A DNA stretch of 64,000 nt. Source: Fibrobacter sp. (GTDB lineage: Bacteria > Fibrobacterota > Fibrobacteria > Fibrobacterales > Fibrobacteraceae). Where the stretch lies: the NCBI GenBank assembly GCA_024399065.1, contig JAKSIB010000015.1:1-64000 (forward strand). Reading direction: 5' to 3'. The notes beneath the pieces are model-generated. The model saw only the letters and a program-made list of their open reading frames with translations, made no database searches and had not been told where the DNA came from. Shown here in pieces: positions 1 to 64,000 of this stretch. Both the position numbers and the translations under genes were made by a program. Positions within the stretch are counted from its first letter, which is position 1. Each line of letters starts with the position of its first letter.

Positions 1-20
1 GGCGTATTAAAATGACGGAA

Positions 21-46
21 TCCCGGCGTTGCCGGGGTTTGTTATT
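21..46 (+). terminator. Rho-independent terminator
   Basis: A GC-rich hairpin (tcccggc / gccgggg) is followed by gtttgttattt. It probably ends a gene lying left of the window. Nothing coding is seen in the remaining bases up to 118. Confidence 0.6.
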
Positions 47-118
47 TGGATATGTCTTCCAAATTGTGGGTAAATTAAACGGCTCTGTCTACCCAAAGTG
101 GTGTTGAGATAATAATTA

Positions 119-151
119 ATAATCCTAGATGGCAGGTTCCGTCTAGGATTT
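119..151. terminator. Bidirectional terminator hairpin
   Basis: A near-perfect 12-bp inverted repeat (aatcctagatgg / ccgtctaggatt) sits just beyond the stop of the leftward gene at 156-449. It can terminate that gene. Confidence 0.55.
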
Positions 152-155
152 AATG

Positions 156-449
156 TTATGGTGTAAGAATGGTATGGGTGTTAGTGTTGTGTGCTTGGAT
201 GAAAATCATATCCAACCCGTACTCGGCAACCTCTTTGTGCTCAAACTTAATGCAGTAGTTACCCTTGTCCCAAGACCATCCAGACTTTAATCTTTCCACC
301 CAGCAAGCCTGAGTCTTGGACCCGGAGTCAGGATTACCAAGGTTGCGATATACCTCGCTACGAGTCAACCCAATATGAATGGGACCTGTATTGATTACGT
401 AACCACTAAATAGAATACATACACTTTCTATAGCGATTAGTCGTCTCAT
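156..449 (-). CDS. Small BamE/SmpA-like envelope protein
   Basis: A 97-residue protein. I start it at the ATG at 449 because AAGGAG lies 7-8 nt upstream; an in-frame ATG at 524 has no such site. The N-terminus (residues 1-20) is a basic-then-hydrophobic signal or anchor. It is followed by a segment with the pattern I-G-x-T-R-x-E-V-x-x-x-L-G-x-P (residues 26-42), typical of the small BamE/SmpA lipoprotein fold. No lipobox cysteine is obvious. In bacteria the fold belongs to outer-membrane assembly; in a phage it might modify the envelope. Family assignment is tentative. Confidence 0.55.
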   Translation of the reverse strand: MRRLIAIESVCILFSGYVINTGPIHIGLTRSEVYRNLGNPDSGSKTQACWVERLKSGWSWDKGNYCIKFEHKEVAEYGLDMIFIQAHNTNTHTILTP

Positions 450-484
450 ATAACTCCTTGGTGATTGAAATATAGCAAGGCTCG

Positions 485-492
485 TATAAACT
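485..492 (+). promoter_or_regulatory. Late-type promoter TATAAACT
   Basis: Exact TATAAACT octamer 45 nt upstream of the ATG at 538. It matches the recurring late-like motif of this window and resembles T4 TATAAATA. Confidence 0.6.
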
Positions 493-537
493 ACCGATGA
501 TATTAGCTGCGAGTTATACCGCATTTGAGGTACATCT

Positions 538-1089
538 ATGGAATATACGTCAGAATTTCATCAGTTCTTGGATAAGTTGGCAGCGGAAACAGGTCATCAT
601 AACCTGATCGAAGCCATCCGTGAAGGATATAAAGTAACACATCCGTTATGTGAAGGTAAAGTTACCGATTGGGCGAAGAAAAGTATTGCATCAGCTGCAT
701 TAGCGGGATCCTTAGCAACATCATCTGTTGCTGCACCTATAGATGATGACCAATCTCAGTTGGATAACAGCGATAATTCAGCATTTGTATGCGAACAAGA
801 CTTTGAGAAAATTGATGATTTGAATGATGAACTATCTTACTGGAATAAAAAATATGAAAAAGCCCAACATGATTTAGTGTACTGGTTAGAAATGGCAAAA
901 CTTGCGCACGAATATACCTACAAGGGATGTGGTGATTATTGCCATTCCGAGTTTAAAGCAGCTCAGAAAAAATTTTATGAAGCTAAAGACCGCAGGGATG
1001 CATGTGCATTGGAAATTGAACGACTTGAACGAAAAAAAGCAAGAGTGAAGCAGCGCTCAAAATGCCCATATATCTACATAAAAAACTAA
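538..1089 (+). CDS. Virion-associated protein candidate with N-terminal leader and coiled coil
   Basis: 183 residues, GAGG 12 nt before the start. Residues 1-39 form an amphipathic helical leader ending in LCE|G, very like leaders on four other proteins here (25391, 39212, 49348 and 55500). This matches the cleavage consensus of T4-type prohead proteases. Next come a small-residue hydrophobic stretch (about 49-65), an acidic linker, and a charged coiled-coil region (about 85-175) with several Cys. A late-type promoter at 485-492 fits a structural or internal head protein. Function otherwise unknown; the hydrophobic stretch could instead be a signal peptide. Confidence 0.65.
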   Translation: MEYTSEFHQFLDKLAAETGHHNLIEAIREGYKVTHPLCEGKVTDWAKKSIASAALAGSLATSSVAAPIDDDQSQLDNSDNSAFVCEQDFEKIDDLNDELSYWNKKYEKAQHDLVYWLEMAKLAHEYTYKGCGDYCHSEFKAAQKKFYEAKDRRDACALEIERLERKKARVKQRSKCPYIYIKN

Positions 1090-1198
1090 GAAACCATAGG
1101 TAGGGAATAGCTGGGTGATCCATATAAGACCACTTGGAATCATCATAGACCGTTTCAGCATTGTGCTTGCACCATACACTTTCATTGAAACCCTTATC

Positions 1199-1228
1199 AC
1201 CCTCCGCATAATTGCGGAGGGTATTTTA
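1199..1228 (+). terminator. Rho-independent terminator
   Basis: 10-bp stem accctccgca / tgcggagggt followed by attttata. It closes the transcript of the gene ending at 1089. The rest of the gap 1090-1352 holds only the promoter at 1337. Confidence 0.8.
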
Positions 1229-1336
1229 TACTAGGTAATTGTGTCAATACTTGGCAGATACCCCGTTGAAGATACACATAAAGTTCTAATTGGCTGCTCA
1301 GCAATTTACTGATTTGGGCCAGAGTTTTTCTATAAT

Positions 1337-1344
1337 TATAAACT
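1337..1344 (+). promoter_or_regulatory. Late-type promoter TATAAACT
   Basis: Exact octamer ending 8 nt before the ATG at 1353, so the transcript would be nearly leaderless. Confidence 0.6.
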
Positions 1345-1352
1345 GTAGTTAC

Positions 1353-3071
1353 ATGAACCGTGGTATTAGTATGATTGATTATCTTGATTCACAGACCGTA
1401 GATGAATTCAATGCAGTGATGGAGGCCGGCTTTATCCCGCCTTGGGTTAAAGAAAAGATTCAGCACATGACAGAAGAAGAAATTGAAAAGGTTGCCAAGT
1501 ATACTGAGCCACGAATGCAGTATAGCAACATGACGCCGAAGGAGCTGCGTGATTCGATCAGAAAGTTCCCGGGACGCTATGCCAATATGATTGCCGGCGC
1601 ACTGTCGTTCAGCGCCCAGAGAGCTGCTCAGAACAATGTGGCGTTCAACCCTGCCGCCGAGACGACGCCACAGCATACTATCCGAGAAGGTTATTATCGA
1701 GCGGTCTTTACTTACATCAAGAAGTACATGTCTAGCAAGAAGTTCACCGTTTGCGATGAACATGGTAATGCCATGACTAATCTCAACGGCGATACAATTA
1801 CCCAGAATCTGGACTATGACGCCGCCCGAGCCGTACGCACATGTATGGATGACGACCATAGCCGTGTCAATGAGCTTGGCCGTACTGCATACAAGAAAAT
1901 ATATACACTGGCGCCTAATTTTGTAAATTTCGCATCTATCGACAGTAATCCTGTTGTTAGACAGTTGCGACATGATACCCCTGTGTTCAATGACCTGATC
2001 ACTAAGTGGTATGCGGGATTCTATAGTAAGGATGTTAAGCTCAAGCAGGCGGGTGACATGGCTGAACTGCAGCTTTTCTACGATACATATGGAAACCGTG
2101 GCGAAAACATGAAGAAGTTTAGGTCGGACCTCCTAATGAAGCAGCGTGAGGGTAATATCACCAGTGCTATCAACAATCGAAACGTTCGCCCGAACCCTTA
2201 TACGGCCGGCGACGAAAAGATTCCGGACGCTGAACATAAGCAATGGAATGATCCGTTCCGTGAACCTGAAGAGGATGCCCCGATCGTATTTGATTACGAA
2301 ATGGAAGATGATATCAAGAAACGCCTGCTTGATGAACTGGAATCCAAGTATGACCTCAATAATATGACTGATGGTCAGCGTAAGAAATTCTTTGAACAGT
2401 TGCGTGATGTTGATGCGAAGGCGAAGCGGATGGCTGCCGAATCATATGCGGATTCCAATGCACGATATATGGAATCCGAGGCAAACAGGACGCATGTTAA
2501 TGATATCGCAGCAGATGCTTCCATCGGAGAAATTTTTGACCGTCGTTATGGCCTGTACCTGCCGCATGTAACCCCGCTATCAAGGGATATGATGTACAAG
2601 AAGCTGTATGACGAATATGTTAATGCCCCGGGTGTTGATGCAGCTGCGGCACCACGTCCGCTTGAACAGTACAGATCATATCTGGGCCGTACCTTCCGGA
2701 AGAATGGTGAATCTTGGCATGATTTTGCGCAGCGTCTGCGCTTTGATGTCGAGGCGGCATTCCCACCAAAGTATGTTGAAGGTGGCCTGCATAAGAAGGC
2801 CAAGTGGTTTAATACGTTGTTCGCTGAAGGGGATATAATCAAGAAATGCAATATTGACCCGACTGCGCAGGATGTATTCGGCGACTGGTGCATTGTCCAT
2901 AATGACCTGTTCGGGGAGAAGTGTTCACCTGAACCACATCCAGATCACGTCTCCGGATTCAATTTCCAGAACTACGCAACGATCCAGAAAATGGAACGTG
3001 AGCGTGACGCCGGATATCAAGCTGATGCGGAAATATATAAAAAATACATACCGACCAACATTTACGCTTAA
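1353..3071 (+). CDS. Large late protein of unknown function
   Basis: About 572 residues, hydrophilic, mostly helical and charged, without a recognised domain. The start at 1353 is chosen because the late promoter at 1337-1344 ends 8 nt upstream; an ATG at 1371 is the alternative, and no ribosome site is visible for either. TnpB element copy 1 has inserted after TTAC at 3062-3065, so the last codon plus stop (GCT TAA) come from the element. Joining the flanks gives instead the tail R-K-E-L-C-I-stop, so the insertion hardly changes this protein. The late promoter suggests a structural or morphogenesis role, but this is inference. Confidence 0.75.
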   Translation: MNRGISMIDYLDSQTVDEFNAVMEAGFIPPWVKEKIQHMTEEEIEKVAKYTEPRMQYSNMTPKELRDSIRKFPGRYANMIAGALSFSAQRAAQNNVAFNPAAETTPQHTIREGYYRAVFTYIKKYMSSKKFTVCDEHGNAMTNLNGDTITQNLDYDAARAVRTCMDDDHSRVNELGRTAYKKIYTLAPNFVNFASIDSNPVVRQLRHDTPVFNDLITKWYAGFYSKDVKLKQAGDMAELQLFYDTYGNRGENMKKFRSDLLMKQREGNITSAINNRNVRPNPYTAGDEKIPDAEHKQWNDPFREPEEDAPIVFDYEMEDDIKKRLLDELESKYDLNNMTDGQRKKFFEQLRDVDAKAKRMAAESYADSNARYMESEANRTHVNDIAADASIGEIFDRRYGLYLPHVTPLSRDMMYKKLYDEYVNAPGVDAAAAPRPLEQYRSYLGRTFRKNGESWHDFAQRLRFDVEAAFPPKYVEGGLHKKAKWFNTLFAEGDIIKKCNIDPTAQDVFGDWCIVHNDLFGEKCSPEPHPDHVSGFNFQNYATIQKMERERDAGYQADAEIYKKYIPTNIYA

Positions 3072-3142
3072 CGGAAAGCCCACGGCTTCAGCCGTGGGAT
3101 GATGAAAACAGTTGCCAACTGGGAAAAGTTTTTGTAGATTGT

Positions 3143-3150
3143 TATAAACT
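3143..3150 (+). promoter_or_regulatory. Late-type promoter inside TnpB element copy 1
   Basis: TATAAACT within the element's left end, about 108 nt before tnpB. It is identical in all three copies. Confidence 0.5.
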
Positions 3151-3168
3151 TATTTATGATAAGAGTTC

Positions 3169-3248
3169 TTGGCAGTCCTCCTATCAAGGTTAGATTTTAG
3201 AATGTCCTCGGAACGCTGACTGCCAATTTTAAGTGTTTCGGGGACATT
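3169..3248 (+). promoter_or_regulatory. Structured tnpB leader, possible pseudoknot
   Basis: ttggcagt (3169-3176) pairs with actgccaa (3219-3226), while aatgtcc (3201-3207), inside that loop, pairs with ggacatt (3242-3248) outside it. This is pseudoknot topology. The three copies are identical here, so there is no covariation support. Confidence 0.4.
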
Positions 3249-3257
3249 TGCTTATCT

Positions 3258-4361
3258 ATGGTTGAATTGAAGACATACAAGTACAAGTTGTATAATAGGG
3301 ATGCATTGAAGTATCTCGACGACATACTTGTTATTGCAGGTCGGATATACAACCACTGTATAGCTTTGCATCGTAGGTACTACAGCCTCTACCATAAGAT
3401 GTTGAACAAGTATCAGTTGCAGAAGCACTTAACCAAGTTGAAACGACAGTATCCAGAGTGGAATGAGGTTCCTTCGCAAGCCGTACAAGATATAACGGAT
3501 AGAATAGACCGAGCATATAGGTTGTTCTTCTCCAATCTAAAAGCTGGGAAGAAGACTAATCCACCGCATTTCCAGAAAACTGCGAAGTATAGGTCGTTCA
3601 CGACCAAGCAAGCTGGATATAAGTTTCATGATTTTAATCGTGTTAAGATAGGCAAAAAAGATTTTCCCTATTGGAATAGTAGGGATTTAAATGGCAAGGT
3701 CAAGACCTTGACCGTCAAACGCAAGAGCAACGGATTCTACATATACATTGTCGTAGAGCAAGAAGTAGCATACGAAGAGTGGACTAAATCGGGTGAAATC
3801 GTTGGTTTCGACTTCAGTCTGCATGACTTCTTGGTTTCCTCTAACGGTGATGATTGCAGTATGCCTAAAATTTTGCGGAAGAACCTCAATTCTTTAAGGA
3901 ACTTATCGGAGAAATACCGTAGGTCTAAAGGTAAACGAGGTTCGCTGCGTACATTGCAGAAGCTACATGAGAAGGTGGCTAATCAGCGTTCGGATATGCA
4001 CTGGAAGCTGGCACGGCAGATGTGTCGGGACTACGATGTGATGGTATTCGAAACGCTAGACCTAGCTAACTTATCCAAGAAGTACAAGAAGTCCATGTAC
4101 GACTTTGGATTCAACACCTTCTTGAATATCCTTGAATATGTAGCACATAAGACTGGTAAGACGGTTATGTATGCAGACAAGTGGTATCCATCCAGTCAGC
4201 TATGCTCCGAATGTGGATTTCAACACCACGACTTGAAGGATGTATCCATACGACATTGGATATGTCCTAGCTGTGGTGCGGAGCACGACCGAGATAGGAA
4301 CGCCGCAATTAACTTATGTAAGGTAGGGGCATCTACCTTTGGGACATGTTGCTCGCAGTAG
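3258..4361 (+). CDS. tnpB: TnpB RNA-guided endonuclease (copy 1)
   Basis: 367 residues. TnpB proteins are RuvC-type, omega-RNA-guided nucleases, ancestral to Cas12, that cut the element-free site next to a TAM and favour retention of the element. The catalytic triad is complete: D185 in GFDFSLHD, E265 in VMVFETLD, and the Asp of HDRDRNAA near 344-346. A zinc ribbon has C316, C319, C336 and C339. The protein therefore looks active. The expected TAM is TTAC, from the flank. The final codons run into the right-end hairpins that belong to the guide RNA. Confidence 0.93.
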   Translation: MVELKTYKYKLYNRDALKYLDDILVIAGRIYNHCIALHRRYYSLYHKMLNKYQLQKHLTKLKRQYPEWNEVPSQAVQDITDRIDRAYRLFFSNLKAGKKTNPPHFQKTAKYRSFTTKQAGYKFHDFNRVKIGKKDFPYWNSRDLNGKVKTLTVKRKSNGFYIYIVVEQEVAYEEWTKSGEIVGFDFSLHDFLVSSNGDDCSMPKILRKNLNSLRNLSEKYRRSKGKRGSLRTLQKLHEKVANQRSDMHWKLARQMCRDYDVMVFETLDLANLSKKYKKSMYDFGFNTFLNILEYVAHKTGKTVMYADKWYPSSQLCSECGFQHHDLKDVSIRHWICPSCGAEHDRDRNAAINLCKVGASTFGTCCSQ

Positions 4362-4404
4362 CAACTCCCAGAATCCCACGACTTTAGTCGTGGGAGTATG
4401 TCAA
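4300..4404 (+). ncRNA. Predicted omega-RNA scaffold of TnpB copy 1
   Basis: Three hairpins in series overlap the tnpB 3' end: aaggtag / ctacctt (4320-4339), gttgct / agcaac (4348-4365) and cccacgac / gtcgtggg (4375-4394), ending at TCAA. The guide would be the first 16-20 nt beyond 4404 (cggaaagagttatgca). The 5' limit is approximate. Confidence 0.7.
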
Positions 4405-4548
4405 CGGAAAGAGTTATGCATTTGATTGTGTATTTACAGTTGGCATTGAGGTTGCCACTGGGAATGCGGCAGTGATTGTTAACGACATGTATGCAGGCAA
4501 TCCGGCTGAATTGGACGCAGCCCTTAACATGATGAGGAGTAGGCTTTA

Positions 4549-4989
4549 ATGTTTGATCGTGCTCGTTTTGATGCTGATTACCTGAATGGGCGTACTGAAT
4601 ACGATATTGAATACAACGGCGTCGTATACAGCAGCGCAACATTCGCTGGCTATCATCCAAACAAATCCATCGAAGGTTTCTATAATTATGATGGATCGCT
4701 GATCTGTACTTTGAAGGATAACGTGCGTGTAATCGGATATGAGCGTCGAGAAATCAAGGTGCATCATGTCTATAAGCATTTTAAAAACAAATTCTACTAT
4801 GTAGTGGATGTGGCAACCCATTCAGAAACAAAAGAGCAGTATGTCGTATATCGTCGTATGTATGGCGATGGATCGCTGTGGATCAGACCGTTGGATATGT
4901 TCCTGTCAGAGGTCGATCACGATAAATATCCGGACGTTACACAGAAATATCGTTTTGAGGAAGTGGACTCAATCCCTGATCCCCAATAA
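4549..4989 (+). CDS. DUF1653-domain protein
   Basis: 146 residues. The C-terminal 65 match DUF1653: Y-K-H-F-K near 75, then [18 protein letters not shown] and WIRPLDMF near 118. Most DUF1653 proteins are about 70-residue single-domain proteins of unknown role; here an extra 70-residue N-terminal part is fused. It starts on the stop of the preceding ORF (TAATG) with GAGGAG upstream, so it was probably translationally coupled before the element inserted. Confidence 0.8.
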
Positions 4990-5029
4990 GTCCGTATACA
5001 CGCCAGTAAATTGCTTTCATTATCGGCAT

Positions 5030-5059
5030 CCGTGACGAATATTTCGCCACGGTGTTTTT
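5030..5059 (+). terminator. Rho-independent terminator
   Basis: Stem ccgtgacgaa / ttcgccacgg with one mismatch, then tgttttt. It ends the DUF1653 transcript. Confidence 0.65.
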
Positions 5060-5128
5060 CATATGGCTGCGATAGTATTGTTCTAGCGAGCCATTTGGAT
5101 AAAAATATTCATAAAAACCTAAGTAGTA

Positions 5129-5157
5129 TTGACAATTTGGATTTAAAGAGTTATATT
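5129..5157 (+). promoter_or_regulatory. Sigma70-like promoter of ssb
   Basis: TTGACA (5129-5134), 17-nt spacer, TATATT (5152-5157). Confidence 0.75.
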
Positions 5158-5202
5158 TGGTGAAGTAAAAATGCCTAACCATACTTATTCAAGGAGATAA
5201 CC

Positions 5203-5631
5203 ATGGCATATTTGAATAAAGTCCTGCTGATTGGTCGCCTTGGCCGTGACCCCGAAATCACTTTCGTTGGTGACACTAACAAGAAGATGGCCCGTTTCAG
5301 TATCGCATGTTCGTGTAAGCGTAGGAATGATCGTGGCGAGACCGTCGAACATACTGATTGGAATACGATCGTATGCTGGGGGAATATCCCGACAATCCTC
5401 GAACGTATCAAGCTCGGCAAGGGTGACATGGTGTATGTCGAAGGCAGTGTCGGGTCACGTCGATGGGTGGACAATGACGGTAACCCGCACAATATCACGG
5501 AAATCACCGCATCTACTGTACAGCTTCTTTCCAGTCGTAACGGCAAGAATGACGCTAATGGCGAATCTGACGGCGCACCTGCCAATGATGGCCTGATGAC
5601 TCCTGCTGAAGTTGATGACCTTCCGTTCTAG
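5203..5631 (+). CDS. ssb: Single-stranded DNA-binding protein
   Basis: 142 residues, AAGGAG upstream. An OB-fold spans about 1-110 with the classical beginning LNKVLLIGRLGRDPE, followed by the W-N-T-I-V and G-D-M-V-Y-V-E-G segments. A glycine/asparagine-rich linker leads to the acidic tip D-D-L-P-F, which in bacterial SSBs recruits replication and repair partners. It coats ssDNA during replication. The bacterial-type tip suggests that it can dock host SSB-binding proteins. It is the first gene after its own promoter. Confidence 0.95.
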   Translation: MAYLNKVLLIGRLGRDPEITFVGDTNKKMARFSIACSCKRRNDRGETVEHTDWNTIVCWGNIPTILERIKLGKGDMVYVEGSVGSRRWVDNDGNPHNITEITASTVQLLSSRNGKNDANGESDGAPANDGLMTPAEVDDLPF

Positions 5632-5639
5632 GGGGACGC

Positions 5640-5990
5640 ATGATTACAGTGTGCATAATTGCCATGGTATATGTAGCCGGTATGCTGCTATATATCTTGC
5701 TTAACCGGCATAGGATTGGCCGAATAGAACAACGTGAAGGCAGTGAGTTTTCCGACGGTTATCATGTCCGTGTTAATTTGCTTGGGTTGATCTGTGAATC
5801 GTTCTTGTGGCCACTGTTATTGATTGAATTTGTAATCGAATATGTGTACGATCATGCAAATATCATTGTTGATGACACCGAATTACTAGACGTTTCAAAA
5901 CCAGAACCGGCCAAGAAGATTGAAGTAACGGTGGGCAAAATCGGCGAGACTATCTATATAGGCGATAGTGATACCAACACAAATAAGTGA
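5640..5990 (+). CDS. Small membrane protein
   Basis: 116 residues with two hydrophobic segments (about 3-20 and 47-68) and a charged C-terminal tail. It lies 8 nt after ssb behind GGGGG and is probably in the ssb operon. The mini TnpB element begins directly behind its stop codon. No family recognised. Confidence 0.7.
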   Translation: MITVCIIAMVYVAGMLLYILLNRHRIGRIEQREGSEFSDGYHVRVNLLGLICESFLWPLLLIEFVIEYVYDHANIIVDDTELLDVSKPEPAKKIEVTVGKIGETIYIGDSDTNTNK

Positions 5991-5991
5991 C

Positions 5992-6371
5992 AAATAGGCG
6001 GTCGCAAGCTCACACCCTTTAGGGTGTGGGTAAGACCCGCCGAAAATATTTCAAAAAAAAAACTCTTACCAAGCATGAGATTATAAATTATATTTGTATT
6101 GTTAAGCAATGAAAATGCTTTTTAGAGAACCGAAGTCAGTCCCAACTGAAATAATGATTGGATGAACTGCTTCAATATGAGATGAGTAATTGCTTGATAG
6201 ACAAAAACTTATGTGGTCTGGCTGGAACCCGTAATCTAGCTGTGTGGTTGGAACAACCCACCGCTGAGGTAACTGCCGCTATGCAAGGCTGGCTATATGC
6301 TTGTTTCGCACAAGCAGTTCCGTTGAAGCGAAGACAAGAAGCTCACAGCCTTTAGGCGGTGGGTAGTTCAC
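5992..6371 (+). mobile_element. Internally deleted TnpB element (family 2), omega-RNA remnant
   Basis: 380 bp. Its ends match the full element at 29346-30797. The left end has nested stems (ggcgg / ccgcc around cacaccc / gggtgtg). The right ~140 nt shares ccgctgaggta, gcacaag, gaagcgaa and the final hairpin before ggtagttcac. The left flank is GTGAC against TTGAC for the full copy. The protein gene is gone. A minor ORF at 6158-6355 is only a reading of the RNA region. Removing the element places the stop at 5990 beside the ribosome site of the gene at 6391. Confidence 0.75.
6225..6371 (+). ncRNA. Solo omega-RNA-like scaffold
   Basis: Retains the conserved right-end blocks of the second TnpB family. 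If transcribed, its guide would start tactggagaaaagttg (6372 on), immediately upstream of the gene at 6391. The 5' limit is approximate. Confidence 0.5.
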
Positions 6372-6390
6372 TACTGGAGAAAAGTTGGCT

Positions 6391-6786
6391 ATGACTAAGA
6401 TCACTGACATAGAAACACCTGAATTACGACAGGCGTGTGCAAAAGGTTTAGCGTATATCGCAACAATGGGCCGTGCAAATACGGATATTGCAAATCTGGT
6501 AGGCAGATGCAACATGCTGTTCCATGATACAAGTAAGGTTTTTGTGCTAGGTATATGCAAAGACAAGGACTTGATGAATAAGTTCGATAAATTCTATACT
6601 AGGACAGCGAAAATCAGAACTGCGAATATTGGCGAAAGACTCAAGGGATTTAAGATTCTAGCGGAATATGCTAAAATCATGGTTGAATTTTCTAAATGGA
6701 TTGAATCCCATGAATTCACTGAAGGTGAAATGGAGGCCATCCAGAAGAAAGTCGAAGATTTAGCAAAGAATGAAAATTGCTTGTAG
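6391..6786 (+). CDS. Hypothetical helical protein
   Basis: 131 residues, mostly helical and charged. GGAGA lies 10 nt before the ATG at 6391; a TTG at 6385 is a possible alternative start. No domain recognised. Before the mini-element inserted it followed the membrane protein at 5640 directly. Confidence 0.7.
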   Translation: MTKITDIETPELRQACAKGLAYIATMGRANTDIANLVGRCNMLFHDTSKVFVLGICKDKDLMNKFDKFYTRTAKIRTANIGERLKGFKILAEYAKIMVEFSKWIESHEFTEGEMEAIQKKVEDLAKNENCL

Positions 6787-6824
6787 ACTATCCAAGCATG
6801 CCTAAATTGCCGGGTCTAAACTAA

Positions 6825-6854
6825 AAGAAGCTGTATCACTACAGCTTCTTTTTT
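6825..6854. terminator. Bidirectional terminator
   Basis: 11-bp stem aagaagctgta / tacagcttctt with T-runs on both strands, between convergent genes. Confidence 0.85.
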
Positions 6855-7473
6855 ATTTGCCAATCAAGGACAGTTTGGTGGCGTTCTGATCGAAATGATA
6901 TATGTCTTGGTCGGACATATCTACGTGGAATTCCGATACAGTCTTAATACTGTTCAGAATTAGACTTATTTCTGTAGTGACCGCATTTAGAATAGCTTCG
7001 GTGCATCGTATTTCGTAATATGGTATTGAATTGGCTGACAGCATAGTTCTGATGCGGCCGTCGATCTCGATAGCCTCTTCATGGGTTTGGTTCCTGCCGG
7101 ACGTCTCATAGGACGGCGGTCGCTGAATAAATAGGTTTAGCGAATAAGGCTCATATTTCTTGCCTTCCTTGATGCATAGTTGCTGCAGTAGGGTGTCATC
7201 TGTATAGATTGATCCCAATGCAAGTGGCGAATCGGTGATAACTACGTCTACCTTGCCGCATACACGGAAAATACGGTATGCCTGTTTTCCGGTGATATAG
7301 ATCTGGCAGCGTAATTTTTCCATGGCACCTTCCCATGTAGCATCCTTTGCGTATTCGGTGACATATTCCGCATTTACCCCTATCATCTTCAGCTTTGCGA
7401 ATAGATACGATGCTGCAGTGCTTTTACCTGCCCCGGGCCCTGCATATAGATTAACGATGAGTGTCTTTTTCAT
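6853..7473 (-). CDS. P-loop ATPase / nucleoside kinase-like protein
   Basis: 206 residues. Walker A GPGAGKST at 12-19 directly after a hydrophobic strand, and an Asp-containing strand VDVVITDSP near 75. The layout resembles the AAA_28/NadR-like and dNMP kinase-like P-loop proteins common in phages. The likely activity is phosphoryl transfer to a nucleotide or cofactor precursor; the substrate cannot be read from sequence. AGGAAA precedes the start. Confidence 0.75.
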   Translation of the reverse strand: MKKTLIVNLYAGPGAGKSTAASYLFAKLKMIGVNAEYVTEYAKDATWEGAMEKLRCQIYITGKQAYRIFRVCGKVDVVITDSPLALGSIYTDDTLLQQLCIKEGKKYEPYSLNLFIQRPPSYETSGRNQTHEEAIEIDGRIRTMLSANSIPYYEIRCTEAILNAVTTEISLILNSIKTVSEFHVDMSDQDIYHFDQNATKLSLIGK

Positions 7474-7522
7474 TGCTGTTTCCTGTAGTTATACCATAGT
7501 CGGTGTTCTTGGCTTGTGACAA

Positions 7523-7556
7523 ACCCGTGCATCATGCAAATATGCACTGCGGGTTC
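7523..7556 (-). terminator. Weak terminator-like hairpin
   Basis: Imperfect inverted repeat (acccgtgca / tgcactgcgggt) downstream of the leftward gene at 7590, with a short T run on the minus strand. Confidence 0.35.
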
Positions 7557-7589
7557 TGGGTCTTTCCTCATGATCTGAAATATAGTATA

Positions 7590-8285
7590 TCAGAACCGGA
7601 TATCCAAACCGGCCCCCAGTTCGCCTGTGATGTCTCCGTCATATTTTATACCGGCACGGGCATATATTGGTCCTGCTATAAAATATTTTGCCCCAGCCAT
7701 GGCTCCGCTTTGGAATCCGCCGGTTCCATAGCCGATATGGCCATCTGCGTATACACCCCACTTGGACTGGTTGTCCTTCTTGACCACCTTGTCTTCATTG
7801 ACGAATACACTGTCCGTTGTATGTGATACTTGAACAATGGTGTCGTGCACAATTCGTTCGACGTACTGTACGTCAGTCTCGACCTTTCTCGCCTGCAGGT
7901 CAAGTATTGAATCCCTTAGGGTAGAAATGGTTTTCTCGTATGTGGAATAGGCTTCGGTATTTTCGACGTAGATTTCCTTGATGGAATCCTTGTATACAGT
8001 CCTGATCAGCTGTTTGCTTGTCTTAGTGGCTGAAATGGCATATTCCTTTAGCGAATCTCGCTGTGAGGTCGCCACCTGTGCCTGCAGTGTCAGGTCTGAT
8101 ATTTTTTGCTCGTACATTGTTTCACGTTCGCTGTAGTATGTCGCCAGTGAATCTGATGCACGGGACAGTTCCAGTTTCTGATTTGATATTTCCTTCTCGG
8201 TGTATTTGAGTGCGCCGACAATGGTACAAACTACGATAGTTAATGCTATAGTAATGACTGTAAAGAATTTTAGGTTATCCTGCAT
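7590..8285 (-). CDS. Membrane-anchored coiled-coil protein with barrel-like C-terminus
   Basis: 231 residues, CGGAGG upstream. One N-terminal membrane segment (about 8-28) is followed by about 140 residues of coiled coil rich in Ser, Thr and Glu. The last 55 residues alternate small and aromatic residues (WGVYADGHIGYG, GPIYARAGIKYD) and end in GAGLDIRF, with the terminal Phe typical of outer-membrane beta-strands. That topology could bridge inner and outer membranes, as a spanin-like lysis protein would. This is inference; the family is not recognised. Confidence 0.65.
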   Translation of the reverse strand: MQDNLKFFTVITIALTIVVCTIVGALKYTEKEISNQKLELSRASDSLATYYSERETMYEQKISDLTLQAQVATSQRDSLKEYAISATKTSKQLIRTVYKDSIKEIYVENTEAYSTYEKTISTLRDSILDLQARKVETDVQYVERIVHDTIVQVSHTTDSVFVNEDKVVKKDNQSKWGVYADGHIGYGTGGFQSGAMAGAKYFIAGPIYARAGIKYDGDITGELGAGLDIRF

Positions 8286-8307
8286 GCAAGCCTCCGGGAT
8301 CGCAATA

Positions 8308-8315
8308 AGTTTATG
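8308..8315 (-). promoter_or_regulatory. Variant late-type motif CATAAACT
   Basis: One mismatch to TATAAACT, about 22 nt upstream of the start at 8285, set in the small inverted repeat atcgca / tgcgat. Confidence 0.35.
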
Positions 8316-8416
8316 CGATGAACTAATTTAAGCATGTACAAGGAGTATGTATGTACGATTTTGGGGTTAAGATTCTCAGCTTTGTTTACAATTAAGTTTG
8401 GGCTGGATACAGGCTG

Positions 8417-8445
8417 TTGACAGTATCGAATATAGTTGCTATATT
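8417..8445 (+). promoter_or_regulatory. Sigma70-like promoter
   Basis: TTGACA (8417-8422), 17-nt spacer, TATATT (8440-8445); AAGGAG and the ATG at 8466 follow. Confidence 0.75.
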
Positions 8446-8465
8446 TATGCAACTAAGGAGATACT

Positions 8466-9017
8466 ATGCCTAGAGAAATTCCGTTTGTTCCATTTCAGTC
8501 CGATCAGGAAATATTGGACTTTGTACATGCGTTGACCGGGGACCGTAAGGCGGATACTGCTGTCGGTAAGGCCCGTGGGTTGAGTGATTTTCAGATATCC
8601 GTACTGCGGCAAGTATTTGGGAAATCAGGCCCGGCTAACACGAAATTCGTATCTGATGATGTTCGTGAGCAGATTATCGAACAGTATAAGGCTGGTGTTA
8701 ATGTCCAAGAGATATCCAAGAATTTCGATGTATCGGTTTCCCGGATATATGATTTTCTGGCAAAAGCCAAGTGTGACAGGAACCGGCGTGATTTCTGGAC
8801 CCCGATCAAGGAACGTGGCCTGATGCAGATGAGGGACAAGAAACATATGATGTGGAAAGACATCGCAAGGTTCTTTGGAAAGACGATCAACTGTGTCGAA
8901 CGTAAATATAAGTACATGAAGATGGTCGAGGCCAGAACGGCGGAACTCGCCAATGTTAAGTCACAATCTACGTTTGAAACTGAAAATTCTGTTGAAATGG
9001 AAAAGACCGACGATTAG
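8466..9017 (+). CDS. Helix-turn-helix DNA-binding protein
   Basis: 183 residues. The centre (about 62-100) reads as a resolvase/homeodomain-type HTH: VREQIIEQYKAGVNVQEI then DVSVSRIYDFLAKA. A second trihelical segment (about 118-155, KKHMMWKDIARFFGKTIN) looks like a Myb/SANT-type or second HTH. The acidic tail is probably disordered. It is likely a transcription regulator. It has its own sigma70-like promoter and strong terminator, so it is transcribed alone. Confidence 0.75.
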   Translation: MPREIPFVPFQSDQEILDFVHALTGDRKADTAVGKARGLSDFQISVLRQVFGKSGPANTKFVSDDVREQIIEQYKAGVNVQEISKNFDVSVSRIYDFLAKAKCDRNRRDFWTPIKERGLMQMRDKKHMMWKDIARFFGKTINCVERKYKYMKMVEARTAELANVKSQSTFETENSVEMEKTDD

Positions 9018-9031
9018 TCGGTCTTTTTGTT
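9002..9031. terminator. Terminator overlapping the gene end
   Basis: 10-bp stem aaagaccgac / gtcggtcttt with a T run after it; the stop codon TAG is in the loop. Confidence 0.85.
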
Positions 9032-9468
9032 TATCCACGGCGGCGTCGACGTGGCGATGATTGTTTTCCATCGGAGTTGGAATCGTATGGCCATTCGGTT
9101 GGCACTTTCCATGTGAGTATGATTACATTGTCATACGGGTTAGGTTTTACCGAGTATCCTAGCATGAGCAGTTTTGTTTCTAGGATCTTCCATGGAATGC
9201 CGTTCGGGATTGGGATGGCGCATTGGTTTGCACCACCGAAAGCGGCCATCTGTATCATGCCGTTAGCCACATGTTCAAACCACTCAAGCGTGTGGTCCTT
9301 CCATGATTCAACTGTCATTTTTGCAGCTGCCTCTGCGGTAAATGGCTGCGGTACAGGCTCAAACCACTCATGTGCGTGGTCCTTCCATGCACCAGCTGCC
9401 AATTTTGCAGCGTCATCTGCGGGCAATGGCTGTTGTGCAGGTGTTTTATCCGTATTTATTTCGGCCAT
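9031..9468 (-). CDS. Hypothetical protein with WKDH tandem repeat
   Basis: 145 residues from the ATG at 9468 (AAGAGG upstream). Two ~30-residue repeats near 18-75 each carry A-A-K-x5-WKDH-x2-EWFE, then a globular part and a tail of five arginines. No family recognised. It is the last gene of a leftward operon starting at 11717. Confidence 0.7.
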   Translation of the reverse strand: MAEINTDKTPAQQPLPADDAAKLAAGAWKDHAHEWFEPVPQPFTAEAAAKMTVESWKDHTLEWFEHVANGMIQMAAFGGANQCAIPIPNGIPWKILETKLLMLGYSVKPNPYDNVIILTWKVPTEWPYDSNSDGKQSSPRRRRRG

Positions 9469-9479
9469 AATTGAACCTC

Positions 9480-10787
9480 TTAGGTTGATGTGTTGTTTAG
9501 GTAATCGCATATATCGTCATATGACGGTATTACGCCATGAAGTACACGCTCGTATGTCCAGTTGAGCGTCTTGGATACTGCTGCGCCGAATTCAGGACCG
9601 GGCTTGATGGATGATGCCATGACAGCTCGTGTTATGGTTGTACGTGGCACCATATCCTGTACTTTGCAGTATGTTTCGACCATATCGGCAAATGGGATGT
9701 CTTTTTCCATAATGCTATGATATACGGCCCTGAGACGGGTTATATTCGGGTTACTTGCCATCTCTACACGAGTTATCAGGTCCATGTCGCCGGACTTGAT
9801 CTTTTCAATGCTGGATGCAATCCATTTAGTTGTCCGTATCATGTCTACCGTACAACGGAAGTCGTGCATTGCCTTGTCAATGCATTCCGAATCGATAAAT
9901 AGAAGTGCCATTGCCGTAATGTCGTCGTAGTGCAGTTCCGGGAACATTCCGGCGTGATCTGCAATCGCACGGTTTCGTATACGGATAAGAGTAGAACGTG
10001 ATATCATGGCGCATTGCGATACATGCAGGTGAGCGTCGCATGAATGGAATAGTGAAACGAAATCGGCAAAAGCGGTTGCACCATATTTTGCACATTTCTG
10101 GAATTCGGCATATATTCGGTCAATGGAGATTTTTTCAAGCATTGACACATTCTTGATGATGCTGTCTTTGGTATCGTCATCAATGCCCATGGTAAATCGT
10201 GCGGCGAAGCGCATTGCACGAATTATGCGGAGGCCATCTTCAGAGAACCGGTCATCCGGGTTGCCTACAGTACGGATATATCCGACCATAAGGTCATGGA
10301 TGCCGTCGTGGTAGTCGATGATGTTACCATCCCGGTCTATTCCCATTGCATTGATTGTAAAGTCTCGACGATCAGTATCTTCCTTGAATGAATTGGTGAG
10401 ACTGATATGGTCTGGATGGCGGCCATCGGTATATCCTTGTTCGGTACGGAATTGTGTTACCTCGAACCAGTCGTTCTTATGCTGAACTAAAATCGTCCCA
10501 TGGGCTTCTCCGTTATTGCTTTCGCAGCGGAAAGCCTTCTGCAGTTCGCTGATCGGCATGTTTGTAGCTATGTCGATGTCGTGTATTTTGGATGGCTTAT
10601 TCAATAAAGCTTCAAGAATCAAGTCTCGTACTGAACCACCTACAATATACGCCTCATATGGCACACCTTCCGAATTCGTATGGCTTGTGATAAGTCGCAT
10701 CAGCTCGATTCCGGACCGTAATGTTTTGCCCTTGTACATGGACAGGTCGATACGCATGGCATCGTAATTGAACGCCTTTTTGATCAT
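9480..10787 (-). CDS. cca: tRNA nucleotidyltransferase (CCA-adding enzyme)
   Basis: 435 residues from the ATG at 10787, whose start overlaps the stop of the upstream small gene (TAATG). Class II nucleotidyltransferase: GGSVRDL near 50, the metal-binding pair D-I-D near 69, the R-R-D-F-T-I-N-A-M block near 143, and the E-D-G-L-R-I-I-R-A-M-R-F-A template-binding block near 183. It adds or repairs the 3' CCA of tRNAs. Poly(A) polymerases share the fold, but the blocks favour the CCA type. With RtcB and the Thg1-like enzyme it forms a possible tRNA repair set. Confidence 0.9.
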   Translation of the reverse strand: MIKKAFNYDAMRIDLSMYKGKTLRSGIELMRLITSHTNSEGVPYEAYIVGGSVRDLILEALLNKPSKIHDIDIATNMPISELQKAFRCESNNGEAHGTILVQHKNDWFEVTQFRTEQGYTDGRHPDHISLTNSFKEDTDRRDFTINAMGIDRDGNIIDYHDGIHDLMVGYIRTVGNPDDRFSEDGLRIIRAMRFAARFTMGIDDDTKDSIIKNVSMLEKISIDRIYAEFQKCAKYGATAFADFVSLFHSCDAHLHVSQCAMISRSTLIRIRNRAIADHAGMFPELHYDDITAMALLFIDSECIDKAMHDFRCTVDMIRTTKWIASSIEKIKSGDMDLITRVEMASNPNITRLRAVYHSIMEKDIPFADMVETYCKVQDMVPRTTITRAVMASSIKPGPEFGAAVSKTLNWTYERVLHGVIPSYDDICDYLNNTST

Positions 10788-10945
10788 TAGTCGTTTCCTT
10801 TCCAGTAGCCTTCCTCGGATTCTTCCCAGCAGCCGTTCCAGTATGGATTGTCGTTGCTGGAGCATGCCAGCAAGGACGTAGTGAAATCGAATTCGATTAC
10901 CTTCATGGAAGGTGGTGTATATGGTTTCTTTTGTTGTGTACTCAT
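10787..10945 (-). CDS. Small Trp/Tyr-rich protein
   Basis: 52 residues (starts MSTQQKKPYT, ends EEGYWKGND), below common length cut-offs. The ATG overlaps the stop of the upstream gene (ATGA) and the stop overlaps the cca start, with AAGGA upstream. The tight coupling supports a real gene. Function unknown. Confidence 0.7.
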   Translation of the reverse strand: MSTQQKKPYTPPSMKVIEFDFTTSLLACSSNDNPYWNGCWEESEEGYWKGND

Positions 10946-11322
10946 GTTATATCCTTGAACAATGGTCGTCTGACCTTTGAACCGTACATCAAGAAGTAGC
11001 CGATGTATCGGGTAAGTCGGCAGAACATGTGTGGGTCACGTCTGCGGGCGCTTTTCCTGATGCAGTGAATTGTTCGGTTATGGTAATGCATTGTCTTGTT
11101 AAGCTCATGGATGCATTCACCGATATCTTCAGGGTGTTTCTTGTGTTTACGGTTCAACTCCATGATATTAGAGTTTATTTTGGTTAATGCTCTATGATAC
11201 GAATGAAGAGTAAAGACCATGAGGTTATGCTGATTGACCATGGTTTCTACTATACGGAGCAATGCTTCACGGTCTCGGTACAGGCTGCGTTCGTCTGTCG
11301 GCTGTCTTGTAGTATTGGTCAT
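10942..11322 (-). CDS. Hypothetical basic helical protein
   Basis: 126 residues, rich in Arg, Lys and His, long helices and a hydrophobic patch near the end (YIGYFLMYG). It overlaps both neighbours by 4 nt (ATGA). No domain recognised. Confidence 0.75.
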   Translation of the reverse strand: MTNTTRQPTDERSLYRDREALLRIVETMVNQHNLMVFTLHSYHRALTKINSNIMELNRKHKKHPEDIGECIHELNKTMHYHNRTIHCIRKSARRRDPHMFCRLTRYIGYFLMYGSKVRRPLFKDIT

Positions 11323-11717
11323 TTGAAAATGATCTCCGTAATGTTGTGGTAGGTGATATGGATACCGGCTGCATCAATCGTATGTACGATCAAATGCTTG
11401 TTTTTGCCAATCTGGATATCTGCTATGCGGACGTCTTTTTGAAGGGTCGCTGCGTTGGTGAACGTGTCATCGACAAGAAAGATGCTTTCATAATCGTTGC
11501 AGTCAGGATCATCTGACTGGTTGAACCGGATTGCAATGATTTGACCCATTGTTTTGACGATATTTGCCGCCTGCATGACGACTGACATCTTGATCAGACC
11601 TCTGAACGGCATGATGCGGTCAATAAGCTTGTCGTTGGTCAACGGGTGTTGCCTCGAAATTTTCACAATGTTGCTTGATACGAACTTAACGTCGATACTG
11701 CTGTAATTATGCTGCAT
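11319..11717 (-). CDS. Hypothetical protein, first gene of the cca operon
   Basis: 132 residues, mixed alpha/beta, no recognised family. It is the first gene after the leftward promoter at 11735-11763, with CAGAGG before the ATG. Confidence 0.75.
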   Translation of the reverse strand: MQHNYSSIDVKFVSSNIVKISRQHPLTNDKLIDRIMPFRGLIKMSVVMQAANIVKTMGQIIAIRFNQSDDPDCNDYESIFLVDDTFTNAATLQKDVRIADIQIGKNKHLIVHTIDAAGIHITYHNITEIIFK

Positions 11718-11734
11718 AGAATTCCTCTGATGCC

Positions 11735-11763
11735 AATATAATAAAATGGCAGGGTTACGTCAA
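11735..11763 (-). promoter_or_regulatory. Sigma70-like promoter, leftward
   Basis: On the minus strand TTGACG (11758-11763), 17-nt spacer, TATATT (11735-11740). The -35 lies in the loop of an 8-bp inverted repeat (ggcagggt / accctgcc, 11748-11772). Confidence 0.65.
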
Positions 11764-11881
11764 TACCCTGCCTGTGCATAATATTAAAACTCTGACCCGT
11801 TTACGCTTAACGGAAAGCCCACGGCTGAAGCCGTTGGATGATGAAAACAGTTGCCAACTGGGAAAAGTTTTTGTAGATTGT

Positions 11882-11889
11882 TATAAACT
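11882..11889 (+). promoter_or_regulatory. Late-type promoter inside TnpB element copy 2
   Basis: TATAAACT at the same position in the element as in copies 1 and 3. Confidence 0.5.
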
Positions 11890-11996
11890 TATTTATGATA
11901 AGAGTTCTTGGCAGTCCTCCTATCAAGGTTAGATTTTAGAATGTCCTCGGAACGCTGACTGCCAATTTTAAGTGTTTCGGGGACATTTGCTTATCT

Positions 11997-13100
11997 ATGG
12001 TTGAATTGAAGACGTACAAGTACAAGCTGTATGATCGGGATGCGTTAAAGTATCTCGACGGCATACTTGTTATTGCTGGTCGGATATACAACCACTGTAT
12101 AGCTTTGCACCGTAGGTACTACGGCATATACAATAAGATGCTGAACAAGTATCAGTTGCAGAAGCACTTAACCAAATTGAAACGACAGTATCCAGAGTGG
12201 AATGAGGTTCCTTCGCAAGCCATACAAGATATAACGGATAGAATAGACCGAGCATATCGGCTGTTCTTCTCGAACTTGAAATCTGGGAAGAAGACTAATC
12301 CTCCTCACTTTCAGAAGACAGATAAATACCGTTCATTCACGACGAAGCAAGCTGGATATAAGTTCCATGGTTTAAATCGTGTTAAGATAGGCAAGAAAGA
12401 CTTCCCCTACTGGAATAGTAGAAATTTCGATGGCAATGTCAAAACATTGACCGTCAAACGCAAGAGTAACGGCTTCTATATATACATTGTCGTAGAGCAA
12501 GAATGTACACAGACAGAGTGGACTAAATCGGGTGAAATCGTTGGTTTCGACTTCAGTCTGCATGACTTCTTGGTTTCCTCTAACGGTGATGATTGCAGTA
12601 TGCCTAAAATTTTGCGGAAGAACCTCAATTCTTTAAGGAACTTATCGGAGAAATACCGTAGGTCTAAAGGTAAACGAGGTTCGCTGCGTACATTGCAGAA
12701 GCTACATGAGAAGGTGGCTAATCAGCGTTTGGACATGCACTGGAAGCTGGCACGGCAAATGTGCCGTGACTACGATGTGATGGTGTTCGAGACGCTAGAC
12801 TTAGCTAATATGTCCAAGAAATACAAGAAATCGATGTATGACTTCGGGTTCAACACTTTCTTGAACATACTGGAGTATGTGGCACACAAGACTGGCAAGA
12901 CCGTTATGTATGCGGACAAGTGGTATCCATCTAGTCAGCTATGCTCCAAATGTGGATTTCAAAACCACGAATTGAAGGATGTATCTATACGACATTGGAT
13001 ATGTCCTAGCTGTGGTGCAGAACATGATAGGGATAGGAACGCCGCAATTAACTTATGTAAGGTAGGGGCATCTACCTTTGGGACATGTTGCTCGCAGTAG
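11997..13100 (+). CDS. tnpB: TnpB RNA-guided endonuclease (copy 2)
   Basis: 367 residues, nearly identical to copy 1 with intact RuvC residues (GFDFSLHD, VFETLD, HDRDRNAA) and zinc ribbon (CSKCG, CPSCG). Differences are patchy: one central block is identical to copy 1, while the stretch around 12727-12890 follows copy 3, including wording of synonymous codons. That suggests gene conversion between copies. Confidence 0.93.
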   Translation: MVELKTYKYKLYDRDALKYLDGILVIAGRIYNHCIALHRRYYGIYNKMLNKYQLQKHLTKLKRQYPEWNEVPSQAIQDITDRIDRAYRLFFSNLKSGKKTNPPHFQKTDKYRSFTTKQAGYKFHGLNRVKIGKKDFPYWNSRNFDGNVKTLTVKRKSNGFYIYIVVEQECTQTEWTKSGEIVGFDFSLHDFLVSSNGDDCSMPKILRKNLNSLRNLSEKYRRSKGKRGSLRTLQKLHEKVANQRLDMHWKLARQMCRDYDVMVFETLDLANMSKKYKKSMYDFGFNTFLNILEYVAHKTGKTVMYADKWYPSSQLCSKCGFQNHELKDVSIRHWICPSCGAEHDRDRNAAINLCKVGASTFGTCCSQ

Positions 13101-13143
13101 CAACTCCCAGAATCCCACAACTTTAGTCGTGGGAGTATGTCAA
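13039..13143 (+). ncRNA. Predicted omega-RNA scaffold of TnpB copy 2
   Basis: Same hairpin series as copy 1. The guide would begin ctagaatatgctgaaa at 13144. The 5' limit is approximate. Confidence 0.65.
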
Positions 13144-13232
13144 CTAGAATATGCTGAAAACTTTCCATTGAAAAATGTCCTTTGGATGGTACAGCTTAAA
13201 TATAACATATCCCAGAATGCATGTCAATACTT

Positions 13233-13823
13233 TTATAATAGCATCTTTTTTGCGTATTTATTGATTACATCCGATACATAGCGTACAAAAAATACCTCTG
13301 ACCTGTTTGGAATTTTATAGGGGGTTGTGGCGTGCGGAATCTCGTATGTGCTATATTTTAATGGATTTAAGTTAATGTCGTCGATTGTCGCTAAATCTTC
13401 CACACCACTATGTATGCAGATTCCGATCAGGCGGGTTATCATGCCGGTTGTTGGCCCAGAAATATATTCATCATGATATTGTCTATATTTTTTGATAATT
13501 TTCTTTGCGGTTTGCAAATCGCAGCTAAACAGAATGCCTGTAACTAGTTGGCTATACTCAAATTGGCACTGGCTAAGTAGATCTACTAAGAACCCATATT
13601 CGACAAAATCCGTTCCTCTTGTTAATACGATGAAGATGTCATTCGTTTCATTAACACGGGGATTGCCGATTCGCATGGTTAGCGCAGGAAATTGTTCCTG
13701 CGGGTGGCTGATTCGTATTCCATAGGTACCGCCGTGTTCATCTGAGTATGAGACCAATGAGATTAAATTTAATGTGGCGATGTAATCCACTAAAGCTGTC
13801 AGAGTTGTCTTGAAATCGGTCAT
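13233..13823 (-). CDS. Hypothetical protein with C-terminal NPLxY module
   Basis: 196 residues. No known domain. The C-terminal third contains D-D-I-N-L-N-P-L-K-Y (about 152-161) and ends YAKKMLL. The same pattern appears in the next two upstream genes and, at the N-terminus, in the two FISUMP proteins. It is the last gene of a three-gene leftward operon with 4-nt overlaps. Confidence 0.75.
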   Translation of the reverse strand: MTDFKTTLTALVDYIATLNLISLVSYSDEHGGTYGIRISHPQEQFPALTMRIGNPRVNETNDIFIVLTRGTDFVEYGFLVDLLSQCQFEYSQLVTGILFSCDLQTAKKIIKKYRQYHDEYISGPTTGMITRLIGICIHSGVEDLATIDDINLNPLKYSTYEIPHATTPYKIPNRSEVFFVRYVSDVINKYAKKMLL

Positions 13824-14497
13824 ATAAGAAGGCTCTTAGCATACATGGATGCCATTTTTAGAATGTCATTACAATACATATCATACACATTGTATGAATT
13901 GCCGCCGCATGTTGCTGGGTTGATGTATGCTAATGGATTGCATGCAATTTCGTCTGCACTGTCAGGAATTCCAAGTTTATGCAACGGTGTACCATCAGCA
14001 GCATCCCGGCAGTTTGATATCATCCGGTTGATCATGTCATGTATGCTGAATGTGCTAACATATTCCTTGAATTTTGCAAAGCAGTCGTCCTCTTCTTGCT
14101 CGGGTATTACATTGTATGTTTGCTTGAGTAAGATAGATAATGGGCGGTCCATTTTATAGTTTAAAAAGTCTATTCCATATCGTGAAGATGCTGACGAAGT
14201 TATGCTTACACCGCATGGAAAACGGGTTTCCCATATTGGATCCATATTGTCGTCCGACCGACGGCCGTATATATCTATATTGTTGAATGGAAATTGTAGA
14301 ACTTTCTGTATTACTATGTCACCAAACTTGAACAGCTTGCCCCCGGCGTTCAGCGACAAGAAATATGTCGACATCGATGGAAATGCTTTCACATCGACTA
14401 CGAGAATGTCATTGTGTTGTAGTTTGTCAATGAAGGCATGGATCGCTTGATCAGTGACCTTGTCATGCGGATTTTGATTGGTTCCAAGTTCAGTCAT
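13820..14497 (-). CDS. Hypothetical protein with C-terminal NPLxY module
   Basis: 225 residues, mixed alpha/beta. The C-terminus has DEIACNPLAY and ends YAKSLLI, as in its neighbours. It overlaps both by 4 nt (ATGA). Role unknown; the three may form a complex or share a processing signal. Confidence 0.75.
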   Translation of the reverse strand: MTELGTNQNPHDKVTDQAIHAFIDKLQHNDILVVDVKAFPSMSTYFLSLNAGGKLFKFGDIVIQKVLQFPFNNIDIYGRRSDDNMDPIWETRFPCGVSITSSASSRYGIDFLNYKMDRPLSILLKQTYNVIPEQEEDDCFAKFKEYVSTFSIHDMINRMISNCRDAADGTPLHKLGIPDSADEIACNPLAYINPATCGGNSYNVYDMYCNDILKMASMYAKSLLI

Positions 14498-15150
14498 CGT
14501 GATAGTAGCCCCGTCGCATACTGTTTTGCAATCAGGAACAGCGTATGCTCGTAACGGTCCTTGGTCAATTCCATGATTGTAGTGATAGATGGCTGCCCGT
14601 CGGCCATGGCGTACTTTACCGGATTGGTCACGATGTCGTCAAATGACTCGATTCGTGAAAAACAGCCGGTCTGTTTGCACATCTGGATACCATTTGTAAA
14701 GAATTTTTTCAGGGTGAATGCTTTCATGTACCGCCTGATAAGCTCGAACTCCTCGGCTGTGTTGACTATCTGGAACATATTGTCGACAAAGAAACAATTG
14801 TTGGTACGCATTGAGTATAGATAATCGATTCCTAGAACACCCGAGATTGTATGCTTATTGCAAGACACGTACATCCTGTCGATCGCCTGATCGAATAACG
14901 GGACCGAATCCGGGTTACAGAGGTTATCTGCCGTTGCGCCTATTTTACATTCGACCAATATGCGTAAAAATGGATCTTCATCGCCTTTGTTTGGGTTCGG
15001 CCAAATGTCGATTGCGAGTTTCTTGCTGTATTTTCCATGAGTTAGATCGTGACCGATCTTAGGATATAGTCCGGTAGCCTCTATAGCCCGCATCAAGTTG
15101 GCTATAGGTGACGTTGTGTCTGAATTTAAAAAATTGAATGGTCTAACCAT
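14494..15150 (-). CDS. Hypothetical protein with C-terminal NPLxY module, leaderless
   Basis: 218 residues from the ATG at 15150, which lies 7 nt after the TATATT of its promoter; a longer frame to 15186 would start inside the -35 box. The C-terminus has DDIVTNPVKY and ends YATGLLSR. First gene of the leftward operon. No domain recognised. Confidence 0.75.
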   Translation of the reverse strand: MVRPFNFLNSDTTSPIANLMRAIEATGLYPKIGHDLTHGKYSKKLAIDIWPNPNKGDEDPFLRILVECKIGATADNLCNPDSVPLFDQAIDRMYVSCNKHTISGVLGIDYLYSMRTNNCFFVDNMFQIVNTAEEFELIRRYMKAFTLKKFFTNGIQMCKQTGCFSRIESFDDIVTNPVKYAMADGQPSITTIMELTKDRYEHTLFLIAKQYATGLLSR

Positions 15151-15157
15151 GGCACGT

Positions 15158-15186
15158 AATATACTATTTTGATTAAACCATGTCAA
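15158..15186 (-). promoter_or_regulatory. Sigma70-like leaderless promoter, leftward
   Basis: Minus strand TTGACA (15181-15186), 17-nt spacer, TATATT (15158-15163), then 7 nt to the ATG. Confidence 0.8.
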
Positions 15187-15196
15187 GAGTCTGGTT

Positions 15197-15204
15197 TATA
15201 AACT
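15197..15204 (+). promoter_or_regulatory. Late-type promoter of the glycan operon
   Basis: TATAAACT ending 6 nt before the ATG at 15211, back to back with the leftward sigma70-like promoter. Confidence 0.7.
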
Positions 15205-15210
15205 ACTTGC

Positions 15211-15816
15211 ATGACGAATATAATCATAAGTAATTGTTGCGCAGGTGCCGACATATACAACTTTGCCCATAAGGAATTTGACAACCCGTTCATGTGGTGC
15301 CGGATTTCAGGAAAGAATATGCTTGCATTGATAAGCAGATGGGGTGATATAGATTGGGAACGGGTCATACCTACGGCTAATTTCGATGGGCTCCATACTG
15401 GATTGAACGTTGACGGTATTGACATAGATTATCCGCACTATAAATATGATGTGCTGCCAACATATAAATCTGGCGTAGACGTGCGTTCTAAGGATATTTT
15501 GAACTATACCATGGACAAGTACCGTGCTAGGGTTAAACGAATGCTCAGCGGGCCTGTAAACCCGGTTTTTGTAGTAATTACTTATCCAGAAAACCATATG
15601 GGCCTAGATGACATAGTGACGATGCGGAATATGTGCGCCGATCGGCATTACCGGTCTTTCATAGTCACATGCGATGCGGTGGATAGCTTAGGTTGTGTCA
15701 CCGTGTACAGGGACCCGGCCGTAAATACCGTACCTAAGAAGAATCCGGGCTATTTTCTGCGTAAGCATAATATTTATGCCGCCGCAAGTAAACTTATCAC
15801 GGGAGACGTACTGTGA
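15211..15816 (+). CDS. DUF1919-family glycan biosynthesis protein
   Basis: 201 residues. The start (IIISNCCAGADIYN) and the following segments (NPFMWCRI, F-x-x-L-I) match DUF1919, a family found in exopolysaccharide and capsule clusters and thought to act on sugars. It is the first gene of the rightward glycan operon, probably leaderless behind a late-type promoter, and overlaps the next gene by 4 nt. Confidence 0.75.
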   Translation: MTNIIISNCCAGADIYNFAHKEFDNPFMWCRISGKNMLALISRWGDIDWERVIPTANFDGLHTGLNVDGIDIDYPHYKYDVLPTYKSGVDVRSKDILNYTMDKYRARVKRMLSGPVNPVFVVITYPENHMGLDDIVTMRNMCADRHYRSFIVTCDAVDSLGCVTVYRDPAVNTVPKKNPGYFLRKHNIYAAASKLITGDVL

Positions 15817-16505
15817 TTGACCTGAAAGACATATCCGTTGTAACGTGTAACTATAACACGCCTGAGTTTACCCGCAGGATGGCCGAATCGTTGTTCTATC
15901 ATCTGAACCAGCGCATCACAATGATTATCATGGATAATGGGAAAGACCATCCGTTGAATTTTTCCGATTATCATACCTATAATGTGTACAACAATACTTG
16001 TCACAGCATCATCCCGGACCACCGTCAGGGAAGCCATGACCATTGTCATGCGGTGGATTACGCCATAAAAAACTTGGTGTCGACTAAGTGGGTGGTCATC
16101 AGTGACAACGACGTGGTTTACAAGCCTACTGTAAAGGGGTTTCTGGAAAATCTAGATGAGAGTGTGGATTGCTATGGCGAGATTGGATGGGACCATACCC
16201 CGCCTGACCGGATTTTTCCGTATTTTTGCGTGATTAACCGTGACAAGTTCATTGCCGATAATATGGACTATTATGATCCGGACAGACTGCTTAAATATCA
16301 TATGGACGGGATGTATATACAGCAAGAATATAATTTTATGGATACTGGATATTCGTTCTACGAGGACGCCAAGGCTAAAAACTGGTTGATTAGGGAAATC
16401 AAGATGGACGACTATATCATGCATCTAGGCCAAGCGTCTTTGTACAGAAAGCATTTTCGTGACTGGGTGGAAGCAACCCGGCACCTGTATAACGAGGAGA
16501 CATGA
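15813..16505 (+). CDS. GT-A family glycosyltransferase
   Basis: 230 residues. It opens with ISVVTCNYNTPEFTRRM, like family 2 transferases, has a predicted donor-metal motif S-D-N-D-V near 93 (a DxD variant), and an H-T-P-P-D-R-I-F-P-Y block near 132. It presumably transfers a sugar from a nucleotide donor in the cytoplasm. A paralogue is at 17151-17864. It overlaps both neighbours. Confidence 0.8.
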   Translation: MIDLKDISVVTCNYNTPEFTRRMAESLFYHLNQRITMIIMDNGKDHPLNFSDYHTYNVYNNTCHSIIPDHRQGSHDHCHAVDYAIKNLVSTKWVVISDNDVVYKPTVKGFLENLDESVDCYGEIGWDHTPPDRIFPYFCVINRDKFIADNMDYYDPDRLLKYHMDGMYIQQEYNFMDTGYSFYEDAKAKNWLIREIKMDDYIMHLGQASLYRKHFRDWVEATRHLYNEET

Positions 16506-17188
16506 TGAAACAATATCAAGGAGAGAAGGCCATTATCAGCCTAACTAGCTGGAAGGCCAGAATAAAAACCGTCGGGCTGACTATTTATAGTCTTTTGAAG
16601 AATTGTCCGGGGTTTCATATCGTATTATGTCTAAGCGAGGAGGAATTTCCGGCGAAGGAAGCTGAGTTGCCTGATGATATCAATTTATTGGCTAATTGCA
16701 ACAAGATTGAAATTCTTTGGGTCCGCAAGAATTATAAGGCGTTTAAAAAAATCTTGTTTACGATGGATAAATATCGTGATGTGCCGATCATAAGTGCTGA
16801 TGATGATTGCTTGTATATATGCAATTATGCTGACGATTTATATGCGCATTATGTGAACGATCCAAAATGTATTTACACGATTAACGCACACCGAACAACC
16901 GGGTTTCAGCATGGTCCGGCAACAATATACCCACCATATGCATTCATTCATTTAGGGTTAGAATTATTGCAATATGATGATATCGTTAACACAAATCATG
17001 ACGATGTTTATTATGGGTGTTTGGCATATTTTAACAGCATTAAAATTATTTGTATACATGATACGGTACCCTATGTGTTTCATGATACAATCATTCCTTT
17101 AAGCAAACAAAATCGTTGCGCTTCAATCAATTATTCAATAAGGAAAATGTATGAGATTTTACAACGACATTTCACTGATAACCGCTAA
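16502..17188 (+). CDS. Glycosyltransferase, DDD type
   Basis: 228 residues. It begins KAIISLTSWKARI and has I-S-A-D-D-D-C near 97, the donor/metal site. GAGGAG precedes the start, which overlaps the upstream stop (ATGATGA). Its first ~240 nt are clearly similar to the start of the leftward paralogue at 20176-20823, whereas the rest is AT-rich and diverged. It looks chimeric. Confidence 0.8.
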   Translation: MMKQYQGEKAIISLTSWKARIKTVGLTIYSLLKNCPGFHIVLCLSEEEFPAKEAELPDDINLLANCNKIEILWVRKNYKAFKKILFTMDKYRDVPIISADDDCLYICNYADDLYAHYVNDPKCIYTINAHRTTGFQHGPATIYPPYAFIHLGLELLQYDDIVNTNHDDVYYGCLAYFNSIKIICIHDTVPYVFHDTIIPLSKQNRCASINYSIRKMYEILQRHFTDNR

Positions 17189-17864
17189 TTTTAATAACCC
17201 AGATTTAACACGATTTATGATTAAATCATTCCTAAATAAGGGGGTGGGGAATATACCAATTACGATTATTGATAATAGCAATGCGGGTGCGTTTAATTTG
17301 ATGCCGGTTGAACGTGACTGTGAAATTAGCGTTGTAAATAACAATAATTACAAATTAACAAAAAATTGGGGCGTTGGTGAATTATCTAAGAACCATGCGC
17401 ATTCGTTAGATTATGCGATTAAGCATGCATCATCTAAATGGGTGATAATTTGTGATAACGATATTTTGTTTAAACCTGCTATTATTGATCTCTTGAATGA
17501 AATCAAAGATTCTCAATATGCTGTCATTGGTGAAATTGGGCATGATTCGGTACCACCAAGCCGCTTATTTCCATATTTATGCATTATTAACAAATCGCTT
17601 ATTGATAAGTATCGAATTAACTTTTTTGATCCTAAAAGGTGCATGATTAAATTCACTGACCCGCAAACAGGAATGTTATCCAATCATTATGATACTGGGT
17701 ATTCGTTTTTGGAAGATGTGCTTGCGAACCATCTACCTATTAAAAAAATTAATCTTGATACATATTGCACGCATTTTTTGCATGCTAGTCAAAATGCTAA
17801 AGGAGTTAATAAAGAAGATCGTATTCTCCAATGGATTGTTTCTAACAAACACTTAATTGTTTGA
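17151..17864 (+). CDS. GT-A family glycosyltransferase, paralogue
   Basis: 237 residues, parallel to the 15813 product: ISLITANFNNPDLTRFM, I-C-D-N-D-I near 103, and V-P-P-S-R-L-F-P-Y. It overlaps the preceding gene by 38 nt, with AAGGA upstream. The gene lies wholly in AT-rich sequence (G+C 17/60 at 17041-17100 against 32/60 at 15601-15660), indicating a different origin from its paralogue. Confidence 0.8.
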   Translation: MRFYNDISLITANFNNPDLTRFMIKSFLNKGVGNIPITIIDNSNAGAFNLMPVERDCEISVVNNNNYKLTKNWGVGELSKNHAHSLDYAIKHASSKWVIICDNDILFKPAIIDLLNEIKDSQYAVIGEIGHDSVPPSRLFPYLCIINKSLIDKYRINFFDPKRCMIKFTDPQTGMLSNHYDTGYSFLEDVLANHLPIKKINLDTYCTHFLHASQNAKGVNKEDRILQWIVSNKHLIV

Positions 17865-17874
17865 GGTTGATTAT

Positions 17875-18543
17875 ATGATTCCGGCACCATATTACATTAC
17901 TTTTCCATGTGCAAAAAATGCTACTCGACAGCCACTGCCAATGAACTTTTTAAATAAGTTTTTTAAAAACCGTCTAGATATTGGCCTAGCAGAAAATATG
18001 TTTTATGATGGATATGAGCTAAATCAGCATCATATCAAAACTAAAGTGTATTGGGATGTAATTATACCTCAAATATTTGATTTTGTTGACATGCATTTTT
18101 CCCCGGATGAGTATAAATTGATTCCTTATTATGACGAATCGGGACAGTTTGATTTATCATACCATAACCCAATTAGCTCAGGTAAGTTTACATGGTATGA
18201 TATTGATTTTAAACGTCATACTGGTGATTTTAGCACATTACGTGATATTGCTAATAAAAAATCGATTACTCGGTATCATTCACTTTCAAGTGCATCGCAT
18301 TCATGCGCATATATTGTTAACCATAATTTTAAATATGATTTAAATGTCTTATTACTTTGTGATAGCATGTTTATCCCAATTATACCAATATTGGCAAATT
18401 GCTGCCATCGTCTAACCGTGTGCGATAATCGCCGTCATACTAGGTGGTTTTGCAAAACGCCACCGTTAACGTATGACCGGTTTATCGTATCTCGAATATT
18501 ATGTGATTTCACACCTCGTGATATTGCATATCGATTTTTATAG
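17875..18543 (+). CDS. SGNH hydrolase-like / AlgX-type protein
   Basis: 222 residues from the ATG at 17875 (GAGG upstream; a TTG at 17857 has no support). The segment V-L-L-L-C-D-S-M-F near 155 followed by a hydrophobic strand and C-D-N-R near 181 resembles the GDS...D-x-R pattern of AlgX/DHHW SGNH-like proteins that acetylate polysaccharides. Here Cys replaces the usual Gly. Moderate certainty. It is the last gene of the rightward glycan operon and ends tail to tail with the next one. Confidence 0.55.
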   Translation: MIPAPYYITFPCAKNATRQPLPMNFLNKFFKNRLDIGLAENMFYDGYELNQHHIKTKVYWDVIIPQIFDFVDMHFSPDEYKLIPYYDESGQFDLSYHNPISSGKFTWYDIDFKRHTGDFSTLRDIANKKSITRYHSLSSASHSCAYIVNHNFKYDLNVLLLCDSMFIPIIPILANCCHRLTVCDNRRHTRWFCKTPPLTYDRFIVSRILCDFTPRDIAYRFL

Positions 18544-19380
18544 GTGCAATAATTCGCCAAACATATAATCAATGGAATCGTTTGTAAATGAAAAATATGC
18601 AGCGCATGGGATAAATGTTAACTCGCCAAAATATAACTGTCCGTTGATTTCATAAAAATCAACTCTAACGAATTTAAATGGTTTCGACAATATTTTAGCA
18701 TATTCAACCATTAAGTCAAATGTTTGCGGGCATGTATCATGAATTCTGTAGTTTGCACGGGTAGTGGAACAATCGATATTGACGCATGGTTTCCAATTCA
18801 TGTCATAATAATTCATATATTTGTTTGTTCCATTACGATCTCCGATTACTTGGCAATATACTGGAACACCATTAAAACAACCAAATTTATAATCTATTAA
18901 ATCTTGGTGGCGATTATCCGACATTAGCGGTTCCACCAAAATTTTTCTAGGAATGGGTAAATAATGCATTTCATACCCATACCATGTCCAATCTTTTTTT
19001 AGCCATGCAGTCAGTAACTTACCTGCATTAGATTGTATATGCCCATTTCGCATAAATATATTAGTATGCGACCCATGATTTGTTTTTATGACACAATTTG
19101 ATGGCAACTTATTAATCGATTTCATGAGTTGATCGACGTTGTCAAATGTGCGAAGTGTTGGGATTGTGATATCGGTGTGCAGAATACGTGTTACATATTC
19201 CTTTGCAGTTATTTTATCAGTACAATAGGTTTTTAAAAATGTTGAGTCATAAATCTTCAAATATTCAAGTTTTTCCGAAAAACGTTTAGGCGTTTCAAGA
19301 TTGATACGGCGATGCATGACGGATTCATGCTTTTTTTGTATGATCGGTGCTAAACTTGCACAATATGATTTAAAATCCAT
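18538..19380 (-). CDS. TupA-like ATP-grasp glycan protein
   Basis: 280 residues from the ATG at 19380 (AGGAG upstream). It matches the TupA-like ATP-grasp family: F-S-E-K-L-E-Y-L-K near 35, N-C-V-I-K-T-N-H-G-S near 100, and F-V-R-V-D-F-Y near 242 with G-E-L-T-F near 258. Members sit in teichuronopeptide and capsule loci and probably join an amino acid or similar group to a sugar polymer. AT-rich; third gene of the leftward glycan operon. Confidence 0.8.
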   Translation of the reverse strand: MDFKSYCASLAPIIQKKHESVMHRRINLETPKRFSEKLEYLKIYDSTFLKTYCTDKITAKEYVTRILHTDITIPTLRTFDNVDQLMKSINKLPSNCVIKTNHGSHTNIFMRNGHIQSNAGKLLTAWLKKDWTWYGYEMHYLPIPRKILVEPLMSDNRHQDLIDYKFGCFNGVPVYCQVIGDRNGTNKYMNYYDMNWKPCVNIDCSTTRANYRIHDTCPQTFDLMVEYAKILSKPFKFVRVDFYEINGQLYFGELTFIPCAAYFSFTNDSIDYMFGELLHL

Positions 19381-20161
19381 ATTTAAACTCCTGTCCATAA
19401 ATATGTTTTAATTGGGGGAAATGCGATATTACTGCATAAAGCCAATTATCTCGCTTTTCATATCCGTTGGCATCCTTTTGGTGTGTCCATGATACCAATC
19501 CGCTAGTTTTTCCATTTTTCGGGTCTAAATCAGTACCCCAATCAAGCCCCATGAAATATACTGGGATATGATTCAATACAATCCATGGCTGGACCCAACA
19601 CTCATCGGAAATTGGCGATAATTGATCACGGCACGCCAATATTTTTTCGTTGAGCAGCTGTTTTGGGTATGCGCTGACTGGAATCATGCTTTGCCCGCAC
19701 CACCGTACTTTGTTGACATGGGGGCCCGGTCCTAATTTTGATTCAATGTATTTTATATGTCTTCCACTGTAAGCGTGGATTGAATAATTATTATAACATA
19801 TAATTGCATTAGGGTGCTGTTTGTGAATTGCCATTACCCGTTCAATTAAATGATTGTCATACATCACATCGTCATCGATTAAAAACACGCAATCGTCTTT
19901 ATTTGCAATTTTAAAAATTTCATGCCGCTTATGAACATAGGTATTTTTGCTTAGCCAATGCAGCTGTACTTTTTTCTGGGAGCATAGCAGTTGTAGGTCG
20001 GCTGGAAGGTCTTTTTCCAAATTCGCAAATTCTTGCATTGATAGCCACAAATGAATTTCATCAGGTGGTAATGTTTGCTTGTATAATAAAAGCCATATTG
20101 CGAACCCAATATTGCCTATTCTCTTTGGGTAACTAGTCATAGTTACAATTATTTTTTGCAT
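19370..20161 (-). CDS. Glycosyltransferase
   Basis: 263 residues from the ATG at 20161 (GGAGA upstream). Begins KIIVTMTSYPKRIGN and has F-L-I-D-D-D-V near 92, a DxD donor site. The pattern of an E-I-H-L-W-L-S strand and a Lys-rich central block is shared with the other two DDD-type transferases here. AT-rich. It overlaps the TupA-like gene by 11 nt. Confidence 0.8.
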   Translation of the reverse strand: MQKIIVTMTSYPKRIGNIGFAIWLLLYKQTLPPDEIHLWLSMQEFANLEKDLPADLQLLCSQKKVQLHWLSKNTYVHKRHEIFKIANKDDCVFLIDDDVMYDNHLIERVMAIHKQHPNAIICYNNYSIHAYSGRHIKYIESKLGPGPHVNKVRWCGQSMIPVSAYPKQLLNEKILACRDQLSPISDECWVQPWIVLNHIPVYFMGLDWGTDLDPKNGKTSGLVSWTHQKDANGYEKRDNWLYAVISHFPQLKHIYGQEFKYGF

Positions 20162-20175
20162 ATCGTCTCCTATGA

Positions 20176-20823
20176 TCAAAACAACGTTTTGTAAAATTTT
20201 TGTTTACTCTGTCCTGCATTTAATGGGCATTTTACATCGTGAAAAATAAACGGAGGGGTTTTCTTATTTCCGCAGCCGAACGTTAATTTTGATTTTGCTA
20301 TTACTTTACTGGCTATAGTGTCGTCTTGCGATTCTGCGATTATAGCGTCATTTATATATGGTAACAATGAATCGATATAATGCGACTTGTTGTTTGGTGC
20401 ATATAGCGTACACGGGCCTTGCGGAATCAATTCATTCCGTACAGTATATCGAATGATATCTTTGTGCGTAGATTTGTATAGCTGATACAATTCTTCTGCA
20501 TAGTTGTTCTTGTAGATGCAGTCGTCATCGGCACTAATTACCGGAACGTCTGGGTATTTCAGCATGGTAAATAAATATTTTTTGAATGCCTTGTAATTCT
20601 TCTTCACCCACAGGATCTCGATCTTGTCGAATCTGGAAAGCAGTTGCAGATCTTCTGGCAGTTCGTCTATCATTCTAGGAAATTCGTTGGAGCTGAGGCA
20701 CAGGACTATATGGAATCCCGGGCAGATCGTAAGAAGGTTGTAAATGGTCAGCCCGACCGTCTTGATCCTCGCCTTCCAGCTAGTCAGACTTATGATGGCC
20801 TTCTCTCCTTGGTATTGCTTCAT
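20176..20823 (-). CDS. Glycosyltransferase, DDD type, paralogue
   Basis: 215 residues from the ATG at 20823 (GGGAG upstream). Its N-terminus MKQYQGEKAIISLTSWKAR is shared with the 16502 product, as is I-S-A-D-D-D-C. The first ~250 nt have the composition of the main genome and the rest is AT-rich. It is the first gene of the leftward glycan operon, behind a TATAAACT motif. Confidence 0.8.
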   Translation of the reverse strand: MKQYQGEKAIISLTSWKARIKTVGLTIYNLLTICPGFHIVLCLSSNEFPRMIDELPEDLQLLSRFDKIEILWVKKNYKAFKKYLFTMLKYPDVPVISADDDCIYKNNYAEELYQLYKSTHKDIIRYTVRNELIPQGPCTLYAPNNKSHYIDSLLPYINDAIIAESQDDTIASKVIAKSKLTFGCGNKKTPPFIFHDVKCPLNAGQSKQKFYKTLF

Positions 20824-20845
20824 GTGGTCTCCCTGTTTGCATAAT

Positions 20846-20853
20846 AGTTTATA
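20846..20853 (-). promoter_or_regulatory. Late-type promoter, leftward
   Basis: TATAAACT on the minus strand, 22 nt before the ATG at 20823. Confidence 0.6.
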
Positions 20854-20859
20854 ACCGCC

Positions 20860-20888
20860 TTGACATATAATTGTCAAAATTGTATATT
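20860..20888 (+). promoter_or_regulatory. Sigma70-like leaderless promoter
   Basis: TTGACA (20860-20865), 17-nt spacer, TATATT (20883-20888), then 6 nt to the ATG at 20895. Confidence 0.8.
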
Positions 20889-20894
20889 GGTACC

Positions 20895-21224
20895 ATGCGG
20901 TACAATGTAATATGCGTAGATCTTTTGTATGATTGTAAGGTGGTCAAGGTAACGACTGTCGCCACAGGGCTTGATTATGACGGCATGTGTGATGTCGTTG
21001 CGTCTGAATATGCTGCACACAGCGAAACAAGAACAGTCCGCACGCCGGATAACCGCAGGTGGAAGGGCAAGTATGAATTTGCGAAAAAGTGGATCAGGAA
21101 GCATGAATCCCTATTTGGACGTCGTTGGTTTAATTATGAACCTGTTACATATGCGTATTATGACAAAAACCTGCATAAGATATCCACTAAAGTGATGGTT
21201 GAAGGAGTAAAAGAATGCCTGTAG
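20895..21224 (+). CDS. Hypothetical protein, leaderless
   Basis: 109 residues from the ATG at 20895. A TTG at 20871 would lie inside the promoter. No domain recognised. It overlaps the next gene by 10 nt and heads a long rightward operon of small genes. Confidence 0.7.
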   Translation: MRYNVICVDLLYDCKVVKVTTVATGLDYDGMCDVVASEYAAHSETRTVRTPDNRRWKGKYEFAKKWIRKHESLFGRRWFNYEPVTYAYYDKNLHKISTKVMVEGVKECL

Positions 21225-21868
21225 ACGAATACGATTTTATTGATGAAATCAAACCACTTGCTGATGCAAAACAACCTACAGATTCTGCACGGGTGTCTGA
21301 TCTTGATTCGCTTATTTATTTCATGCAGGCTAAATACCCTGCACTGTTGACTGACCCAATACCGTCGGAAATCCTTAATGCCAAATGCATCATGAGTTTG
21401 AACCGGATGCAAGAATGCATGCGATACCTGAAGGAGTTGCAATGTTTGCGAAAGAATGACGCAAAACCTAAGTATGTTGACGGAAAATGGTACAAGTGCA
21501 CGACGCCAGATGGTGTCATGCGTGTGCTAAAATGCACAGTGAATAAAGAAAACGGCCGGGTCGAATTTATTGGAAATACGGCGACACTGATGTATGGATA
21601 TTATGGGTTTGACGAATCTGATTTTGTAAAGATCGAGGAATACAGCGGAGAAGTCGCTACAACACGCCCGATGACAAACCGTGAATTGGCTGATTGGCTT
21701 AATTGCGGGTTCGGCCAATATAAGATTGGGGTTGGCGGATCAATCAGATCCGAGTGGGTGTATTGCGACGGCGATGACGATGAACCGGTATCTGTGCAGA
21801 ATGTGAAGATCCGCAGTAAAGGGGAAGCCGAATGGCGTGAACCTCGTGTACTGGTGTCAAAGGAATAG
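21215..21868 (+). CDS. Hypothetical protein
   Basis: 217 residues, AAGGAG upstream. The N-terminal part is helical. The C-terminal ~70 residues (from RPMTNRELADWLNCG) look like a small recurring phage domain with a final charged strand, but I cannot name a family. Confidence 0.7.
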   Translation: MPVDEYDFIDEIKPLADAKQPTDSARVSDLDSLIYFMQAKYPALLTDPIPSEILNAKCIMSLNRMQECMRYLKELQCLRKNDAKPKYVDGKWYKCTTPDGVMRVLKCTVNKENGRVEFIGNTATLMYGYYGFDESDFVKIEEYSGEVATTRPMTNRELADWLNCGFGQYKIGVGGSIRSEWVYCDGDDDEPVSVQNVKIRSKGEAEWREPRVLVSKE

Positions 21869-21874
21869 TTGCGC

Positions 21875-23362
21875 ATGAAAGAATTTACTGGCGAAAAATT
21901 GACTAGAGCCGCCAAGGCGGTGTCTGCGTTGAAAAATACGCTTTATGATATCAATGAATACCGGAAATTTATTAACGGAAAGACGTTGGTCAAGTTTATC
22001 GTAGACGACGCCAATTACAAGTTGGTTTACGAAGGATCCGTTGACAATGCCAAATACACCATGACGGTTGTCGAGGACAAAGGTTACCGTGTACAGACGT
22101 ATATTGCTGAATTTGAGGATGGCCGTCGGATAGAGTGTCCATCGGACAAGCGCTGTATTGACATTGACTATGAATGGTTTGAGCTGAGCAACTCGCCATA
22201 TGAAGATGTTCTCTTGTGGATCAATTCTGTTACCAAGGATTTTAAGGGAGTTCCCGTACGCATTGCTGACTGGAAACAGCATAATCAGGACACTTACGAT
22301 GAATTCACTCGGTACTGCAGGAAATACGATACATTCAATACAGAGTTGTTTGACCCGGAAAAGTGCACCGTAAAATTTTACCGGTTTACCCCTACCATTA
22401 TGCACTTTACGCATCATTCCTATGACGACATAACATTCAACATACGTGCCGGGCTTCAAGACGGTAGAGTTCCGTTCATGCTTATTAGGCCATACTATAT
22501 CCCGGATAGTGGTGATGACCAATTTTTTGACAAAATCATCATGAACGGTGAAAAACTGACCGAGATTCGCAATAAATTCGGAAAGAAAGTCTCTTCCATC
22601 CAAGAAGCCGACGACTTTGTAGAAGGGGTGCGTAAACGTGTAGAGGCATACCTCGATAGTATGGCTGAGAAGCATAATATTAAGTGGCGTGGTATCGAGA
22701 TTACTGAGTCTGGTCCGGTCGGCGAACCGACGAATAAGCCTGAATATGAACGCAAGGCGCTTAACGTTGTCCTTGACTATATCGCCGATGCGACGTTCGA
22801 TTTCCGAAAGATATTTACCGAGGATGAACGTACAAAGGTGAACTTGGGGTCAATTAACTATGGCGCCGAGTACTCAAAGACCATTACTGTCATGAAGAAA
22901 AAGGGTAAGAAGCTTATTCCGCATACAGTGTCCCTGTCTATGGTCGCCACTACTGGTTTCCGTAACCTTGAACAAGTCGTGATGTACAATGAACGACCGG
23001 ATGCATATGACACCAATGTTCAAATCACGTTCCCGTTCATGTACCGTACAATCAACGGCAAATACATGACATTTGATAGTGCACTGGAAAATTCCGATGG
23101 CGGGCCGGTTGATATACACTGGCGACCTACAACGTTTTGGTATAAATCGCTTGAGTCAAATTATGACGTTGAGTTCCCTAGAGACATTGAACTCGAAACA
23201 CAGATGTTGCGTCTTGCATTTTCCGACAATAAGGCTGAATTTGAAAAATTCAAAACGGAGCACTATGACTATTTTCATCGGGCAGAACTGCATTTTACCA
23301 AGATTTTCAAGGGTATTTCTGAACAGTACGAAAAGTATCTGAAATACGCCGGGTTGGTATAG
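21875..23362 (+). CDS. Hypothetical large cytoplasmic protein
   Basis: 495 residues from the ATG at 21875 (AGGA upstream). Charged, mixed alpha/beta, no membrane segment or recognised motif. Its base and codon use match the surrounding genes. An antisense frame of 272 codons is a shadow. Confidence 0.75.
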   Translation: MKEFTGEKLTRAAKAVSALKNTLYDINEYRKFINGKTLVKFIVDDANYKLVYEGSVDNAKYTMTVVEDKGYRVQTYIAEFEDGRRIECPSDKRCIDIDYEWFELSNSPYEDVLLWINSVTKDFKGVPVRIADWKQHNQDTYDEFTRYCRKYDTFNTELFDPEKCTVKFYRFTPTIMHFTHHSYDDITFNIRAGLQDGRVPFMLIRPYYIPDSGDDQFFDKIIMNGEKLTEIRNKFGKKVSSIQEADDFVEGVRKRVEAYLDSMAEKHNIKWRGIEITESGPVGEPTNKPEYERKALNVVLDYIADATFDFRKIFTEDERTKVNLGSINYGAEYSKTITVMKKKGKKLIPHTVSLSMVATTGFRNLEQVVMYNERPDAYDTNVQITFPFMYRTINGKYMTFDSALENSDGGPVDIHWRPTTFWYKSLESNYDVEFPRDIELETQMLRLAFSDNKAEFEKFKTEHYDYFHRAELHFTKIFKGISEQYEKYLKYAGLV

Positions 23363-23371
23363 GAGCATACT

Positions 23372-23818
23372 ATGGCAAATCAGGAAAAAACTACTAAGGT
23401 GTCGTACTATGCCGAAATACCGGCGGAAAAGTCAACCACCGGAAAGGTCATGGGATTTGTGTACAGCCGTACATCACGACGGGGCATTCCGTCCGATTAT
23501 CGCTGGGAGGAAAATAGTGCGACCTATACGGATTCGCTTGATGACCTTATGTACGTTCTGCACAATGTACTCGCACTTGAAATCGATAGGGGCTTTAACG
23601 TAAACGTCGAAAGCGTGGAAATCCATAAGGTGACCAAGGAAATAGTCACTGCGACGACGGATGAATTGATGGGGAAACACCCGGATATGGATGCGATTAC
23701 CGACATCGGCGAGTCGAAATACGGATGGAATGATCAGCCTATATACGAACGATGTCCTGAATGCGGCGAGGATGGCTGGACTGGTGACGTGTGCCCTAAT
23801 TGTGGGCATAATCTATAG
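23372..23818 (+). CDS. Zinc-ribbon protein
   Basis: 148 residues. The C-terminal 25 form a zinc ribbon (C-P-E-C-G ... C-P-N-C-G-H). The first 115 residues are unrecognised. GGAG precedes the start. Confidence 0.75.
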   Translation: MANQEKTTKVSYYAEIPAEKSTTGKVMGFVYSRTSRRGIPSDYRWEENSATYTDSLDDLMYVLHNVLALEIDRGFNVNVESVEIHKVTKEIVTATTDELMGKHPDMDAITDIGESKYGWNDQPIYERCPECGEDGWTGDVCPNCGHNL

Positions 23819-23829
23819 TTGACTGATGT

Positions 23830-24234
23830 ATGTTTACCGGATATTTTGATAGAATACATGATTATGAGGCCGCCGGATGCACCGTATTGGCTATTTGCGG
23901 TAAGGTGCCTGACGAGTATAGGGGTCCGCAGTACAAGAAGCTGGCCCCGAAGCTCGGCTTCTTCAATGAATGGAAATACGGGGCACATAAAGGCGACAAC
24001 GCATTTTATGTCGAACGGTTCGGATCAGAGGTCCTCGACAATTTGGTATTCGAAGATGTGGTTAACGACCTAAAGCAAATCTCCGGCGACTTGTCGAAAC
24101 TGGTGCTCCTGTGCTATGAAGCGCCCGGAAAGTTCTGCCATCGTCATCTAGTATCGGCGTGGTTCACTGAGCGTGGGTTGCCTTGTACCGAATTTTCTGA
24201 TCAGGACATGTCCGAGAATCTGATTGAGTGGTAG
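23830..24234 (+). CDS. DUF488-family protein
   Basis: 134 residues. The C-terminal half contains LLCYEAPGKFCHRHLV, the signature of DUF488, and the N-terminal part fits that fold. DUF488 proteins are small proteins of unproven function in bacteria and phages; the Cys-His-Arg-His cluster may bind a metal or nucleotide. It follows the zinc-ribbon gene by 11 nt. Confidence 0.8.
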   Translation: MFTGYFDRIHDYEAAGCTVLAICGKVPDEYRGPQYKKLAPKLGFFNEWKYGAHKGDNAFYVERFGSEVLDNLVFEDVVNDLKQISGDLSKLVLLCYEAPGKFCHRHLVSAWFTERGLPCTEFSDQDMSENLIEW

Positions 24235-24237
24235 TCT

Positions 24238-24435
24238 ATGAATCAATATCTAATCGTATATTCGTATGACGGTACGGACGGATATGGCGAACCGGCTAGA
24301 CTATACCGAGGCGTGGTCGTTGGCGCCACATGTAAATATGCTGCATTGATCACGTTCTATGGCTCGTTCATCATGAGCGATAAAATCGTAGAATCCGTTC
24401 GACGCATTTCAACTGAGGAACAGTATGAAACCTAA
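24238..24435 (+). CDS. Small hypothetical protein
   Basis: 65 residues, 3 nt after the DUF488 stop. It reads as a compact beta-rich domain. It overlaps the next start by 11 nt. Confidence 0.65.
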   Translation: MNQYLIVYSYDGTDGYGEPARLYRGVVVGATCKYAALITFYGSFIMSDKIVESVRRISTEEQYET

Positions 24436-24646
24436 TTTGTCAAATACTGCAAAGATTGCACTAGCCGATTATCTGCTGGATAGGCTAGACAAGCATGTAT
24501 CCTATGTGGATGACGATGGCAAGCATTACTATCACATGGACCTTGAAAATCTTGAAGAATCATGCGAGGCATGTGGTACCATTGCTGAGGCGTTGACTGC
24601 CGCATTTGATGCAGAAAATAGCGAGGTGAAATTCTATTATGATTAG
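24425..24646 (+). CDS. Small acidic hypothetical protein
   Basis: 73 residues, helical and acidic with one Cys pair (C-E-A-C). GAGGA precedes the ATG. It overlaps both neighbours. Confidence 0.65.
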   Translation: MKPNLSNTAKIALADYLLDRLDKHVSYVDDDGKHYYHMDLENLEESCEACGTIAEALTAAFDAENSEVKFYYD

Positions 24647-25034
24647 CTATGGCGATGTAATTAACAAGATCAACGCAAAAATATCATCCAGTCTTCCTAT
24701 GGATAGCATCGTATATTACGGTGTAGTCGTGATGAAAACCTGCGTTGGTAATTGGTCATACAAGTATACTGCGCAGATAGCGTATGACGGTTATGTAATC
24801 GTTCTCATATTCGATTCCGCTAATTGCGTAGATGTATATGTGATGAAACATCGTAAGTATGAAGATATCACTAAACCGAGCATGGATGATGTCGTCATCG
24901 AACAAGGTACAATAGGCGATGAAGACTTGTTTAACAAGTACGCCGAAAAGACCAGTGAATATCTTCCGGATAATAGAGGCATTGGCCGGGATGCGTATAA
25001 TGCACTGTTTACCAAATATGGTAGGATGAAATGA
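24639..25034 (+). CDS. Hypothetical protein
   Basis: 131 residues: beta-rich N-terminal half, helical C-terminal half. GAGG upstream; the last bases overlap the next start (ATGA). Confidence 0.7.
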   Translation: MISYGDVINKINAKISSSLPMDSIVYYGVVVMKTCVGNWSYKYTAQIAYDGYVIVLIFDSANCVDVYVMKHRKYEDITKPSMDDVVIEQGTIGDEDLFNKYAEKTSEYLPDNRGIGRDAYNALFTKYGRMK

Positions 25035-25255
25035 AAACATTAAACGTAGTTGTAAGTGGCAGAAAACATGTGGTCACCGAAGAAATCGCACAAGCCATGG
25101 TCGATCTAATCGACCGTATTGATTATGCATATGGTCAATGCGGCTCAGATAACCCATATGGTGATATGAAAAATGGCGGTCTGGCATATCCGGTTGCCGA
25201 TAAAGTCGTTTACATCAAGCGTTTGCTTAATGACGCTAATGTCAGGTCGTTGTAA
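25031..25255 (+). CDS. Small hypothetical protein
   Basis: 74 residues, beginning with two strands then helices. It is the last gene of the operon from 20895. No family recognised. Confidence 0.65.
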   Translation: MKTLNVVVSGRKHVVTEEIAQAMVDLIDRIDYAYGQCGSDNPYGDMKNGGLAYPVADKVVYIKRLLNDANVRSL

Positions 25256-25356
25256 TTAATTGTATCTGTGGCTAATTGACCACGGAACTATATAAAGGAA
25301 TTTGCTAAAATTGAGTTAATCTGGCATCGTATACAATGGCATAAGAATATGGAACA

Positions 25357-25364
25357 TATAAACT
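25357..25364 (+). promoter_or_regulatory. Late-type promoter TATAAACT
   Basis: It lies after an upstream in-frame ATG at 25349 and before AAGGA (25379) and the ATG at 25391, so it fixes the start at 25391. Confidence 0.65.
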
Positions 25365-25390
25365 TATCTTGTCTAAGCAAGGATCCATAT

Positions 25391-26386
25391 ATGTATAATG
25401 ACGCTTTTGTTGGGATGCTAAATCAATTGGAATCGGTGGACCCGGTAATTATTGGGGCCATCCGTGAAGCATATGCTATCTGTGAAGGTTCTCACCGTGA
25501 TAGAACAACCGGCCATAATCTGTTTGGCAAGTCTAGAAATACGCAGAAAGCGTTCGATCGGAATCATCATGACCTGTCAAATTCTTCATTTGACACCGAT
25601 TCTATGGTTCTTCGAAGTGGTAACCGAGGCTCTGGTATTTATGGAAAAGTTGGCGATAAGAATACAACCTATGAATTACTGAAGCATAGTTCACCTCGGG
25701 CAGCTCGATATCTACGTGATCGTGGATTGCTGCCAGATAACGTCGGTGTTCATGAGTATCTGGAATACTTATATCAGAACAAATATGGTACCCCTGAGTA
25801 TAAAGAATTTGTCGCAGCGCTTGACCATTGCCGAAACGAACGCATTGATCGCCCGTCAACGGGTCGTGCCCGAACAACGAGTGCATATAATAGGAGCAGG
25901 ACCAACAAGGCCGTTTTCGATATGGAGACCGATGATTTAGATGGTGTCACTGCATATGCGGCAAATCACTCGCACCTCTTTGCTGACAAGCCTAATCATG
26001 AAGTGGAGGACCTAGTTATGGATGACATGCCTGTTCATGAAGTGGATGATGCTAATCATGAAGTGGTTGATGATGCTAATAATGAAGTTGAGATGGGGTA
26101 CCTAGTCATGGATGATCCGCATATTGTTGATGATTCGGATCTCCATAAAGACGAAAACATACAGTTTAACACTATTGTAGACGATATTCCGTATGAAGCT
26201 ATCGTTTCTGACGCCGACGATCTGGCTGATGCGTTAGATACGCTGCATCAGTTATTTGTCGCATATGGCCGTCCAACAAATACATTTGAACATAAGTTGG
26301 CTTATAAGCGTACAGTAGATGCGTGGGGTGACGAGGCATTACGTCGCTGGGAATCGGCATATGGCCGAGCACCCCGACAAGATTGA
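25391..26386 (+). CDS. Virion-associated protein candidate with processing leader
   Basis: 331 residues. The start at 25391 is set by the promoter at 25357-25364 and AAGGA 7 nt upstream. Residues 1-32 form a helical leader ending AICE|G, like the four other leader proteins. Next comes a basic Arg/Asn-rich region. Residues about 205-260 hold degenerate acidic repeats (NHEVED, VHEVDD, NHEVVDD, NNEVE) encoded by short direct repeats, then a helical end. It is likely an internal head or structural protein; inference from leader and promoter only. Confidence 0.65.
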   Translation: MYNDAFVGMLNQLESVDPVIIGAIREAYAICEGSHRDRTTGHNLFGKSRNTQKAFDRNHHDLSNSSFDTDSMVLRSGNRGSGIYGKVGDKNTTYELLKHSSPRAARYLRDRGLLPDNVGVHEYLEYLYQNKYGTPEYKEFVAALDHCRNERIDRPSTGRARTTSAYNRSRTNKAVFDMETDDLDGVTAYAANHSHLFADKPNHEVEDLVMDDMPVHEVDDANHEVVDDANNEVEMGYLVMDDPHIVDDSDLHKDENIQFNTIVDDIPYEAIVSDADDLADALDTLHQLFVAYGRPTNTFEHKLAYKRTVDAWGDEALRRWESAYGRAPRQD

Positions 26387-26415
26387 TCCCATAAATAACC
26401 ATTATGAATTCGGTG

Positions 26416-26450
26416 AATCCCCGCCAGTCTTTTATGGCGGGGATTTTGTT
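26416..26450 (+). terminator. Rho-independent terminator
   Basis: 11-bp perfect stem aatccccgcca / tggcggggatt followed by ttgtt. Confidence 0.85.
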
Positions 26451-26452
26451 GC

Positions 26453-26481
26453 TTGACAGTGCGGTAGGTATTATGTATATT
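26453..26481 (+). promoter_or_regulatory. Sigma70-like leaderless promoter
   Basis: TTGACA (26453-26458), 17-nt spacer, TATATT (26476-26481), then 6 nt to the ATG at 26488. Confidence 0.8.
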
Positions 26482-26487
26482 ATTCAC

Positions 26488-26961
26488 ATGAAATTCGAAG
26501 AATTTGTTGAAGTTTGCCGCAGGTATTTTCCGGAATGCACAATCGAGACCGAGACTAATTATTTTCATACGTTTAAATATGCCCATATATTTGGCATTAC
26601 AGGGAAAAAGCTGCCGCTGGAGTATTGCTATGATTTGCAAACGCTCACTATCTGGTTGAACCCTCCTTACGACGGAAAATATTACGCCGAACACACATCT
26701 GATATCGATGTCATGGTTTCGTGGATGACCAAATACAGATCGTATTTTGCCCCTGCCGTGAGCGAGGATTGCATGACAGTCAAGCAGCTTTGCGATATAT
26801 TGAACACGGTTGTGAATGACGGTCATGGCGACGCATTTGTAATTGCCCGGAACGGTGATGAAACACCGTCCAAATCAATTACAGGTGGCAAGTATAAGGC
26901 TGGCAATATGCTTGCTGGCAATGCTGTCCCGAATTATTTCATTCTGGACATCGATAAATAA
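26488..26961 (+). CDS. Hypothetical protein, leaderless
   Basis: 157 residues from the ATG at 26488; an ATG at 26404 precedes the terminator and promoter and cannot be the start. The C-terminal half (from MTVKQLCDILN) looks like a small separate domain. Function unknown. Confidence 0.7.
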   Translation: MKFEEFVEVCRRYFPECTIETETNYFHTFKYAHIFGITGKKLPLEYCYDLQTLTIWLNPPYDGKYYAEHTSDIDVMVSWMTKYRSYFAPAVSEDCMTVKQLCDILNTVVNDGHGDAFVIARNGDETPSKSITGGKYKAGNMLAGNAVPNYFILDIDK

Positions 26962-26982
26962 CCATTTTTTGAAGAGGTCAAT

Positions 26983-27189
26983 ATGATCAAATATGTAGTG
27001 TTATCAGTCATTATCTTTGCTCTTACTGTTATGTGCACGTATGATGTTCTTGACCCTGTATGTGGGTTGGTTGGGGGTGCATTGTGTCTTGGGTGGATCG
27101 GAGCCTTAGTTTCCATTGATGAAGAAAAACAACATGACAAATCTAAGTCGGCATCGACCGACACTAGTAGTAAGCGAAAAACACTTTAG
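26983..27189 (+). CDS. Small membrane protein
   Basis: 68 residues with two adjacent hydrophobic helices (about 4-21 and 28-46) and a Lys/Ser-rich tail. AGAGG upstream. Confidence 0.7.
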   Translation: MIKYVVLSVIIFALTVMCTYDVLDPVCGLVGGALCLGWIGALVSIDEEKQHDKSKSASTDTSSKRKTL

Positions 27190-27213
27190 CTTTATTTTAG
27201 GAGTCGTGAAAGA

Positions 27214-27531
27214 ATGCAGCTGAAAGTTTGTAAGTGCGATTGCCATGAAGATACCATCATGTACTGCATGGATCCGCTGTGTAATTGTTGCCCATTCAAG
27301 ATGCGCCATTATATGCATCATGGCGTTATAGACAATCGTTACGATTCTGTGTTGAAAGAGTATGCCACAATGGTGGCTAAGGAAGCAGTCCGTCGATACC
27401 GGGAACGCAATAAGTACCTAGAAGTTGAGTTTGAAACGGATGAAAACGAACAAGGGCCGGTCAATGATTTCCATTCAGGTCCGTCATCGCACAGTCAATT
27501 CGGATTTGAACGATTCAATTCGGATGCGTAA
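27214..27531 (+). CDS. Cys-rich putative metal-binding protein
   Basis: 105 residues. The first 45 carry eight Cys and four His (CKCDCHED, CMDPLCNCC, HYMHH), likely binding zinc. The rest is helical then acidic. AGGAG upstream. No family recognised. Confidence 0.7.
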   Translation: MQLKVCKCDCHEDTIMYCMDPLCNCCPFKMRHYMHHGVIDNRYDSVLKEYATMVAKEAVRRYRERNKYLEVEFETDENEQGPVNDFHSGPSSHSQFGFERFNSDA

Positions 27532-27544
27532 AATAGGTTTGCTT

Positions 27545-28228
27545 TTAATATACTTTCAAGTATTCAATTTTCGGGTCATCCAGCGATATGGATGATCCGA
27601 TTTGCATTTCAGCCTCATTACCGTACTTTGCTTGCATATAGGCCGTTTTGGGATACAGTATTGTACCTTCCTTGGCTATACCGGACAGGACTATATGCGC
27701 ACCATCATGCCATACTGGATCTGGGGTAAACACACCATTCTTATATGCAATTTTAGCGAACGATGCAGCCACGTTTGGGTCCAGTGAATACGAGTTGTAT
27801 TCTTTTCCTAAATTACCCAATACACGTATTAGGCCAGCATTGTCTAGATGTTCAAACTGGTTCCATACCGCTCTGGTAAATTTCAGTCCTCGGTATACAC
27901 GGGACCCGGTATTCATATCAAGCCACTTATATATACGGTCTACGGTCATCTTGAAAAACGGGTCATCATCAATAATGTTCTGAATATCTTGATCGGACCA
28001 CATATCAGCCTCCATGCCGTTCCTGTAGTCCATGTCAGGGGTCTTCTTCTGCAGATCACAGAAGCATGCCAAAACACCGAAAGCGATTGCATAGTAGCTG
28101 TTCCCGTAAGCATTGTTGAACCGTCGGGACCTGATATCGGACTTGATCTCATGTATGTCGGCCAGCGAGCCGGTTGTGCCCATGTCGTCGAAACACAATA
28201 AGTCCTGTATGTATTCATTATATTCCAT
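27545..28228 (-). CDS. Predicted mono-ADP-ribosyltransferase
   Basis: 227 residues. The C-terminal half has an R-S-E ART layout: V-Y-R-G with Arg113, a serine motif S146-Y-S148 followed by VAASFA, and the E-x-E pair E205-A-E207 in GNEAEMQI. Such enzymes transfer ADP-ribose from NAD+ to proteins; T4 Alt, ModA and ModB modify host RNA polymerase and other targets. The N-terminal 95 residues are helical. TATAAACT ends 6 nt before the ATG, so it would be a leaderless late transcript, as expected for a virion-packaged enzyme. Target unknown. Confidence 0.7.
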   Translation of the reverse strand: MEYNEYIQDLLCFDDMGTTGSLADIHEIKSDIRSRRFNNAYGNSYYAIAFGVLACFCDLQKKTPDMDYRNGMEADMWSDQDIQNIIDDDPFFKMTVDRIYKWLDMNTGSRVYRGLKFTRAVWNQFEHLDNAGLIRVLGNLGKEYNSYSLDPNVAASFAKIAYKNGVFTPDPVWHDGAHIVLSGIAKEGTILYPKTAYMQAKYGNEAEMQIGSSISLDDPKIEYLKVY

Positions 28229-28234
28229 ACAACC

Positions 28235-28242
28235 AGTTTATA
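28235..28242 (-). promoter_or_regulatory. Late-type promoter, leaderless
   Basis: TATAAACT on the minus strand, 6 nt before the ATG at 28228. Confidence 0.65.
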
Positions 28243-28969
28243 CCCAGCTGAACGTGGCCTGTGCCGTTTTCAACGGGCTGCGGACGCATCGGATCGGGTT
28301 CATTGTAGTTCCCCTAAGACCAAACACATAGTTGAAATCATTCAGGTAGTTTCCAAATGCATCATGAATTATACAACGTTCATTACCTTCGGTCAGCATG
28401 GTAAAAACAGATGCCTTGTCTGGTAATGTAAAGAAAATGCCATTCATCATTGAAACCAGAACCGTTTTGTGCTTGTCTTCGTCGTACAAGGCGAAGTATT
28501 TTGCCAATTCTTCTATATCGTCTCTAGTAGGAAACCGCCACCCAAATGGTTTCAGTTCGTCTAACGGTCCGCCGTAGGTGACATTGTATTTCATCGTTTG
28601 GCGGGATACCAGCGTTGCCTTGTACACATCTCTATATGTCTGTGTGTCGCTATCTACTGATTCTGGGATAAAGCTAAGGTCGTCTATCATCCATTCATCG
28701 CCATTCGGAAGGATGATCGTGCTGTATGAGTGACGGTCCCTCCAGTCAGTGAATCCGCTGAAATGCAGATTGAATGGTTCTCCCATTACTAACGAATTGG
28801 CATACGCCTTGATAATCCCCTGTGGAAACTCCGTGTACAACAGTGGATTCAATTCAATATCCTCTTTGGATATTTTATCAGCCCGTACGGCGTTGATTCG
28901 ATCGATGATGCGATCCAATAAATGCGTGTGGCATGCGGTACCTAATATGTCTTCAGCAAATGTGTTCAT
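28238..28969 (-). CDS. FISUMP-domain protein with N-terminal NPLxY module
   Basis: 243 residues from the ATG at 28969, 6 nt after the TATATT of its promoter; longer frames to 29170 are not supported. Residues about 30-55 carry E-D-I-E-L-N-P-L-L-Y then YANSL. The rest matches the FISUMP domain (TIGR02145): FTDWRDRHSYSTI, DEWMIDDLSF, PFGWRFPTRDD and the final NPIRCVR. This domain is heavily amplified in Fibrobacter and found in Bacteroidota surface proteins. No signal peptide here; a tail or adhesion role is speculative. Confidence 0.8.
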   Translation of the reverse strand: MNTFAEDILGTACHTHLLDRIIDRINAVRADKISKEDIELNPLLYTEFPQGIIKAYANSLVMGEPFNLHFSGFTDWRDRHSYSTIILPNGDEWMIDDLSFIPESVDSDTQTYRDVYKATLVSRQTMKYNVTYGGPLDELKPFGWRFPTRDDIEELAKYFALYDEDKHKTVLVSMMNGIFFTLPDKASVFTMLTEGNERCIIHDAFGNYLNDFNYVFGLRGTTMNPIRCVRSPLKTAQATFSWV

Positions 28970-28975
28970 ATAGCT

Positions 28976-29004
28976 AATATAGCATTTGATCTGGGTTTTG
29001 TAAA
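28976..29004 (-). promoter_or_regulatory. Sigma70-like leaderless promoter, leftward
   Basis: Minus strand TTTACA (28999-29004), 17-nt spacer, TATATT (28976-28981), 6 nt to the ATG. Confidence 0.7.
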
Positions 29005-29011
29005 CGATGGG

Positions 29012-29040
29012 TTGACAATAGCATCGGCATTTTTTAAAAT
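29012..29040 (+). promoter_or_regulatory. Sigma70-like promoter, rightward
   Basis: TTGACA (29012-29017), 17-nt spacer, TAAAAT (29035-29040). It is divergent from the leftward promoter 8 nt away. Confidence 0.65.
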
Positions 29041-29465
29041 TGTATGGCAAATACACAAATATCCGTAACGGCGAGGTCATGTATGCCCGAAAACGATATC
29101 CAATGGCAACTTGAGGTTTTAAAGTTTGAGTACGACCAGAAGGAAGCCGATATAAAGGCCAAGTATTCAACCAAAGTTAAATGTCATGGGCATGGTGAAT
29201 ATTATAGCGATTATGACATAGCTAGTGCATTAAATCATCAGGAATATGAAGAAAAACGACGAGAATTGCTTGGCCTCCCAAAAGAAGACGCATATCGACC
29301 CGTGCATATCCCGCTAATTCGCCGGGCGTTTCCTGAGTTTTTGACAAAGAATAACCGACCGCAAGATGCCATCCCTTTAGGGTGGCATATAGGTCGGCAA
29401 TGTATGTAAAGAAAATATTACAATCTGTATGATGTAGAAATAATTATATTTTTGAGTAGAAAACA

Positions 29466-29473
29466 TATAAACA
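29466..29473 (+). promoter_or_regulatory. Variant late-type motif TATAAACA
   Basis: One mismatch to TATAAACT, 27 nt before tnpB of the second element family. Confidence 0.35.
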
Positions 29474-29500
29474 ATAGTTGAAGTCAAGAAATTAAGTCTT

Positions 29501-30781
29501 ATGGAACCGATAAGAAGTGAAGATACAAAGGCCAAGATACGGGCAAGTATGTCCGCAACGAAGGCAAAACGGAAGACACAGGTCTGCCGTGTATTTGAAC
29601 TCAAGGTATCCGTAAGGCACAATCCAAAGGAAGTGTTCCAGAAACTAGCCAATTGCTTTAAGGAAGCAAAGTGGGTAATCAACGATATGCTGTCCAAGTC
29701 CAAGGACAGTAGTATGTTTGATTACAAGTATACCGAGCATAAGGAAGTGACACACTTTGATAAGGACAGGAATGAGGTTGTATCAACCATTACCTTGCCA
29801 TCCGTGTTGCACAGGGCGACTGTCGCCCAAAAGCTGACTGATATATGCAATCTTGCCAAGGCAAGGCAGTCTGGTAGAAAGATAGGTGCATTGAAGTATA
29901 AGAGACAGGTTAATTGTATCCCTATCATAACAGGCTTCACGAAGATTATAGATGGATGTAGGATAACCATCCCCGGATTTCGTAAGTTGCGAGTTCATGG
30001 GATTAACCAATTACATCAATTTGAAGAGTTTGAGATAGCGGATGCCAAGCTAATCCGTAAGGCATCTGGCTACTATGTTAAGATTAGCGTAATGCTGCCG
30101 AAGTCATCAAGGAACCCTACCAACCGAGAGGTCGGTCTTGATTTCGGTATAAAGGATTCCATAACGACATCGTTCGGTGACAAGTACAACTGCAATGTGC
30201 AAGAATCGGAGTACCTGAAGTTCCTGAGCAAAAAGCTGAATAGGAACAAGAAGCAGAAGGACTCCAAGCGTAGGTGGAGATGTAAGTGTCAGCTGGCTAG
30301 GGAATATGAACACTTGGCTAATGTTAGAACAGACATCGCCAACAAGATATACCATAGGCTAGTAACTGACTATGATGTTATATACTTTCAAGACGAGCAG
30401 ATTAAGAACTGGCATAAGGGATGGTTTGGTAAACAAGTCCAGTCCTCTTGCCTTGGTTCACTGAAACAACGACTTGTTGCTCTTGAAGCAAGTGGGCGCA
30501 GTTTCAAAATATCAAAATGGGAACCAACTACCAAGCTGTGCCCTAACTGTGGGTGTATCAATCCGATTGGTTTGGGCACACGAACATATAAGTGTGATTG
30601 TGGGTATATCTTGGATAGGGATACCCACTCTGCCCGTGTAGTCTTGATGATTGGCTCATCCAAAAGAGCCGAGTGCTTGGAACAAGCCTCCGCTGAGGTA
30701 GCTACCTCTATGCATATTAGCACCGCTAGTAGCGCACAAGTTGCTCCGTCGAAGCGAAAAACAGAAGCTCTCACCCTTTAG
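29501..30781 (+). CDS. tnpB: TnpB RNA-guided endonuclease (second family)
   Basis: 426 residues. RuvC residues are intact: D214 in VGLDFGIKDS, E299 in DVIYFQDEQ, and the Asp of LDRDTHSA near 372-374. Zinc ribbon C347, C350, C365, C367. The expected TAM is TTGAC, the 5' flank. The last ~45 residues are translated from the omega-RNA region and probably not part of the fold. Clearly different from the 367-residue copies, so this is an independent arrival. Confidence 0.93.
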   Translation: MEPIRSEDTKAKIRASMSATKAKRKTQVCRVFELKVSVRHNPKEVFQKLANCFKEAKWVINDMLSKSKDSSMFDYKYTEHKEVTHFDKDRNEVVSTITLPSVLHRATVAQKLTDICNLAKARQSGRKIGALKYKRQVNCIPIITGFTKIIDGCRITIPGFRKLRVHGINQLHQFEEFEIADAKLIRKASGYYVKISVMLPKSSRNPTNREVGLDFGIKDSITTSFGDKYNCNVQESEYLKFLSKKLNRNKKQKDSKRRWRCKCQLAREYEHLANVRTDIANKIYHRLVTDYDVIYFQDEQIKNWHKGWFGKQVQSSCLGSLKQRLVALEASGRSFKISKWEPTTKLCPNCGCINPIGLGTRTYKCDCGYILDRDTHSARVVLMIGSSKRAECLEQASAEVATSMHISTASSAQVAPSKRKTEALTL

Positions 30782-30797
30782 GGTGGGGGTAGTTCAC
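30650..30797 (+). ncRNA. Predicted omega-RNA scaffold of the second family
   Basis: Right-end region conserved with 6225-6371 despite loss of the protein in that copy. The guide would start tgatcaagaattaact at 30798. The 5' limit is approximate. Confidence 0.6.
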
Positions 30798-31185
30798 TGA
30801 TCAAGAATTAACTAGGGCTATGGCCGTTGCCGGGTTTGTTAAAAGTGATGCATGTTTGGCGGAATGGTTTTTGCCGAATAAGCCGGCATTCCGATTATAT
30901 AAGTCTCGTGCCGGTGATAAGGTTGAAGGCGTATTTTGTATGAATGTGGATGGTTCCTGTATTGAAGTGCTCACTTTTTGTTTTGACAATATTTCGACAC
31001 TGGGTGAATCTGAGTTTTGTACCAAGCTTGTTGGGTTGACAGAATATGCCCGAAAACAAGTCGACTCCATTGCCGACCGAATTGCAAAAACGACAGCCAA
31101 CATAAAAAAATTTGCCAAGCGGCATGGCATCAATACTTGTGATGAGTTGCCGTTTTAACCGCATCAACAATTTTCAAGGAATAAA

Positions 31186-31485
31186 ATGACTGCCCAGAAC
31201 CAATTTGTGAACATCAACATAGCCGACATTAAAAATGATGCCGAACTATGGGAACTCGTGCGAAAAGCTAGACATGAAATGTTTTCCATCAAGCATAAGC
31301 TGGAGTATTATAGCGGCATATGCAACTATGGATATAACTACACAAGTGACTTGTCTTCCGAAGATTTTGCTGCCCGTCAATACACCAAGTACAAGGAAAT
31401 CTATGATGCGCTTGAAAAATTCACGAATGACGCCGTTGACACCTTGAAGCAACACAACTATAACCCACGAGCCAAGAAGCCATGA
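31186..31485 (+). CDS. Small helical hypothetical protein
   Basis: 99 residues, helical, Lys-rich end; AAGGA upstream. It follows the split gene in the same direction. Confidence 0.65.
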   Translation: MTAQNQFVNINIADIKNDAELWELVRKARHEMFSIKHKLEYYSGICNYGYNYTSDLSSEDFAARQYTKYKEIYDALEKFTNDAVDTLKQHNYNPRAKKP

Positions 31486-31549
31486 AACTTAATGATGGTG
31501 GTCCTGATCGGCTTTGTATGGACGATAACTCAAGAAATGTGAGGTAACT

Positions 31550-31720
31550 ATGTCGACTAATAATTCTTCAAGTAGTGGAATACCAGTAACTGAAGTGATT
31601 GGAATTGTGATCGCCGTGATATTGTCATGGGGGATCAATCACAGCATTGGCTGGGCCATTCTGCATGGAATCCTTAGTTGGATCTATGTAATTTATTACG
31701 TGTTCGTATATACATTATAA
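31550..31720 (+). CDS. Small membrane protein
   Basis: 56 residues, too short for usual ORF cut-offs. A Ser/Asn-rich start is followed by a hydrophobic segment (about 15-30) and a second aromatic one (about 38-55). GAGG precedes the ATG. Function unknown. Confidence 0.65.
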   Translation: MSTNNSSSSGIPVTEVIGIVIAVILSWGINHSIGWAILHGILSWIYVIYYVFVYTL

Positions 31721-31751
31721 AGGCTATGTCCCACGAAGTGTGGGTGAACTA

Positions 31752-31794
31752 AACATTGGCTAGGTGTTGATTCACCTAGCTAATGTGTGTTTTT
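31752..31794 (+). terminator. Rho-independent terminator
   Basis: Long stem acattggctaggtg / cacctagctaatgt followed by gtgttttta. Confidence 0.8.
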
Positions 31795-31807
31795 ATACAG
31801 TTTGTAC

Positions 31808-31836
31808 TTGACGGCTGATACGTAAATATGTATATT
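31808..31836 (+). promoter_or_regulatory. Sigma70-like promoter of rtcB
   Basis: TTGACG (31808-31813), 17-nt spacer, TATATT (31831-31836). Confidence 0.7.
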
Positions 31837-31860
31837 TGGACGGTAAATTAGAGGTTTTAT

Positions 31861-33042
31861 ATGATTGAAATTCAGGGCAAGTACAATACTGCAAAGGTTT
31901 TCTGTGATATACCGGAATCCGCCGCATATGCTCAGATTTTGAATATGATGTGCCAGTGCTGGTCTGCCGATATGCAGGTAAGAATCATGCCGGACGTACA
32001 TGCTGGTAAGGGTTGTACCGTGGGTACTACGATGACCATCAAGGATAAGATTGTCCCTAATCTGGTCGGTGTGGATGTAGGATGTGGCATGCTTGTTGCC
32101 AAGATCAAGGACCCGTTCATCGAATTCGGGAAGCTAGACAAGGTTATCCGTGAGAAAATCCCGTCCGGCAAGAACCATCGCAAGGATAAGCATCCGCTTG
32201 CACGCCAGTTCTCCCTAGATGACCTGATTGCTGATGTCAAGCCGGATGAACTGTTGTCCATCGGGTCGCTCGGCGGTGGAAACCATTTCATCGAGGTTGA
32301 CCGTGATGACGATGGGTTTTTCTATGTCGTGATCCATTCCGGATCCCGTCACCTCGGCGTTGCTGTATGTGATTACTGGCAGCGCAAGGCTATTGAGGAG
32401 TGCAAGACTCGTACAGATGAGCGTGGTGCAATCATCGCTAAGCTGAAGTCCGAAGGCAGGGAAACCGAAATCGAACATGCGTTGCAGAATATTGAACATT
32501 TTTCAACGCCACCGGCATTGGCTTATCTGCAGGGTGAATCGTTTGATGGCTACTTGCACGACATGGCTATTGCACAGGAATTTGCCGTCCTGAACCGTGA
32601 GGCTATGATGAATGAAATAGTGAAGAATATGGGATTCCATGTAATCGATAAGTTCTGCACTATTCATAACTACATTGATCTGGACCGCATGATCTTGCGA
32701 AAGGGGTCGGTGTCTGCACAGGCTGGCGAGCGACTTATCATTCCGATGAATATGCGTGATGGCGCCCTAATCTGCGTTGGTAAGGGTAATCCGGACTGGA
32801 ATTACTCTGCACCGCACGGAGCTGGCCGCATCATGTCTAGGTCAGTAGCTAAGGATACCGTTTCCATGGAAGAATACAAGAAGTCCATGGAAGGAATTTA
32901 CACTACCTGCGTGAACGCCGGGACAAAGGATGAATCGCCTATGGCCTATAAGCCTATGCAGGAAATTATTGATAATATTGGCGATACCGTAGATATTGAA
33001 AAGATCATTAAGCCAGTGTACAATTTCAAGGCGGCATATTGA
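31861..33042 (+). CDS. rtcB: RNA-splicing ligase RtcB
   Basis: 393 residues, close to the usual ~400. Hallmarks in order: M-P-D-V-H near 43, G-V-D-V-G-C-G-M near 74 (metal site), G-S-L-G-G-G-N-H-F near 138, H-S-G-S-R near 159, and the C-terminal K-S-M-E-G near 341, where the active-site His of the family sits nearby. RtcB joins 2',3'-cyclic phosphate (or 3'-phosphate) RNA ends to 5'-OH ends using GTP and Mn2+. In a phage it likely reseals tRNAs cut by host ribonucleases. Its stop overlaps the next start (TGATG). Confidence 0.95.
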   Translation: MIEIQGKYNTAKVFCDIPESAAYAQILNMMCQCWSADMQVRIMPDVHAGKGCTVGTTMTIKDKIVPNLVGVDVGCGMLVAKIKDPFIEFGKLDKVIREKIPSGKNHRKDKHPLARQFSLDDLIADVKPDELLSIGSLGGGNHFIEVDRDDDGFFYVVIHSGSRHLGVAVCDYWQRKAIEECKTRTDERGAIIAKLKSEGRETEIEHALQNIEHFSTPPALAYLQGESFDGYLHDMAIAQEFAVLNREAMMNEIVKNMGFHVIDKFCTIHNYIDLDRMILRKGSVSAQAGERLIIPMNMRDGALICVGKGNPDWNYSAPHGAGRIMSRSVAKDTVSMEEYKKSMEGIYTTCVNAGTKDESPMAYKPMQEIIDNIGDTVDIEKIIKPVYNFKAAY

Positions 33043-33422
33043 TGAATACGATTGCGTCTATACGTCGTGACTGCTCGGTGAAGGGGTGGGATGGATATTC
33101 TGCCGACCCTATATCCGAGCAGGTTCTTGAAAATGCCGAGAAAATACAGGATGCGCTGCCATCAGGATTCGAATTGTTTGCAACTGGGCGGAATTCGGTT
33201 CAGTTTGAGCAAAATAAAACGATTTCAAGGGCATTTACTAATGTGATGACGGAAAAGTACATCGAGATTGAGGTGTTCTCTGATAAAGTTGTTGCATTAC
33301 AGTCGGAAAAGAGCGATACACCTGATGGACTATATGTTCGTCGGGAAACCAGTGAAAGCATTACATTTAACGATCTTGATAAGTGTATCAAGTATCTTCC
33401 TGTATTGTTAATGTATTATTAA
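33042..33422 (+). CDS. Hypothetical protein coupled to rtcB
   Basis: 126 residues from the ATG at 33042. It contains GWDGYSADPISEQVLENA near 17, a recurring signature of small phage and bacterial proteins of unknown function, followed by a beta-rich part. Translational coupling to rtcB suggests a linked role, unproven. Confidence 0.7.
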   Translation: MNTIASIRRDCSVKGWDGYSADPISEQVLENAEKIQDALPSGFELFATGRNSVQFEQNKTISRAFTNVMTEKYIEIEVFSDKVVALQSEKSDTPDGLYVRRETSESITFNDLDKCIKYLPVLLMYY

Positions 33423-33446
33423 AATGTAAACCAAAGGGCAACGGCG

Positions 33447-33512
33447 ATGGCGTTGAAATTCAGTGATCTGAAAGTTGGCGATACTGTATACGTGGATAAT
33501 CCAGAAAGGTAG
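33447..33512 (+). CDS. Possible tiny peptide or gene remnant
   Basis: 21 codons (MALKFSDLKVGDTVYVDNPER). The text reads like the beginning of a small SH3-like phage protein cut short, so it may be a decayed gene. Confidence 0.3.
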   Translation: MALKFSDLKVGDTVYVDNPER

Positions 33513-33516
33513 ACAT

Positions 33517-33756
33517 ATGGATATCAAAGATGCCAAGAAAAAAGCCATAGATATGGTGTATGTAAAATTGAACACCGCATATTGTTACAATTGCCGTTTC
33601 CATAGTGAAATGAATGAAGATGAACAGAAAAATGAATATGGTTGTACTATGTGCGATGTATGTCATCGTAAAGAACAAAACTGGTCTATAAGCAAGGCGA
33701 CTTGTGAACAAATTGTTAATGACTTGTTGAAAACTTTGGAGATTGAAGATGTGTGA
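33517..33756 (+). CDS. Small zinc-finger-like protein
   Basis: 79 residues from the ATG at 33517 (AAGG upstream). C-Y-N-C near 18 and C-T-M-C-D-V-C-H near 39 form a probable zinc site; helices flank it. It overlaps the next gene by 8 nt. Confidence 0.7.
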   Translation: MDIKDAKKKAIDMVYVKLNTAYCYNCRFHSEMNEDEQKNEYGCTMCDVCHRKEQNWSISKATCEQIVNDLLKTLEIEDV

Positions 33757-33955
33757 ATGCTGTGAACATCATAAGCCTATTCTTGAAAATGAAAATTCCG
33801 TACTTTTCATTTGTGATGGTCGTTTGATTCTTCAAGATAAGACCAAACCTAGTTTGGCTAGTGGCGAAATTAAACAATTGGTTGCTACAATTTGCTATGA
33901 ATCCAAATGGATTAAGGTTAAATCTTGTCCAGTATGCGGTAAGGAGTTGAAGTAA
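33749..33955 (+). CDS. Small zinc-binding protein
   Basis: 68 residues from the ATG at 33749. Begins MCECCEHHK and ends C-P-V-C-G-K-E-L, an intramolecular zinc knuckle pair around a beta-rich core. GGAG upstream. Confidence 0.7.
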   Translation: MCECCEHHKPILENENSVLFICDGRLILQDKTKPSLASGEIKQLVATICYESKWIKVKSCPVCGKELK

Positions 33956-34000
33956 TGGGCATTTTTACGGATGAAGCATATTTTACACATGAGGAGTATT

Positions 34001-34870
34001 ATGGCGTATTCTAGTTTTGACATTTACATGAAGCAGTATGAAAGCGTTGAAGCACAAAAAACTCTACTGCCCGGGCTTCCCATTTGCGTGCGTCTTGACG
34101 GGCGTGCATTTCATACGGTTACGAAGAAGTGCTTGAAGCCGTTTGATCCTCAGTTGCGTGAAGTCATGAACCGTGTGGTCGAGGACCTGATTGAAGAATG
34201 TGACGCAGTTCTCGGCTATACGCAATCAGATGAAATAACTCTTGTGCTGAAACCAATGAACAAGCTGGACGATTATTATTTTAAGGCTCGTATCCAGAAG
34301 TTGTGCAGCATGCTGGCGTCCGTTGCAAGTGTATCGTTTAATACCTTGGTCCGAAGCGATGAATTCAAAGATAACTTGGGTATGCGAATTACGAAGCAGG
34401 CATATTTTGACTGTCGTGTCTGGAATGTCCCGAATATGGCGTTTGCAGCTATGGTGTTTAGCTGGCGTCAGGCCGATTCGATCAAGAATAGTATCAGCAT
34501 GGTTGCACAGTCGCATTTTTCCCATTCAGAATTGCTGTCAAAGAATAGTGATGAAAAGATTGACATGCTGGCGAATATTGGGGTATCATATCATTCGTAT
34601 CCCGCCGAATATCGGCAGGGGGTGTTTGTTAAGCGAGTATTGGTAACTCGTAAATACACCGTAGACGAGCTTGAACAGTTGCCTGAAAAGCATGCCGCTA
34701 GACAGTGCCCTGACTTGATGGTAACTAGGTCTGAGTATCGAAGATTCGCTGGCGAAGAACTTAGGTCTATACAAAATCAGGCTGAATATTTGTTTGATGG
34801 TGCTGATCCGGTGTTTAGAGAATTGGATTATCGAGGCAAATATCAAGATAGCCAGACGCCAACACCATAG
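34001..34870 (+). CDS. Thg1-like 3'-5' RNA polymerase
   Basis: 289 residues from the ATG at 34001 (GAGGAG upstream). Matches the Thg1/TLP family: catalytic V-R-L-D-G-R-A-F-H near 31, Q-S-D-E-I-T-L-V near 77, F-D-C-R-V-W-N-V-P near 136. Thg1 adds G-1 to tRNA-His. Bacterial and phage Thg1-like proteins instead add nucleotides in the 3'-5' direction to repair 5'-truncated tRNAs. Its place three short genes after rtcB supports a tRNA repair role. Confidence 0.88.
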   Translation: MAYSSFDIYMKQYESVEAQKTLLPGLPICVRLDGRAFHTVTKKCLKPFDPQLREVMNRVVEDLIEECDAVLGYTQSDEITLVLKPMNKLDDYYFKARIQKLCSMLASVASVSFNTLVRSDEFKDNLGMRITKQAYFDCRVWNVPNMAFAAMVFSWRQADSIKNSISMVAQSHFSHSELLSKNSDEKIDMLANIGVSYHSYPAEYRQGVFVKRVLVTRKYTVDELEQLPEKHAARQCPDLMVTRSEYRRFAGEELRSIQNQAEYLFDGADPVFRELDYRGKYQDSQTPTP

Positions 34871-34901
34871 ATGGCGCCGGTCAGCATAAATGTTCATGTA
34901 A

Positions 34902-34933
34902 AGCCGTAAAATAATACTTTTTATTTTGCGGCT
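34902..34933 (+). terminator. Hairpin, possible terminator
   Basis: agccg ... aaataa / ttattt ... cggct, with the T run inside the 3' arm. Weakly terminator-like. Confidence 0.4.
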
Positions 34934-34937
34934 AATA

Positions 34938-34966
34938 TTGACAACAACTGTAAAAAGTGTTATATT
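34938..34966 (+). promoter_or_regulatory. Sigma70-like promoter of the MoxR operon
   Basis: TTGACA (34938-34943), 17-nt spacer, TATATT (34961-34966). Confidence 0.8.
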
Positions 34967-34993
34967 TGGCTAAACACCTTAAATGGAGAATAC

Positions 34994-36289
34994 ATGAACA
35001 TACAATCACTTAGCCGCTATGTTATGCATGGGCTCAAATTTACCCACACGCTCGGTCTTGATGGAAATCACGGTATCGGGAAAACGTCGTTCGTCAAATA
35101 TACTATGCGTGATTTGATTGCAAAGAAGCATGGTCTCCCTATCGATCGTGTTCATGTGATTACCCGTTGTGTATCCATTATGGACCCTGCCGACTTGATT
35201 GGTAACTTTATTGAGTTCAATGGCCGTACATACAACTGTCCGCCGAACTGGATCCCTACAGCAAAGTGCTATGATGACATGATGGAAGAGCTCTTTGAGT
35301 CCAATGGCAGAAAGTACACTAGACTGACTAATTATGATGATATCTACATCCTGTTTCTCGACGAACGTAAGCGAGGCAACCCTATGGTTCAGGATGGTAT
35401 CATGGAATTGTTGTTGGAACATACCCTGTTTGGTGCCCCGTTGCATGAAAAGACTTATGTAGTGTGCGCCGACAACGATAATATCGAAATTTATCACGGT
35501 ACGAAGACTGATCCTGCTCAGGAAAGCCGTATCAAGTCAACCAAATTTTCCCCGACCAATTCGGAATTCCTCGCAGATTGGAATCGACGTGTAGAAGAGG
35601 GGACGATGCACAGTATTGTCCCGGAATTCCTTGATGCGCATAAAGAATGTATCTCGCTGCCGACTAATACGATCCGTGACATGTATATTGCCGGAAAGAA
35701 GCCGCCTTGCCCACGAGACTGGACTACGCTTGGTGAAGCGTTGAAAGATTTTGCATTGGAAGGCGATGATATCGTTAATGGTTCAGCGTCTTATTTGACT
35801 GACGTTGCCGCCATGCACGTTGGCCAGACATATGCCACCAAGTTTGCTGCATATTGTCTCAAGGAACGCCAATTCAAGGTGACTCCAGAGGACATCGTTG
35901 AAACATTTGAAGATGTCAGGGATAGTGTAGAAAAGGCTTTTGCCAAGGATCCGACATCTGCTGTTGGCGTTGTACGTGCATTAGTCCCATATATTACCGA
36001 CATTACGCTTGACGATGAACAGGCACATAATGTGGCCGCATTCCTGCAGGTATGCCCGGGTGAAGCGGTTTCAGCCCTGTATTCCGAATGGAACAAGCTT
36101 AACAAGCATCAGTTTGCTGAATGGCAGAATACACCGTTGCGTTATAATGTATTTAACCGTGCGATTATGAATAATGTAGCCAAGGAACCGGGCAAGCAGT
36201 CTGCATATGAGAAGTGGTGCACGGCATTCTGCAAGCGTTATGATCTTAATGTAGATGACCTTAGCCGTGACGATATCAGAGTGCAGTAA
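34994..36289 (+). CDS. MoxR-like AAA+ ATPase
   Basis: 431 residues. Walker A GNHGIGKTS at 24-32; Walker B I-L-F-L-D-E-R-K-R near 119; helical C-terminal half. MoxR ATPases act as chaperones that load metals or assemble complexes together with a VWA protein. The next gene starts on its last base and supplies a VWA domain, the typical pairing. AAATGGAGA upstream. The client could be virion proteins or the neighbouring stress module; not resolvable here. Confidence 0.85.
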   Translation: MNIQSLSRYVMHGLKFTHTLGLDGNHGIGKTSFVKYTMRDLIAKKHGLPIDRVHVITRCVSIMDPADLIGNFIEFNGRTYNCPPNWIPTAKCYDDMMEELFESNGRKYTRLTNYDDIYILFLDERKRGNPMVQDGIMELLLEHTLFGAPLHEKTYVVCADNDNIEIYHGTKTDPAQESRIKSTKFSPTNSEFLADWNRRVEEGTMHSIVPEFLDAHKECISLPTNTIRDMYIAGKKPPCPRDWTTLGEALKDFALEGDDIVNGSASYLTDVAAMHVGQTYATKFAAYCLKERQFKVTPEDIVETFEDVRDSVEKAFAKDPTSAVGVVRALVPYITDITLDDEQAHNVAAFLQVCPGEAVSALYSEWNKLNKHQFAEWQNTPLRYNVFNRAIMNNVAKEPGKQSAYEKWCTAFCKRYDLNVDDLSRDDIRVQ

Positions 36290-37593
36290 TGACTGATGAA
36301 GAATTCGAAAAAAGCTTTGACGGCACTATATGTCGCCTGATGATCAACTGTCCGTTGGTCTTCAATATGCTTGTCGGCATGGAAAAGATTGAAGACCCGC
36401 ATATTGAAACGATGGGTGTATCTGTACGCAACGGCGCAGTGTCACTGCGATATAACAGGTCGTTTGTCGAACCGCTGGACGAGCGTGAGCGTAATTTCTG
36501 CCTCATGCATGAAATGATGCATGTCATGTTGCACCACTGTACGCATCGAAGGTCGGAAAACAAGGCCTATGCGTACATAGACAACGTTGCCATGGATTTG
36601 GCAATTAACTGCATGATACCAAATGACCAGTTTACCAATATGCCTGTGTTTAAGGAATCAAAGTTCGGTAAACGTGCTGGTGACCCGGCCGGTCTTCTCC
36701 CTAGCCAGTTTGACTTTCCTGAAAAACTGTCATATGAACAGTACAAGGATTTGCTTATCCGCAAATATGACCTGAATGACCCAAGCCAAGTTTCATTTAT
36801 GGGTGATGACAGTGGCGGTAGTTCTGGCAATGGTACTGGCGATGGTAGCGGAAATGGTAATTCTAGTGGTTCTGGCGAAAATGGGGATGATATCGACGAA
36901 AACTGTGCATTAGGACAGATCACTAAAGGCCGTATTTCTGCTGATCATGGCGAAGAATATGACGAGGACCCGGTCCTCGATGATATCATAGCAGATATGA
37001 TAGAAGAAGCTACCCGAAACAATACATGGGGTAACATCGGCTATGACGCAATCGAAATTGTCAAGGCTGCACAAGCTAGAACATTGAATTGGGGAAATCT
37101 CCTAAGGCTTTATGCGGGCGACTTTATTTCGCCGGACAAAACACCTACTAGGCGCCGCTGGAACAAACACTACGGAAAACCGTTCTTGGGGACCGTGACG
37201 AAATTCACTGAGCCGGTTGCGGTATACGTGGATACGTCTGGCAGTGTTGACATCGATTCACTTTCGAGGTTTGTATCGGAAATCGAACGCATTGCATATT
37301 ACACTGGTGTATATTTGTGGAGTTTCGACACCACAGTTAAGGAACCTGACTCGAAGGTTGTTTTTACTCGTGGAGCTATCGGAGAGATTAAGTTCATTGG
37401 TCGTGGCGGAACCGATTTCGAAGACTGTTTTAATCATGCTCGTAAATATGGTTACAGTCAGCTTGTCATCATGACAGATGGGTTTGCATGTGATGTCGAT
37501 CCTAAATCGGCTGACGGGATGGATGTGGTATGGGTTATTACCAAGAATGGCAATCCGATTGGGAAACCCGGACGTGTTGTGGAGATGACATAA
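36289..37593 (+). CDS. VWA-domain putative metallopeptidase (DUF2201-like)
   Basis: 434 residues. The N-terminal domain has the zinc-protease motif H-E-M-M-H near 85 followed by V-M-L-H-H. A Gly/Ser/Asn-rich linker spans about 175-205. The C-terminal VWA-like domain has the metal-adhesion start V-D-T-S-G-S-V near 309, T-D near 364 and M-T-D-G near 382. Such proteins pair with MoxR ATPases, as here. The predicted function is a chaperone/protease-type assembly factor. Confidence 0.88.
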   Translation: MTDEEFEKSFDGTICRLMINCPLVFNMLVGMEKIEDPHIETMGVSVRNGAVSLRYNRSFVEPLDERERNFCLMHEMMHVMLHHCTHRRSENKAYAYIDNVAMDLAINCMIPNDQFTNMPVFKESKFGKRAGDPAGLLPSQFDFPEKLSYEQYKDLLIRKYDLNDPSQVSFMGDDSGGSSGNGTGDGSGNGNSSGSGENGDDIDENCALGQITKGRISADHGEEYDEDPVLDDIIADMIEEATRNNTWGNIGYDAIEIVKAAQARTLNWGNLLRLYAGDFISPDKTPTRRRWNKHYGKPFLGTVTKFTEPVAVYVDTSGSVDIDSLSRFVSEIERIAYYTGVYLWSFDTTVKEPDSKVVFTRGAIGEIKFIGRGGTDFEDCFNHARKYGYSQLVIMTDGFACDVDPKSADGMDVVWVITKNGNPIGKPGRVVEMT

Positions 37594-37594
37594 T

Positions 37595-38242
37595 ATGTCA
37601 ACCGATATTGATCTTTGTATTGGCGAAATTGCAGGGTTGAAGGATAGATCTATAATAATCCCATACGGCGATATTAGCTTAAATCCGTTGAAATATGCTG
37701 GATGCGAGGTGCCGATTGTTGCCGACTACGCCAATTCATTGATCAATGGCACGGAGTTTCCAGAGAAAGGGTCGTTTGTTGATCCACGGAATAATGTTAC
37801 GTACAGGACTGTACGGTACGAAAATATGGAAATAATGGTAGACACGCTGTATTTCCCGATTGATTACGATTCGTTCTCCGTCAATAATGGGATATGCGAC
37901 GTAATGTATTATTCCCGTATTACAGATACGCTTGCGCCGGAGGGATGGCATGTAATGCGTTATTCTGAACTTACTTGGATATCCAATTATTTTGGTGGCC
38001 CGCTTTGCGCCGGGAAATATATGAAAGTAGGTAAATATGACCTCGGGCTGTCGTTTGTCCCGTTTGGAAGTCTTGAAGTTGAATCTGGCCAAATCAATGA
38101 TCTTCAACGGAATGCATACTGCTTGCTCGAAAACAATAGTACCGTATTATGGCTAACCAAGTTTGATAACAATGTTCGTACTGGGTCAGTAAATGGTCCA
38201 AGCCCAGTACTGGCATTTCCAGTCAGATGCGTCCGTGATTAA
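37595..38242 (+). CDS. FISUMP-domain protein with N-terminal NPLxY module
   Basis: 215 residues. Residues 26-48 read GDISLNPLKY ... YANSL, as in the 28238 product. The FISUMP domain follows: F-V-D-P-R-N-N-V-T-Y-R-T-V near 62, I-M-V-D-T-L-Y-F near 80, PEGWHVMRYSEL near 117, final FPVRCVRD. It starts 1 nt after the VWA gene, so it is probably in that operon. Confidence 0.85.
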   Translation: MSTDIDLCIGEIAGLKDRSIIIPYGDISLNPLKYAGCEVPIVADYANSLINGTEFPEKGSFVDPRNNVTYRTVRYENMEIMVDTLYFPIDYDSFSVNNGICDVMYYSRITDTLAPEGWHVMRYSELTWISNYFGGPLCAGKYMKVGKYDLGLSFVPFGSLEVESGQINDLQRNAYCLLENNSTVLWLTKFDNNVRTGSVNGPSPVLAFPVRCVRD

Positions 38243-38244
38243 GA

Positions 38245-39135
38245 CTATTCAAACATGCTTTTAAAAAATGCCTGCATGAATTCCTTCATCGCATCGTAAG
38301 TGAACGTTAGGCCTTCTTGCTCATTAAGGCAGATTACCTTCTTATGCAATGCTGCATCCAGCATTGCTTTTTTACTAGTCCCATCACCAAGTACGATATA
38401 TGTGGCATTGTTGTGCAGGTCATATGAATAAAATTTTCCGGTACCAAGCTGAATGTGTCTAAACATCCAGTGTGTGACGTTTTTGGGTTGCCTGAATCTA
38501 GAATCCATTAGGGCGCACCAAAGTTCATCAGGGTATTTTAGCCATGTGTCAATCCACGTTTTCTTATTGTATGCAATGGGAAAATGGAAGTCGGCATATC
38601 CCGTGTTCTTGTGATGAATGCGGTTGGCAATACGCTGGTTATTCTGCTGAGTAGTGTCGAACAGCCCGCCTTTAAGCCAGTTGTGCTTCGGTATCGCAAA
38701 ATCAACCGGAAGGTTGTCCACAAAGAAATCGGTTTCCTTGGTTGGCTGCACGACATAAAAATCATCATTGAACAGGATGAAGTTTGACGCTAGACCCGGT
38801 ATCATATGGAAGAACATTTCGATCACATTCGAATTAAATGTTGGTAGGAATGGTTTGGGTATATAGTCTTCATGATATACGATACGGACTTTTTCACTGA
38901 TCGTATCCATCCATGGTTCTTTTTGCGTCGGCGAAGCAAGTACGATTATGATATTGCGGACCCATGGACAGAACTTTATCATGCCCATGATCGTATATTT
39001 AAAAACGCCGAAGTCCCTGTATCGGCATTCGGCAGCAACACCGGCATCAATGCGGTGCCAGTGTTCGTACTGTTTTTTCCAAGCGGCGTCATTGGGATTT
39101 ACCCATGGCACCACTATATCGATTGGAGAGTTCAT
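38245..39135 (-). CDS. Stealth-family sugar-phosphotransferase
   Basis: 296 residues. CR1 motif IDIVVPWVNPNDAAWKK at 5-21; CR2 from RYRDFGVFKYTI near 38 to NFILFNDDFYV near 122; conserved NKKTW and Y-P-D-E-L-W later. Stealth proteins are capsule hexose-1-phosphate transferases. AAGGA upstream. It is another sugar-modifying enzyme away from the main glycan cluster. Confidence 0.9.
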   Translation of the reverse strand: MNSPIDIVVPWVNPNDAAWKKQYEHWHRIDAGVAAECRYRDFGVFKYTIMGMIKFCPWVRNIIIVLASPTQKEPWMDTISEKVRIVYHEDYIPKPFLPTFNSNVIEMFFHMIPGLASNFILFNDDFYVVQPTKETDFFVDNLPVDFAIPKHNWLKGGLFDTTQQNNQRIANRIHHKNTGYADFHFPIAYNKKTWIDTWLKYPDELWCALMDSRFRQPKNVTHWMFRHIQLGTGKFYSYDLHNNATYIVLGDGTSKKAMLDAALHKKVICLNEQEGLTFTYDAMKEFMQAFFKSMFE

Positions 39136-39211
39136 TATGTATCCTTGGTTAACTCGCCTTTAGCTCTAAGTATTTTCGCCGGTTTTGGTGGTTACAGTAT
39201 GAGAGTGATCC

Positions 39212-39508
39212 TTATTTGTAATACTTGCCGACGTATGGAAGTACCATATAATAAATTTCTTCTTCGGTAAGATTGTGATTCTTTACGAATGCATCAAATT
39301 CATCCTGAACCGCCTTTGATGGGCCGTATAGCTGCGTCTCATTGTATGTGTTAAATCCGTCTGAAGTAAATGATGGTGTATCAGACGCTTGTTCACAGAT
39401 CGTATAGGCAGTTTTTACGGCTTCGCATAACTGTTGCGTGCCAGTGTTTTTAGCGATTTGATCCAGAGTATTAAAAAACATTTGTTGTTTGTTCATTTTA
39501 TCGCCCAT
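39212..39508 (-). CDS. Small protein with processing leader
   Basis: 98 residues from 39508, or 94 from the ATG at 39496, which gives the leader MNKQQMFFNTLDQIAKNTG... ending TICE|Q (35 residues), parallel to the other four leader proteins. The remaining ~59 residues are polar and helical. TATAAACT lies 11 nt upstream of 39508. A packaged virion protein is likely; inference. Confidence 0.65.
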   Translation of the reverse strand: MGDKMNKQQMFFNTLDQIAKNTGTQQLCEAVKTAYTICEQASDTPSFTSDGFNTYNETQLYGPSKAVQDEFDAFVKNHNLTEEEIYYMVLPYVGKYYK

Positions 39509-39519
39509 AGTTTTAAAAT

Positions 39520-39527
39520 AGTTTATA
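39520..39527 (-). promoter_or_regulatory. Late-type promoter, leftward
   Basis: TATAAACT on the minus strand, 11 nt before the ATG at 39508. Confidence 0.6.
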
Positions 39528-39535
39528 TCATGGTA

Positions 39536-39564
39536 TTGACAAATTGACGGGTTAAAGCTATTTT
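39536..39564 (+). promoter_or_regulatory. Sigma70-like leaderless promoter
   Basis: TTGACA (39536-39541), 17-nt spacer, TATTTT (39559-39564), 6 nt to the ATG at 39571. Confidence 0.7.
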
Positions 39565-39570
39565 AACGTC

Positions 39571-39846
39571 ATGGTTACATATTATAATTTTACTCATGTC
39601 GATCGACGGTGGTGTATTGCTGTTGAATCAATGACGAGTACATTTGTCGTGTTCAGAAAGCGGCTGTTCGGACTTATCAAAAACCCTGTTGCACGATTTC
39701 AGACGATTGCGACGGCTGAATTATTTGTTATATTCATGAATGATCCGCTGTTTGCGTTTAGATCGCAGGGTTGCACTGACGGTTCTAAAAAATATCTGAA
39801 GACAATACTGAACGTAATCGCAACTGATATGTATGATTTACTATGA
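39571..39846 (+). CDS. Hypothetical protein, leaderless
   Basis: 91 residues, mixed alpha/beta; no recognised family. The ATG sits where transcription from the promoter at 39536 should begin. Confidence 0.65.
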   Translation: MVTYYNFTHVDRRWCIAVESMTSTFVVFRKRLFGLIKNPVARFQTIATAELFVIFMNDPLFAFRSQGCTDGSKKYLKTILNVIATDMYDLL

Positions 39847-39853
39847 GGTTTCT

Positions 39854-40057
39854 ATGAAAGGATGTAGAGAATCTAAACCCGGTGTAATTTTCTTCGATGA
39901 CACAATGACGATGGACCGCATTGAGTACAAATACAAGTATCGAACTACTGTATGGAAGGAAGATGTGCGTAAACTTGCTGCCGCATATGAGGCCCGTATC
40001 AGCGCACTCGAATCGGCACTCGCTGCGAAGGAATCGGGTGTGGTTGGCAGTAAATAA
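39854..40057 (+). CDS. Small hypothetical protein
   Basis: 67 residues from the ATG at 39854 (GAGG upstream), ending in a short Ala/Glu-rich coiled coil. Confidence 0.6.
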   Translation: MKGCRESKPGVIFFDDTMTMDRIEYKYKYRTTVWKEDVRKLAAAYEARISALESALAAKESGVVGSK

Positions 40058-40088
40058 TATTTTTCAATTAAATGAAATGGGGCTTAGT

Positions 40089-40337
40089 ATGTCTAAAGAA
40101 GTTAATCTCATTGTCCTTGCAAAAGAATCCTCTATGGAAGATGCGTGTATACAAACGCACTTTAATGTTCATTGTGACTTGTTATTTGATAAGTGTATGT
40201 GTCAAGTTGCTTGCTTTGAAGATGAATCCCAAATTAGACACGTTCAGAAGTTTGGCGAAGCCAATGGCTATGTTGTCTTTGACGATTCTTTTAAAAAGTA
40301 TAGGTTGAAATTAACCTTGGAAGAATACGAGGAATAA
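40089..40337 (+). CDS. Small hypothetical protein
   Basis: 82 residues from 40089 (or four more from 40077). Contains four Cys/His-type residues near the middle (C-D-L-L-F-D-K-C-M-C-Q-V-A-C). No family recognised. Confidence 0.6.
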   Translation: MSKEVNLIVLAKESSMEDACIQTHFNVHCDLLFDKCMCQVACFEDESQIRHVQKFGEANGYVVFDDSFKKYRLKLTLEEYEE

Positions 40338-40409
40338 GTGGATACATGGTACAGAAAGCATGGAAAACTAACTCAACTACCCCAAGTCGTTAAAAATTTT
40401 AAATTTTTG

Positions 40410-40438
40410 TTGACAAATCCGGTCAAAAAACGTATTTT
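40410..40438 (+). promoter_or_regulatory. Sigma70-like promoter
   Basis: TTGACA (40410-40415), 17-nt spacer, TATTTT (40433-40438), upstream of the PspA-like gene. Confidence 0.75.
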
Positions 40439-40491
40439 TACTAACGACGCAGGCGTAACAGCCTAACATTCACTAAAACAAAGGACTAAAG

Positions 40492-41172
40492 ATGTCTATT
40501 ATCGCTTCTATTTTCAAGAAAATCCTTGGACTCTTCAAGTGGGGTGCCATCAAGGTTGACTCTGGTATCGACAAACTCTATGACGCTCAGAAACGTCTTG
40601 AAGTTGTCAAATACGAAACGCTCGCTGCTCTCGATAAGCAGGAAGCTAACGCAAAGAAGATCCATGCAAGTAAGCTGGCGCTCGAAGATGAATTGAGCCA
40701 AGCCGAAAAGAACCTTACCCGATTCCAGACTCAGGTGTCTTGCCTGAAGAATCAGCTGATCGAAAAGGGTGTCGACTGGACCACCAATGACGACCTGCTT
40801 GATGCCGGCCGCAACGCACAGGAACAGGCAAACTTTGTTGCTACCCTGAAGGAACAGAAGGCTGCAATGGAAGAAATGTGCAAACGTGTTGACAAGATGC
40901 TGTCCAAGCTCAAGTCGAACCGTCGCCTCATCGAAACCAAGGCAACTATTCTTTCTTCCAAGATCAATTTCTACAAGAACCTTCAGGCTATCGATGAAAA
41001 TGGCAATATCGATATCGATCATGTATTTGGCGACATCGACACCGCTGTCAAGAACATGGAATATGATAGCAAGGCTTCCGCACACGTCAACGCTATCGTG
41101 AATGGCCAGAGCTCTGCTGAAGTCATGGCTTCCAATGCCGATGTTCTCAGTTACATCGACGGTTTGAAGTAA
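40492..41172 (+). CDS. PspA/IM30-like coiled-coil protein
   Basis: 226 residues. An N-terminal amphipathic segment (IIASIFKKILGLFKWG) is followed by nearly continuous helices rich in Lys, Glu and Ala to about 160, then a short acidic tail. This is the layout of PspA/IM30 (ESCRT-III-like) proteins, which coat and stabilise the inner membrane. PspA-like proteins recur in Ter stress loci, and a Ca2+ ATPase and three TerD genes follow within 6 kb. It has its own promoter and terminator. Sequence-level membership needs a profile search. Confidence 0.6.
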   Translation: MSIIASIFKKILGLFKWGAIKVDSGIDKLYDAQKRLEVVKYETLAALDKQEANAKKIHASKLALEDELSQAEKNLTRFQTQVSCLKNQLIEKGVDWTTNDDLLDAGRNAQEQANFVATLKEQKAAMEEMCKRVDKMLSKLKSNRRLIETKATILSSKINFYKNLQAIDENGNIDIDHVFGDIDTAVKNMEYDSKASAHVNAIVNGQSSAEVMASNADVLSYIDGLK

Positions 41173-41199
41173 TCCTGAACGAGTTGTGTTATGGAGACG

Positions 41200-41230
41200 A
41201 ATCCCGGGGATGCCCCCGGGATTTTGTTTT
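41200..41230 (+). terminator. Rho-independent terminator
   Basis: 10-bp perfect stem aatcccgggg / ccccgggatt followed by ttgtttt. Confidence 0.9.
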
Positions 41231-41239
41231 GGAGAATGT

Positions 41240-41791
41240 ATGTCGACATTTTGCTTGATTGTTGCTGGTATACTTACGCTAGACATGCTGCTTAGCCGTC
41301 TATTTAGACGTATAAAGCGTCTTACCCCGTATTTACTAGTGTGCGCCGTTGCCATAATCGTTATATCCATATCGAATAACGTGCATATCCCGCATGTAAA
41401 AATTCCGTCGGTCATTGAAACCGTACGGCATATCCCGTTAATCCCTACTAGCCAGATGGACGTTCAGTATAACGTCAAGCCGGGCGTTAACCTAAAAACG
41501 TTGAATAATAAGTTGCGTGCATCTATTCCTAAGATTGTCAGTGCGTATCAGGCCGAACTAGGCGCAACTTATATACCGACTATTACAAGCGGCGATGACT
41601 ATGACCGGCACAAGCCGAATTCGGCTCATTATCGTGGCCGGGCATTGGACTTTAGGCTGAATGACATTCATGCCGCCCGGCGCCGACATGCAATTTATAA
41701 TCGGGTCAAAAAATATTTAGGCAATGATTTCATTGTTATTCACGAAAGCCCCGGCTTGGTGAATGAACACTTACATGTTCAGTTAAAATGA
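41240..41791 (+). CDS. Membrane-anchored M15-like peptidase
   Basis: 183 residues from the ATG at 41240 (GGAG upstream). Two hydrophobic segments near the N-terminus (about 3-18 and 29-45) anchor it. The C-terminal part has the D-alanyl-D-alanine peptidase-type metal site: S-A-H-Y-R-G-R-A-L-D-F-R near 133 and N-E-H-L-H-V-Q at the end. It probably cleaves peptidoglycan peptides in the periplasm. It could serve in lysis or in protecting the cell wall during infection. Confidence 0.75.
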   Translation: MSTFCLIVAGILTLDMLLSRLFRRIKRLTPYLLVCAVAIIVISISNNVHIPHVKIPSVIETVRHIPLIPTSQMDVQYNVKPGVNLKTLNNKLRASIPKIVSAYQAELGATYIPTITSGDDYDRHKPNSAHYRGRALDFRLNDIHAARRRHAIYNRVKKYLGNDFIVIHESPGLVNEHLHVQLK

Positions 41792-41792
41792 C

Positions 41793-41821
41793 TTGCCGAT
41801 CATAACCATATTTTGTATATT
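41793..41821 (+). promoter_or_regulatory. Sigma70-like leaderless promoter
   Basis: TTGCCG (41793-41798), 17-nt spacer, TATATT (41816-41821), 7 nt to the ATG at 41829. The -35 is weak. Confidence 0.6.
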
Positions 41822-41828
41822 TGTTGCC

Positions 41829-42656
41829 ATGCAAGTTAGTCTGAAATATAGTATAGGCGATAAAGTCATTTTTTCCCAGCGTGAATATACGATTGACGCT
41901 TGGAAAATTGATGTAAAAAGTACAGGGATTGAAATCAAGTATTTATTCCATGCGTACTTAGATCCGGTTGTATCATATCATCAGGAAATATCGGAAAAAT
42001 ATTTGACCGAATCGGCAAGTGAACCGCACCCCTGTACGGTTGATCTTGATTTCACAGATTCTAACGGTATTGAAATAGGGTTAGGCGATTTTGTGTTTTG
42101 CAATATGGTGTCGCATCGATTAAACGGTGAAAAATATATTGCGTGGAATGATCTTACTTTTGCGTATTATGGTACAGTATTATCGTTTTGTTTCGAATTT
42201 AATAACGGTTGGGATTATATAATGCGTAGTGCATGGGTAAGCCGTGTCGGACCGTCGGTCGGGCCAAATGGGTCTCCGTACCGGGACGGGCGCCGGGAAG
42301 ACCGTGTCGGTAAAGAAATACTGGTATCGATGATAAAGTCACCTATTACCGATAATCTCGCTCAAATGTATGTAGATAGTTTTGTCGGCAGTAATGATGA
42401 CCGTATCAGGTTCATTAACAACAGCGACAGTTACTGGGATGCAAAACTGATTTTACGAACAGCTGGTGTATATGATGAGGTTGTTGAGAGGCTAAGTAAG
42501 ATTGCTGCACAGGCTAGTAATAAAAAAACTAAAACCTCCCGCAAAAAAGTTGACAAAACTGCCAACAAAATCGAAAAATTGAAGGCGCTTGTCGATGAAT
42601 TGGCTAAGCGTTCCGGTGTAACGATAAATTACAGGACTATGAAAATTATCGAATAA
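41829..42656 (+). CDS. Hypothetical protein, leaderless
   Basis: 275 residues. A beta-rich N-terminal ~160 residues precede a Lys-rich helical tail (about 220-265). The ATG at 41829 is 7 nt after TATATT. No family recognised. Confidence 0.7.
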   Translation: MQVSLKYSIGDKVIFSQREYTIDAWKIDVKSTGIEIKYLFHAYLDPVVSYHQEISEKYLTESASEPHPCTVDLDFTDSNGIEIGLGDFVFCNMVSHRLNGEKYIAWNDLTFAYYGTVLSFCFEFNNGWDYIMRSAWVSRVGPSVGPNGSPYRDGRREDRVGKEILVSMIKSPITDNLAQMYVDSFVGSNDDRIRFINNSDSYWDAKLILRTAGVYDEVVERLSKIAAQASNKKTKTSRKKVDKTANKIEKLKALVDELAKRSGVTINYRTMKIIE

Positions 42657-42746
42657 TAACGTCAACTACCAGCACAATAAGTTTGCACCTGATCGGTCGA
42701 AAGAACAACTAATTGATCCAGAAAATAATTTTTTCTAAAATATGTC

Positions 42747-42775
42747 TTGACAGCGGTGCAGCAAGTTTTTATATT
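42747..42775 (+). promoter_or_regulatory. Sigma70-like promoter of the P-type ATPase
   Basis: TTGACA (42747-42752), 17-nt spacer, TATATT (42770-42775). The preceding gap (42657-42746) shows nothing else. Confidence 0.8.
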
Positions 42776-42826
42776 CACACATGCGGGAAACTCCCGTCTA
42801 ATTTCATATCACAAAAGGTTAACAAT

Positions 42827-45460
42827 ATGAACAAGAAAAAAGGTTTGACTAGTGACGAAGTCTTGGTAAGCAAGGCTAACCATGGTCAAAATATCATTCC
42901 CGACTCCGAACCGACAACCTTCTGGGCCGAATTTAAGGAATCCTTTGGCGATCCGATGATCCGAATCCTGCTGGCGATTGCAGGCTTGATGATCGGTCTC
43001 TGGGGAGCGTCCAAGGTCTTCCCGCAGGCTGGTATTGAACAGGGTATCTATGAACCGATCGGCACCCTTGTTGCCGTATTCTTGGTTGCAACAATTTCAG
43101 CAAAGACGGCCGTGTCTTCCGATGGTAAGTATCGAGACCTGAAGAGCCGTACCAAGAAGGATACCGCAAAGGTTTGGCGTGACGGCGAATACATCGAATT
43201 GCCGTTCGAAGAAATTGTAGTAGGTGATGTAGTTCACCTGCAATCCGGCGATAAAATCCCTGCCGACGGCGTCCTTGTTGAAGGTTCACTCCGTGTTGAC
43301 AACTCTGCACTCAATGGCGAAGCTGATGAATGCAAGAAGGAAGGTGATCCGAATGCCAAGTTGCCTGAACAGATGTCCGGTGACATGTTCGTTGACAAGT
43401 CTTCTCTGTTCCGTGGAGCGATTGTGTATGACGGCGATGGCGAAATGGTCATCCAGCGTGTCGGCCTTCAGACTATGATGGGCAAGATGGCAGAAGAAAT
43501 GGCTGGTGATGAAGTTGACTCGCCGTTGAAGGTGAAGCTGGCTAAGCTTGCTGGACAAATTTCAATCTTCGGATATGTGTCCGCTGCTTTGATCGTTGTG
43601 CTTTACTTTGCTATGGGCGTGGTGAACGCTGGTGGCTTTGGTGAGTTCTTCGATCTTGGATGGCAGCATGTACTGAATACTTTCATCAATGCTGCTGATC
43701 TGGCTATCCTGATCGTTGTCTGCGCAGTACCTGAAGGTCTTCCTCTGATGATTTCTCTGGTTCTTATGCAGAACACATCCAAAATGCTTGACCACAATGT
43801 GCTCGTACGTAAGGCACAGGGTATCGAGACCGCAGGTTCTCTGAATATCCTGTACTCCGACAAGACTGGTACAATTACTAAGGGTAACCTTGAAGTAGTA
43901 GAACTGTTTAGCGGTGACGGTAAATCTACCGGAATGAGCAATGATCTCGGCGCTTGCCTTGCAAACAACACTCAGGCATCGTTTGATCGCATGGGTAAGG
44001 TTCTTGGTGGTAATGCAACCGAACAGGCTCTGATGAAGTTCTTGAATGCAGATCGTTTCCACGAATTTGCTGCCCAGACCGTAAAGTTCCAAGGTTTCAA
44101 CTCTGCCAATAAGTTCTCTCAGGTTCAGCTTGCTAACGGCCGTACCTATTACAAGGGTGCGCCTGAAAAGTTGATTTCCAAGTGTTCTCGCTTTGTCGAC
44201 ATCAATGGTGTAATCCATGATATTGACGCTACGGCACTTAACGACAAGATTACCGAAATGGCTAAGAAGGCTATGCGAATGCTTGCTTTCGCCTATGCGG
44301 AAAAAGATCTCGTCGAAGACTCCATCCATGACGATCTCGTACTGATTGCAGTAGCTGCAATCCGTGATGATGTTCGTCCAGAAGCCCGTGATGCAATCGC
44401 TGCAGTAAACCGTGCAGGAATTCAGGTTGTGATGATCACCGGCGACCGAATCGAAACCGCTCGTGCAATCGCAGTTGACGCAGGCCTCGTAACCAGCGAA
44501 AACGACATTGTACTTACCTCTTCCGACCTTAACGCAATGAGCGACGATGACGTTAAGGCAATTATCCCAAAGATCCGTGTTATCGCACGAGCTCTTCCTA
44601 CCGACAAGTCCCGTATGGTCCGCTTGTCACAGGAACTGGGCCTTGTGTGCGGTATGACTGGTGACGGTGTGAATGATTCCCCGGCCTTGAAGCGTGCAGA
44701 CGTTGGCTTTGCCATGGGTAGCGGTACTGAAGCTGCCAAGGAAGCTGGCGATCTGGTTATCCTTGATGACAATTTCCGTTCTATCAAGAACGCTGTTCTG
44801 TTCGGCCGTACGATTTTCCACAACATCATCAAGTTTGTCAAGTTCCAGCTGACCATTAACGTGGCTGCAGTTGGTGTAACACTGCTCGCACCGGTATTCG
44901 GTGTCGAAGCTCCATTGACTGTCGTTCACCTCCTGTTTGTGAACCTCGTGATGGATGGCCTTGGATCTATGATGCTTGGTTCCGAACCCGCATTGGATTC
45001 CTATATGACTGAAAAGCCCCGTAACCGTGACGATTCTATCATTGACAAGTCCATGATTGGTTCTGTGATTGTTCCGGCTGTGTGGATTATTGCACTCGGA
45101 TTTGTATTCCTGAAGCTCCCGATTTTCACTGGTCTCTTTGAAAGTACAACGCAGATGAATACCGCATTCTTTGCATTCTTTATCTGGGCTGCCTTGTGGA
45201 ATGGGTTCAATGTCCGTTCCGACAAGTTCAAGATTTTCTCCGGTCTTAGGGAAAATCCGGGATTCCTGAAGGTTCTCTTTACCATCGCAATTGTGCAGGC
45301 TCTGATCATCAATATCGGCTCGTTTGACAACTCTGTTTGCCAGACAATCTCAAAGATGTTCAGTTGTGTGCCGTTCGGTGGAATTGAATGGCTGATTATC
45401 GCTGCATTGTCATTCACAATCATCCCTATTGCATCCATTGCAAAGCTTTTTAATAAGTAA
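42827..45460 (+). CDS. P-type Ca2+-transporting ATPase
   Basis: 877 residues from the ATG at 42827 (AAAGG upstream). Order of parts: N-terminal cytosolic segment, membrane pair (about 43-95), actuator domain with the TGE-type loop (L-N-G-E-A-D near 165), membrane pair ending in V-P-E-G-L-P-L near 303, phosphorylation site D345-K-T-G-T, hinge G-D-G-V-N-D-S near 611, and six C-terminal membrane helices. P-E-G-L-P-L and the overall length fit the Ca2+-ATPase (P2) class. It would export Ca2+ or a similar cation from the cytoplasm. A P-ATPase is unusual in a phage. Confidence 0.9.
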   Translation: MNKKKGLTSDEVLVSKANHGQNIIPDSEPTTFWAEFKESFGDPMIRILLAIAGLMIGLWGASKVFPQAGIEQGIYEPIGTLVAVFLVATISAKTAVSSDGKYRDLKSRTKKDTAKVWRDGEYIELPFEEIVVGDVVHLQSGDKIPADGVLVEGSLRVDNSALNGEADECKKEGDPNAKLPEQMSGDMFVDKSSLFRGAIVYDGDGEMVIQRVGLQTMMGKMAEEMAGDEVDSPLKVKLAKLAGQISIFGYVSAALIVVLYFAMGVVNAGGFGEFFDLGWQHVLNTFINAADLAILIVVCAVPEGLPLMISLVLMQNTSKMLDHNVLVRKAQGIETAGSLNILYSDKTGTITKGNLEVVELFSGDGKSTGMSNDLGACLANNTQASFDRMGKVLGGNATEQALMKFLNADRFHEFAAQTVKFQGFNSANKFSQVQLANGRTYYKGAPEKLISKCSRFVDINGVIHDIDATALNDKITEMAKKAMRMLAFAYAEKDLVEDSIHDDLVLIAVAAIRDDVRPEARDAIAAVNRAGIQVVMITGDRIETARAIAVDAGLVTSENDIVLTSSDLNAMSDDDVKAIIPKIRVIARALPTDKSRMVRLSQELGLVCGMTGDGVNDSPALKRADVGFAMGSGTEAAKEAGDLVILDDNFRSIKNAVLFGRTIFHNIIKFVKFQLTINVAAVGVTLLAPVFGVEAPLTVVHLLFVNLVMDGLGSMMLGSEPALDSYMTEKPRNRDDSIIDKSMIGSVIVPAVWIIALGFVFLKLPIFTGLFESTTQMNTAFFAFFIWAALWNGFNVRSDKFKIFSGLRENPGFLKVLFTIAIVQALIINIGSFDNSVCQTISKMFSCVPFGGIEWLIIAALSFTIIPIASIAKLFNK

Positions 45461-45472
45461 CAGGGATAACTA

Positions 45473-45500
45473 GGTGCCGGGACGGCCGGCACCTTTTTTC
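45473..45500 (+). terminator. Rho-independent terminator
   Basis: 8-bp stem ggtgccgg / ccggcacc followed by tttttt. Confidence 0.9.
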
Positions 45501-45515
45501 TTACAAAGGTAACGT

Positions 45516-46238
45516 ATGATTAATTTGCAAAAGAATCAGGTTATCGATCTCGCCAAGAGCGATGACTCGAATAAGCTTGAAGACATCACTGTCGGAATGG
45601 GTTGGCTGATTGCATCGCAGTCAAAGAACGCCACATCTACCATTACCAAATCTAGACCTGCGCCGGGCTTCATGAATAAGCTCCGTGGTTGGTTCGGGCT
45701 TGAACAGACCATGGAAACTTACACAGAAACCGTTACGGTTGAAAAAAGCCAGTTTGAATACGATCTGGATGCGTCCTGTGTCGAACTCAAGGAAAATGGT
45801 ACGCTGTTTGGATCCTGCATGGAATACAGCACTGTTTACTTTGGCCGTAAGAATGGTACCGGAATTACGCATGGTGGCGACTGTCTGGTCGGTGGGGATG
45901 GCGATTCTGATGATGAAACCATCAAGATCAACCTGAATGTTGTCAATGCGCCACGCATTGTCGTATTCATGAACATTTACAAGGCGTCTTCCCGTAGACA
46001 GTCGTTTGCCAATCTCGACAAGGCTTACATCCGCATCTACAATACAAAGAATGGCAAGGAAATTTGTCGTTACAACATTGCAGATGATCTGGACCAGACC
46101 GCTACTGCCTTGGTGCTTGGCGAATTGTACAAGTCCGGCTCTGAATGGAAATTCAAGGCTATTGGTCAGTGCATGAAGGCTGACTATGTGTCTGACGCCG
46201 TGTCCTACATTGTCAAGTCCAATAAAAAATGGAAATAA
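45516..46238 (+). CDS. terD: TerD-domain protein, extended
   Basis: 240 residues. TerD fold with V-G-M-G-W near 26, F-E-Y-D-L-D-A-S near 83, and the Ca2+-binding cluster G-G-D-G-D-S-D-D-E-T near 126. An insertion of about 45 residues (about 34-78) containing a hydrophobic/aromatic patch (LRGWFGLE) separates the first strand from the rest and is absent from the other two. TerD proteins bind Ca2+ and act in tellurite/colicin/phage resistance and stress systems. Confidence 0.88.
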   Translation: MINLQKNQVIDLAKSDDSNKLEDITVGMGWLIASQSKNATSTITKSRPAPGFMNKLRGWFGLEQTMETYTETVTVEKSQFEYDLDASCVELKENGTLFGSCMEYSTVYFGRKNGTGITHGGDCLVGGDGDSDDETIKINLNVVNAPRIVVFMNIYKASSRRQSFANLDKAYIRIYNTKNGKEICRYNIADDLDQTATALVLGELYKSGSEWKFKAIGQCMKADYVSDAVSYIVKSNKKWK

Positions 46239-46251
46239 TTCATTTTAGGTC

Positions 46252-46281
46252 TTGACAGATCTTCCTAAAAAAACCTATATT
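46252..46281 (+). promoter_or_regulatory. Sigma70-like promoter of terD genes 2 and 3
   Basis: TTGACA (46252-46257), 18-nt spacer, TATATT (46276-46281). Confidence 0.75.
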
Positions 46282-46327
46282 GGGTAATGCCATAAGGCGA
46301 ACTCTCACTTTTAACAGGACTATAACT

Positions 46328-46894
46328 ATGTCTATTAGTTTGGAAAAAGGCGTGAATCACGTCATCGAAAAGACCACCCAGACCGCAAATGTTGGACTTG
46401 GATGGGACGTTAACAGCAAGGCTGGCAATGGCAATGATTTTGATCTTGATGCAGCCGTGTTTGCCCTGAACGAAAACGACAAGCTGGACAAGGAATCCAA
46501 CTTTGTGTATTTCAACAACAAGCATCCGGGCATTGGTATTGACCATAGTGGCGATAACCTGACTGGTGAAGGTGATGGCGATGATGAAGTCATTACCGTG
46601 GATTTCTCCAAGGTTCCCGCAACCGTTAAGAAGATTGCCGTTGTTGTCAGCATCTATAAGGGCGCTGAACGTCACCAGAATTTTGGTCAGGTGAAGAATG
46701 CGTTTGTTCGTTTGGTTGACACCACAAATGGCGCCAATACTGAACAGCTCCGTTTTGACCTCACTGAAGATTACTCCGGCGACACCGCCATTCACATGGC
46801 CGACCTGTATCGTCATAACGATGGCTGGAAAATGAAGGCTATCGGCGAAGGCATTAAGGGTGACCTGTCCACATTCCTTCAGCAGTACAAGTAA
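46328..46894 (+). CDS. terD: TerD-family protein
   Basis: 188 residues from the ATG at 46328, the canonical length. Motifs: V-G-L-G-W-D near 23, F-D-L-D-A-A-V near 39, G-E-G-D-G-D-D-E near 81, and Q-N-F-G-Q-V near 116. The acidic clusters form the Ca2+ sites of the family. It ends 2 nt before the next terD. Confidence 0.95.
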   Translation: MSISLEKGVNHVIEKTTQTANVGLGWDVNSKAGNGNDFDLDAAVFALNENDKLDKESNFVYFNNKHPGIGIDHSGDNLTGEGDGDDEVITVDFSKVPATVKKIAVVVSIYKGAERHQNFGQVKNAFVRLVDTTNGANTEQLRFDLTEDYSGDTAIHMADLYRHNDGWKMKAIGEGIKGDLSTFLQQYK

Positions 46895-46896
46895 TC

Positions 46897-47496
46897 ATGG
46901 GTACAATCAATCTTAAAAAAGGCGGCAAGATCGAACTTAGCAAGGGCTTGACTCATGCTATGGTCGGTCTTGGCTGGACCGCCAATTCGTTCGATGGTGC
47001 TGACTTTGACTTGGATGCATCCGTCTTCCTGTTGAATGACAAGGATAAGATGCAGTCAGATGAAGACCTCGTGTTTTACAACAACCCGGAACATAGCAGC
47101 GGTGCCGTAAGGCATGGTGGCGATGATCGTGTTGGTGGCGATGGTTCTTCCGATGACGAACAAATCTTTATCGATTTCGATAAGATCCCGAGTTACGTAA
47201 GCAAGCTTGAAATCGTGGTTACCATTTATGAATGGAAGACCCGTAAGCAGAACTTTGGTCAGGTTGAACGTGCGTATCTTCGTCTGGTATCGACAAACGG
47301 CGAAAATGTCGTTGATGGCAACGAAGAATTGCGCTTTGACTTGAGTGAAGACTATTCTACTAATACTAGCATCCTTATGGCAACGCTGTATCGTCAGGGC
47401 CGTATCTGGAAATTCACGTCCAGAGGTGTTGGCTACAACGAAGGTCTCGGTGCGTTCATCAAACGCTACGGGAATTCTTACCAGAATGGTGACTAG
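46897..47496 (+). CDS. terD: TerD-family protein
   Basis: 199 residues. Motifs: V-G-L-G-W-T, F-D-L-D-A-S-V, G-G-D-G-S-S-D-D-E and Q-N-F-G-Q-V. Its second Ca2+ cluster uses Ser where the previous protein has Asp. Same operon as the 46328 gene. Confidence 0.95.
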   Translation: MGTINLKKGGKIELSKGLTHAMVGLGWTANSFDGADFDLDASVFLLNDKDKMQSDEDLVFYNNPEHSSGAVRHGGDDRVGGDGSSDDEQIFIDFDKIPSYVSKLEIVVTIYEWKTRKQNFGQVERAYLRLVSTNGENVVDGNEELRFDLSEDYSTNTSILMATLYRQGRIWKFTSRGVGYNEGLGAFIKRYGNSYQNGD

Positions 47497-47515
47497 AATC
47501 TAGTAGTTCTTGGGT

Positions 47516-47545
47516 GGCGACCCTCTAAGGGTCGCCTTTTCTTTG
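47516..47545 (+). terminator. Rho-independent terminator
   Basis: 9-bp stem ggcgaccct / agggtcgcc followed by ttttcttt. Confidence 0.9.
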
Positions 47546-47553
47546 AGGTATTT

Positions 47554-47964
47554 ATGAAATCCGCTAAAACTATGATCATTTCAAAGCTTATTGTGGTGGT
47601 ATTTGTGCTGGCCCTTATCCCGGCAGGATACGGACTGTATCTACTGAATACCATGACGATTACCGACGGGAAGTGCATATCCGAATTTACTGTCGACAAG
47701 TTTGACAAAACTCACGGTGTGCGACACGAATCAAATGCAGTAATCCTGCATGACACATCCAAGACAACGATCATTAAGAACATGACTTGTGCTGAATACA
47801 AGAACCCGGCCTATCCGTTTAGTCATGATCACCCGTACTGGGCTGTATATTCCGCACTGGTTGTAATTGGCGAAGTCGGCATTCTGATTGCATACCTATG
47901 TGCATCGTTGTGCGGATGGGTTGACCGTAAGATTACTAAATGGAAGGATAAGCGTCATGCGTGA
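47554..47964 (+). CDS. Membrane protein
   Basis: 136 residues with hydrophobic helices at about 8-30 and 92-115. The intervening ~60 residues would face one side of the membrane; a Lys-rich end faces the other. No family recognised. Follows the terD terminator. Confidence 0.7.
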   Translation: MKSAKTMIISKLIVVVFVLALIPAGYGLYLLNTMTITDGKCISEFTVDKFDKTHGVRHESNAVILHDTSKTTIIKNMTCAEYKNPAYPFSHDHPYWAVYSALVVIGEVGILIAYLCASLCGWVDRKITKWKDKRHA

Positions 47965-48154
47965 TGACGGCGAATATGATATGACCCGAGACGAATTCAT
48001 TGTCATGATAAATGGCCGTGGTATGCAGGTGGTCCATTCAGATGACGCTGACGTAGACGACATTCGGGTTATAGGAAACGGCTACATTGCCGGGAAAGTG
48101 TACAAAACGTATGCAGTAAATGAAGATGGTGAGATCATCGCAAAGTTCAAGTGA
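47957..48154 (+). CDS. Small hypothetical protein
   Basis: 65 residues from the ATG at 47957, overlapping the previous gene by 8 nt. Acidic, beta-rich. Confidence 0.65.
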   Translation: MRDDGEYDMTRDEFIVMINGRGMQVVHSDDADVDDIRVIGNGYIAGKVYKTYAVNEDGEIIAKFK

Positions 48155-48160
48155 GGAAAT

Positions 48161-48313
48161 ATGGTTGCTCATGTAACGGTTAAAAGTGTTGACGAGGTTG
48201 ATGAATTCTTGAATAAGAATAACATTCCTCTGGATAAAGTTAAAATCACCCACTATTCGACGAGAATGGGTGGCAAATATGCAATCTTCTACAATACCGA
48301 AGACGTCAAGTAA
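48161..48313 (+). CDS. Small hypothetical protein
   Basis: 50 residues (begins MVAHVTVKSVDE, ends FYNTEDVK), too short for usual cut-offs. GAGG upstream and a stop 1 nt before the next gene support it. Alpha/beta with G-G-K-Y-A-I-F-Y near the end. Confidence 0.65.
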   Translation: MVAHVTVKSVDEVDEFLNKNNIPLDKVKITHYSTRMGGKYAIFYNTEDVK

Positions 48314-48314
48314 C

Positions 48315-49220
48315 ATGCGTATACTACTTGCCATACCATCCAAGGATCAGGTCCAGTATCTTGACAATATGATCAGTGCTCTGGAGGCGCAAAGCGTGCT
48401 TCCTGACGCTGTTTTATATTTGATGGACCGTCCTTCAGGCAGAGATCGCATAACGGCCTCTAGGAGGCTTTCTGGGCACCCATTTATCAAGCTGATGTGC
48501 AATACCACTTATCCGGCCTACATAGGCCGTCCACAGTGCGTTCTGGGCGAAGATCAGTTCCTTACCGGATACATTCGGGAATTGGCTATCGGATACATGC
48601 TGGAAAATGGGTTTGACGCAATTGTGTTCCTTGATGGGGACTGCATTCCCGAAAAGGATTTTGTGTCGGCTCATAAGTCGGTGCTTAGCTCAGAGTGTCC
48701 GGTCACTACCGTGGGTAAGCGAAAAGAGGATAAACATGGTGGCCTAGACCAACGTGAAAAACCAAATTCAGCGATCAAGCTATTTTTTGATGACCCTACA
48801 GAAGTTTCACAGGAAGTGTTTTTCGTTGATTCTGGTGTCGTCTGGACATGCAATTTCGGATTTAACTTGGGTGCCATAAAGTCTTTGATGGCGACAAATG
48901 AACTTTTGTATAACCGTAAGGAAGTATTTCCGTCAGATTTTCTCGGGACATGGGGTGGTGAAGACGGTTTTATTGGACTATTGTGCTTTTATACAGGAAT
49001 CCCTGTCATTGCATTGCCGAATGGCGATAATGGTATACGGCATATCGAGCACGAGCGTCCGGGCAAAAAATATAATCACGTTCAATTCATTGAATACCTA
49101 GAAGACCATCGGTATAACCTTATAAAGTTGCTTGACCTGTATGGAAAGAACGTAAGGAAATTGCCGTATGTCGATCGTGGCAAAATGGTTACTGACGCCG
49201 GGATTGTCCATGATATTTAG
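48315..49220 (+). CDS. GT-A family glycosyltransferase
   Basis: 301 residues from the ATG at 48315. A Rossmann-like start (RILLAIPSKDQ), a donor-metal motif F-L-D-G-D-C near 110 and the G-G-E-D-G-F acceptor motif near 215 mark a family 2/27-type transferase. It lies far from the main glycan cluster and has no close paralogue in this window. Confidence 0.85.
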   Translation: MRILLAIPSKDQVQYLDNMISALEAQSVLPDAVLYLMDRPSGRDRITASRRLSGHPFIKLMCNTTYPAYIGRPQCVLGEDQFLTGYIRELAIGYMLENGFDAIVFLDGDCIPEKDFVSAHKSVLSSECPVTTVGKRKEDKHGGLDQREKPNSAIKLFFDDPTEVSQEVFFVDSGVVWTCNFGFNLGAIKSLMATNELLYNRKEVFPSDFLGTWGGEDGFIGLLCFYTGIPVIALPNGDNGIRHIEHERPGKKYNHVQFIEYLEDHRYNLIKLLDLYGKNVRKLPYVDRGKMVTDAGIVHDI

Positions 49221-49298
49221 TCGGTGTGGATATATGACCTAGACGTTTTCGGAAGATGAAGTTGCGTTAATTGAAATAGTTAAATATTTCCCCGTATG

Positions 49299-49335
49299 AA
49301 AAAGACCACGTCTTACGACGTGGCCTTTTTGTTAG
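49299..49335. terminator. Bidirectional terminator
   Basis: Stem aaaaagaccacgtc / gacgtggcctttttg between convergent genes. The gap 49221-49347 shows nothing else. Confidence 0.88.
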
Positions 49336-49347
49336 GAGTCATCGTTA

Positions 49348-52300
49348 TTACTTTTTGCGCATAAGCTTGGTCATTAGCGATGAAGGAGCCTTGGTGTCCG
49401 TATTCTGAGAGGCCGGGATAGTCTTTGTGTCGGCGAATCGACCGAACAGACGGGTTCCTGCAGTACCTGTAGTCGGACGCTGGAGCTTCAAACCATTGGT
49501 TGCAGCATTCTTTTCGTTCATATCAGAAACCATGCCTTCACGCTTACGTGCCATCTGTCCAATGTAGTCGATATTGTCTTCATAGGAATCTGCACGTTCA
49601 CGCATATTGCCTTCACTATCGGCTTCAAGCAATTTGTTCATGAACTTAATGATCGGATATGTTTCTGTGTCAATAAAGACACGGGCAATCAGATCACTGG
49701 TGCGGTCGATAAATGCGGCGTCTTGCTTATTGATCATGACAGCATCCGGTTCATTAGCCTCAAACAGGCCACTGCCAGACATGTTGATAGATTCAAAATC
49801 ATCTTCCATGTCGGCATCGTATGCATCGTTTACCATAGGTGCTTCGTCGCCTTCGGGTTCTTCAGTCTTGGTTCCCGGTACAAACGAATTTTCCTCATCA
49901 AGTTCAGATTGGGCCAATTTTTTGAGCGTATCATTAGCACTAAGAATTGCTGATGTCTTCATGGTAATCTTGGTTCTGAATGCAGCGGAGTCGTCCGTTT
50001 CGGTAATATCTTTCTTCACCTGTTCAGCCGGTGTGCGGCGTAGATAATCGGTGATTGCCTTGGCCATAGCTGCACGGATTTCGAAATCGATCATGGCATC
50101 TTTGGCTTCGGTTTCATCAGTCATTCCGGCAACCTTCTTGTCAAGAGCTTCCTTGCTTGCCGGATTTACCTTCAGAACGTCTTCGATGGAATACAGGTTG
50201 TTATCGCCATTCAGGTCCAGTTTGATATTGTACGGGAGGAAATGTTCACCACTAGATGTTGCAGTGACGATACCAAAGTTTTCGCCAGCAGTACTACGGG
50301 CATTTTTGAAAGCGGTATAGCGTCTCTGGTTCGGGGCGATATTCAATCCGTGCAAGCTGAGCTGTTCCGGGTTGATCAGCTTGTTAATATAGCGTGAACG
50401 TCCCGGGGCCTTTTTATCGAGGTTAATGAGATTTTCTACAGCTTCGGAATACTTAACACCCTGCACATAGCTGCTGTTGTCTGCAGCGAAATCCTGTGCT
50501 GCTCGAACAGTAGCAGTAATCAGCAGTGCCAAGTGGGTTGATGTTTCCGGGGTGATATTCTTACCGATTACACCGTTGTAGGAAATACGTACGATGTTCT
50601 TGGCACGTTCAGGATGAGCTTCCGTCTTCTTCTTGGGACCAACCGTCGTTACGGTGAAGTCATTGGAATGACCCTTTGTCACGAAGTTCTGGATGGCAAA
50701 AGTGTGAACGGTATCACGCATGAAATCAGCAACGGTGGATGCCATGTTTGAACTCGGCAATTCCACATATGCATAAAGATTGTTATCTGGATCAAGTTCC
50801 GGATCATATACATTCTGCAAACGGTCAGTTACATTGGCGGATCCCATCTTATCTGCACCAGCATCTTCACTGATCTTGAACTTTGGATTCATGTGGATAC
50901 GGACACAATTCTTCTGGGATGTCAGGCCGGCAACCAAAGCATTGATGATTTCATTGAGCTGGCTTGCCTGCTGTTCAGTCATTCCTTCACTATCGTTCAA
51001 TGTGAAGGTGATGATTCCGGTTGGAACAGTGGTATCGCCGTCCTGTGTAGTCACCTCGTTAATAAGGAACTTGGATGAAGACAGGATTGATGTATCTTCA
51101 TATGTAGCATTTTCGTCAATAAATGCTTCCAAGCCAAGGCCGGGGTGGTTTTCAATGGCCTTCTTCAATCGTGCCAAGCATACTGTCTTGAGCTTCTGGA
51201 TCGTGGTTTCCATCAAGCCGACGTCAATGCCGCTTGCATTAACAGTTGCACGGGCGTAGTTACATGGCACCTGCAGAACGATCGATGCGTCAGACTTAAT
51301 AGCTGCGTCCCATTCATTCTGGAATGCTTCGCCATCACGCAGGCGACTTGCCTTGGCGGTTGCTGTATTATATTCGGTTACTCGGCTATCACGAGCAATA
51401 TCATCCTGAATCACGGATTCGTCATTTTCACGGAATTGGAATACTCCAGACTTTTCGCCGTCGGTGTTTGCAGCGACAATATTAACCTGTCGAGAACCGA
51501 GATCGGTCTGGGCTTTGATGATGTTCTTCTCGTTTGTATTCACCCAGTCAGTCAATTCATCGATGAAGTTGTTGATTGTATTCTTCATGTCGTTGAGCGC
51601 AGTGGTAAACCACGTATCAAACTGAGTCATGCTTTTTGACAGGGCATCCAGTGCGTTATTGTACGCAGCTTCGATTCGACGATAATTGTCGGTGTATACA
51701 GAAACCTCGGCCCATGCTTCGGATTTTTGTGCCTGAAGCTTAGTTGTATCAGCGCCAGTCTTTGCAGCCTGTTCAAGTTCTTTATTCAGTGCCTCGGCAA
51801 TTTGCATCTTTTCAGCACGAGCATGAGCTGCATTGTCCAAAGCGTCCTTTGATTGGCTAATATTGTTCAAGATTTCCGAACTTTCATTGTCATCGCTAGA
51901 CACACCGGTCAGCTTATAAATGGTATTTATGTCAAAACGATGTGCATTTTTAAGGATAGGATCCATGTTGAAATTATCAACAATATCTACGAATTCGTTC
52001 AGTACATCACCCAAAATGGCAGTATTGATTTTGGATGCAGCAAGATACAGTGCTTGAATTACAGTCGGGTCGTCCGTTGCATTTTTAGAAGATACTTTGA
52101 AACCTTCATCTAAATGAGCTTGGTTTGCATTTACAAAGAAATTAACATTGTCGTTGCTACTATGCAACATCAAATTTGTTGCCATAGGTGCATATTGCTT
52201 CAACTGCAAGTAACCGTTTAAAACCGGTTCACACAATTCCAACAAATCATTGACAAGTGAAACGGTTTCCTGTGGGATAGACGATGTATCGCCGGAAAGT

Positions 52301-52452
52301 TCAAAAGTCTTAACTGATGGCTTTACGGGCGACGGTGCTTGACCATCGGCTGCTTCGAAAATTGTATTGTACATGGCTGCAACGGCTTCAAGATAGGTCT
52401 TGTTGGCTGGAGTTTCCAGTCGTTTCAGCGCTGTGATGAATTGTGAATTCAT
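49348..52452 (-). CDS. Large late protein with processing leader
   Basis: 1034 residues, AGGAG upstream. Residues 1-33 are a helical leader ending TIFE|A, parallel to four other proteins and to T4-type capsid targeting sequences. The body is soluble with helical and coiled-coil parts (about 185-320), a central alpha/beta region, and a flexible acidic, Pro/Gln-rich end closing in a basic tail (LMRKK). The late-type promoter and size suggest an abundant internal or structural virion protein. No recognised family. Confidence 0.75.
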   Translation of the reverse strand: MNSQFITALKRLETPANKTYLEAVAAMYNTIFEAADGQAPSPVKPSVKTFELSGDTSSIPQETVSLVNDLLELCEPVLNGYLQLKQYAPMATNLMLHSSNDNVNFFVNANQAHLDEGFKVSSKNATDDPTVIQALYLAASKINTAILGDVLNEFVDIVDNFNMDPILKNAHRFDINTIYKLTGVSSDDNESSEILNNISQSKDALDNAAHARAEKMQIAEALNKELEQAAKTGADTTKLQAQKSEAWAEVSVYTDNYRRIEAAYNNALDALSKSMTQFDTWFTTALNDMKNTINNFIDELTDWVNTNEKNIIKAQTDLGSRQVNIVAANTDGEKSGVFQFRENDESVIQDDIARDSRVTEYNTATAKASRLRDGEAFQNEWDAAIKSDASIVLQVPCNYARATVNASGIDVGLMETTIQKLKTVCLARLKKAIENHPGLGLEAFIDENATYEDTSILSSSKFLINEVTTQDGDTTVPTGIITFTLNDSEGMTEQQASQLNEIINALVAGLTSQKNCVRIHMNPKFKISEDAGADKMGSANVTDRLQNVYDPELDPDNNLYAYVELPSSNMASTVADFMRDTVHTFAIQNFVTKGHSNDFTVTTVGPKKKTEAHPERAKNIVRISYNGVIGKNITPETSTHLALLITATVRAAQDFAADNSSYVQGVKYSEAVENLINLDKKAPGRSRYINKLINPEQLSLHGLNIAPNQRRYTAFKNARSTAGENFGIVTATSSGEHFLPYNIKLDLNGDNNLYSIEDVLKVNPASKEALDKKVAGMTDETEAKDAMIDFEIRAAMAKAITDYLRRTPAEQVKKDITETDDSAAFRTKITMKTSAILSANDTLKKLAQSELDEENSFVPGTKTEEPEGDEAPMVNDAYDADMEDDFESINMSGSGLFEANEPDAVMINKQDAAFIDRTSDLIARVFIDTETYPIIKFMNKLLEADSEGNMRERADSYEDNIDYIGQMARKREGMVSDMNEKNAATNGLKLQRPTTGTAGTRLFGRFADTKTIPASQNTDTKAPSSLMTKLMRKK

Positions 52453-52484
52453 AATGACTCCTAATCATTAAAATATTTGCTTTA

Positions 52485-52492
52485 AGTTTATA
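52485..52492 (-). promoter_or_regulatory. Late-type promoter, leftward
   Basis: TATAAACT on the minus strand, 32 nt before the ATG at 52452. Confidence 0.65.
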
Positions 52493-52522
52493 CGTCAAAA
52501 TTATATTTTACTCCCTAAAACG

Positions 52523-52530
52523 TATAAACT
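52523..52530 (+). promoter_or_regulatory. Late-type promoter, rightward
   Basis: TATAAACT 28 nt before the ATG at 52559, divergent from the leftward one. Confidence 0.65.
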
Positions 52531-52558
52531 GTAAATGAATATTACGAGGGACTGATTC

Positions 52559-54991
52559 ATGAATTCTATCATCAAAGACTCGCAGATGTTTTTGGCCTAT
52601 AAGATTGCGTTGCAGAATAGTTTCAATAATGTCAAGGTGTCTACACAGCATAAAAATGCTAACAATATCGTGTACGGCGACATTAACCTGAATGGCGACG
52701 TCAATTCTGGCGGAAAGCTGGTTATTGTGCGTGCAAACGACAATACCGACGCAGTCCCCAAAATTGTGTTTGACGACGGCACACCCAGTATCGATCTTGC
52801 GCTCAGTCCATCGAACAAGCGTATGCTTAGCGATCAGACAATAGAAGCTCTGTCAGAGAAATATAATCCAGTTAGCATTCCGGGAACACTGACTATCGGT
52901 GCTATAGCTAAAAAGATTGTTGACGCAACTACAGCTATCCTATCAATTGATGCGAGCATGCGTTCTTTAGGTGACGATGATCTTGAGGAAGATGGTGACG
53001 CTGAAAGCGGCGACCATGAATTGATTCCGGAGAATTACTGGAATATCTATGGATGTGTCCCGCCTGATGCAAAGAATACAACATTTTATGTAACCAACCG
53101 TGAAACCGGCGAACAGATTGATTTAAGTCATTTCGGAAAGCATACGCCGGGCTATGAATGGCTGACCGAGACTGTTGACGCTACTACTGAAGCTAATTTC
53201 GATATCAGTGCGGCGTACCAGACCGAACATTCGCATAATGTCGAGTTCGTAAAATTGTATCGTTGTGTAATGACGAGCAACAATGAACTGCATATATATC
53301 GTTACATTACCAGAACAAGAAGTTATTTGCCGGACGGAACCATGGTTTATGACCCGCAAAAGCTTGCCAGTTCGGGGGACGTTGTCGTGAAGCATCTTAC
53401 GTCATTAAGTGCAGCGTCATTATTCCAAGAATTGTTTGGTAAGTCTGAGTTTGATAAAAATGGCGATTATGTCGAAACAAAGGGTGTTCTGTCTAATATC
53501 ATGCACAATGCCGTTGACACGCCATACGCCGCCCCTAGCTACACCAATGATACACATGTCATAATGATCCATGATGTAAACCCCAAGGAGCTTCCTCGAC
53601 AGTTGCGCCATAATAAATATGAAAGTATCGAAACGCAAGTAAATAATTTGGTGGCATCGATGTATTCAGGCGCAAAGGTGACGTTCGAGGTATCCGACCG
53701 TGTTATGCTTGGCAAGGCGCAGGCCATGATACAGAATCCAGATAATCCTAAGGCACGCATGACCATGGGTAATACTACATTAAACATGTATTGCAATGGT
53801 ACATTGATTGCCAAGCTTGGAATGTATGCCAATAAGCAGTTGTCTACGGATGATTACCTGATCATCACAGACAAATCTACCGCCTGCGCAGCGTCAGTGA
53901 TTCGTTCTATTAGTTATAGTAATGGTGTGTCGTTTTCCATCCCGCATTTTAACATGTCCTACAAGAATGCGATTGGATTACTTGCATCGACTGCAGTATG
54001 CTATATGGCTTATTATGACCTGAAACGTTATTTCCAGAAAGCCAACAAGCATGAATTCGCTTACGTTGAACCTAAATTTGATTCTACTGTGTATCAATGT
54101 GCGGTCACACTAACAATAAAATCCAATTTCAGCTCCGCCACTCCGCTGAACTTCCGTGCGTTGGCAGAATCTGGTAATGGCCTTAGCATAGTCAGAGTAT
54201 CGGACACCGGATCTCATATAAATGACTTTGACCCGGTTAGTACAAAACAATACAATGATGATGACTCGGCTATAGCACGAAACATCATTGACATCATTGA
54301 TGACCCGCAGGATGATAATGACAAAATATTCTCTAACATGATTCACAAACGCTGCAATGAATATGAACGTTTTACAACGGGCGAGCATCGTGAAATCGAC
54401 AGGAAGGGTAATCGTGAATCTGGTGATACTACTACTGATATTGCCATTGATGAAAAGATGTCGCACTTTGAACTCGGTCAGGAAACTGAACTGCTTGCAT
54501 TACTAAAGACTGTGGTAAATGCGTTCGCAAACACCTTTAATAAGTTTGAAAAGGTCATTGTACCGGGCGAAATCCTCACAACCAGACGCTGGGAAGATGA
54601 AGATGTCACTACTGGGCAAGACAGTCACTGGAAATATGCCGGTTATTCTGTCAAACTGAATAATGGTAGTGGCGGTGATTTGATTGCATGCTATGATCAC
54701 AATGGGGAACCTAAGGTATATTGCCAGTTTGGTGGACACCGAGACAATGTGGTTACATTGGGCGAAAAGGATCAGGCCGGAAATTTTGTACTAGATCCGA
54801 CATTCGTTGAGTGGTATATGCGTGCGCAACATATCCACAATTTTAAGCATCGTATTGCCAACACCGAACCTGAATATAACATGGATGACTACGAAAATTC
54901 ATGGTTCAATACGCTACACGGTTCCCGTGAATCTGAACAGTCGACCGATGATGAGCATCTAGATTCATCCAGTATACCGGGACTTGATTAG
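52559..54991 (+). CDS. Large late protein of unknown function
   Basis: 810 residues, GAGGG upstream. Mostly beta-rich with acidic loops, a possible hydrophobic segment near 470-485 (IGLLASTAVCYMAYY) and an acidic Ser-rich end. It lacks the processing leader of its divergent neighbour. Its late-type promoter and size suggest a virion component. No recognised domain. Confidence 0.75.
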   Translation: MNSIIKDSQMFLAYKIALQNSFNNVKVSTQHKNANNIVYGDINLNGDVNSGGKLVIVRANDNTDAVPKIVFDDGTPSIDLALSPSNKRMLSDQTIEALSEKYNPVSIPGTLTIGAIAKKIVDATTAILSIDASMRSLGDDDLEEDGDAESGDHELIPENYWNIYGCVPPDAKNTTFYVTNRETGEQIDLSHFGKHTPGYEWLTETVDATTEANFDISAAYQTEHSHNVEFVKLYRCVMTSNNELHIYRYITRTRSYLPDGTMVYDPQKLASSGDVVVKHLTSLSAASLFQELFGKSEFDKNGDYVETKGVLSNIMHNAVDTPYAAPSYTNDTHVIMIHDVNPKELPRQLRHNKYESIETQVNNLVASMYSGAKVTFEVSDRVMLGKAQAMIQNPDNPKARMTMGNTTLNMYCNGTLIAKLGMYANKQLSTDDYLIITDKSTACAASVIRSISYSNGVSFSIPHFNMSYKNAIGLLASTAVCYMAYYDLKRYFQKANKHEFAYVEPKFDSTVYQCAVTLTIKSNFSSATPLNFRALAESGNGLSIVRVSDTGSHINDFDPVSTKQYNDDDSAIARNIIDIIDDPQDDNDKIFSNMIHKRCNEYERFTTGEHREIDRKGNRESGDTTTDIAIDEKMSHFELGQETELLALLKTVVNAFANTFNKFEKVIVPGEILTTRRWEDEDVTTGQDSHWKYAGYSVKLNNGSGGDLIACYDHNGEPKVYCQFGGHRDNVVTLGEKDQAGNFVLDPTFVEWYMRAQHIHNFKHRIANTEPEYNMDDYENSWFNTLHGSRESEQSTDDEHLDSSSIPGLD

Positions 54992-54993
54992 TC

Positions 54994-55022
54994 TTGACAA
55001 ATATGCCTCTGTGTTCTATATT
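54994..55022 (+). promoter_or_regulatory. Sigma70-like promoter
   Basis: TTGACA (54994-54999), 17-nt spacer, TATATT (55017-55022). Confidence 0.8.
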
Positions 55023-55041
55023 TAGACCCAGAGGTATTTTT

Positions 55042-55425
55042 ATGTCTAAAGCTAGTGAAATGTATTCTATTGCGGTTGCAGCACGTTCGAAGTCAAGTGC
55101 GCAAGCCAAGTATGAAAATATGCTTGAACGTCTTCAGGAAGGCGCCAAAGCAGGTCGTACCGAAGCCAATATCCCAATCATGAAGAAAATCATGTTTGAA
55201 ACCATGGCGTCACAACTCAAAGCAAATGGTGCTGAATTGCCGGATACCTATGCGGATGATGAATATGACGCACAGTACAAGATTCTTGATATGTTTAGGG
55301 CCGACGGGTTTGATGTGAATGTCGAAAAGAAGACCAATCTGATCCTGCTTGGCAATGAAAACAATGATTCTGACCCCTACACTGAAGCGAATGCCACCGT
55401 GTCGTGGGATGGAAAGACAGAATAA
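55042..55425 (+). CDS. Hypothetical protein
   Basis: 127 residues from the ATG at 55042 (AGAGG upstream). Helical first two thirds, acidic polar end. No family recognised. Confidence 0.7.
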   Translation: MSKASEMYSIAVAARSKSSAQAKYENMLERLQEGAKAGRTEANIPIMKKIMFETMASQLKANGAELPDTYADDEYDAQYKILDMFRADGFDVNVEKKTNLILLGNENNDSDPYTEANATVSWDGKTE

Positions 55426-55451
55426 CGGCAGTTTACCTCTGCAAATGAAAA

Positions 55452-55482
55452 CGGCGAGTTCCATCTGGGACTCGCCGATTTT
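55452..55482. terminator. Bidirectional terminator
   Basis: 11-bp stem cggcgagttcc / gggactcgccg, with a T-run after it on the plus strand, between convergent genes. Confidence 0.8.
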
Positions 55483-55499
55483 AATTGTACCGAGCTTGG

Positions 55500-57221
55500 T
55501 TAGAAGGTATAATTCTTTATGACGCTGTTTCCAGCACCCTTGACACCATTATAAGCCTGTTTTAGATAGCCCTTAATACCGCCGCCTTCTTTCTTATCTT
55601 GATCTTTATCCTTGTCATCGTCGCCGCCCATAGTGAAGTCATCTTCTCCCGGATCGTCGCCGTCCTGACCATTCTGGCCATTCTGGCCAAAGCCAAGTTC
55701 TTTTTGACGGTATCGGATTGCATTATTCATATCTTTAAGAACGAATCGTTCAATCTGATGTTCAGTATTTTCATCAAGCTTGCCATCATAGGGCTTTGTG
55801 ACGGCCTCCTTGTATTTTTCAACAAGTTCATTGAGTTGTTCTTCATTGACGTCGCCGTTACTTTCGTCAATGCAGTCCTCAGCTTCATTGCGGGCAACTG
55901 CACTGTAGTTTCGCTTATAATCGTTGATCATTGAGCGCAGCATGTCATTTTGATCCATGTCCTTAGCGGGTTCTTTGGCCGGTTCGGGTTCTTTGGTATC
56001 CTTACCCGGTTCAGATGCTTCAGGTGGATTAGTGGCTGTATTCAGCTTATATTCATCCGCATGCTTCTGGAGGTCCTGCTTTAGCTGTTCGGCATATTCA
56101 GGCTTTTTAAATTTATTGTCCTTGGCATAGCCCTCGATTACCGGGAAGAACTTATTTTTCAGCACGTCGTTTTTTGCTGTGTTTGCTTCCTCGTCGGTCT
56201 TATATTCTTTTTTACCCAAGTATTCAAGATGCTTATCCAGTCCGGCAATCCATTGGTCACGAAGCTTCTCGTAATCTTCGTCCACATCGTGTTCAGGTGG
56301 TTCCGGAGTATCGTCCGCATCTGGCTTCGTATCATCGCCGGACCCATCGCTGGACTCATCAGGGACATCCTCATTCTTGGCATCGCCCATGTCATATTTA
56401 TCAGCATATTCTTCAAGTTTTTTCTTGATGTCGTCACCCTGTTCCTCGGTGAGTTTGCTGCGTTTGTTCTGTACATTTTTATCGACTGCAGCCTTTTGCT
56501 TGTCTACAGCTTCCTGTTTCTTCTGGGCAATCTCCTGCTCAGTCATGTCAGGGTTGGACTGGCGTTCGTCCTTGATTGCAGCAAGATCCTTATCCAATTC
56601 GCTGATATAATTGGCACCAATGCGATCAGCATACTGATTCTGCTTATCCTGTTCCTTCTGGCGTTCCATTTCTTCACGTTCTGCAGCAGTCGGGACAGTT
56701 TCATCTGGATTGTTCTGAAGAGTATTTTTTGTATAATCCAGCATGCCATTAAGAACTTTCTGAAATACACTGCGGGCCGAATCGATATTTTTCGATGTAA
56801 TATGTGTGGCTTCTTCAAGTTCTGTTTTTTTTAGTTTTTGCTTGGCATTATAAGCAAGATACTTTACGTTCAGGGTGATTTTATTGTCATCGATCGAAAT
56901 CGCTTTTTTAGCCGATGAGTCCATCACGATATAGTAATCTTCCCCGCCGATATTTACAGTGATTTCGTGTGCATCCGCATTCTGTCCAAAAATCTGGCGG
57001 AATAATGCGCCACGATTTCCAGACTGCGTATTGGTTGTATCAAATGCAGCTTCAATGGCCGACATTATCGCCTGATTTGTTTCAGTATTCTTCTTTTTAC
57101 TTGTCTGTGTGTCGGCCTCAAACATCGCATTGTACATATGCTGGTTGGGGTTCGACTCATTTTTTGACTCGAATATCATATCGAACTTGTCGAGCAGATC
57201 ATAGGACATATCAATAATCAT
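55500..57221 (-). CDS. Acidic coiled-coil protein with processing leader
   Basis: 573 residues from 57221 (GAAGG upstream). The leader ends AMFE|A at residue 36 (31 if started at the fifth codon after Met). The rest is extremely charged: a globular part to about 130, long Glu/Lys/Gln coiled coil, acidic Asp/Pro linkers, and a Gly/Asp-rich end. The composition resembles scaffold or core proteins of T4-like heads, which are removed by the prohead protease. This is inference from composition, leader and the late-type promoter at 57247. Confidence 0.7.
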   Translation of the reverse strand: MIIDMSYDLLDKFDMIFESKNESNPNQHMYNAMFEADTQTSKKKNTETNQAIMSAIEAAFDTTNTQSGNRGALFRQIFGQNADAHEITVNIGGEDYYIVMDSSAKKAISIDDNKITLNVKYLAYNAKQKLKKTELEEATHITSKNIDSARSVFQKVLNGMLDYTKNTLQNNPDETVPTAAEREEMERQKEQDKQNQYADRIGANYISELDKDLAAIKDERQSNPDMTEQEIAQKKQEAVDKQKAAVDKNVQNKRSKLTEEQGDDIKKKLEEYADKYDMGDAKNEDVPDESSDGSGDDTKPDADDTPEPPEHDVDEDYEKLRDQWIAGLDKHLEYLGKKEYKTDEEANTAKNDVLKNKFFPVIEGYAKDNKFKKPEYAEQLKQDLQKHADEYKLNTATNPPEASEPGKDTKEPEPAKEPAKDMDQNDMLRSMINDYKRNYSAVARNEAEDCIDESNGDVNEEQLNELVEKYKEAVTKPYDGKLDENTEHQIERFVLKDMNNAIRYRQKELGFGQNGQNGQDGDDPGEDDFTMGGDDDKDKDQDKKEGGGIKGYLKQAYNGVKGAGNSVIKNYTF

Positions 57222-57246
57222 AAAATCACCTTCATTGAGTACCTAT

Positions 57247-57254
57247 AGTTTATA
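57247..57254 (-). promoter_or_regulatory. Late-type promoter, leftward
   Basis: TATAAACT on the minus strand, 25 nt before the ATG at 57221. Confidence 0.65.
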
Positions 57255-57257
57255 ACA

Positions 57258-57280
57258 AAAGCCCCGTAATCGGGGCTCAT
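57258..57280 (-). terminator. Terminator of the glf-like gene
   Basis: Stem agccccg / cggggct followed on the minus strand by tttgttat. Confidence 0.75.
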
Positions 57281-57296
57281 TGTTAACAGGTTTCTT

Positions 57297-58463
57297 CTAC
57301 CATCGCAAGCGCATGTTTGATTCTTCTTCTACGATAGCAAACGCATGCTTGATCGCATCGTCCATGTCCATGTATGAATATGTACCCAAACGTCCGACGA
57401 ACTTTACACTTTTACGCATTATCTCGGATGAATTGTGCAGTTCGACATATCTTCGATACAGCTCATTATTCGCACTGTTGTTGATCGGGTAATATGGCTC
57501 TGCCCCGGGTTTCCATGGTGCCGGGTATTCCGTACTCACGATTGTCGTTGGTGTCTTTACCGATGGGTTGAACCATTTATGCTCGATTGTGCGTGTATAT
57601 TTCTGAGAATGTGTAGTATAGTTGAATACTGCATTGCCTTGCTTGTTTTCAGTCTTGTATTCTCGGTCGGTAAATTTTACAGTTCGATAGTCCAAATGAC
57701 CATATTCATAATCATAAAATTCATCGATGCATCCTGAATAAAAAGTCCTGTGCCGCACTGTTGTCATGCATTTAGCTTGTTCGCCGCCTACGCCGGTTTC
57801 CACCCTGATGAGTGGGTGGGTAAGCATATTCTGGATAATAGCAGTATATCCGTCGTCAGGGATCACCTGATAGGTGTCATTAAAATAATTGTTATCGTAG
57901 GACATGCGTAGAGGCAGACGCTTGATAATATCCGGCGGAAGATCGGTGCATTTGCACCCCCATTGCTTTTCAGTATAGTCACGTATCAGCAAAGAATATA
58001 TTGTACGGCCGACCATTGATATTGCCTGCTCTTCCAGATTGCGTGGGTTCTTTACATGGGCGATCTTGCGTTCGGCATTTAAAATGCGTGTGGCGTCCGC
58101 CGGCGTCACGCAGTTAGGGAATATCTGTGCGAACGTATTCATGTTGAACGGCATATTGACGGCCTTTGGTAGGCCATCTTCTCCCTTAGTGATAGCGATC
58201 GGGCTGTTGATAAACGGATGGAACTTGCCGAAGGATGTGATAAAGTTGTATACCTCCTCGTCGCTGGTATGGAATATGTGGGCGCCGTATTTATGCACAT
58301 GTATACCGTTAACCTGTTCAGTATAGCAATTCCCGGCGACATGCTGCCTACGGTCACAGACGAGGACGCTGTATCCTTGGTTGGCAAGAAGGTTGGCGAT
58401 TGTGGCACATGTAATGCCTGCGCCGACACAAAGGTAATCAACTGTTAAAGGTTCTGTTATCAT
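57297..58463 (-). CDS. glf: UDP-galactopyranose mutase
   Basis: 388 residues, AGGAG upstream. FAD-binding GAGITCATIANLLA near 13-26, substrate block Y-G-A-H-I-F-H-T near 59, and R-D-Y-T-E-K-Q-W-G near 160, hallmarks of the mutase. It interconverts UDP-galactopyranose and UDP-galactofuranose, supplying Galf for surface glycans. It suits the many transferases in this window. Its last codons overlap an imperfect 25-nt tandem duplication, so the final ~8 residues may be new. Confidence 0.93.
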   Translation of the reverse strand: MITEPLTVDYLCVGAGITCATIANLLANQGYSVLVCDRRQHVAGNCYTEQVNGIHVHKYGAHIFHTSDEEVYNFITSFGKFHPFINSPIAITKGEDGLPKAVNMPFNMNTFAQIFPNCVTPADATRILNAERKIAHVKNPRNLEEQAISMVGRTIYSLLIRDYTEKQWGCKCTDLPPDIIKRLPLRMSYDNNYFNDTYQVIPDDGYTAIIQNMLTHPLIRVETGVGGEQAKCMTTVRHRTFYSGCIDEFYDYEYGHLDYRTVKFTDREYKTENKQGNAVFNYTTHSQKYTRTIEHKWFNPSVKTPTTIVSTEYPAPWKPGAEPYYPINNSANNELYRRYVELHNSSEIMRKSVKFVGRLGTYSYMDMDDAIKHAFAIVEEESNMRLRW

Positions 58464-58488
58464 ATTAAACTCCTACAGAAAATATAGT

Positions 58489-58496
58489 TATAAACA
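58489..58496 (+). promoter_or_regulatory. Variant late-type motif TATAAACA
   Basis: One mismatch to TATAAACT, 24 nt before the endolysin ATG. Confidence 0.45.
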
Positions 58497-58520
58497 CTTG
58501 TAGATACAAGGAGGTATAGT

Positions 58521-59507
58521 ATGACACCCGAAAAAATTGCAGACCGTGAATATTCATTTGCCCTGAAGCTGATCGACTCTGCTGCGACCCAGTTTACTGC
58601 AGGCGAAAAAATAAATATAGGTGGCGATGTTTTCATCACTCCACTAACAGCACCGCATGATTCGTATTATTACAAGGCAAAAACCAAAAAGACTCAGATC
58701 TGCCTGCACTTTACTGCAGGGGTTCTTCCGGGTGACATTTCGGCGTTGAGTAAACCGAATAACCATGTGTCAGTACCATTTGTCGTTGCTCGTGACGGCA
58801 ATATCTATCAGCTGTTCGACCCCGATTACTGGTCATACCACTTGGGCTCGGCAGCTATCGGCGGAAACGGAGTTATGTCCAAAATGTCGATCGGCATAGA
58901 AATTTCTAATTACGGTCCTATGAAACTGCAGGGGGACAAGTTCATCGACGCATACGGAAGCACATATACGTCTGACCCGTCGTTCATCGAGAATGTGTCG
59001 TACAGAGGATATGACTATTATGCTAAGATGACTGACTGCCAGATCGACTCGGTATGCTATCTGATCAAGTATCTATGCGATAAATTTGACATCCCCGACA
59101 TATTTAAGGAAGATATCGGCAATGTATTCGGTTCTCCGTCTGATGCAAAGTTGTTTACCGGAATCATGTGCCACAGCGACGTTCGTGCTGACAAGTTTGA
59201 TTGGCCGCCTGAGATTGCTTTGCAGGTAAAGAACCGTTATGACGAATTGTTCCACAAAGTGATTTCGGTTGAATGTCCGCCCGAACCCGAACCCGAACCT
59301 GAACCGGAATTACCGGTCGCCGCCGATCACGGTGCAGACGATAAGCCACTATCTGAATTGCATGAATTTACAGTTGGAGAGAATGCAGCCGGCGATCCAG
59401 TTGTTGTTGACAAAACTGCGGAGTCTGAACCCAGCGCAGTCAAAAAATCTGTGCTTCAGAAGATCCTTGATATACTTTTGGGGTTGTTTAAATCACGTCA
59501 GAAATAA
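58521..59507 (+). CDS. N-acetylmuramoyl-L-alanine amidase, endolysin candidate
   Basis: 328 residues, AAGGAGG upstream. An Amidase_2/PGRP-type domain at about 45-235 has zinc ligands in L-H-F-T-A-G near 64 and M-C-H-S-D-V-R-A-D-K near 218. It cleaves the bond between muramic acid and L-Ala. A Pro-Glu repeat linker (about 255-263) leads to a C-terminal amphipathic helix (VLQKILDILLGLFKSRQK) that could touch or disrupt the membrane. The late-like promoter fits lysis. Confidence 0.88.
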   Translation: MTPEKIADREYSFALKLIDSAATQFTAGEKINIGGDVFITPLTAPHDSYYYKAKTKKTQICLHFTAGVLPGDISALSKPNNHVSVPFVVARDGNIYQLFDPDYWSYHLGSAAIGGNGVMSKMSIGIEISNYGPMKLQGDKFIDAYGSTYTSDPSFIENVSYRGYDYYAKMTDCQIDSVCYLIKYLCDKFDIPDIFKEDIGNVFGSPSDAKLFTGIMCHSDVRADKFDWPPEIALQVKNRYDELFHKVISVECPPEPEPEPEPELPVAADHGADDKPLSELHEFTVGENAAGDPVVVDKTAESEPSAVKKSVLQKILDILLGLFKSRQK

Positions 59508-59527
59508 TGGAATGATAATCAAAACAG

Positions 59528-59557
59528 GCTCACGTATTGACGACGTGAGCTTTTTTT
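59528..59557 (+). terminator. Rho-independent terminator
   Basis: 8-bp stem gctcacgt / acgtgagc followed by tttttttg. Confidence 0.85.
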
Positions 59558-59565
59558 GTTATATT
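59537..59565 (+). promoter_or_regulatory. Sigma70-like promoter overlapping the terminator
   Basis: TTGACG (59537-59542), 17-nt spacer, TATATT (59560-59565), leading into the split gene at 59583. Confidence 0.55.
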
Positions 59566-59674
59566 GGTGGTGAGGATTAATGATGACTAATGATTACGCT
59601 TAACGGAAAGCCCACGGCTTTAGCCGTGGGATGATGAAACAGGTTGCCAACTAGGAAAAGTTTTTGCAGATTGT

Positions 59675-59682
59675 TATAAACT
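59675..59682 (+). promoter_or_regulatory. Late-type promoter inside TnpB element copy 3
   Basis: TATAAACT at the same place as in copies 1 and 2. Confidence 0.5.
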
Positions 59683-59790
59683 TATTTATGATAAGAGTTC
59701 TTGGCAGTCCTCCTATCAAGGTTAGATTTTAGAATGTCCTCGGAACGCTGACTGCCAATTTTAAGTGTTTCGGGGACATTTTGCTTATCT

Positions 59791-60906
59791 ATGGTTGAAT
59801 TGAAGACATACAAGTACAAGCTGTATAATCGAGATGCGTTGAAGTATCTCGACGGAATACTTGTTATTGCTGGTCGGATATACAACCACTGTATAGCTTT
59901 GCATCGTAGGTACTACGGCATCTACCATAAGATGCTGAACAAGTATCAGTTGCAGAAGCACTTAACCAAATTGAAACGACAGTATCCAGAGTGGAATGAG
60001 GTTCCTTCGCAAGCCGTACAAGATATAACGGATAGAATAGACCGAGCATATAGGTTGTTCTTCTCCAATCTAAAGGCTGGGAAGAAGACTAATCCACCGC
60101 ACTTCCAGAAGACGGCTAAATATCATTCGTTCACGACGAAGCAAGCTGGATATAAGTTCCATGGTTTAAATCGTGTTAAGATAGGCAAGAAAGACTTCCC
60201 CTACTGGAACAGCAGGGATTTCGAAGGCAATGTCAAGACCTTGACCGTCAAACGCAAGAGCAACGGATTCTACATATACGTCGTCGTAGAGCAAGAATGT
60301 ACACAGACAGAGTGGATTAAATCGGGTGAAATCGTTGGTTTTGATTTCAGTCTGCATAACTTTCTCGTAAGTTCTAACGGCGATGATTGCAGTATGCCAA
60401 AGCTACTGCGGAAGAACCTCAATTCTTTAAGGAACTTATCGGAGAAATACCGTAGGTCTAAAGGAAAACGAGGTTCGCTGCGTACATTGCAGAAGCTATA
60501 TGAGAAGGTGGCTAATCAGCGTTTGGACATGCACTGGAAGCTGGCACGGCAAATGTGCCGTGACTACGATGTGATGGTGTTCGAGACGCTAGACTTAGCT
60601 AATATGTCCAAGAAATACAAGAAATCGATGTATGACTTCGGGTTCAACACTTTCTTGGTCATAATTGAGTATGTGGCACATAAGACTGGAAAGACAGTTA
60701 TGTATGCCGATAAATACTTTCCATCGTCACAGCTATGTAGTGAATGTGGCTATCAGAACCATCTATTGAAGGATGTGTCTATCCGTGAATGGACTTGCCC
60801 AGTATGCGGATGTCATCACGATAGAGACCTGAATGCCGCTCGAAACTTATGTAAGGTAGGGGCATCTACCTTTGGGACATGTTGCTCGTATGTAGCAGCT
60901 CCCTGA
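59791..60906 (+). CDS. tnpB: TnpB RNA-guided endonuclease (copy 3)
   Basis: 371 residues. RuvC residues intact (GFDFSLHN, VFETLD, HDRDLNAA) and zinc ribbon C-S-E-C-G / C-P-V-C-G. From about residue 290 the sequence departs from copies 1 and 2 (YFPSSQLCSECGYQNHLL, IREWTCPVCGCHH), then returns to identity at the guide-RNA hairpins. This looks like recombination with a fourth, unseen relative. The reading frame ends YVAAP. Confidence 0.93.
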   Translation: MVELKTYKYKLYNRDALKYLDGILVIAGRIYNHCIALHRRYYGIYHKMLNKYQLQKHLTKLKRQYPEWNEVPSQAVQDITDRIDRAYRLFFSNLKAGKKTNPPHFQKTAKYHSFTTKQAGYKFHGLNRVKIGKKDFPYWNSRDFEGNVKTLTVKRKSNGFYIYVVVEQECTQTEWIKSGEIVGFDFSLHNFLVSSNGDDCSMPKLLRKNLNSLRNLSEKYRRSKGKRGSLRTLQKLYEKVANQRLDMHWKLARQMCRDYDVMVFETLDLANMSKKYKKSMYDFGFNTFLVIIEYVAHKTGKTVMYADKYFPSSQLCSECGYQNHLLKDVSIREWTCPVCGCHHDRDLNAARNLCKVGASTFGTCCSYVAAP

Positions 60907-60938
60907 ATCCCACGACTTTAGTCGTGGGAGTATGTCAA
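60834..60938 (+). ncRNA. Predicted omega-RNA scaffold of TnpB copy 3
   Basis: Same hairpins as in copies 1 and 2. The guide would start aagctcaggtctaatg at 60939, matching the element-free allele of the split gene. Confidence 0.65.
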
Positions 60939-61101
60939 AAGCTCAGGTCTAATGAACAATGGTTGTCCAAGGGTGAACCGTGGCACGGAACGTGCGTGAA
61001 AAGCTGGATGACAGACAGTTCATTGTGTAGTAGTTTAAAATATGGTCTGATCCGGGACGGATCATGCCATGCAAACCAACCTTTGATCACAGGATGTAAA
61101 T

Positions 61102-61191
61102 ATGATTAAAAATAAATTTGAATACATTGTCACGCTGGTTATTTTGACCATCATATGTTTGTTTTTCAAGAATAACAACGACGACGAATAG
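61102..61191 (+). CDS. Tiny membrane peptide
   Basis: 29 residues: one hydrophobic helix (YIVTLVILTIICLFF) between a Lys/Asn start and an Asn/Asp/Glu end. Its ATG overlaps the end of the split gene. The clean membrane topology makes it credible. Function unknown. Confidence 0.55.
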   Translation: MIKNKFEYIVTLVILTIICLFFKNNNDDE

Positions 61192-61200
61192 GGAATTACT

Positions 61201-61425
61201 ATGAAAGTAGCGAAATGGATTCAGTACACCATGGACCTTGTTGACGATCCACGTACAGATACCAACGACGTATGGGATGCGGTCGTCCACGATATCATTA
61301 AGCACCAATATTGCTTCGATGCCCAGTATCATCAATATGGCAGTAACGGGGTCCCCGTCATTGAATTTGACGACGGAACTCAGCTGCCGAGTTTGTATAC
61401 TCAGCGTGTGTGTGGGGCAGATTGA
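61201..61425 (+). CDS. Small hypothetical protein
   Basis: 74 residues, acidic. Its stop overlaps the next ATG (TGATG). No family recognised. Confidence 0.65.
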   Translation: MKVAKWIQYTMDLVDDPRTDTNDVWDAVVHDIIKHQYCFDAQYHQYGSNGVPVIEFDDGTQLPSLYTQRVCGAD

Positions 61426-61532
61426 TGGCTGAAGCATGGAATAAGATGACCAACCAAAACTATTCCTATATGGATTTTTATTGGGGTCTCCCCGCCGGCG
61501 TTGGCGCTAAATTCCCCACTAATAAACTATAG
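61425..61532 (+). CDS. Tiny coupled peptide
   Basis: 35 residues (begins MAEAWNKMTNQ), aromatic-rich. Start overlaps the previous stop (TGATG). An AATAAACT late-like variant lies over its last codons (61521-61528). Confidence 0.45.
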   Translation: MAEAWNKMTNQNYSYMDFYWGLPAGVGAKFPTNKL

Positions 61533-61564
61533 TTATACCAATCAGTTAATTATGAGGTGAACCG

Positions 61565-61822
61565 ATGCCAACTGCCAAGGAAACAAAACGGCAACGAGCT
61601 GAACGCATAAAGGCGTCATGCAACGGCGCCACCCTACATACCCGGGTTGTTCAGTCGAATAAAAAATATTCACGAAAAATCAAGCACGTCAACAAGTCCA
61701 TCGCCGAAGCGATGGATTTTTCAGTTGAACAGGTATCCAAAATGCACATCGCTATGTCTAGCTATATAGAATGCGTCATTTCTGGATATCTTCGATCCAT
61801 AGGAAACTCTGTCGTTGCGTAA
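61565..61822 (+). CDS. Small basic protein
   Basis: 85 residues. A strongly basic first half (KETKRQRAERIK) may bind nucleic acid; the second half is helical. GAGGTG upstream. Its 3' end overlaps the convergent gene by about 100 nt. Confidence 0.6.
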   Translation: MPTAKETKRQRAERIKASCNGATLHTRVVQSNKKYSRKIKHVNKSIAEAMDFSVEQVSKMHIAMSSYIECVISGYLRSIGNSVVA

Positions 61823-62203
61823 ATACACATTACGTGCGTCGTCCGATAAGATTGCCAAGTGATTTGTTAATGGTGCATTGAACATGACGAACATTGTTTT
61901 GGTCAGTTGTTTACTAGGATCCTTGTCGTCGATCCAGAAATGCCGCTTGCGTGGCAAAAGCTGGATATCCGGGTACGGGAACTCGAACTTGGTCCACACC
62001 TCTTTTACCTCGACCTCGACATTGGCAATATGCTTTCCGTTATGATTAAATACTTGAAAGTCTTCGATATACGGATCAGACGGTTCAACTAATTTAGGCC
62101 AAGTCCCATCTTTTAGTCTGAATTTTTCGCATTGGTAGAATAAACGTATAAATGCCTGCTTAGCTGCTGCGTCAGTACGGTTAAATGCTGCCGAATCAAA
62201 CAT
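61721..62203 (-). CDS. Hypothetical protein, possibly nuclease-like
   Basis: 160 residues, GGAGGT upstream. The middle has a strand-rich N-V-E-V-E-V-K-E segment followed by FPYPDIQLLPRKRHFWID. The E-x-K strand is reminiscent of PD-(D/E)xK folds, but the pattern is too short to be sure. Convergent overlap with the 61565 gene. Confidence 0.6.
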   Translation of the reverse strand: MFDSAAFNRTDAAAKQAFIRLFYQCEKFRLKDGTWPKLVEPSDPYIEDFQVFNHNGKHIANVEVEVKEVWTKFEFPYPDIQLLPRKRHFWIDDKDPSKQLTKTMFVMFNAPLTNHLAILSDDARNVYLRNDRVSYGSKISRNDAFYIARHSDVHFGYLFN

Positions 62204-62241
62204 ATCACCTCCATTTGGAAAAGTTTAATAATACAAAGATT

Positions 62242-62269
62242 TTGATTTCATTCCAAATTTTGCTATATA
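62242..62269 (+). promoter_or_regulatory. Weak sigma70-like leaderless promoter
   Basis: TTGATT (62242-62247), 16-nt spacer, TATATA (62264-62269), 7 nt to the ATG at 62277. Confidence 0.5.
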
Positions 62270-62276
62270 TCATCCC

Positions 62277-63275
62277 ATGAGCTACTGTATTTATCCATTG
62301 ACAACGCTTAACGTTACCCCGCACATTGTGGTGCCATGTAACGCCGGCGAAATGATCCACGAAGAACGTGCTAAATGCCTCCAAAAGCCTAATCAGGTGA
62401 GTTGGGGTAATTTTAATTGGGATTTGTATCGACGCAAGATTGCCAACGATGATTACTCTGGATGCGTCAAGTGCGATAAGTTTAATCATCAGGACTTGTT
62501 TTTCTATGATGATGCTCGCCTGAAGGCTGAATATCCTGAATTTGCTGATGATGTAATAGCGTATAGAAATGGCGACTATTCTAAATTAGATGTCCCGCCG
62601 ATCTTAATTGTGTCTTTCGACCCCAGTTGCAACTTGACATGTCCGATTTGCCGTTCTAGTAAGATCGATATTGGCCACGAAAATATTCTGGACGTTAATG
62701 CAATGGTCGAGACAATGAATACCGTTCAGGCGTATATTCCGCACGCAAAGCGGGTCATTGTATCAGGCGACGGCGAAGCATGCCATTCACCATGGTATAG
62801 GCGCATATTGCAGTATTTTGATGGACCGGCTAAAATCACATTGATGTCTAATTGCACGTTGATGAATGATGCTTTCTGGAATTCATTGCCGCAGCATGTG
62901 ATGAATGCAATAGACTCCATCCACATTTCTTTCAACGGAACTACAAAGGATGTTTACGAGAAGACAATGCGAGGAGCCAAATTTGAAACATTCCTAGAAA
63001 ATATGGAGCTGATCGACGTGCTGAAGGCTAAATATGGGTTTACCACGAAGGCGGTTTACACAATTTCGCAGGATAATCTTGGGGACTACAGCAATGTCCC
63101 TAAATTTGCGCATGACAAACACTTTGACAAATTACACATTGGTATTGCGCATAACATATCCAGAGTAGTCGATAATAATATCATATCCGGCGAGCGGATC
63201 ATCTATAGTCATGTGTTATACGATAACCTAAATAATAAATTAAAAATGCTGCATGATGAATTTAATGCGAGGTAA
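62277..63275 (+). CDS. Radical SAM enzyme
   Basis: 332 residues. The iron-sulfur motif is C-N-L-T-C-P-I-C near 120 (C-x3-C-x2-C), followed by a G-D-G-E-type S-adenosylmethionine block (V-S-G-D-G-E-A near 163). An earlier C-V-K-C pair near 64 could bind an additional cluster or zinc, a SPASM-like feature placed N-terminally. It generates a 5'-deoxyadenosyl radical to modify an unknown substrate, perhaps a peptide or sugar. It appears to have its own leaderless promoter. Confidence 0.88.
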   Translation: MSYCIYPLTTLNVTPHIVVPCNAGEMIHEERAKCLQKPNQVSWGNFNWDLYRRKIANDDYSGCVKCDKFNHQDLFFYDDARLKAEYPEFADDVIAYRNGDYSKLDVPPILIVSFDPSCNLTCPICRSSKIDIGHENILDVNAMVETMNTVQAYIPHAKRVIVSGDGEACHSPWYRRILQYFDGPAKITLMSNCTLMNDAFWNSLPQHVMNAIDSIHISFNGTTKDVYEKTMRGAKFETFLENMELIDVLKAKYGFTTKAVYTISQDNLGDYSNVPKFAHDKHFDKLHIGIAHNISRVVDNNIISGERIIYSHVLYDNLNNKLKMLHDEFNAR

Positions 63276-63276
63276 T

Positions 63277-63552
63277 ATGACTGCACTAAACAAGAAGAAT
63301 AAGGCAGATGGGCATAGACTAACACATCGTACCCGGAGAAATTGCTGGGGAACCCAGACAAATGAGCATTGTAAGCGTGGAGCATATTATGACCAAGGCA
63401 TGCGTCAACGCTTGAAGCATGAAAGTAATGCTGCCATTGATGTAATGAATGATGTCACTTTTGATGAAAGACAGGAGTTGTCATTAAAAATGGAAGACGA
63501 TTATATACTGGATGTATTTGATACTTCTGATTATGACAAGATGAGTATTTAA
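63277..63552 (+). CDS. Small basic hypothetical protein
   Basis: 91 residues from the ATG at 63277 (GAGG upstream), 1 nt after the radical SAM stop. Basic, His-containing first half, acidic end. It could be the radical SAM partner or substrate, but this is only proximity. Confidence 0.6.
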   Translation: MTALNKKNKADGHRLTHRTRRNCWGTQTNEHCKRGAYYDQGMRQRLKHESNAAIDVMNDVTFDERQELSLKMEDDYILDVFDTSDYDKMSI

Positions 63553-63584
63553 CGGTCGCCAGCAGCAACCGCTATACATACGTT

Positions 63585-63824
63585 CTAGTCCTTCCAATTT
63601 TTAGTTTGAAGATCAGTATATCCGTCAATATCATCCCAATAGATACGCATTTTGTACTCAAGACCTTGATTTTCAAGTTTACCAAGCTTTTTCATCAAGA
63701 CTGATAAATCATCACGTTCAAATTCAACAATGATTTTACCCCAGTCCGCAGTGTACTTAAATCCAAGTTCAAGAATACCATCCCAAAGGATTCCACCCGG
63801 TAGATATATGTGAGCTTTAATCAT
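63585..63824 (-). CDS. Small hypothetical protein
   Basis: 79 residues, beta-rich. Second gene of a leftward pair. No family recognised. Confidence 0.65.
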   Translation of the reverse strand: MIKAHIYLPGGILWDGILELGFKYTADWGKIIVEFERDDLSVLMKKLGKLENQGLEYKMRIYWDDIDGYTDLQTKNWKD

Positions 63825-63829
63825 ATGTT

Positions 63830-64000
63830 CTAGGCCTTCTTAGTAGAATGTATGTTAAATTTAAGTCCAGCGGTGTTTGTCTTTAGACCTATACTAATGT
63901 CAAGCAAGTCTTCATAAAAATCAGCAGTCATAATGGCTTTTTCAATATATGCCTTTTCAAGATCAGTAAAAACTGTATCTGTTCCAAGCTTTTCAATAAT
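63830..64000 (-). CDS. Hypothetical protein, truncated by the window edge
   Basis: The last 56 residues (ending KFNIHSTKKA) of a leftward gene whose start lies beyond 64000. Helical. It ends 5 nt before the 63824 start. Confidence 0.6.
   Translation of the reverse strand: MIEKLGTDTVFTDLEKAYIEKAIMTADFYEDLLDISIGLKTNTAGLKFNIHSTKKA

Follow-up and report, generated by a model that had tools for sequence, protein, structure and literature searches.

The internal proteins of phage T4 are injected and inhibit GmrSD restriction enzymes, as stated in excerpts of three papers (PMC12373910, PMC3012670, PMC9391042), and excerpts of a fourth give the T4 capsid-targeting sequence (CTS) a length of 10-20 residues (PMC5694885). 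For the phiKZ-related phage SPN3US, the extracts available from two papers (PMC5694885, PMC10052503) describe gp53 and gp54 as having their first 15 residues in common, six of eight N-terminal propeptides as 111-254 residues long and cut after A-x-E, and mature gp47 as carrying a predicted N-terminal transmembrane domain that is thought to contact the host membrane. The N-terminal 30 residues of phage P1 DarB are enough to take a reporter into the capsid, according to part of another paper (PMC9024508).

We analysed a stretch of 64,000 nucleotides (the window, contig C15), which belongs to a gut jumbo phage of the T4 superfamily, about 250 kb or larger and spread over contigs C15 and C5. The two contigs seem to be fragments of a single kind of phage; 97 of the 130 genes on C5 and 24 of the 116 on C15 are matched by homologues on one 355-kb contig. 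A megablast search with window positions 1-25000 found no match among phage records, and the relatives found for this jumbo-phage group are metagenomic only. Judging from sequence, we think it very probable (about 0.85) that a leader recurring at the N-termini of its proteins is a capsid-targeting propeptide that would be cut off in the prohead, the protein bodies being packaged and ejected.

Leader genes of the window

The window has the following leader genes, with the predicted cut written as a vertical bar.

485-492, plus strand: TATAAACT of gene 538, likely late promoter, 45 nt before the start
538-1089, plus strand: leader gene 1, 183 aa; leader 538-654, 39 codons, LCE|G
655-735, plus strand: Sec signal-like stretch of gene 538 after the cut, then the Cys-containing body
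25357-25364, plus strand: TATAAACT of 25391, 26 nt before the start
25391-26386, plus strand: leader gene 2, 331 aa; leader 25391-25486, 32 codons, ICE|G
39212-39496, minus strand: leader gene 3, 94 aa; leader 39392-39496, 35 codons, ICE|Q
39520-39527, minus strand: TATAAACT of 39496, 23 nt before the start
49348-52452, minus strand: leader gene 4, 1034 aa; leader 52354-52452, 33 codons, IFE|A
52485-52492, minus strand: TATAAACT of 52452, 32 nt before the start
55500-57221, minus strand: candidate leader gene 5, 573 aa; leader 57117-57221, 35 codons, MFE|A; shorter and weakly supported
57247-57254, minus strand: TATAAACT of 57221, 25 nt before the start

All five N-termini that the earlier note had grouped together are present, each with hydrophobic-x-Glu at the leader end. 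Their similarity was assessed with profiles built without the tested protein and anything linked to it by phmmer, in comparison with shuffles of its own N-terminus, in two runs. The sharing stood for four of the five: no shuffle (0/1000 and 0/500) reached the score of 39496 (29.8 bits; its strand is corrected here to minus), 538 (29.1 bits), 52452 (23.5 bits) or 25391, whose scores are low (4.5 and 6.3 bits). The body of 25391 is related to those of proteins L020, L021 and L030, the leaders of which score 19.3, 15.7 and only 6.4 bits against a profile from six C15 and C5 leaders. We prefer the start at 25391 to that of the longest ORF (25349) because TATAAACT at 25357-25364 falls within the longer ORF. 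The leader of 57221 is borderline and not clearly above chance (3.8 bits, reached by 23/1000 and 10/500 shuffles), and was absent from the matches of a profile search of the whole assembly. Its Glu, previously counted as residue 36, is residue 35 of the ORF, and on contig G100 the homologue in the corresponding position has IFE...NPN...IFE|A. The 1034-aa protein had no tblastn match among phage records, and peptide patterns found no relatives of its body, of 127764 or of 538 in viral contigs.

The earlier placing of all five genes behind TATAAACT held, with the motif ending 23-45 nt 5' of the starts. The window contains 13 copies of the motif versus 2.5 expected, and on C15 and C5 together it lies 5' of 11/11 leader and candidate genes tested versus 31/235 other genes; the candidate C5:142004 is outside these 11, and no TATAAACT is listed for it. 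On six related contigs, TATAAA[ACT][ACT] precedes just 11 of the 37 leader genes listed, some of which have starts placed at an internal Met. We infer that TATAAACT is the late promoter of the leader genes on C15 and C5, each of which would be transcribed late from its own copy.

Spread and boundary of the leader

A leader profile search of the 3.82-Mb assembly matched seven places on C15 and C5, all of them rows of the 14-row search profile, and elsewhere gave only two chance-level matches (E 0.02 and 0.35). C5 has four further firm leader genes, and the leave-one-out test left three weak candidates there (102772 and 145010, both on the minus strand, and 142004). The gene of a Dps-like protein, C5:152030, was rejected as a leader gene, as it does not match the profile and 109/1000 of its own shuffles reach its score. 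Proteins related to it retain E|A[AGD]D.

Among related viral contigs, the profile matched 15 of 19 at E<=1; it found no leader in the other four (G106, G107, G108 and G117), where a related major capsid protein (MCP) is present. A total of 94 among 19,686 ORFs scored at least 2 bits over the best shuffled decoy. After removal of duplicates, and with hand-added proteins included, 80 proteins fell by blastp into 53 body families. Of 55 families or homologous groups tested against a profile that excluded them, 50 scored above every one of their own 500 shuffles, and the scores of the remaining five were reached by 1-10 of 500. Two of these five are signal-bearing proteins, the lipoprotein G103:20225 (1 shuffle), whose orthologue L034 is reached by 0/1000 shuffles, and G103:88270 (2 shuffles), whose homologue G100:42386 is reached by 0 of 500. 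Amphipathic N-termini could in principle be alike by chance, being short helical segments, and some shuffles do reach 57221. Yet the 50 groups, tested with homologues excluded, contradict this for most members, and the matches beyond C15 and C5 are just the two noted above, so that chance resemblance is barely credible.

The leader appears, by these searches, on about 50 unrelated protein families of this phage and its relatives. Most of the bodies were found once and one is a Nudix enzyme. For 54 leader proteins, Pfam matched a Nudix family only, PADLOC gave one match (E 0.0007), and PHROGs gave, besides Nudix, one 'portal protein' match (E 0.00025). One leader of 36 aa searched against 50,697 phage records had a best E of 0.9.

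Similarity between leaders extends to the predicted P1 glutamate and ends there. In an alignment of 54 proteins all of the consensus but a single late P falls within the leader, and at least 90% of rows have the terminal Glu. Identity in 133 pairs with unrelated bodies, which are not independent of each other, falls from 1.0 at P1 to 0.27 at P1' and to 0.02-0.13 across the 25 positions that follow; the value at P1 follows from construction, because the cut was placed at a Glu. A Glu fitting as P1 is missing in 2/103 proteins. Among 80 leader proteins, P1' is A, S or G in 61 and P3 is mostly L, C, I, Y or F. In two long propeptides, DNA homology stops at the GAA codon of P1. We regard the leader as a swappable module, predicted on about 50 unrelated bodies.

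The earlier note had made its interpretation depend on a prohead protease in the same genome, and a Peptidase_S77 gene is present on C5 (E 1.2e-17). Its product matches the PHROG head maturation protease (2.5e-32) and PDB 5jbl, 'Prohead core protein protease' (3.8e-12), and T4-type genes for a portal (phrog_213, 5e-62) and MCP (phrog_138, 3.7e-70) lie nearby. Pfam found no S78 protease in the assembly, and a search for S77 in 99 further host-related genomes was negative. The MCP has an E|[ASG] site in 58/58 sequences found by pattern (79 loci) and in five more, with K at P3 in 7/58; on the N-terminal side of the site it shows no significant alignment with gp23 (2.1 bits). The protease, the additional leaders on C5 and related contigs, and the boundary at the predicted cut support capsid targeting, with packaging and cleavage as predicted steps.

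The leader might instead stay on the protein as an N-terminal helix that docks or binds to membrane and draws diverse late proteins to another phage structure, with the Glu as part of its fold. AlphaFold models of leader proteins, of low confidence (pLDDT 49.9 and 69.7; a fold search with the latter returned nothing at E<=0.001), show it as helical, it is missing from four related contigs, and its cleavage is a prediction. We consider this quite improbable, since the similarity of unrelated proteins stops at the predicted scissile Glu, the capsid protein has its own site in all 58 pattern-found relatives, and an S77 protease is encoded. A further alternative is that leader proteins are prohead core or scaffold, degraded at maturation rather than delivered. 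Some bodies, such as C5:144282, and the core candidate C5:133441 do have extra hydrophobic-x-E sites, and the 80 leader proteins hold 49 further such sites more than 20 residues past the cut. But about 50 unrelated bodies, mostly singletons and including a Nudix enzyme, are unlike a conserved scaffold, which makes degradation unlikely.

Under capsid targeting, the 32-39 residue leader would take the protein into the prohead core, where the S77 protease would cleave after the hydrophobic-x-Glu, a site similar in form to that of the MCP. The mature bodies would remain in the head, enter the next host together with the DNA on ejection and work there as early effectors, much as T4 internal proteins do.

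Signal-like stretches behind the predicted cut

At least four body families seem to have a Sec or lipoprotein signal-like stretch directly after the cut, a feature new here, and 538 is the one in the window. The signal-like stretch of 538 is absent from the earlier note. The subset consists of 538, C5:127788, the pair G100:42386/G103:88270, a lipoprotein family near the capsid gene, and G100:83720. Its members have a basic n-region, a hydrophobic core and an A-x-A site or lipobox, as judged by a home-made rule and inspection rather than by SignalP. A first count (8/80 proteins, 5/53 families) carried a bias, since five of those eight proteins owed their inclusion to a signal-peptide search. 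Limited to profile-found families, the comparison gives 3/49 families versus 8/2086 control sites (p 0.0016), or p 0.018 with control sites within the first 70 residues, for what is a small subset; one of the eight control matches (G100:83720) is itself a leader lipoprotein.

Rather than a cleaved export signal, the hydrophobic stretch could also mark an ejection protein, in which it would span the membrane or form a pore and so ease the passage of DNA across the inner membrane. SPN3US gp47, in the excerpts at hand, offers a precedent, with a predicted transmembrane domain behind its propeptide (PMC5694885), and 538 has a weak hydrophobic core. Against this, a lipobox is present in two groups (LTAC|A in 5/5 aligned sequences, two of them the same protein, and LVAC|A in G100:83720), the other members have an A-x-A-like site after the core, and the bodies of 538 and C5:127788 contain several cysteines. 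We therefore see a membrane segment as a serious, somewhat doubtful contender. The two lipoprotein groups may be homologous to each other, with an hhalign probability of 25%.

A mis-annotated start finds no basis in 538, where no ATG, GTG or TTG occurs from the cut to the hydrophobic core. Five other proteins of the subset were read and have such a codon near or past the cut; a Shine-Dalgarno-like AGGAA lies just 5' of it only in G100:42386, where an internal TTG start is possible. In five of six ortholog pairs of the lipoprotein family, synonymous versus nonsynonymous changes number 13-14 versus 8-11 in the leader (32 codons) and 10-12 versus 1-2 in the signal (20 codons), and are about equal in the body (60 codons); the sixth pair is nearly identical and stands outside these counts.

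We tentatively propose that these proteins carry two serial sorting signals. The capsid leader would mask the Sec or lipoprotein signal, so that export is blocked during synthesis; the prohead cut would arm it, and the Sec system of the new host may then move the protein out of the cytoplasm it has just entered and on to the periplasm or outer membrane. There it may, for example, keep out competing phages while all phage genes are still silent. If this is true, phages deliver proteins to the envelope of a just-infected cell through host Sec, and not only to its cytoplasm.

Relation to described systems

The leader provides a sequence handle on the putative injected arsenal of a jumbo-phage group with metagenomic relatives only. 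It allows about 50 uncharacterised protein families to be named as effectors that the virion probably delivers. This list is larger than that of the T4 internal proteins, which defeat type IV restriction, and its members may include proteins that counter host defence, exclude superinfecting phages or modify the envelope. A further use to try for the leader is as a tag that directs cargo into heads.

SPN3US resembles the scheme proposed here in that the prohead protease removes N-terminal propeptides from its head and ejection proteins, as the excerpts describe (PMC5694885, PMC10052503). It differs in its A-x-E cut rule, as P3 of the leader is here mostly L, C, I, Y or F, and the phage described here has T4-type structural genes; the portions of the SPN3US literature at hand contain no report of a propeptide common to dozens of unrelated proteins. 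P1 DarB is alike in having an N-terminal capsid-targeting signal of 30 residues, in the part of the paper available (PMC9024508). In T4, IPI-IPIII and Alt have a CTS cut by gp21 and are likewise unrelated bodies with only an N-terminal leader in common. An S77 prohead protease, a T4-type portal and capsid, and a cut, here a predicted one, after hydrophobic-x-Glu extend the likeness. The differences are the many more body families, the signal-like stretch after the cut in some, and a leader of 32-39 residues in the window versus the 10-20 given for T4 (PMC5694885, in excerpt). The N-termini of IPI, IPII and IPIII score -3.7, -2.0 and -2.2 bits against the leader profile, reached by 180, 93 and 60 of 300 shuffles. 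Longer than its T4 counterpart and with no homology to it detected, the leader nevertheless has, as far as sequence comparison can tell, its closest known kind in the T4 CTS.

Two contigs, probably of one phage

C15, whose bases 1-64000 form the window, measures 87,392 bases in an assembly of 118 contigs and 3.82 Mb. When ORFs of at least 70 aa were chosen greedily, 97 of 130 genes on a second contig, C5 (164,362 bases), and 24 of 116 on C15 had homologues on a single 355-kb viral contig, G100. Those of C5 were largely collinear with it, and C15:40486-59507 corresponded to a block at 294-308 kb. One G100 gene (243842, matching TnpB-type genes) accounts for five of the 97 matches and for five of the 24, and these carry little weight. 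Since homologues of both contigs lie on G100, we conclude that C15 and C5 are probably pieces of one T4-superfamily jumbo phage, the join between them not being seen. The earlier note took the leaders as substrates of a gp21-like prohead protease; a gene for one (family S77) was found in the same assembly, on C5, which also encodes the portal protein and a T4-type major capsid protein (MCP). Identity of this MCP is about 29-33% to the MCPs in the best 20 of 2487 phage records and 58-86% to those in the 79 IMG/VR loci retained, and one relative (66%) lay within a Bacteroidaceae MAG from sheep reticulum.

Other genes on C15 and C5
Window 9480-10865: poly(A) polymerase head domain protein
Window 31861-33042: RtcB ligase
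Window 57297-58463: UDP-galactopyranose mutase
Window 58521-59507: Amidase_2 protein
Window 3258-4361, 11997-13100 and 59791-60906, C15 72404-73555, C5 102924-104036: TnpB / IS605 OrfB-like genes, repeated on both contigs

Among the TnpB-like genes, 11997 matches Pfam OrfB_IS605 and Cas12f1-like TNB, and the other four were assigned by a shared N-terminus or by the same G100 gene. The phage genome also holds a P-type cation-transporting ATPase (window 42713-45460, Pfam), 78% identical on G100. At 13233-20877 in the window lies a cluster of genes on both strands with products of about 200-290 aa; six were scanned, giving a family 2 glycosyltransferase (17151) and a TupA-like ATP-grasp protein (18538), and the cluster is perhaps a surface-glycan module.

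Leader genes and the leader family

The five genes of the window to which the earlier note had assigned a leader, a shared N-terminal stretch ending in hydrophobic-x-Glu, were all located at the places noted, with three details corrected: 39496 is a minus-strand gene, the 57221 leader has its Glu at residue 35, and 25391 was preferred as start over the longest ORF. Each was scored with a profile built without the protein and its homologues, against its own shuffles (1000 and 500). The scores of 39496 (29.8 bits), 538 (29.1), 52452 (23.5) and 25391 (4.5 and 6.3) were reached by 0/1000 and 0/500 shuffles, and that of 57221 (3.8) by 23/1000 and 10/500. The search beyond the window, also proposed there, yielded further leader genes on C5 and related contigs. 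Four on C5 are firm (22489, 50508, 127788 and 2569, 0/1000 shuffles each), and 102772-, 145010- and 142004 are weak candidates (reached by 7, 12 and 7 of 1000).

The promoter-like motif TATAAACT lay at most 60 nt upstream of the start in 11/11 leader and candidate genes of C15 and C5 (C5:142004 left out), against 31/235 other genes, and 100-108 nt upstream of four of the five TnpB-like genes. At C5:50508 it is only 6 nt from the start, so the true start may lie elsewhere. In six related contigs the motif family TATAAA[ACT][ACT] preceded 11 of the 37 leader genes listed, with some starts set at an internal Met.

Across the whole assembly, a 14-leader profile matched C15 and C5 at seven places, and C57 and C16 had a single match each (E 0.02 and 0.35); 57221 and C5:2569 were not matched in this search. 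At E<=1 it matched in 15 of 19 related viral contigs, with up to nine matches in a 54-kb contig, and found none in G106, G107, G108 and G117, which have the same MCP family. Half of its rows are C15 and C5 leaders and others come from the contigs searched, which makes leave-one-out the fair test. On the 54-kb contig of L069 (G114), the nine leader genes at 10430-33712, some arranged in tandem, join similar leaders to unrelated bodies.

After iteration over 19,686 ORFs, 94 exceeded the best decoy by 2 bits or more; with nine leader proteins added by hand and duplicates removed, 80 proteins resulted, eight of them hand-added. By blastp these form 53 body families, 40 being singletons, and two of the 53 (G100:42386 and G103:88270) proved homologous in phmmer. 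In leave-one-out, 50 of 55 groups scored above each of their 500 shuffles, the others being G118:20779 and G103:20225 (reached by 1 each), G103:88270 (2), G100:114634 (3) and 57221 (10). Global alignment of 54 representatives confined the consensus to the leader, except for a single late P; it shows F-x-x-F-L-E-S around residue 12, E-A-x-x-x-G mid-leader and a terminal Glu in 90% or more of the rows. A second, upstream hydrophobic-hydrophobic-[ED] site occurs in 54 of 80 leaders (a count without a control for chance), so two cuts per leader are possible.

Further proteins with leader-like N-termini
L052 2704-3288 and six relatives: Nudix hydrolase gene adjoining the capsid gene, N-terminus ending LLE|F
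C5 152030-152542 (L011 12030-12542): Dps-like protein (phrog_858, starvation-inducible; DUF5856 below cut-off)

The Nudix family, whose P1' residue (F) is unusual, is the sole leader-protein family with an assigned cargo function. "Dps-like" is our own reading of the starvation-inducible PHROG; relatives of this protein on other contigs retain E|A[AGD]D, and it is possibly a head-packaged DNA-binding protein.

The boundary at the predicted cut

Over 133 pairs of leader proteins with unrelated bodies, amino-acid identity was 1.0 at P1, 0.27 at P1' and 0.02-0.13 in the next 25 positions; at the nucleotide level it dropped from 0.88 to 0.46, and to 0.23-0.39 thereafter. These pairs do not count as independent, the Glu at P1 follows from how the cut was placed, and unrelated bodies were a condition of selecting them, but no such constraint obliges identity to drop exactly at the cut. 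G100:83720 and G118:20779 provide a cleaner example: local DNA alignment of their 109-residue propeptides stops on the P1 GAA codon, and the G100:83720 body is without counterpart in G118; a separate tblastn match extends six residues past the propeptide, to 115.

The MCP reads E|[ASG] in 58/58 sequences picked from the 79 loci by a pattern that demanded A, S, G or T at P1' and left Glu free; P3 is L or M in 51 and K in 7, and five further sequences also have E|S. The predicted Glu is residue 51, at the start of the block aligning to T4 gp23 79-140, and the first 43 MCP residues gave no significant alignment to gp23. T4 gp23 is described as losing 65 residues (PMC5694885).

The leader looks CTS-like (after the T4 capsid targeting sequence) because an N-terminal module common to unrelated proteins ends at a site suiting the phage's own prohead protease. 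In T4, as these sources describe it, the leader brings internal proteins into the core and is removed by gp21, and the proteins, once injected, block GmrSD restriction enzymes (PMC3012670, PMC5694885, PMC9391042, PMC12373910). By analogy, the present leader would mediate core entry and then be removed by the prohead protease. It is longer than the T4 CTS, and T4 internal proteins gave no match to its profile; we therefore read it as a putative CTS-like propeptide, outside the T4 CTS family.

Signal-like stretches behind the leader

Directly after the predicted cut, 538 continues with GKVTDWAKKSIASAALAGSLATSSVAA and C5:127788 with SIGSKIVAPVAMAIASLLGAANA; G100:42386 and G103:88270, 37% identical, share this arrangement. 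In a lipoprotein-like family, 5/5 aligned sequences, two being the same protein, read LLLAAACMLTAC|AGN, and the family's gene lies beside that for the MCP in L031, L037 and G103 and about 5 kb off in L032 and L034. Synonymous codon changes exceed nonsynonymous ones in both its leader and its signal part, which fits translation of both. G100:83720 is a second lipoprotein-like form, its 109-residue propeptide being followed by LVAC|AGG. Seven further lipobox-like ORFs were listed; in five of them a Met 15-19 residues ahead of the Cys could serve as the start, as in ordinary lipoproteins. By a strict home-made rule, signal-like stretches follow the cut in 3/49 profile-found families, against 8/2086 control sites (p 0.0016) or 4/506 when the controls are limited to the first 70 residues (p 0.018).

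Among the matches listed from the open-licence literature, none described a prohead protease uncovering a signal peptide. The nearest precedent found is gp47 of SPN3US, described as having, behind its propeptide, a predicted transmembrane domain at the N-terminus of the mature form (PMC5694885).

Follow-up and report, generated by a model that had tools for sequence, protein, structure and literature searches.

Within 7 kb of a contig from a huge gut phage, genes for a PspA-like protein, a PMCA-type Ca2+ ATPase and three TerD proteins form a block whose order, apart from two intervening genes, is shared with huge phages of 355 and 308 kb. We infer, tentatively but as a quite plausible reading, that the block is a phage counterpart of the Ter/Ca2+-ATPase stress locus of bacteria and would serve the infected cell's inner membrane.

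Layout, recurrence and phage origin of the block

All five genes were found where a preliminary description of the window (the whole 64,000-nt stretch of DNA analysed) had placed them. Together with their surroundings, they are arranged as follows:

40410..40438, + strand: predicted sigma70-type promoter (TTGACA-17-TATTTT), 54 nt before the ATG of the PspA-like gene
40492..41172, + strand: PspA-like coiled-coil protein, 226 aa; predicted helices: amphipathic 3-14, hairpin 22-91/100-166, then 175-203 and 215-225
41199..41224, + strand: terminator-like hairpin directly 3' of the PspA-like gene
41240..41791, + strand: putative membrane-anchored M15/hedgehog-fold-like peptidase, 183 aa
41793..42656, + strand: 287-aa protein without assigned function, window phage only
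42747..42775, + strand: predicted sigma70-type promoter (TTGACA-17-TATATT), 52 nt upstream of the ATPase ATG
42827..45460, + strand: predicted PMCA-type (P2B) Ca2+-translocating ATPase, 877 aa; DKTGT, PEGLP, NLVMD, TGDGVND and KGAPE motifs
45472..45494, + strand: terminator-like hairpin between the ATPase and TerD1
45516..46238, + strand: TerD1, 240 aa; beta-hairpin insertion 40-48/66-74 with helix cap 52-59
46252..46281, + strand: predicted sigma70-type promoter (TTGACA-18-TATATT), 47 nt upstream of the TerD2 ATG
46328..46894, + strand: TerD2, 188 aa, canonical TerD, start ATG at 46328
46897..47496, + strand: TerD3, 199 aa, canonical TerD
47516..47536, + strand: terminator-like hairpin 3' of TerD3
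47554..47964, + strand: small membrane protein, located 3' of TerD3 in all three phages (25-38% identity)

The separate sigma70-like promoters proposed earlier are predicted to be strong and exceed chance expectation: TTGACA-N16..18-TATWTT was counted 12 times in the window where 0.12 would be expected. Three of the sites are located 47-54 nt before the start codons of the PspA-like, ATPase and TerD2 genes; TerD1 lacks its own promoter of this kind. The genes of the block fall into separate transcription units, which weakens the case for their co-regulation and so counts against the main explanation. Antisense open reading frames over the PspA-like, ATPase and TerD genes (e.g., 40486-41415, minus strand) were rejected as codon shadows of the real genes.

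The peptidase carries an N-terminal hydrophobic helix and SxHxxGxAxD and ExxHxH-type motifs, and neither its match to HH_signal (E 0.005) nor that to M15_2 (E 0.09) reaches the respective cut-off. Having been counted as part of the module in the preliminary description, it was seen in the window phage only among three related phages, and both it and the 287-aa gene are missing from the shared gene order; it therefore lies outside the conserved block. In loci L004 and L005, the PspA-like orthologues adjoin the ATPase gene. Block proteins are only 41-78% identical among the three phages, which argues that the block is old and has been retained in phages. A failed PspA profile combined with a lack of conservation had been named beforehand as evidence against the module; the profile did fail (see below), but the block is conserved, so that the combination does not apply. 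A second phage lineage exhibits the order ATPase-TerD-TerD-TerD-PspA with an ATPase clade that is deeply separate, pointing either to two acquisitions or to an old split. Among viral TerD loci, a PspA-type gene was identified in 14 of the 16 with a pump and in 2 of the 38 without one (Fisher test).

The window is part of an 87-kb huge-phage contig (C15) that was binned with a bacterial genome. A second contig of the bin, C5, very likely belongs with it, and the C5 terminase is about 92% identical to those of the two related huge phages over residues 1-204 and 64-68% identical in the C-terminal part. This pairing bears out the claim that the block is phage-borne. A bacterial origin of the contig was ruled out by its synteny with the 308- and 355-kb terminase-bearing viral contigs, an endolysin-type amidase and the matching terminase of its sister contig. 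Since the phage TerL was absent from every other genome of the bin's class and TerD from 125 of 125 such genomes, the phage was possibly mis-binned. We also rejected the binned host as the source of the pump, because the pumps of the host family are 43-47% identical and belong to another clade.

Properties of the encoded proteins

The ATPase starts at the ATG at 42827; a TTG at 42713 is not the real start. It passes the NCBIfam equivalog cut-off for TIGR01517 (576.8 bits vs 507) and carries the DKTGT phosphorylation site, PEGLP in M4, N..MD in M6 and a PMCA-like M5, the M4-M6 motifs agreeing with PMCA. Catalytic and Ca2+-site motifs are retained. The earlier description of a Ter-type module with a predicted Ca2+ pump is supported. 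The gene is under strong purifying selection (Ka 0.07, Ks 1.26).

All three TerD proteins exceed the gathering cut-off of the Pfam TerD profile (25.3 bits), TerD1 with 134, TerD2 with 216 and TerD3 with 208 bits. The invariant acidic residues are kept (D83, D85, D122, D132, D133 and E134 in TerD1 numbering) and the fold matches 3ibz and 2kxt. The phage proteins would be expected to bind Ca2+ from their homology to a TerD (2kxt) that has been studied for this property. The insertion of about 45 residues reported for the first TerD is present, with 52 residues separating GMGW and DLDA instead of the approximately 11 of most TerDs. It is not unique, however, as it enlarges the hydrophobic loop of the bacterial TerD that adjoins the pump. 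The insertion is predicted to fold into a beta-hairpin with an amphipathic helix cap (pLDDT 71-92 for the hairpin block), and the hydrophobic moment of its tip is unexceptional, 317 of 2000 shuffles being as high.

Assignment of the window protein to PspA is remote. It scores 19.0 bits against PspA_IM30 (PF04012), under the cut-off of 33.9, and neither of its two orthologues in the related phages matches this profile. Profile-profile comparison of the family with PspA gave a score of 35.6 over 180 columns; the best of 30 block-shuffled controls reached 35.8, and reversed, shuffled and TelA controls gave 11-19. The helix layout of the AF2 model fits alpha0, hairpin, alpha4 and alpha5 of PspA/Vipp1. 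Vipp1 and PspA were among the matches of a fold search, none of them significant, and comparison with PDB and viral structures gave no significant match. Unrelated helical hairpins (PI3K iSH2, HlyD, AhlC) make up most of the VIA-align list, which therefore speaks neither for nor against PspA. No relatives were found in 50,697 phage records or, outside the window, in the host class. When compared directly by profile, the family did not match the TM-anchored PspA family found in the second lineage (score 22.6); the two families need not be orthologous.

Proposed function and alternative explanations

In the favored model, host RNA polymerase would transcribe the block during infection from the separate host-type promoters. 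The pump would export Ca2+ leaking in through the disturbed envelope, while the hairpin tip of TerD1 might dock Ca2+-loaded TerD assemblies on the membrane. The PspA-like protein would polymerise on the same membrane, patching and stiffening it, in the place held by TelA/YceG in bacteria. The phage would benefit from a cell that stays alive and energised for longer and, incidentally, from a membrane that rival phages, membrane-acting toxins and defences would find harder to breach. As the same gene set recurs in unrelated phages, phages are suggested to carry their own kit for the membrane and calcium level of the infected cell. The pump could also serve Ca2+ homeostasis alone. An improbable extension of this model is that two huge-phage lineages built a self-sufficient, Ca2+-switched membrane machine, in which the pump would set the signal, the TerDs would read it and dock via their hairpin tips, and a phage ESCRT-III-type polymer would remodel or seal the membrane.

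Exclusion of competitors might instead be the main function, the Ter module blocking the entry of rival phages or plasmids in long or pseudolysogenic infection, with Ca2+ removal and membrane coating as the means. Superinfection exclusion has been suggested for jumbo-phage Ter genes (PMC7824862), TerD-like sequences were found in 263 phage records, and other Ter partners (TelA, TerC, VWA) exist in isolated jumbo phages. We consider this explanation unlikely, as neither TelA/TerC nor the nucleotide-signal enzymes that mark classical Ter loci linked to exclusion turned up in the block (profiles for TelA, YceG, StiP, lyase and PRTase). Somewhat less probable still is that a bacterial ter/Ca2+ operon travels as fitness cargo (a moron) on a long-lived phage, helping its host through stress in the gut and taking no direct part in the infection cycle. 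Although this would suit both a bin whose class lacks TerD and a tree in which the phage ATPase groups beside chromosomal ter-operon ATPases of gut Bacillota, the low identity among the three phages marks the block as old and retained, and the PspA-type gene accompanies it in phage loci but in none of 80 bacterial ones. Chance adjacency of unrelated ion-transport, TerD and structural coiled-coil genes, each forming a transcription unit by itself, would account for the separate promoters and terminators and for the peptidase and 287-aa genes intervening between the PspA-like gene and the ATPase. It is very improbable, however, because the set recurs in the lineage with the deeply separate ATPase clade, where PspA is at the other end.

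The membrane-serving stress locus favored here bears on why TerDs so often accompany Ca2+ pumps and why many phages carry TerDs. If correct, it would amount to an ESCRT-III-like system for membrane maintenance encoded by a phage, and Ter function would be linked to Ca2+ and the inner membrane instead of tellurium. A compact block of only a pump, three TerDs and a membrane-scaffold protein also points to a minimal working set that could be expressed as a unit.

Relationship to known systems

Like PspA/Vipp1 of the bacterial ESCRT-III superfamily, the phage protein is predicted to have an amphipathic N-terminal helix and a long helical hairpin followed by two more helices, and its length is similar; it differs in a sequence under the family cut-offs and a fold match that is not significant.

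The chromosomal homologue in Bacillota is organized as YceG-TelA-TerDx3-ATPase, with genes for a C-C bond lyase, PRTase and StiP. As in the phage, three TerDs adjoin a PMCA-type ATPase, which is about 60% identical to the phage pump, and the TerD next to the pump has a hydrophobic loop, as does phage TerD1. In contrast, the window, L004 and L005 loci have the PspA-like gene and gave no match to the TelA, YceG, StiP, lyase or PRTase profiles, and the pump precedes the TerDs, the reverse of the order in most bacterial loci. As the Bacillota homologue has YceG-TelA and no PspA, the phage block resembles a Ter operon whose TelA and YceG have given way to a PspA-like protein. The earlier statement that Ter loci often include PspA-like components did not hold for the 80 chromosomal ter/Ca-ATPase loci; the association is one of phage loci.

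Jumbo-phage Ter operons of Acinetobacter ME3, Caulobacter and Brevundimonas, and Rhizobium TM, with a suggested role in phage-phage conflict (PMC7824862), also combine TerD with partner genes, but these are TelA, TerC, VWA proteins or nucleotide enzymes and include no Ca2+ ATPase. The Jug phages of Bacteroides/Phocaeicola, huge gut phages, carry three terD genes, one of them adjoined by a pspA-like gene, as well as a P-type ATPase for Ca2+; transcription of the ATPase and of terD/pspA is strong in the gut (PMC12363816). There, a 77-91-aa gene accompanies the ATPase in one operon and two other operons contain the terD genes (PMC12363816), whereas here pump, three TerDs and PspA-like protein are united in one 7-kb block that lacks the 77-91-aa gene. 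Earlier publications already cover Ca2+ ATPases in phages, the proximity of TerD and pspA genes and a suggested part of phage Ter systems in superinfection; the new part is the combined module and its recurrence.

The gene block and its phage

The window covers bases 1-64000 of the 87,392-base contig C15, which belongs to a 3.8-Mb genome bin and carries, on its plus strand, the following genes:

40492-47496, plus strand: PspA-like protein, membrane-anchored peptidase-like protein, uncharacterised 287-aa protein, Ca2+ ATPase, TerD1, TerD2 and TerD3
3' of the block: small membrane protein, then putative glycosyltransferase

The preliminary description took this block to be phage-borne, and a search with the ATPase recovered it with its order kept in the IMG/VR contigs L004 (355 kb) and L005 (308 kb), whose ATPases match that of the window at 78 and 77% identity, respectively. 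In both, the PspA-like gene is followed by those for ATPase, TerD1, TerD2, TerD3, small membrane protein and putative glycosyltransferase, as in the window; the peptidase-like and 287-aa genes are missing there. C5 (164 kb), a second contig of the bin, shares a TnpB-type gene with C15 at 89% DNA identity, and its terminase resembles those of the two IMG/VR phages (approximately 92% identity over residues 1-204, 64-68% in the C-terminal part). Very likely, then, the two contigs are pieces of a single huge phage. As neither this terminase nor TerD was found in the other 125 genomes of the bin's class, the bin may not represent the true phage host.

Further genes of the phage and its two relatives include:

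9480-10865: tRNA nucleotidyltransferase
31861-33042: RtcB tRNA ligase
33971-34870: tRNA-His guanylyltransferase
34994-37593: Phage ATPase-family (phrog_1297) protein, then DUF2201 VWA/metallopeptidase-like protein
38245-39135, minus strand: Stealth-type (CR1/CR2) surface-glycan protein
57297-58463, minus strand: UDP-galactopyranose mutase, a second surface-glycan gene
3258-4361, 11997-13100, 59791-60906: TnpB/IS605-type copies
C5:12705-15545 (L220): terminase large subunit
L004:4626-7016, L005:4513-6513 (related phages): DNA cytosine methyltransferases, apparently split by an intein-like insertion

No tRNA genes were found in the 64-kb window despite its three tRNA-processing genes. TnpB/IS605-type genes are abundant in the phage genome: a fourth C15 copy (L026:8404-9555) shows 78-79% protein identity to the others, and one more is that on C5. 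The L220 terminase contains an in-frame insertion of approximately 400 residues after residue 204, which matches a LAGLIDADG profile, while its intein-splicing profile match is below cut-off.

Pump, TerD proteins and transcription signals

The ATPase scores 576.8 bits on the PMCA-type equivalog model (cut-off 507), retains the motifs DKTGT, PEGLP (M4), NLVMD (M6), TGDGVND and KGAPE, and can be aligned with plasma-membrane Ca2+ pumps of plants and mammals over nearly the whole protein. Its PMCA-like M5 residues, together with established P2-type ATPase biology, suggest one Ca2+ site. Between the two closest phages it is the most conserved of the proteins compared (Ka 0.07, Ks 1.26), and selection maintains it.

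All three TerD proteins lie far over the Pfam TerD cut-off, and TerD1 and TerD2, the two compared, match the solved structures 2kxt and 3ibz. TerD1 had been described as having an insertion of approximately 45 residues not seen in the others. The insertion is present, with 52 residues between GMGW and DLDA (47 and 50 in relatives, approximately 11 in most TerDs), but it has a counterpart, as the pump-adjoining bacterial TerD often carries a shorter glycine-rich hydrophobic loop, e.g., GGFFSSLFGG. For the phage insertion, an AlphaFold2 model (16 sequences, mean pLDDT 85) predicts a beta-hairpin (40-48/66-74) with a cap helix (52-59; block pLDDT 71-92). The hydrophobic moment of the tip is 0.80-0.83 in relatives, resembling the PspA-like N-terminus, and 0.60 in the window protein, a value that many shuffles equal or exceed; the hairpin tip might dock TerD1 on the membrane.

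The motif TTGACA-N16..18-TATWTT occurs 12 times on both strands of the window vs. 0.12 expected, including copies 54, 52 and 47 nt 5' of the PspA-like, ATPase and TerD2 start codons. Of the terminator-like hairpins in this stretch, the three richest in G+C follow the PspA-like, ATPase and TerD3 genes. This placement indicates that the block comprises several transcription units of the host-sigma70 type, with TerD1 presumably expressed by read-through from the ATPase unit. These near-consensus promoters form a phage-wide host-sigma70 set usable for transcription-unit mapping.

The PspA-like protein and a proposed function

The assignment of the first gene to PspA was not borne out by profile search, as its product reached 19.0 bits on PspA_IM30 (cut-off 33.9) and the L004 and L005 orthologues gave no match to this profile; judged by sequence, kinship appears remote. 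An AlphaFold2 model (3 sequences, mean pLDDT 70, hairpin mostly >90, both ends of low confidence) places a short helix (3-14) ahead of a long hairpin (22-91/100-166) and two more helices (175-203, 215-225) behind it, a predicted arrangement that follows the PspA/Vipp1 layout. Foldseek listed Vipp1 chains and PspA (4whe, TM 0.76 on target), none with a significant E-value, and a phage PspA/IM30 protein ranked second in a viral fold library, likewise at a non-significant E-value. Against canonical PspA, the profile of this protein scored 35.6 in a collinear, nearly full-length alignment; reversed, fully shuffled and TelA controls scored 11-19. Since block-shuffled controls, which preserve local coiled-coil composition, reached 35.8 (mean 26.6), the protein may belong to the PspA family, but "PspA-like architecture" is the fair name.

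The reading with the most support is a phage-encoded module for envelope stress and Ca2+ handling: the pump would be its Ca2+ component, the Ca2+-binding TerDs could dock on the membrane, and the PspA-type protein would act as scaffold. Superinfection exclusion may be the chief benefit of such a module or a by-product.

Recurrence and known counterparts

Scanning viral contigs with every TerD yielded 54 loci, in 16 of which a Ca2+ ATPase adjoins TerD. A PspA-type gene is adjacent in 14 of these 16 vs. 2 of the 38 pump-less loci, both at a contig edge (Fisher p 4e-9, not to be taken literally as near-copies leave only 2-3 independent lineages). A second lineage (L144, L145, L147-L151, L153, L154, L157, L165, L183) shows the order ATPase-TerD-TerD-TerD-PspA; terminase matches exceed the cut-off in three of its records and are weak in three others. 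Its PspA has a hydrophobic, transmembrane-type N-terminus and matches PF04012 below the gathering score (E 2e-7 to 6e-3 in 8 tested); compared as a profile, it matches canonical PspA (probability 89). A tree of the ATPases groups the window phages in a clade (100/100) whose sister is the Treponema saccharophilum pump (100/99), itself flanked by ordinary chromosomal genes; the second lineage makes up a distant 100/100 clade. Consequently, the pump-TerD-PspA set is either very old or was put together twice. On a 258-kb viral contig (L141, 9390-13712), five TerD genes accompany a rhomboid-like membrane protein gene, with no pump or PspA-type gene found nearby.

Among bacteria, the 80 top-ranking loci that contain this pump, nearly all from Bacillota and mostly from the gut, predominantly show YceG-TelA-TerDx3-ATPase, often alongside StiP, lyase and PRTase genes, and none has a PspA profile match within the flanking DNA examined. 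The phage block therefore retains the TerD-pump core of the bacterial locus, with the PspA-like protein in place of its other partners.

Jug phages have been reported to carry Ca2+ ATPases along with three terD genes, one terD being paired with a pspA-like gene, and to transcribe these genes highly in the gut (PMC12363816), and phage-conflict roles have been proposed for the Ter genes of jumbo phages (PMC7824862). Neither the combined block nor its second-lineage recurrence appears in the portions of these two papers considered here, and the same holds for the TerD1 hairpin and the difference from the bacterial locus. The window block also differs from Brevundimonas, Rhizobium and Acinetobacter jumbo phages, in which the TerD partners are TelA, TerC, VWA or nucleotide enzymes.
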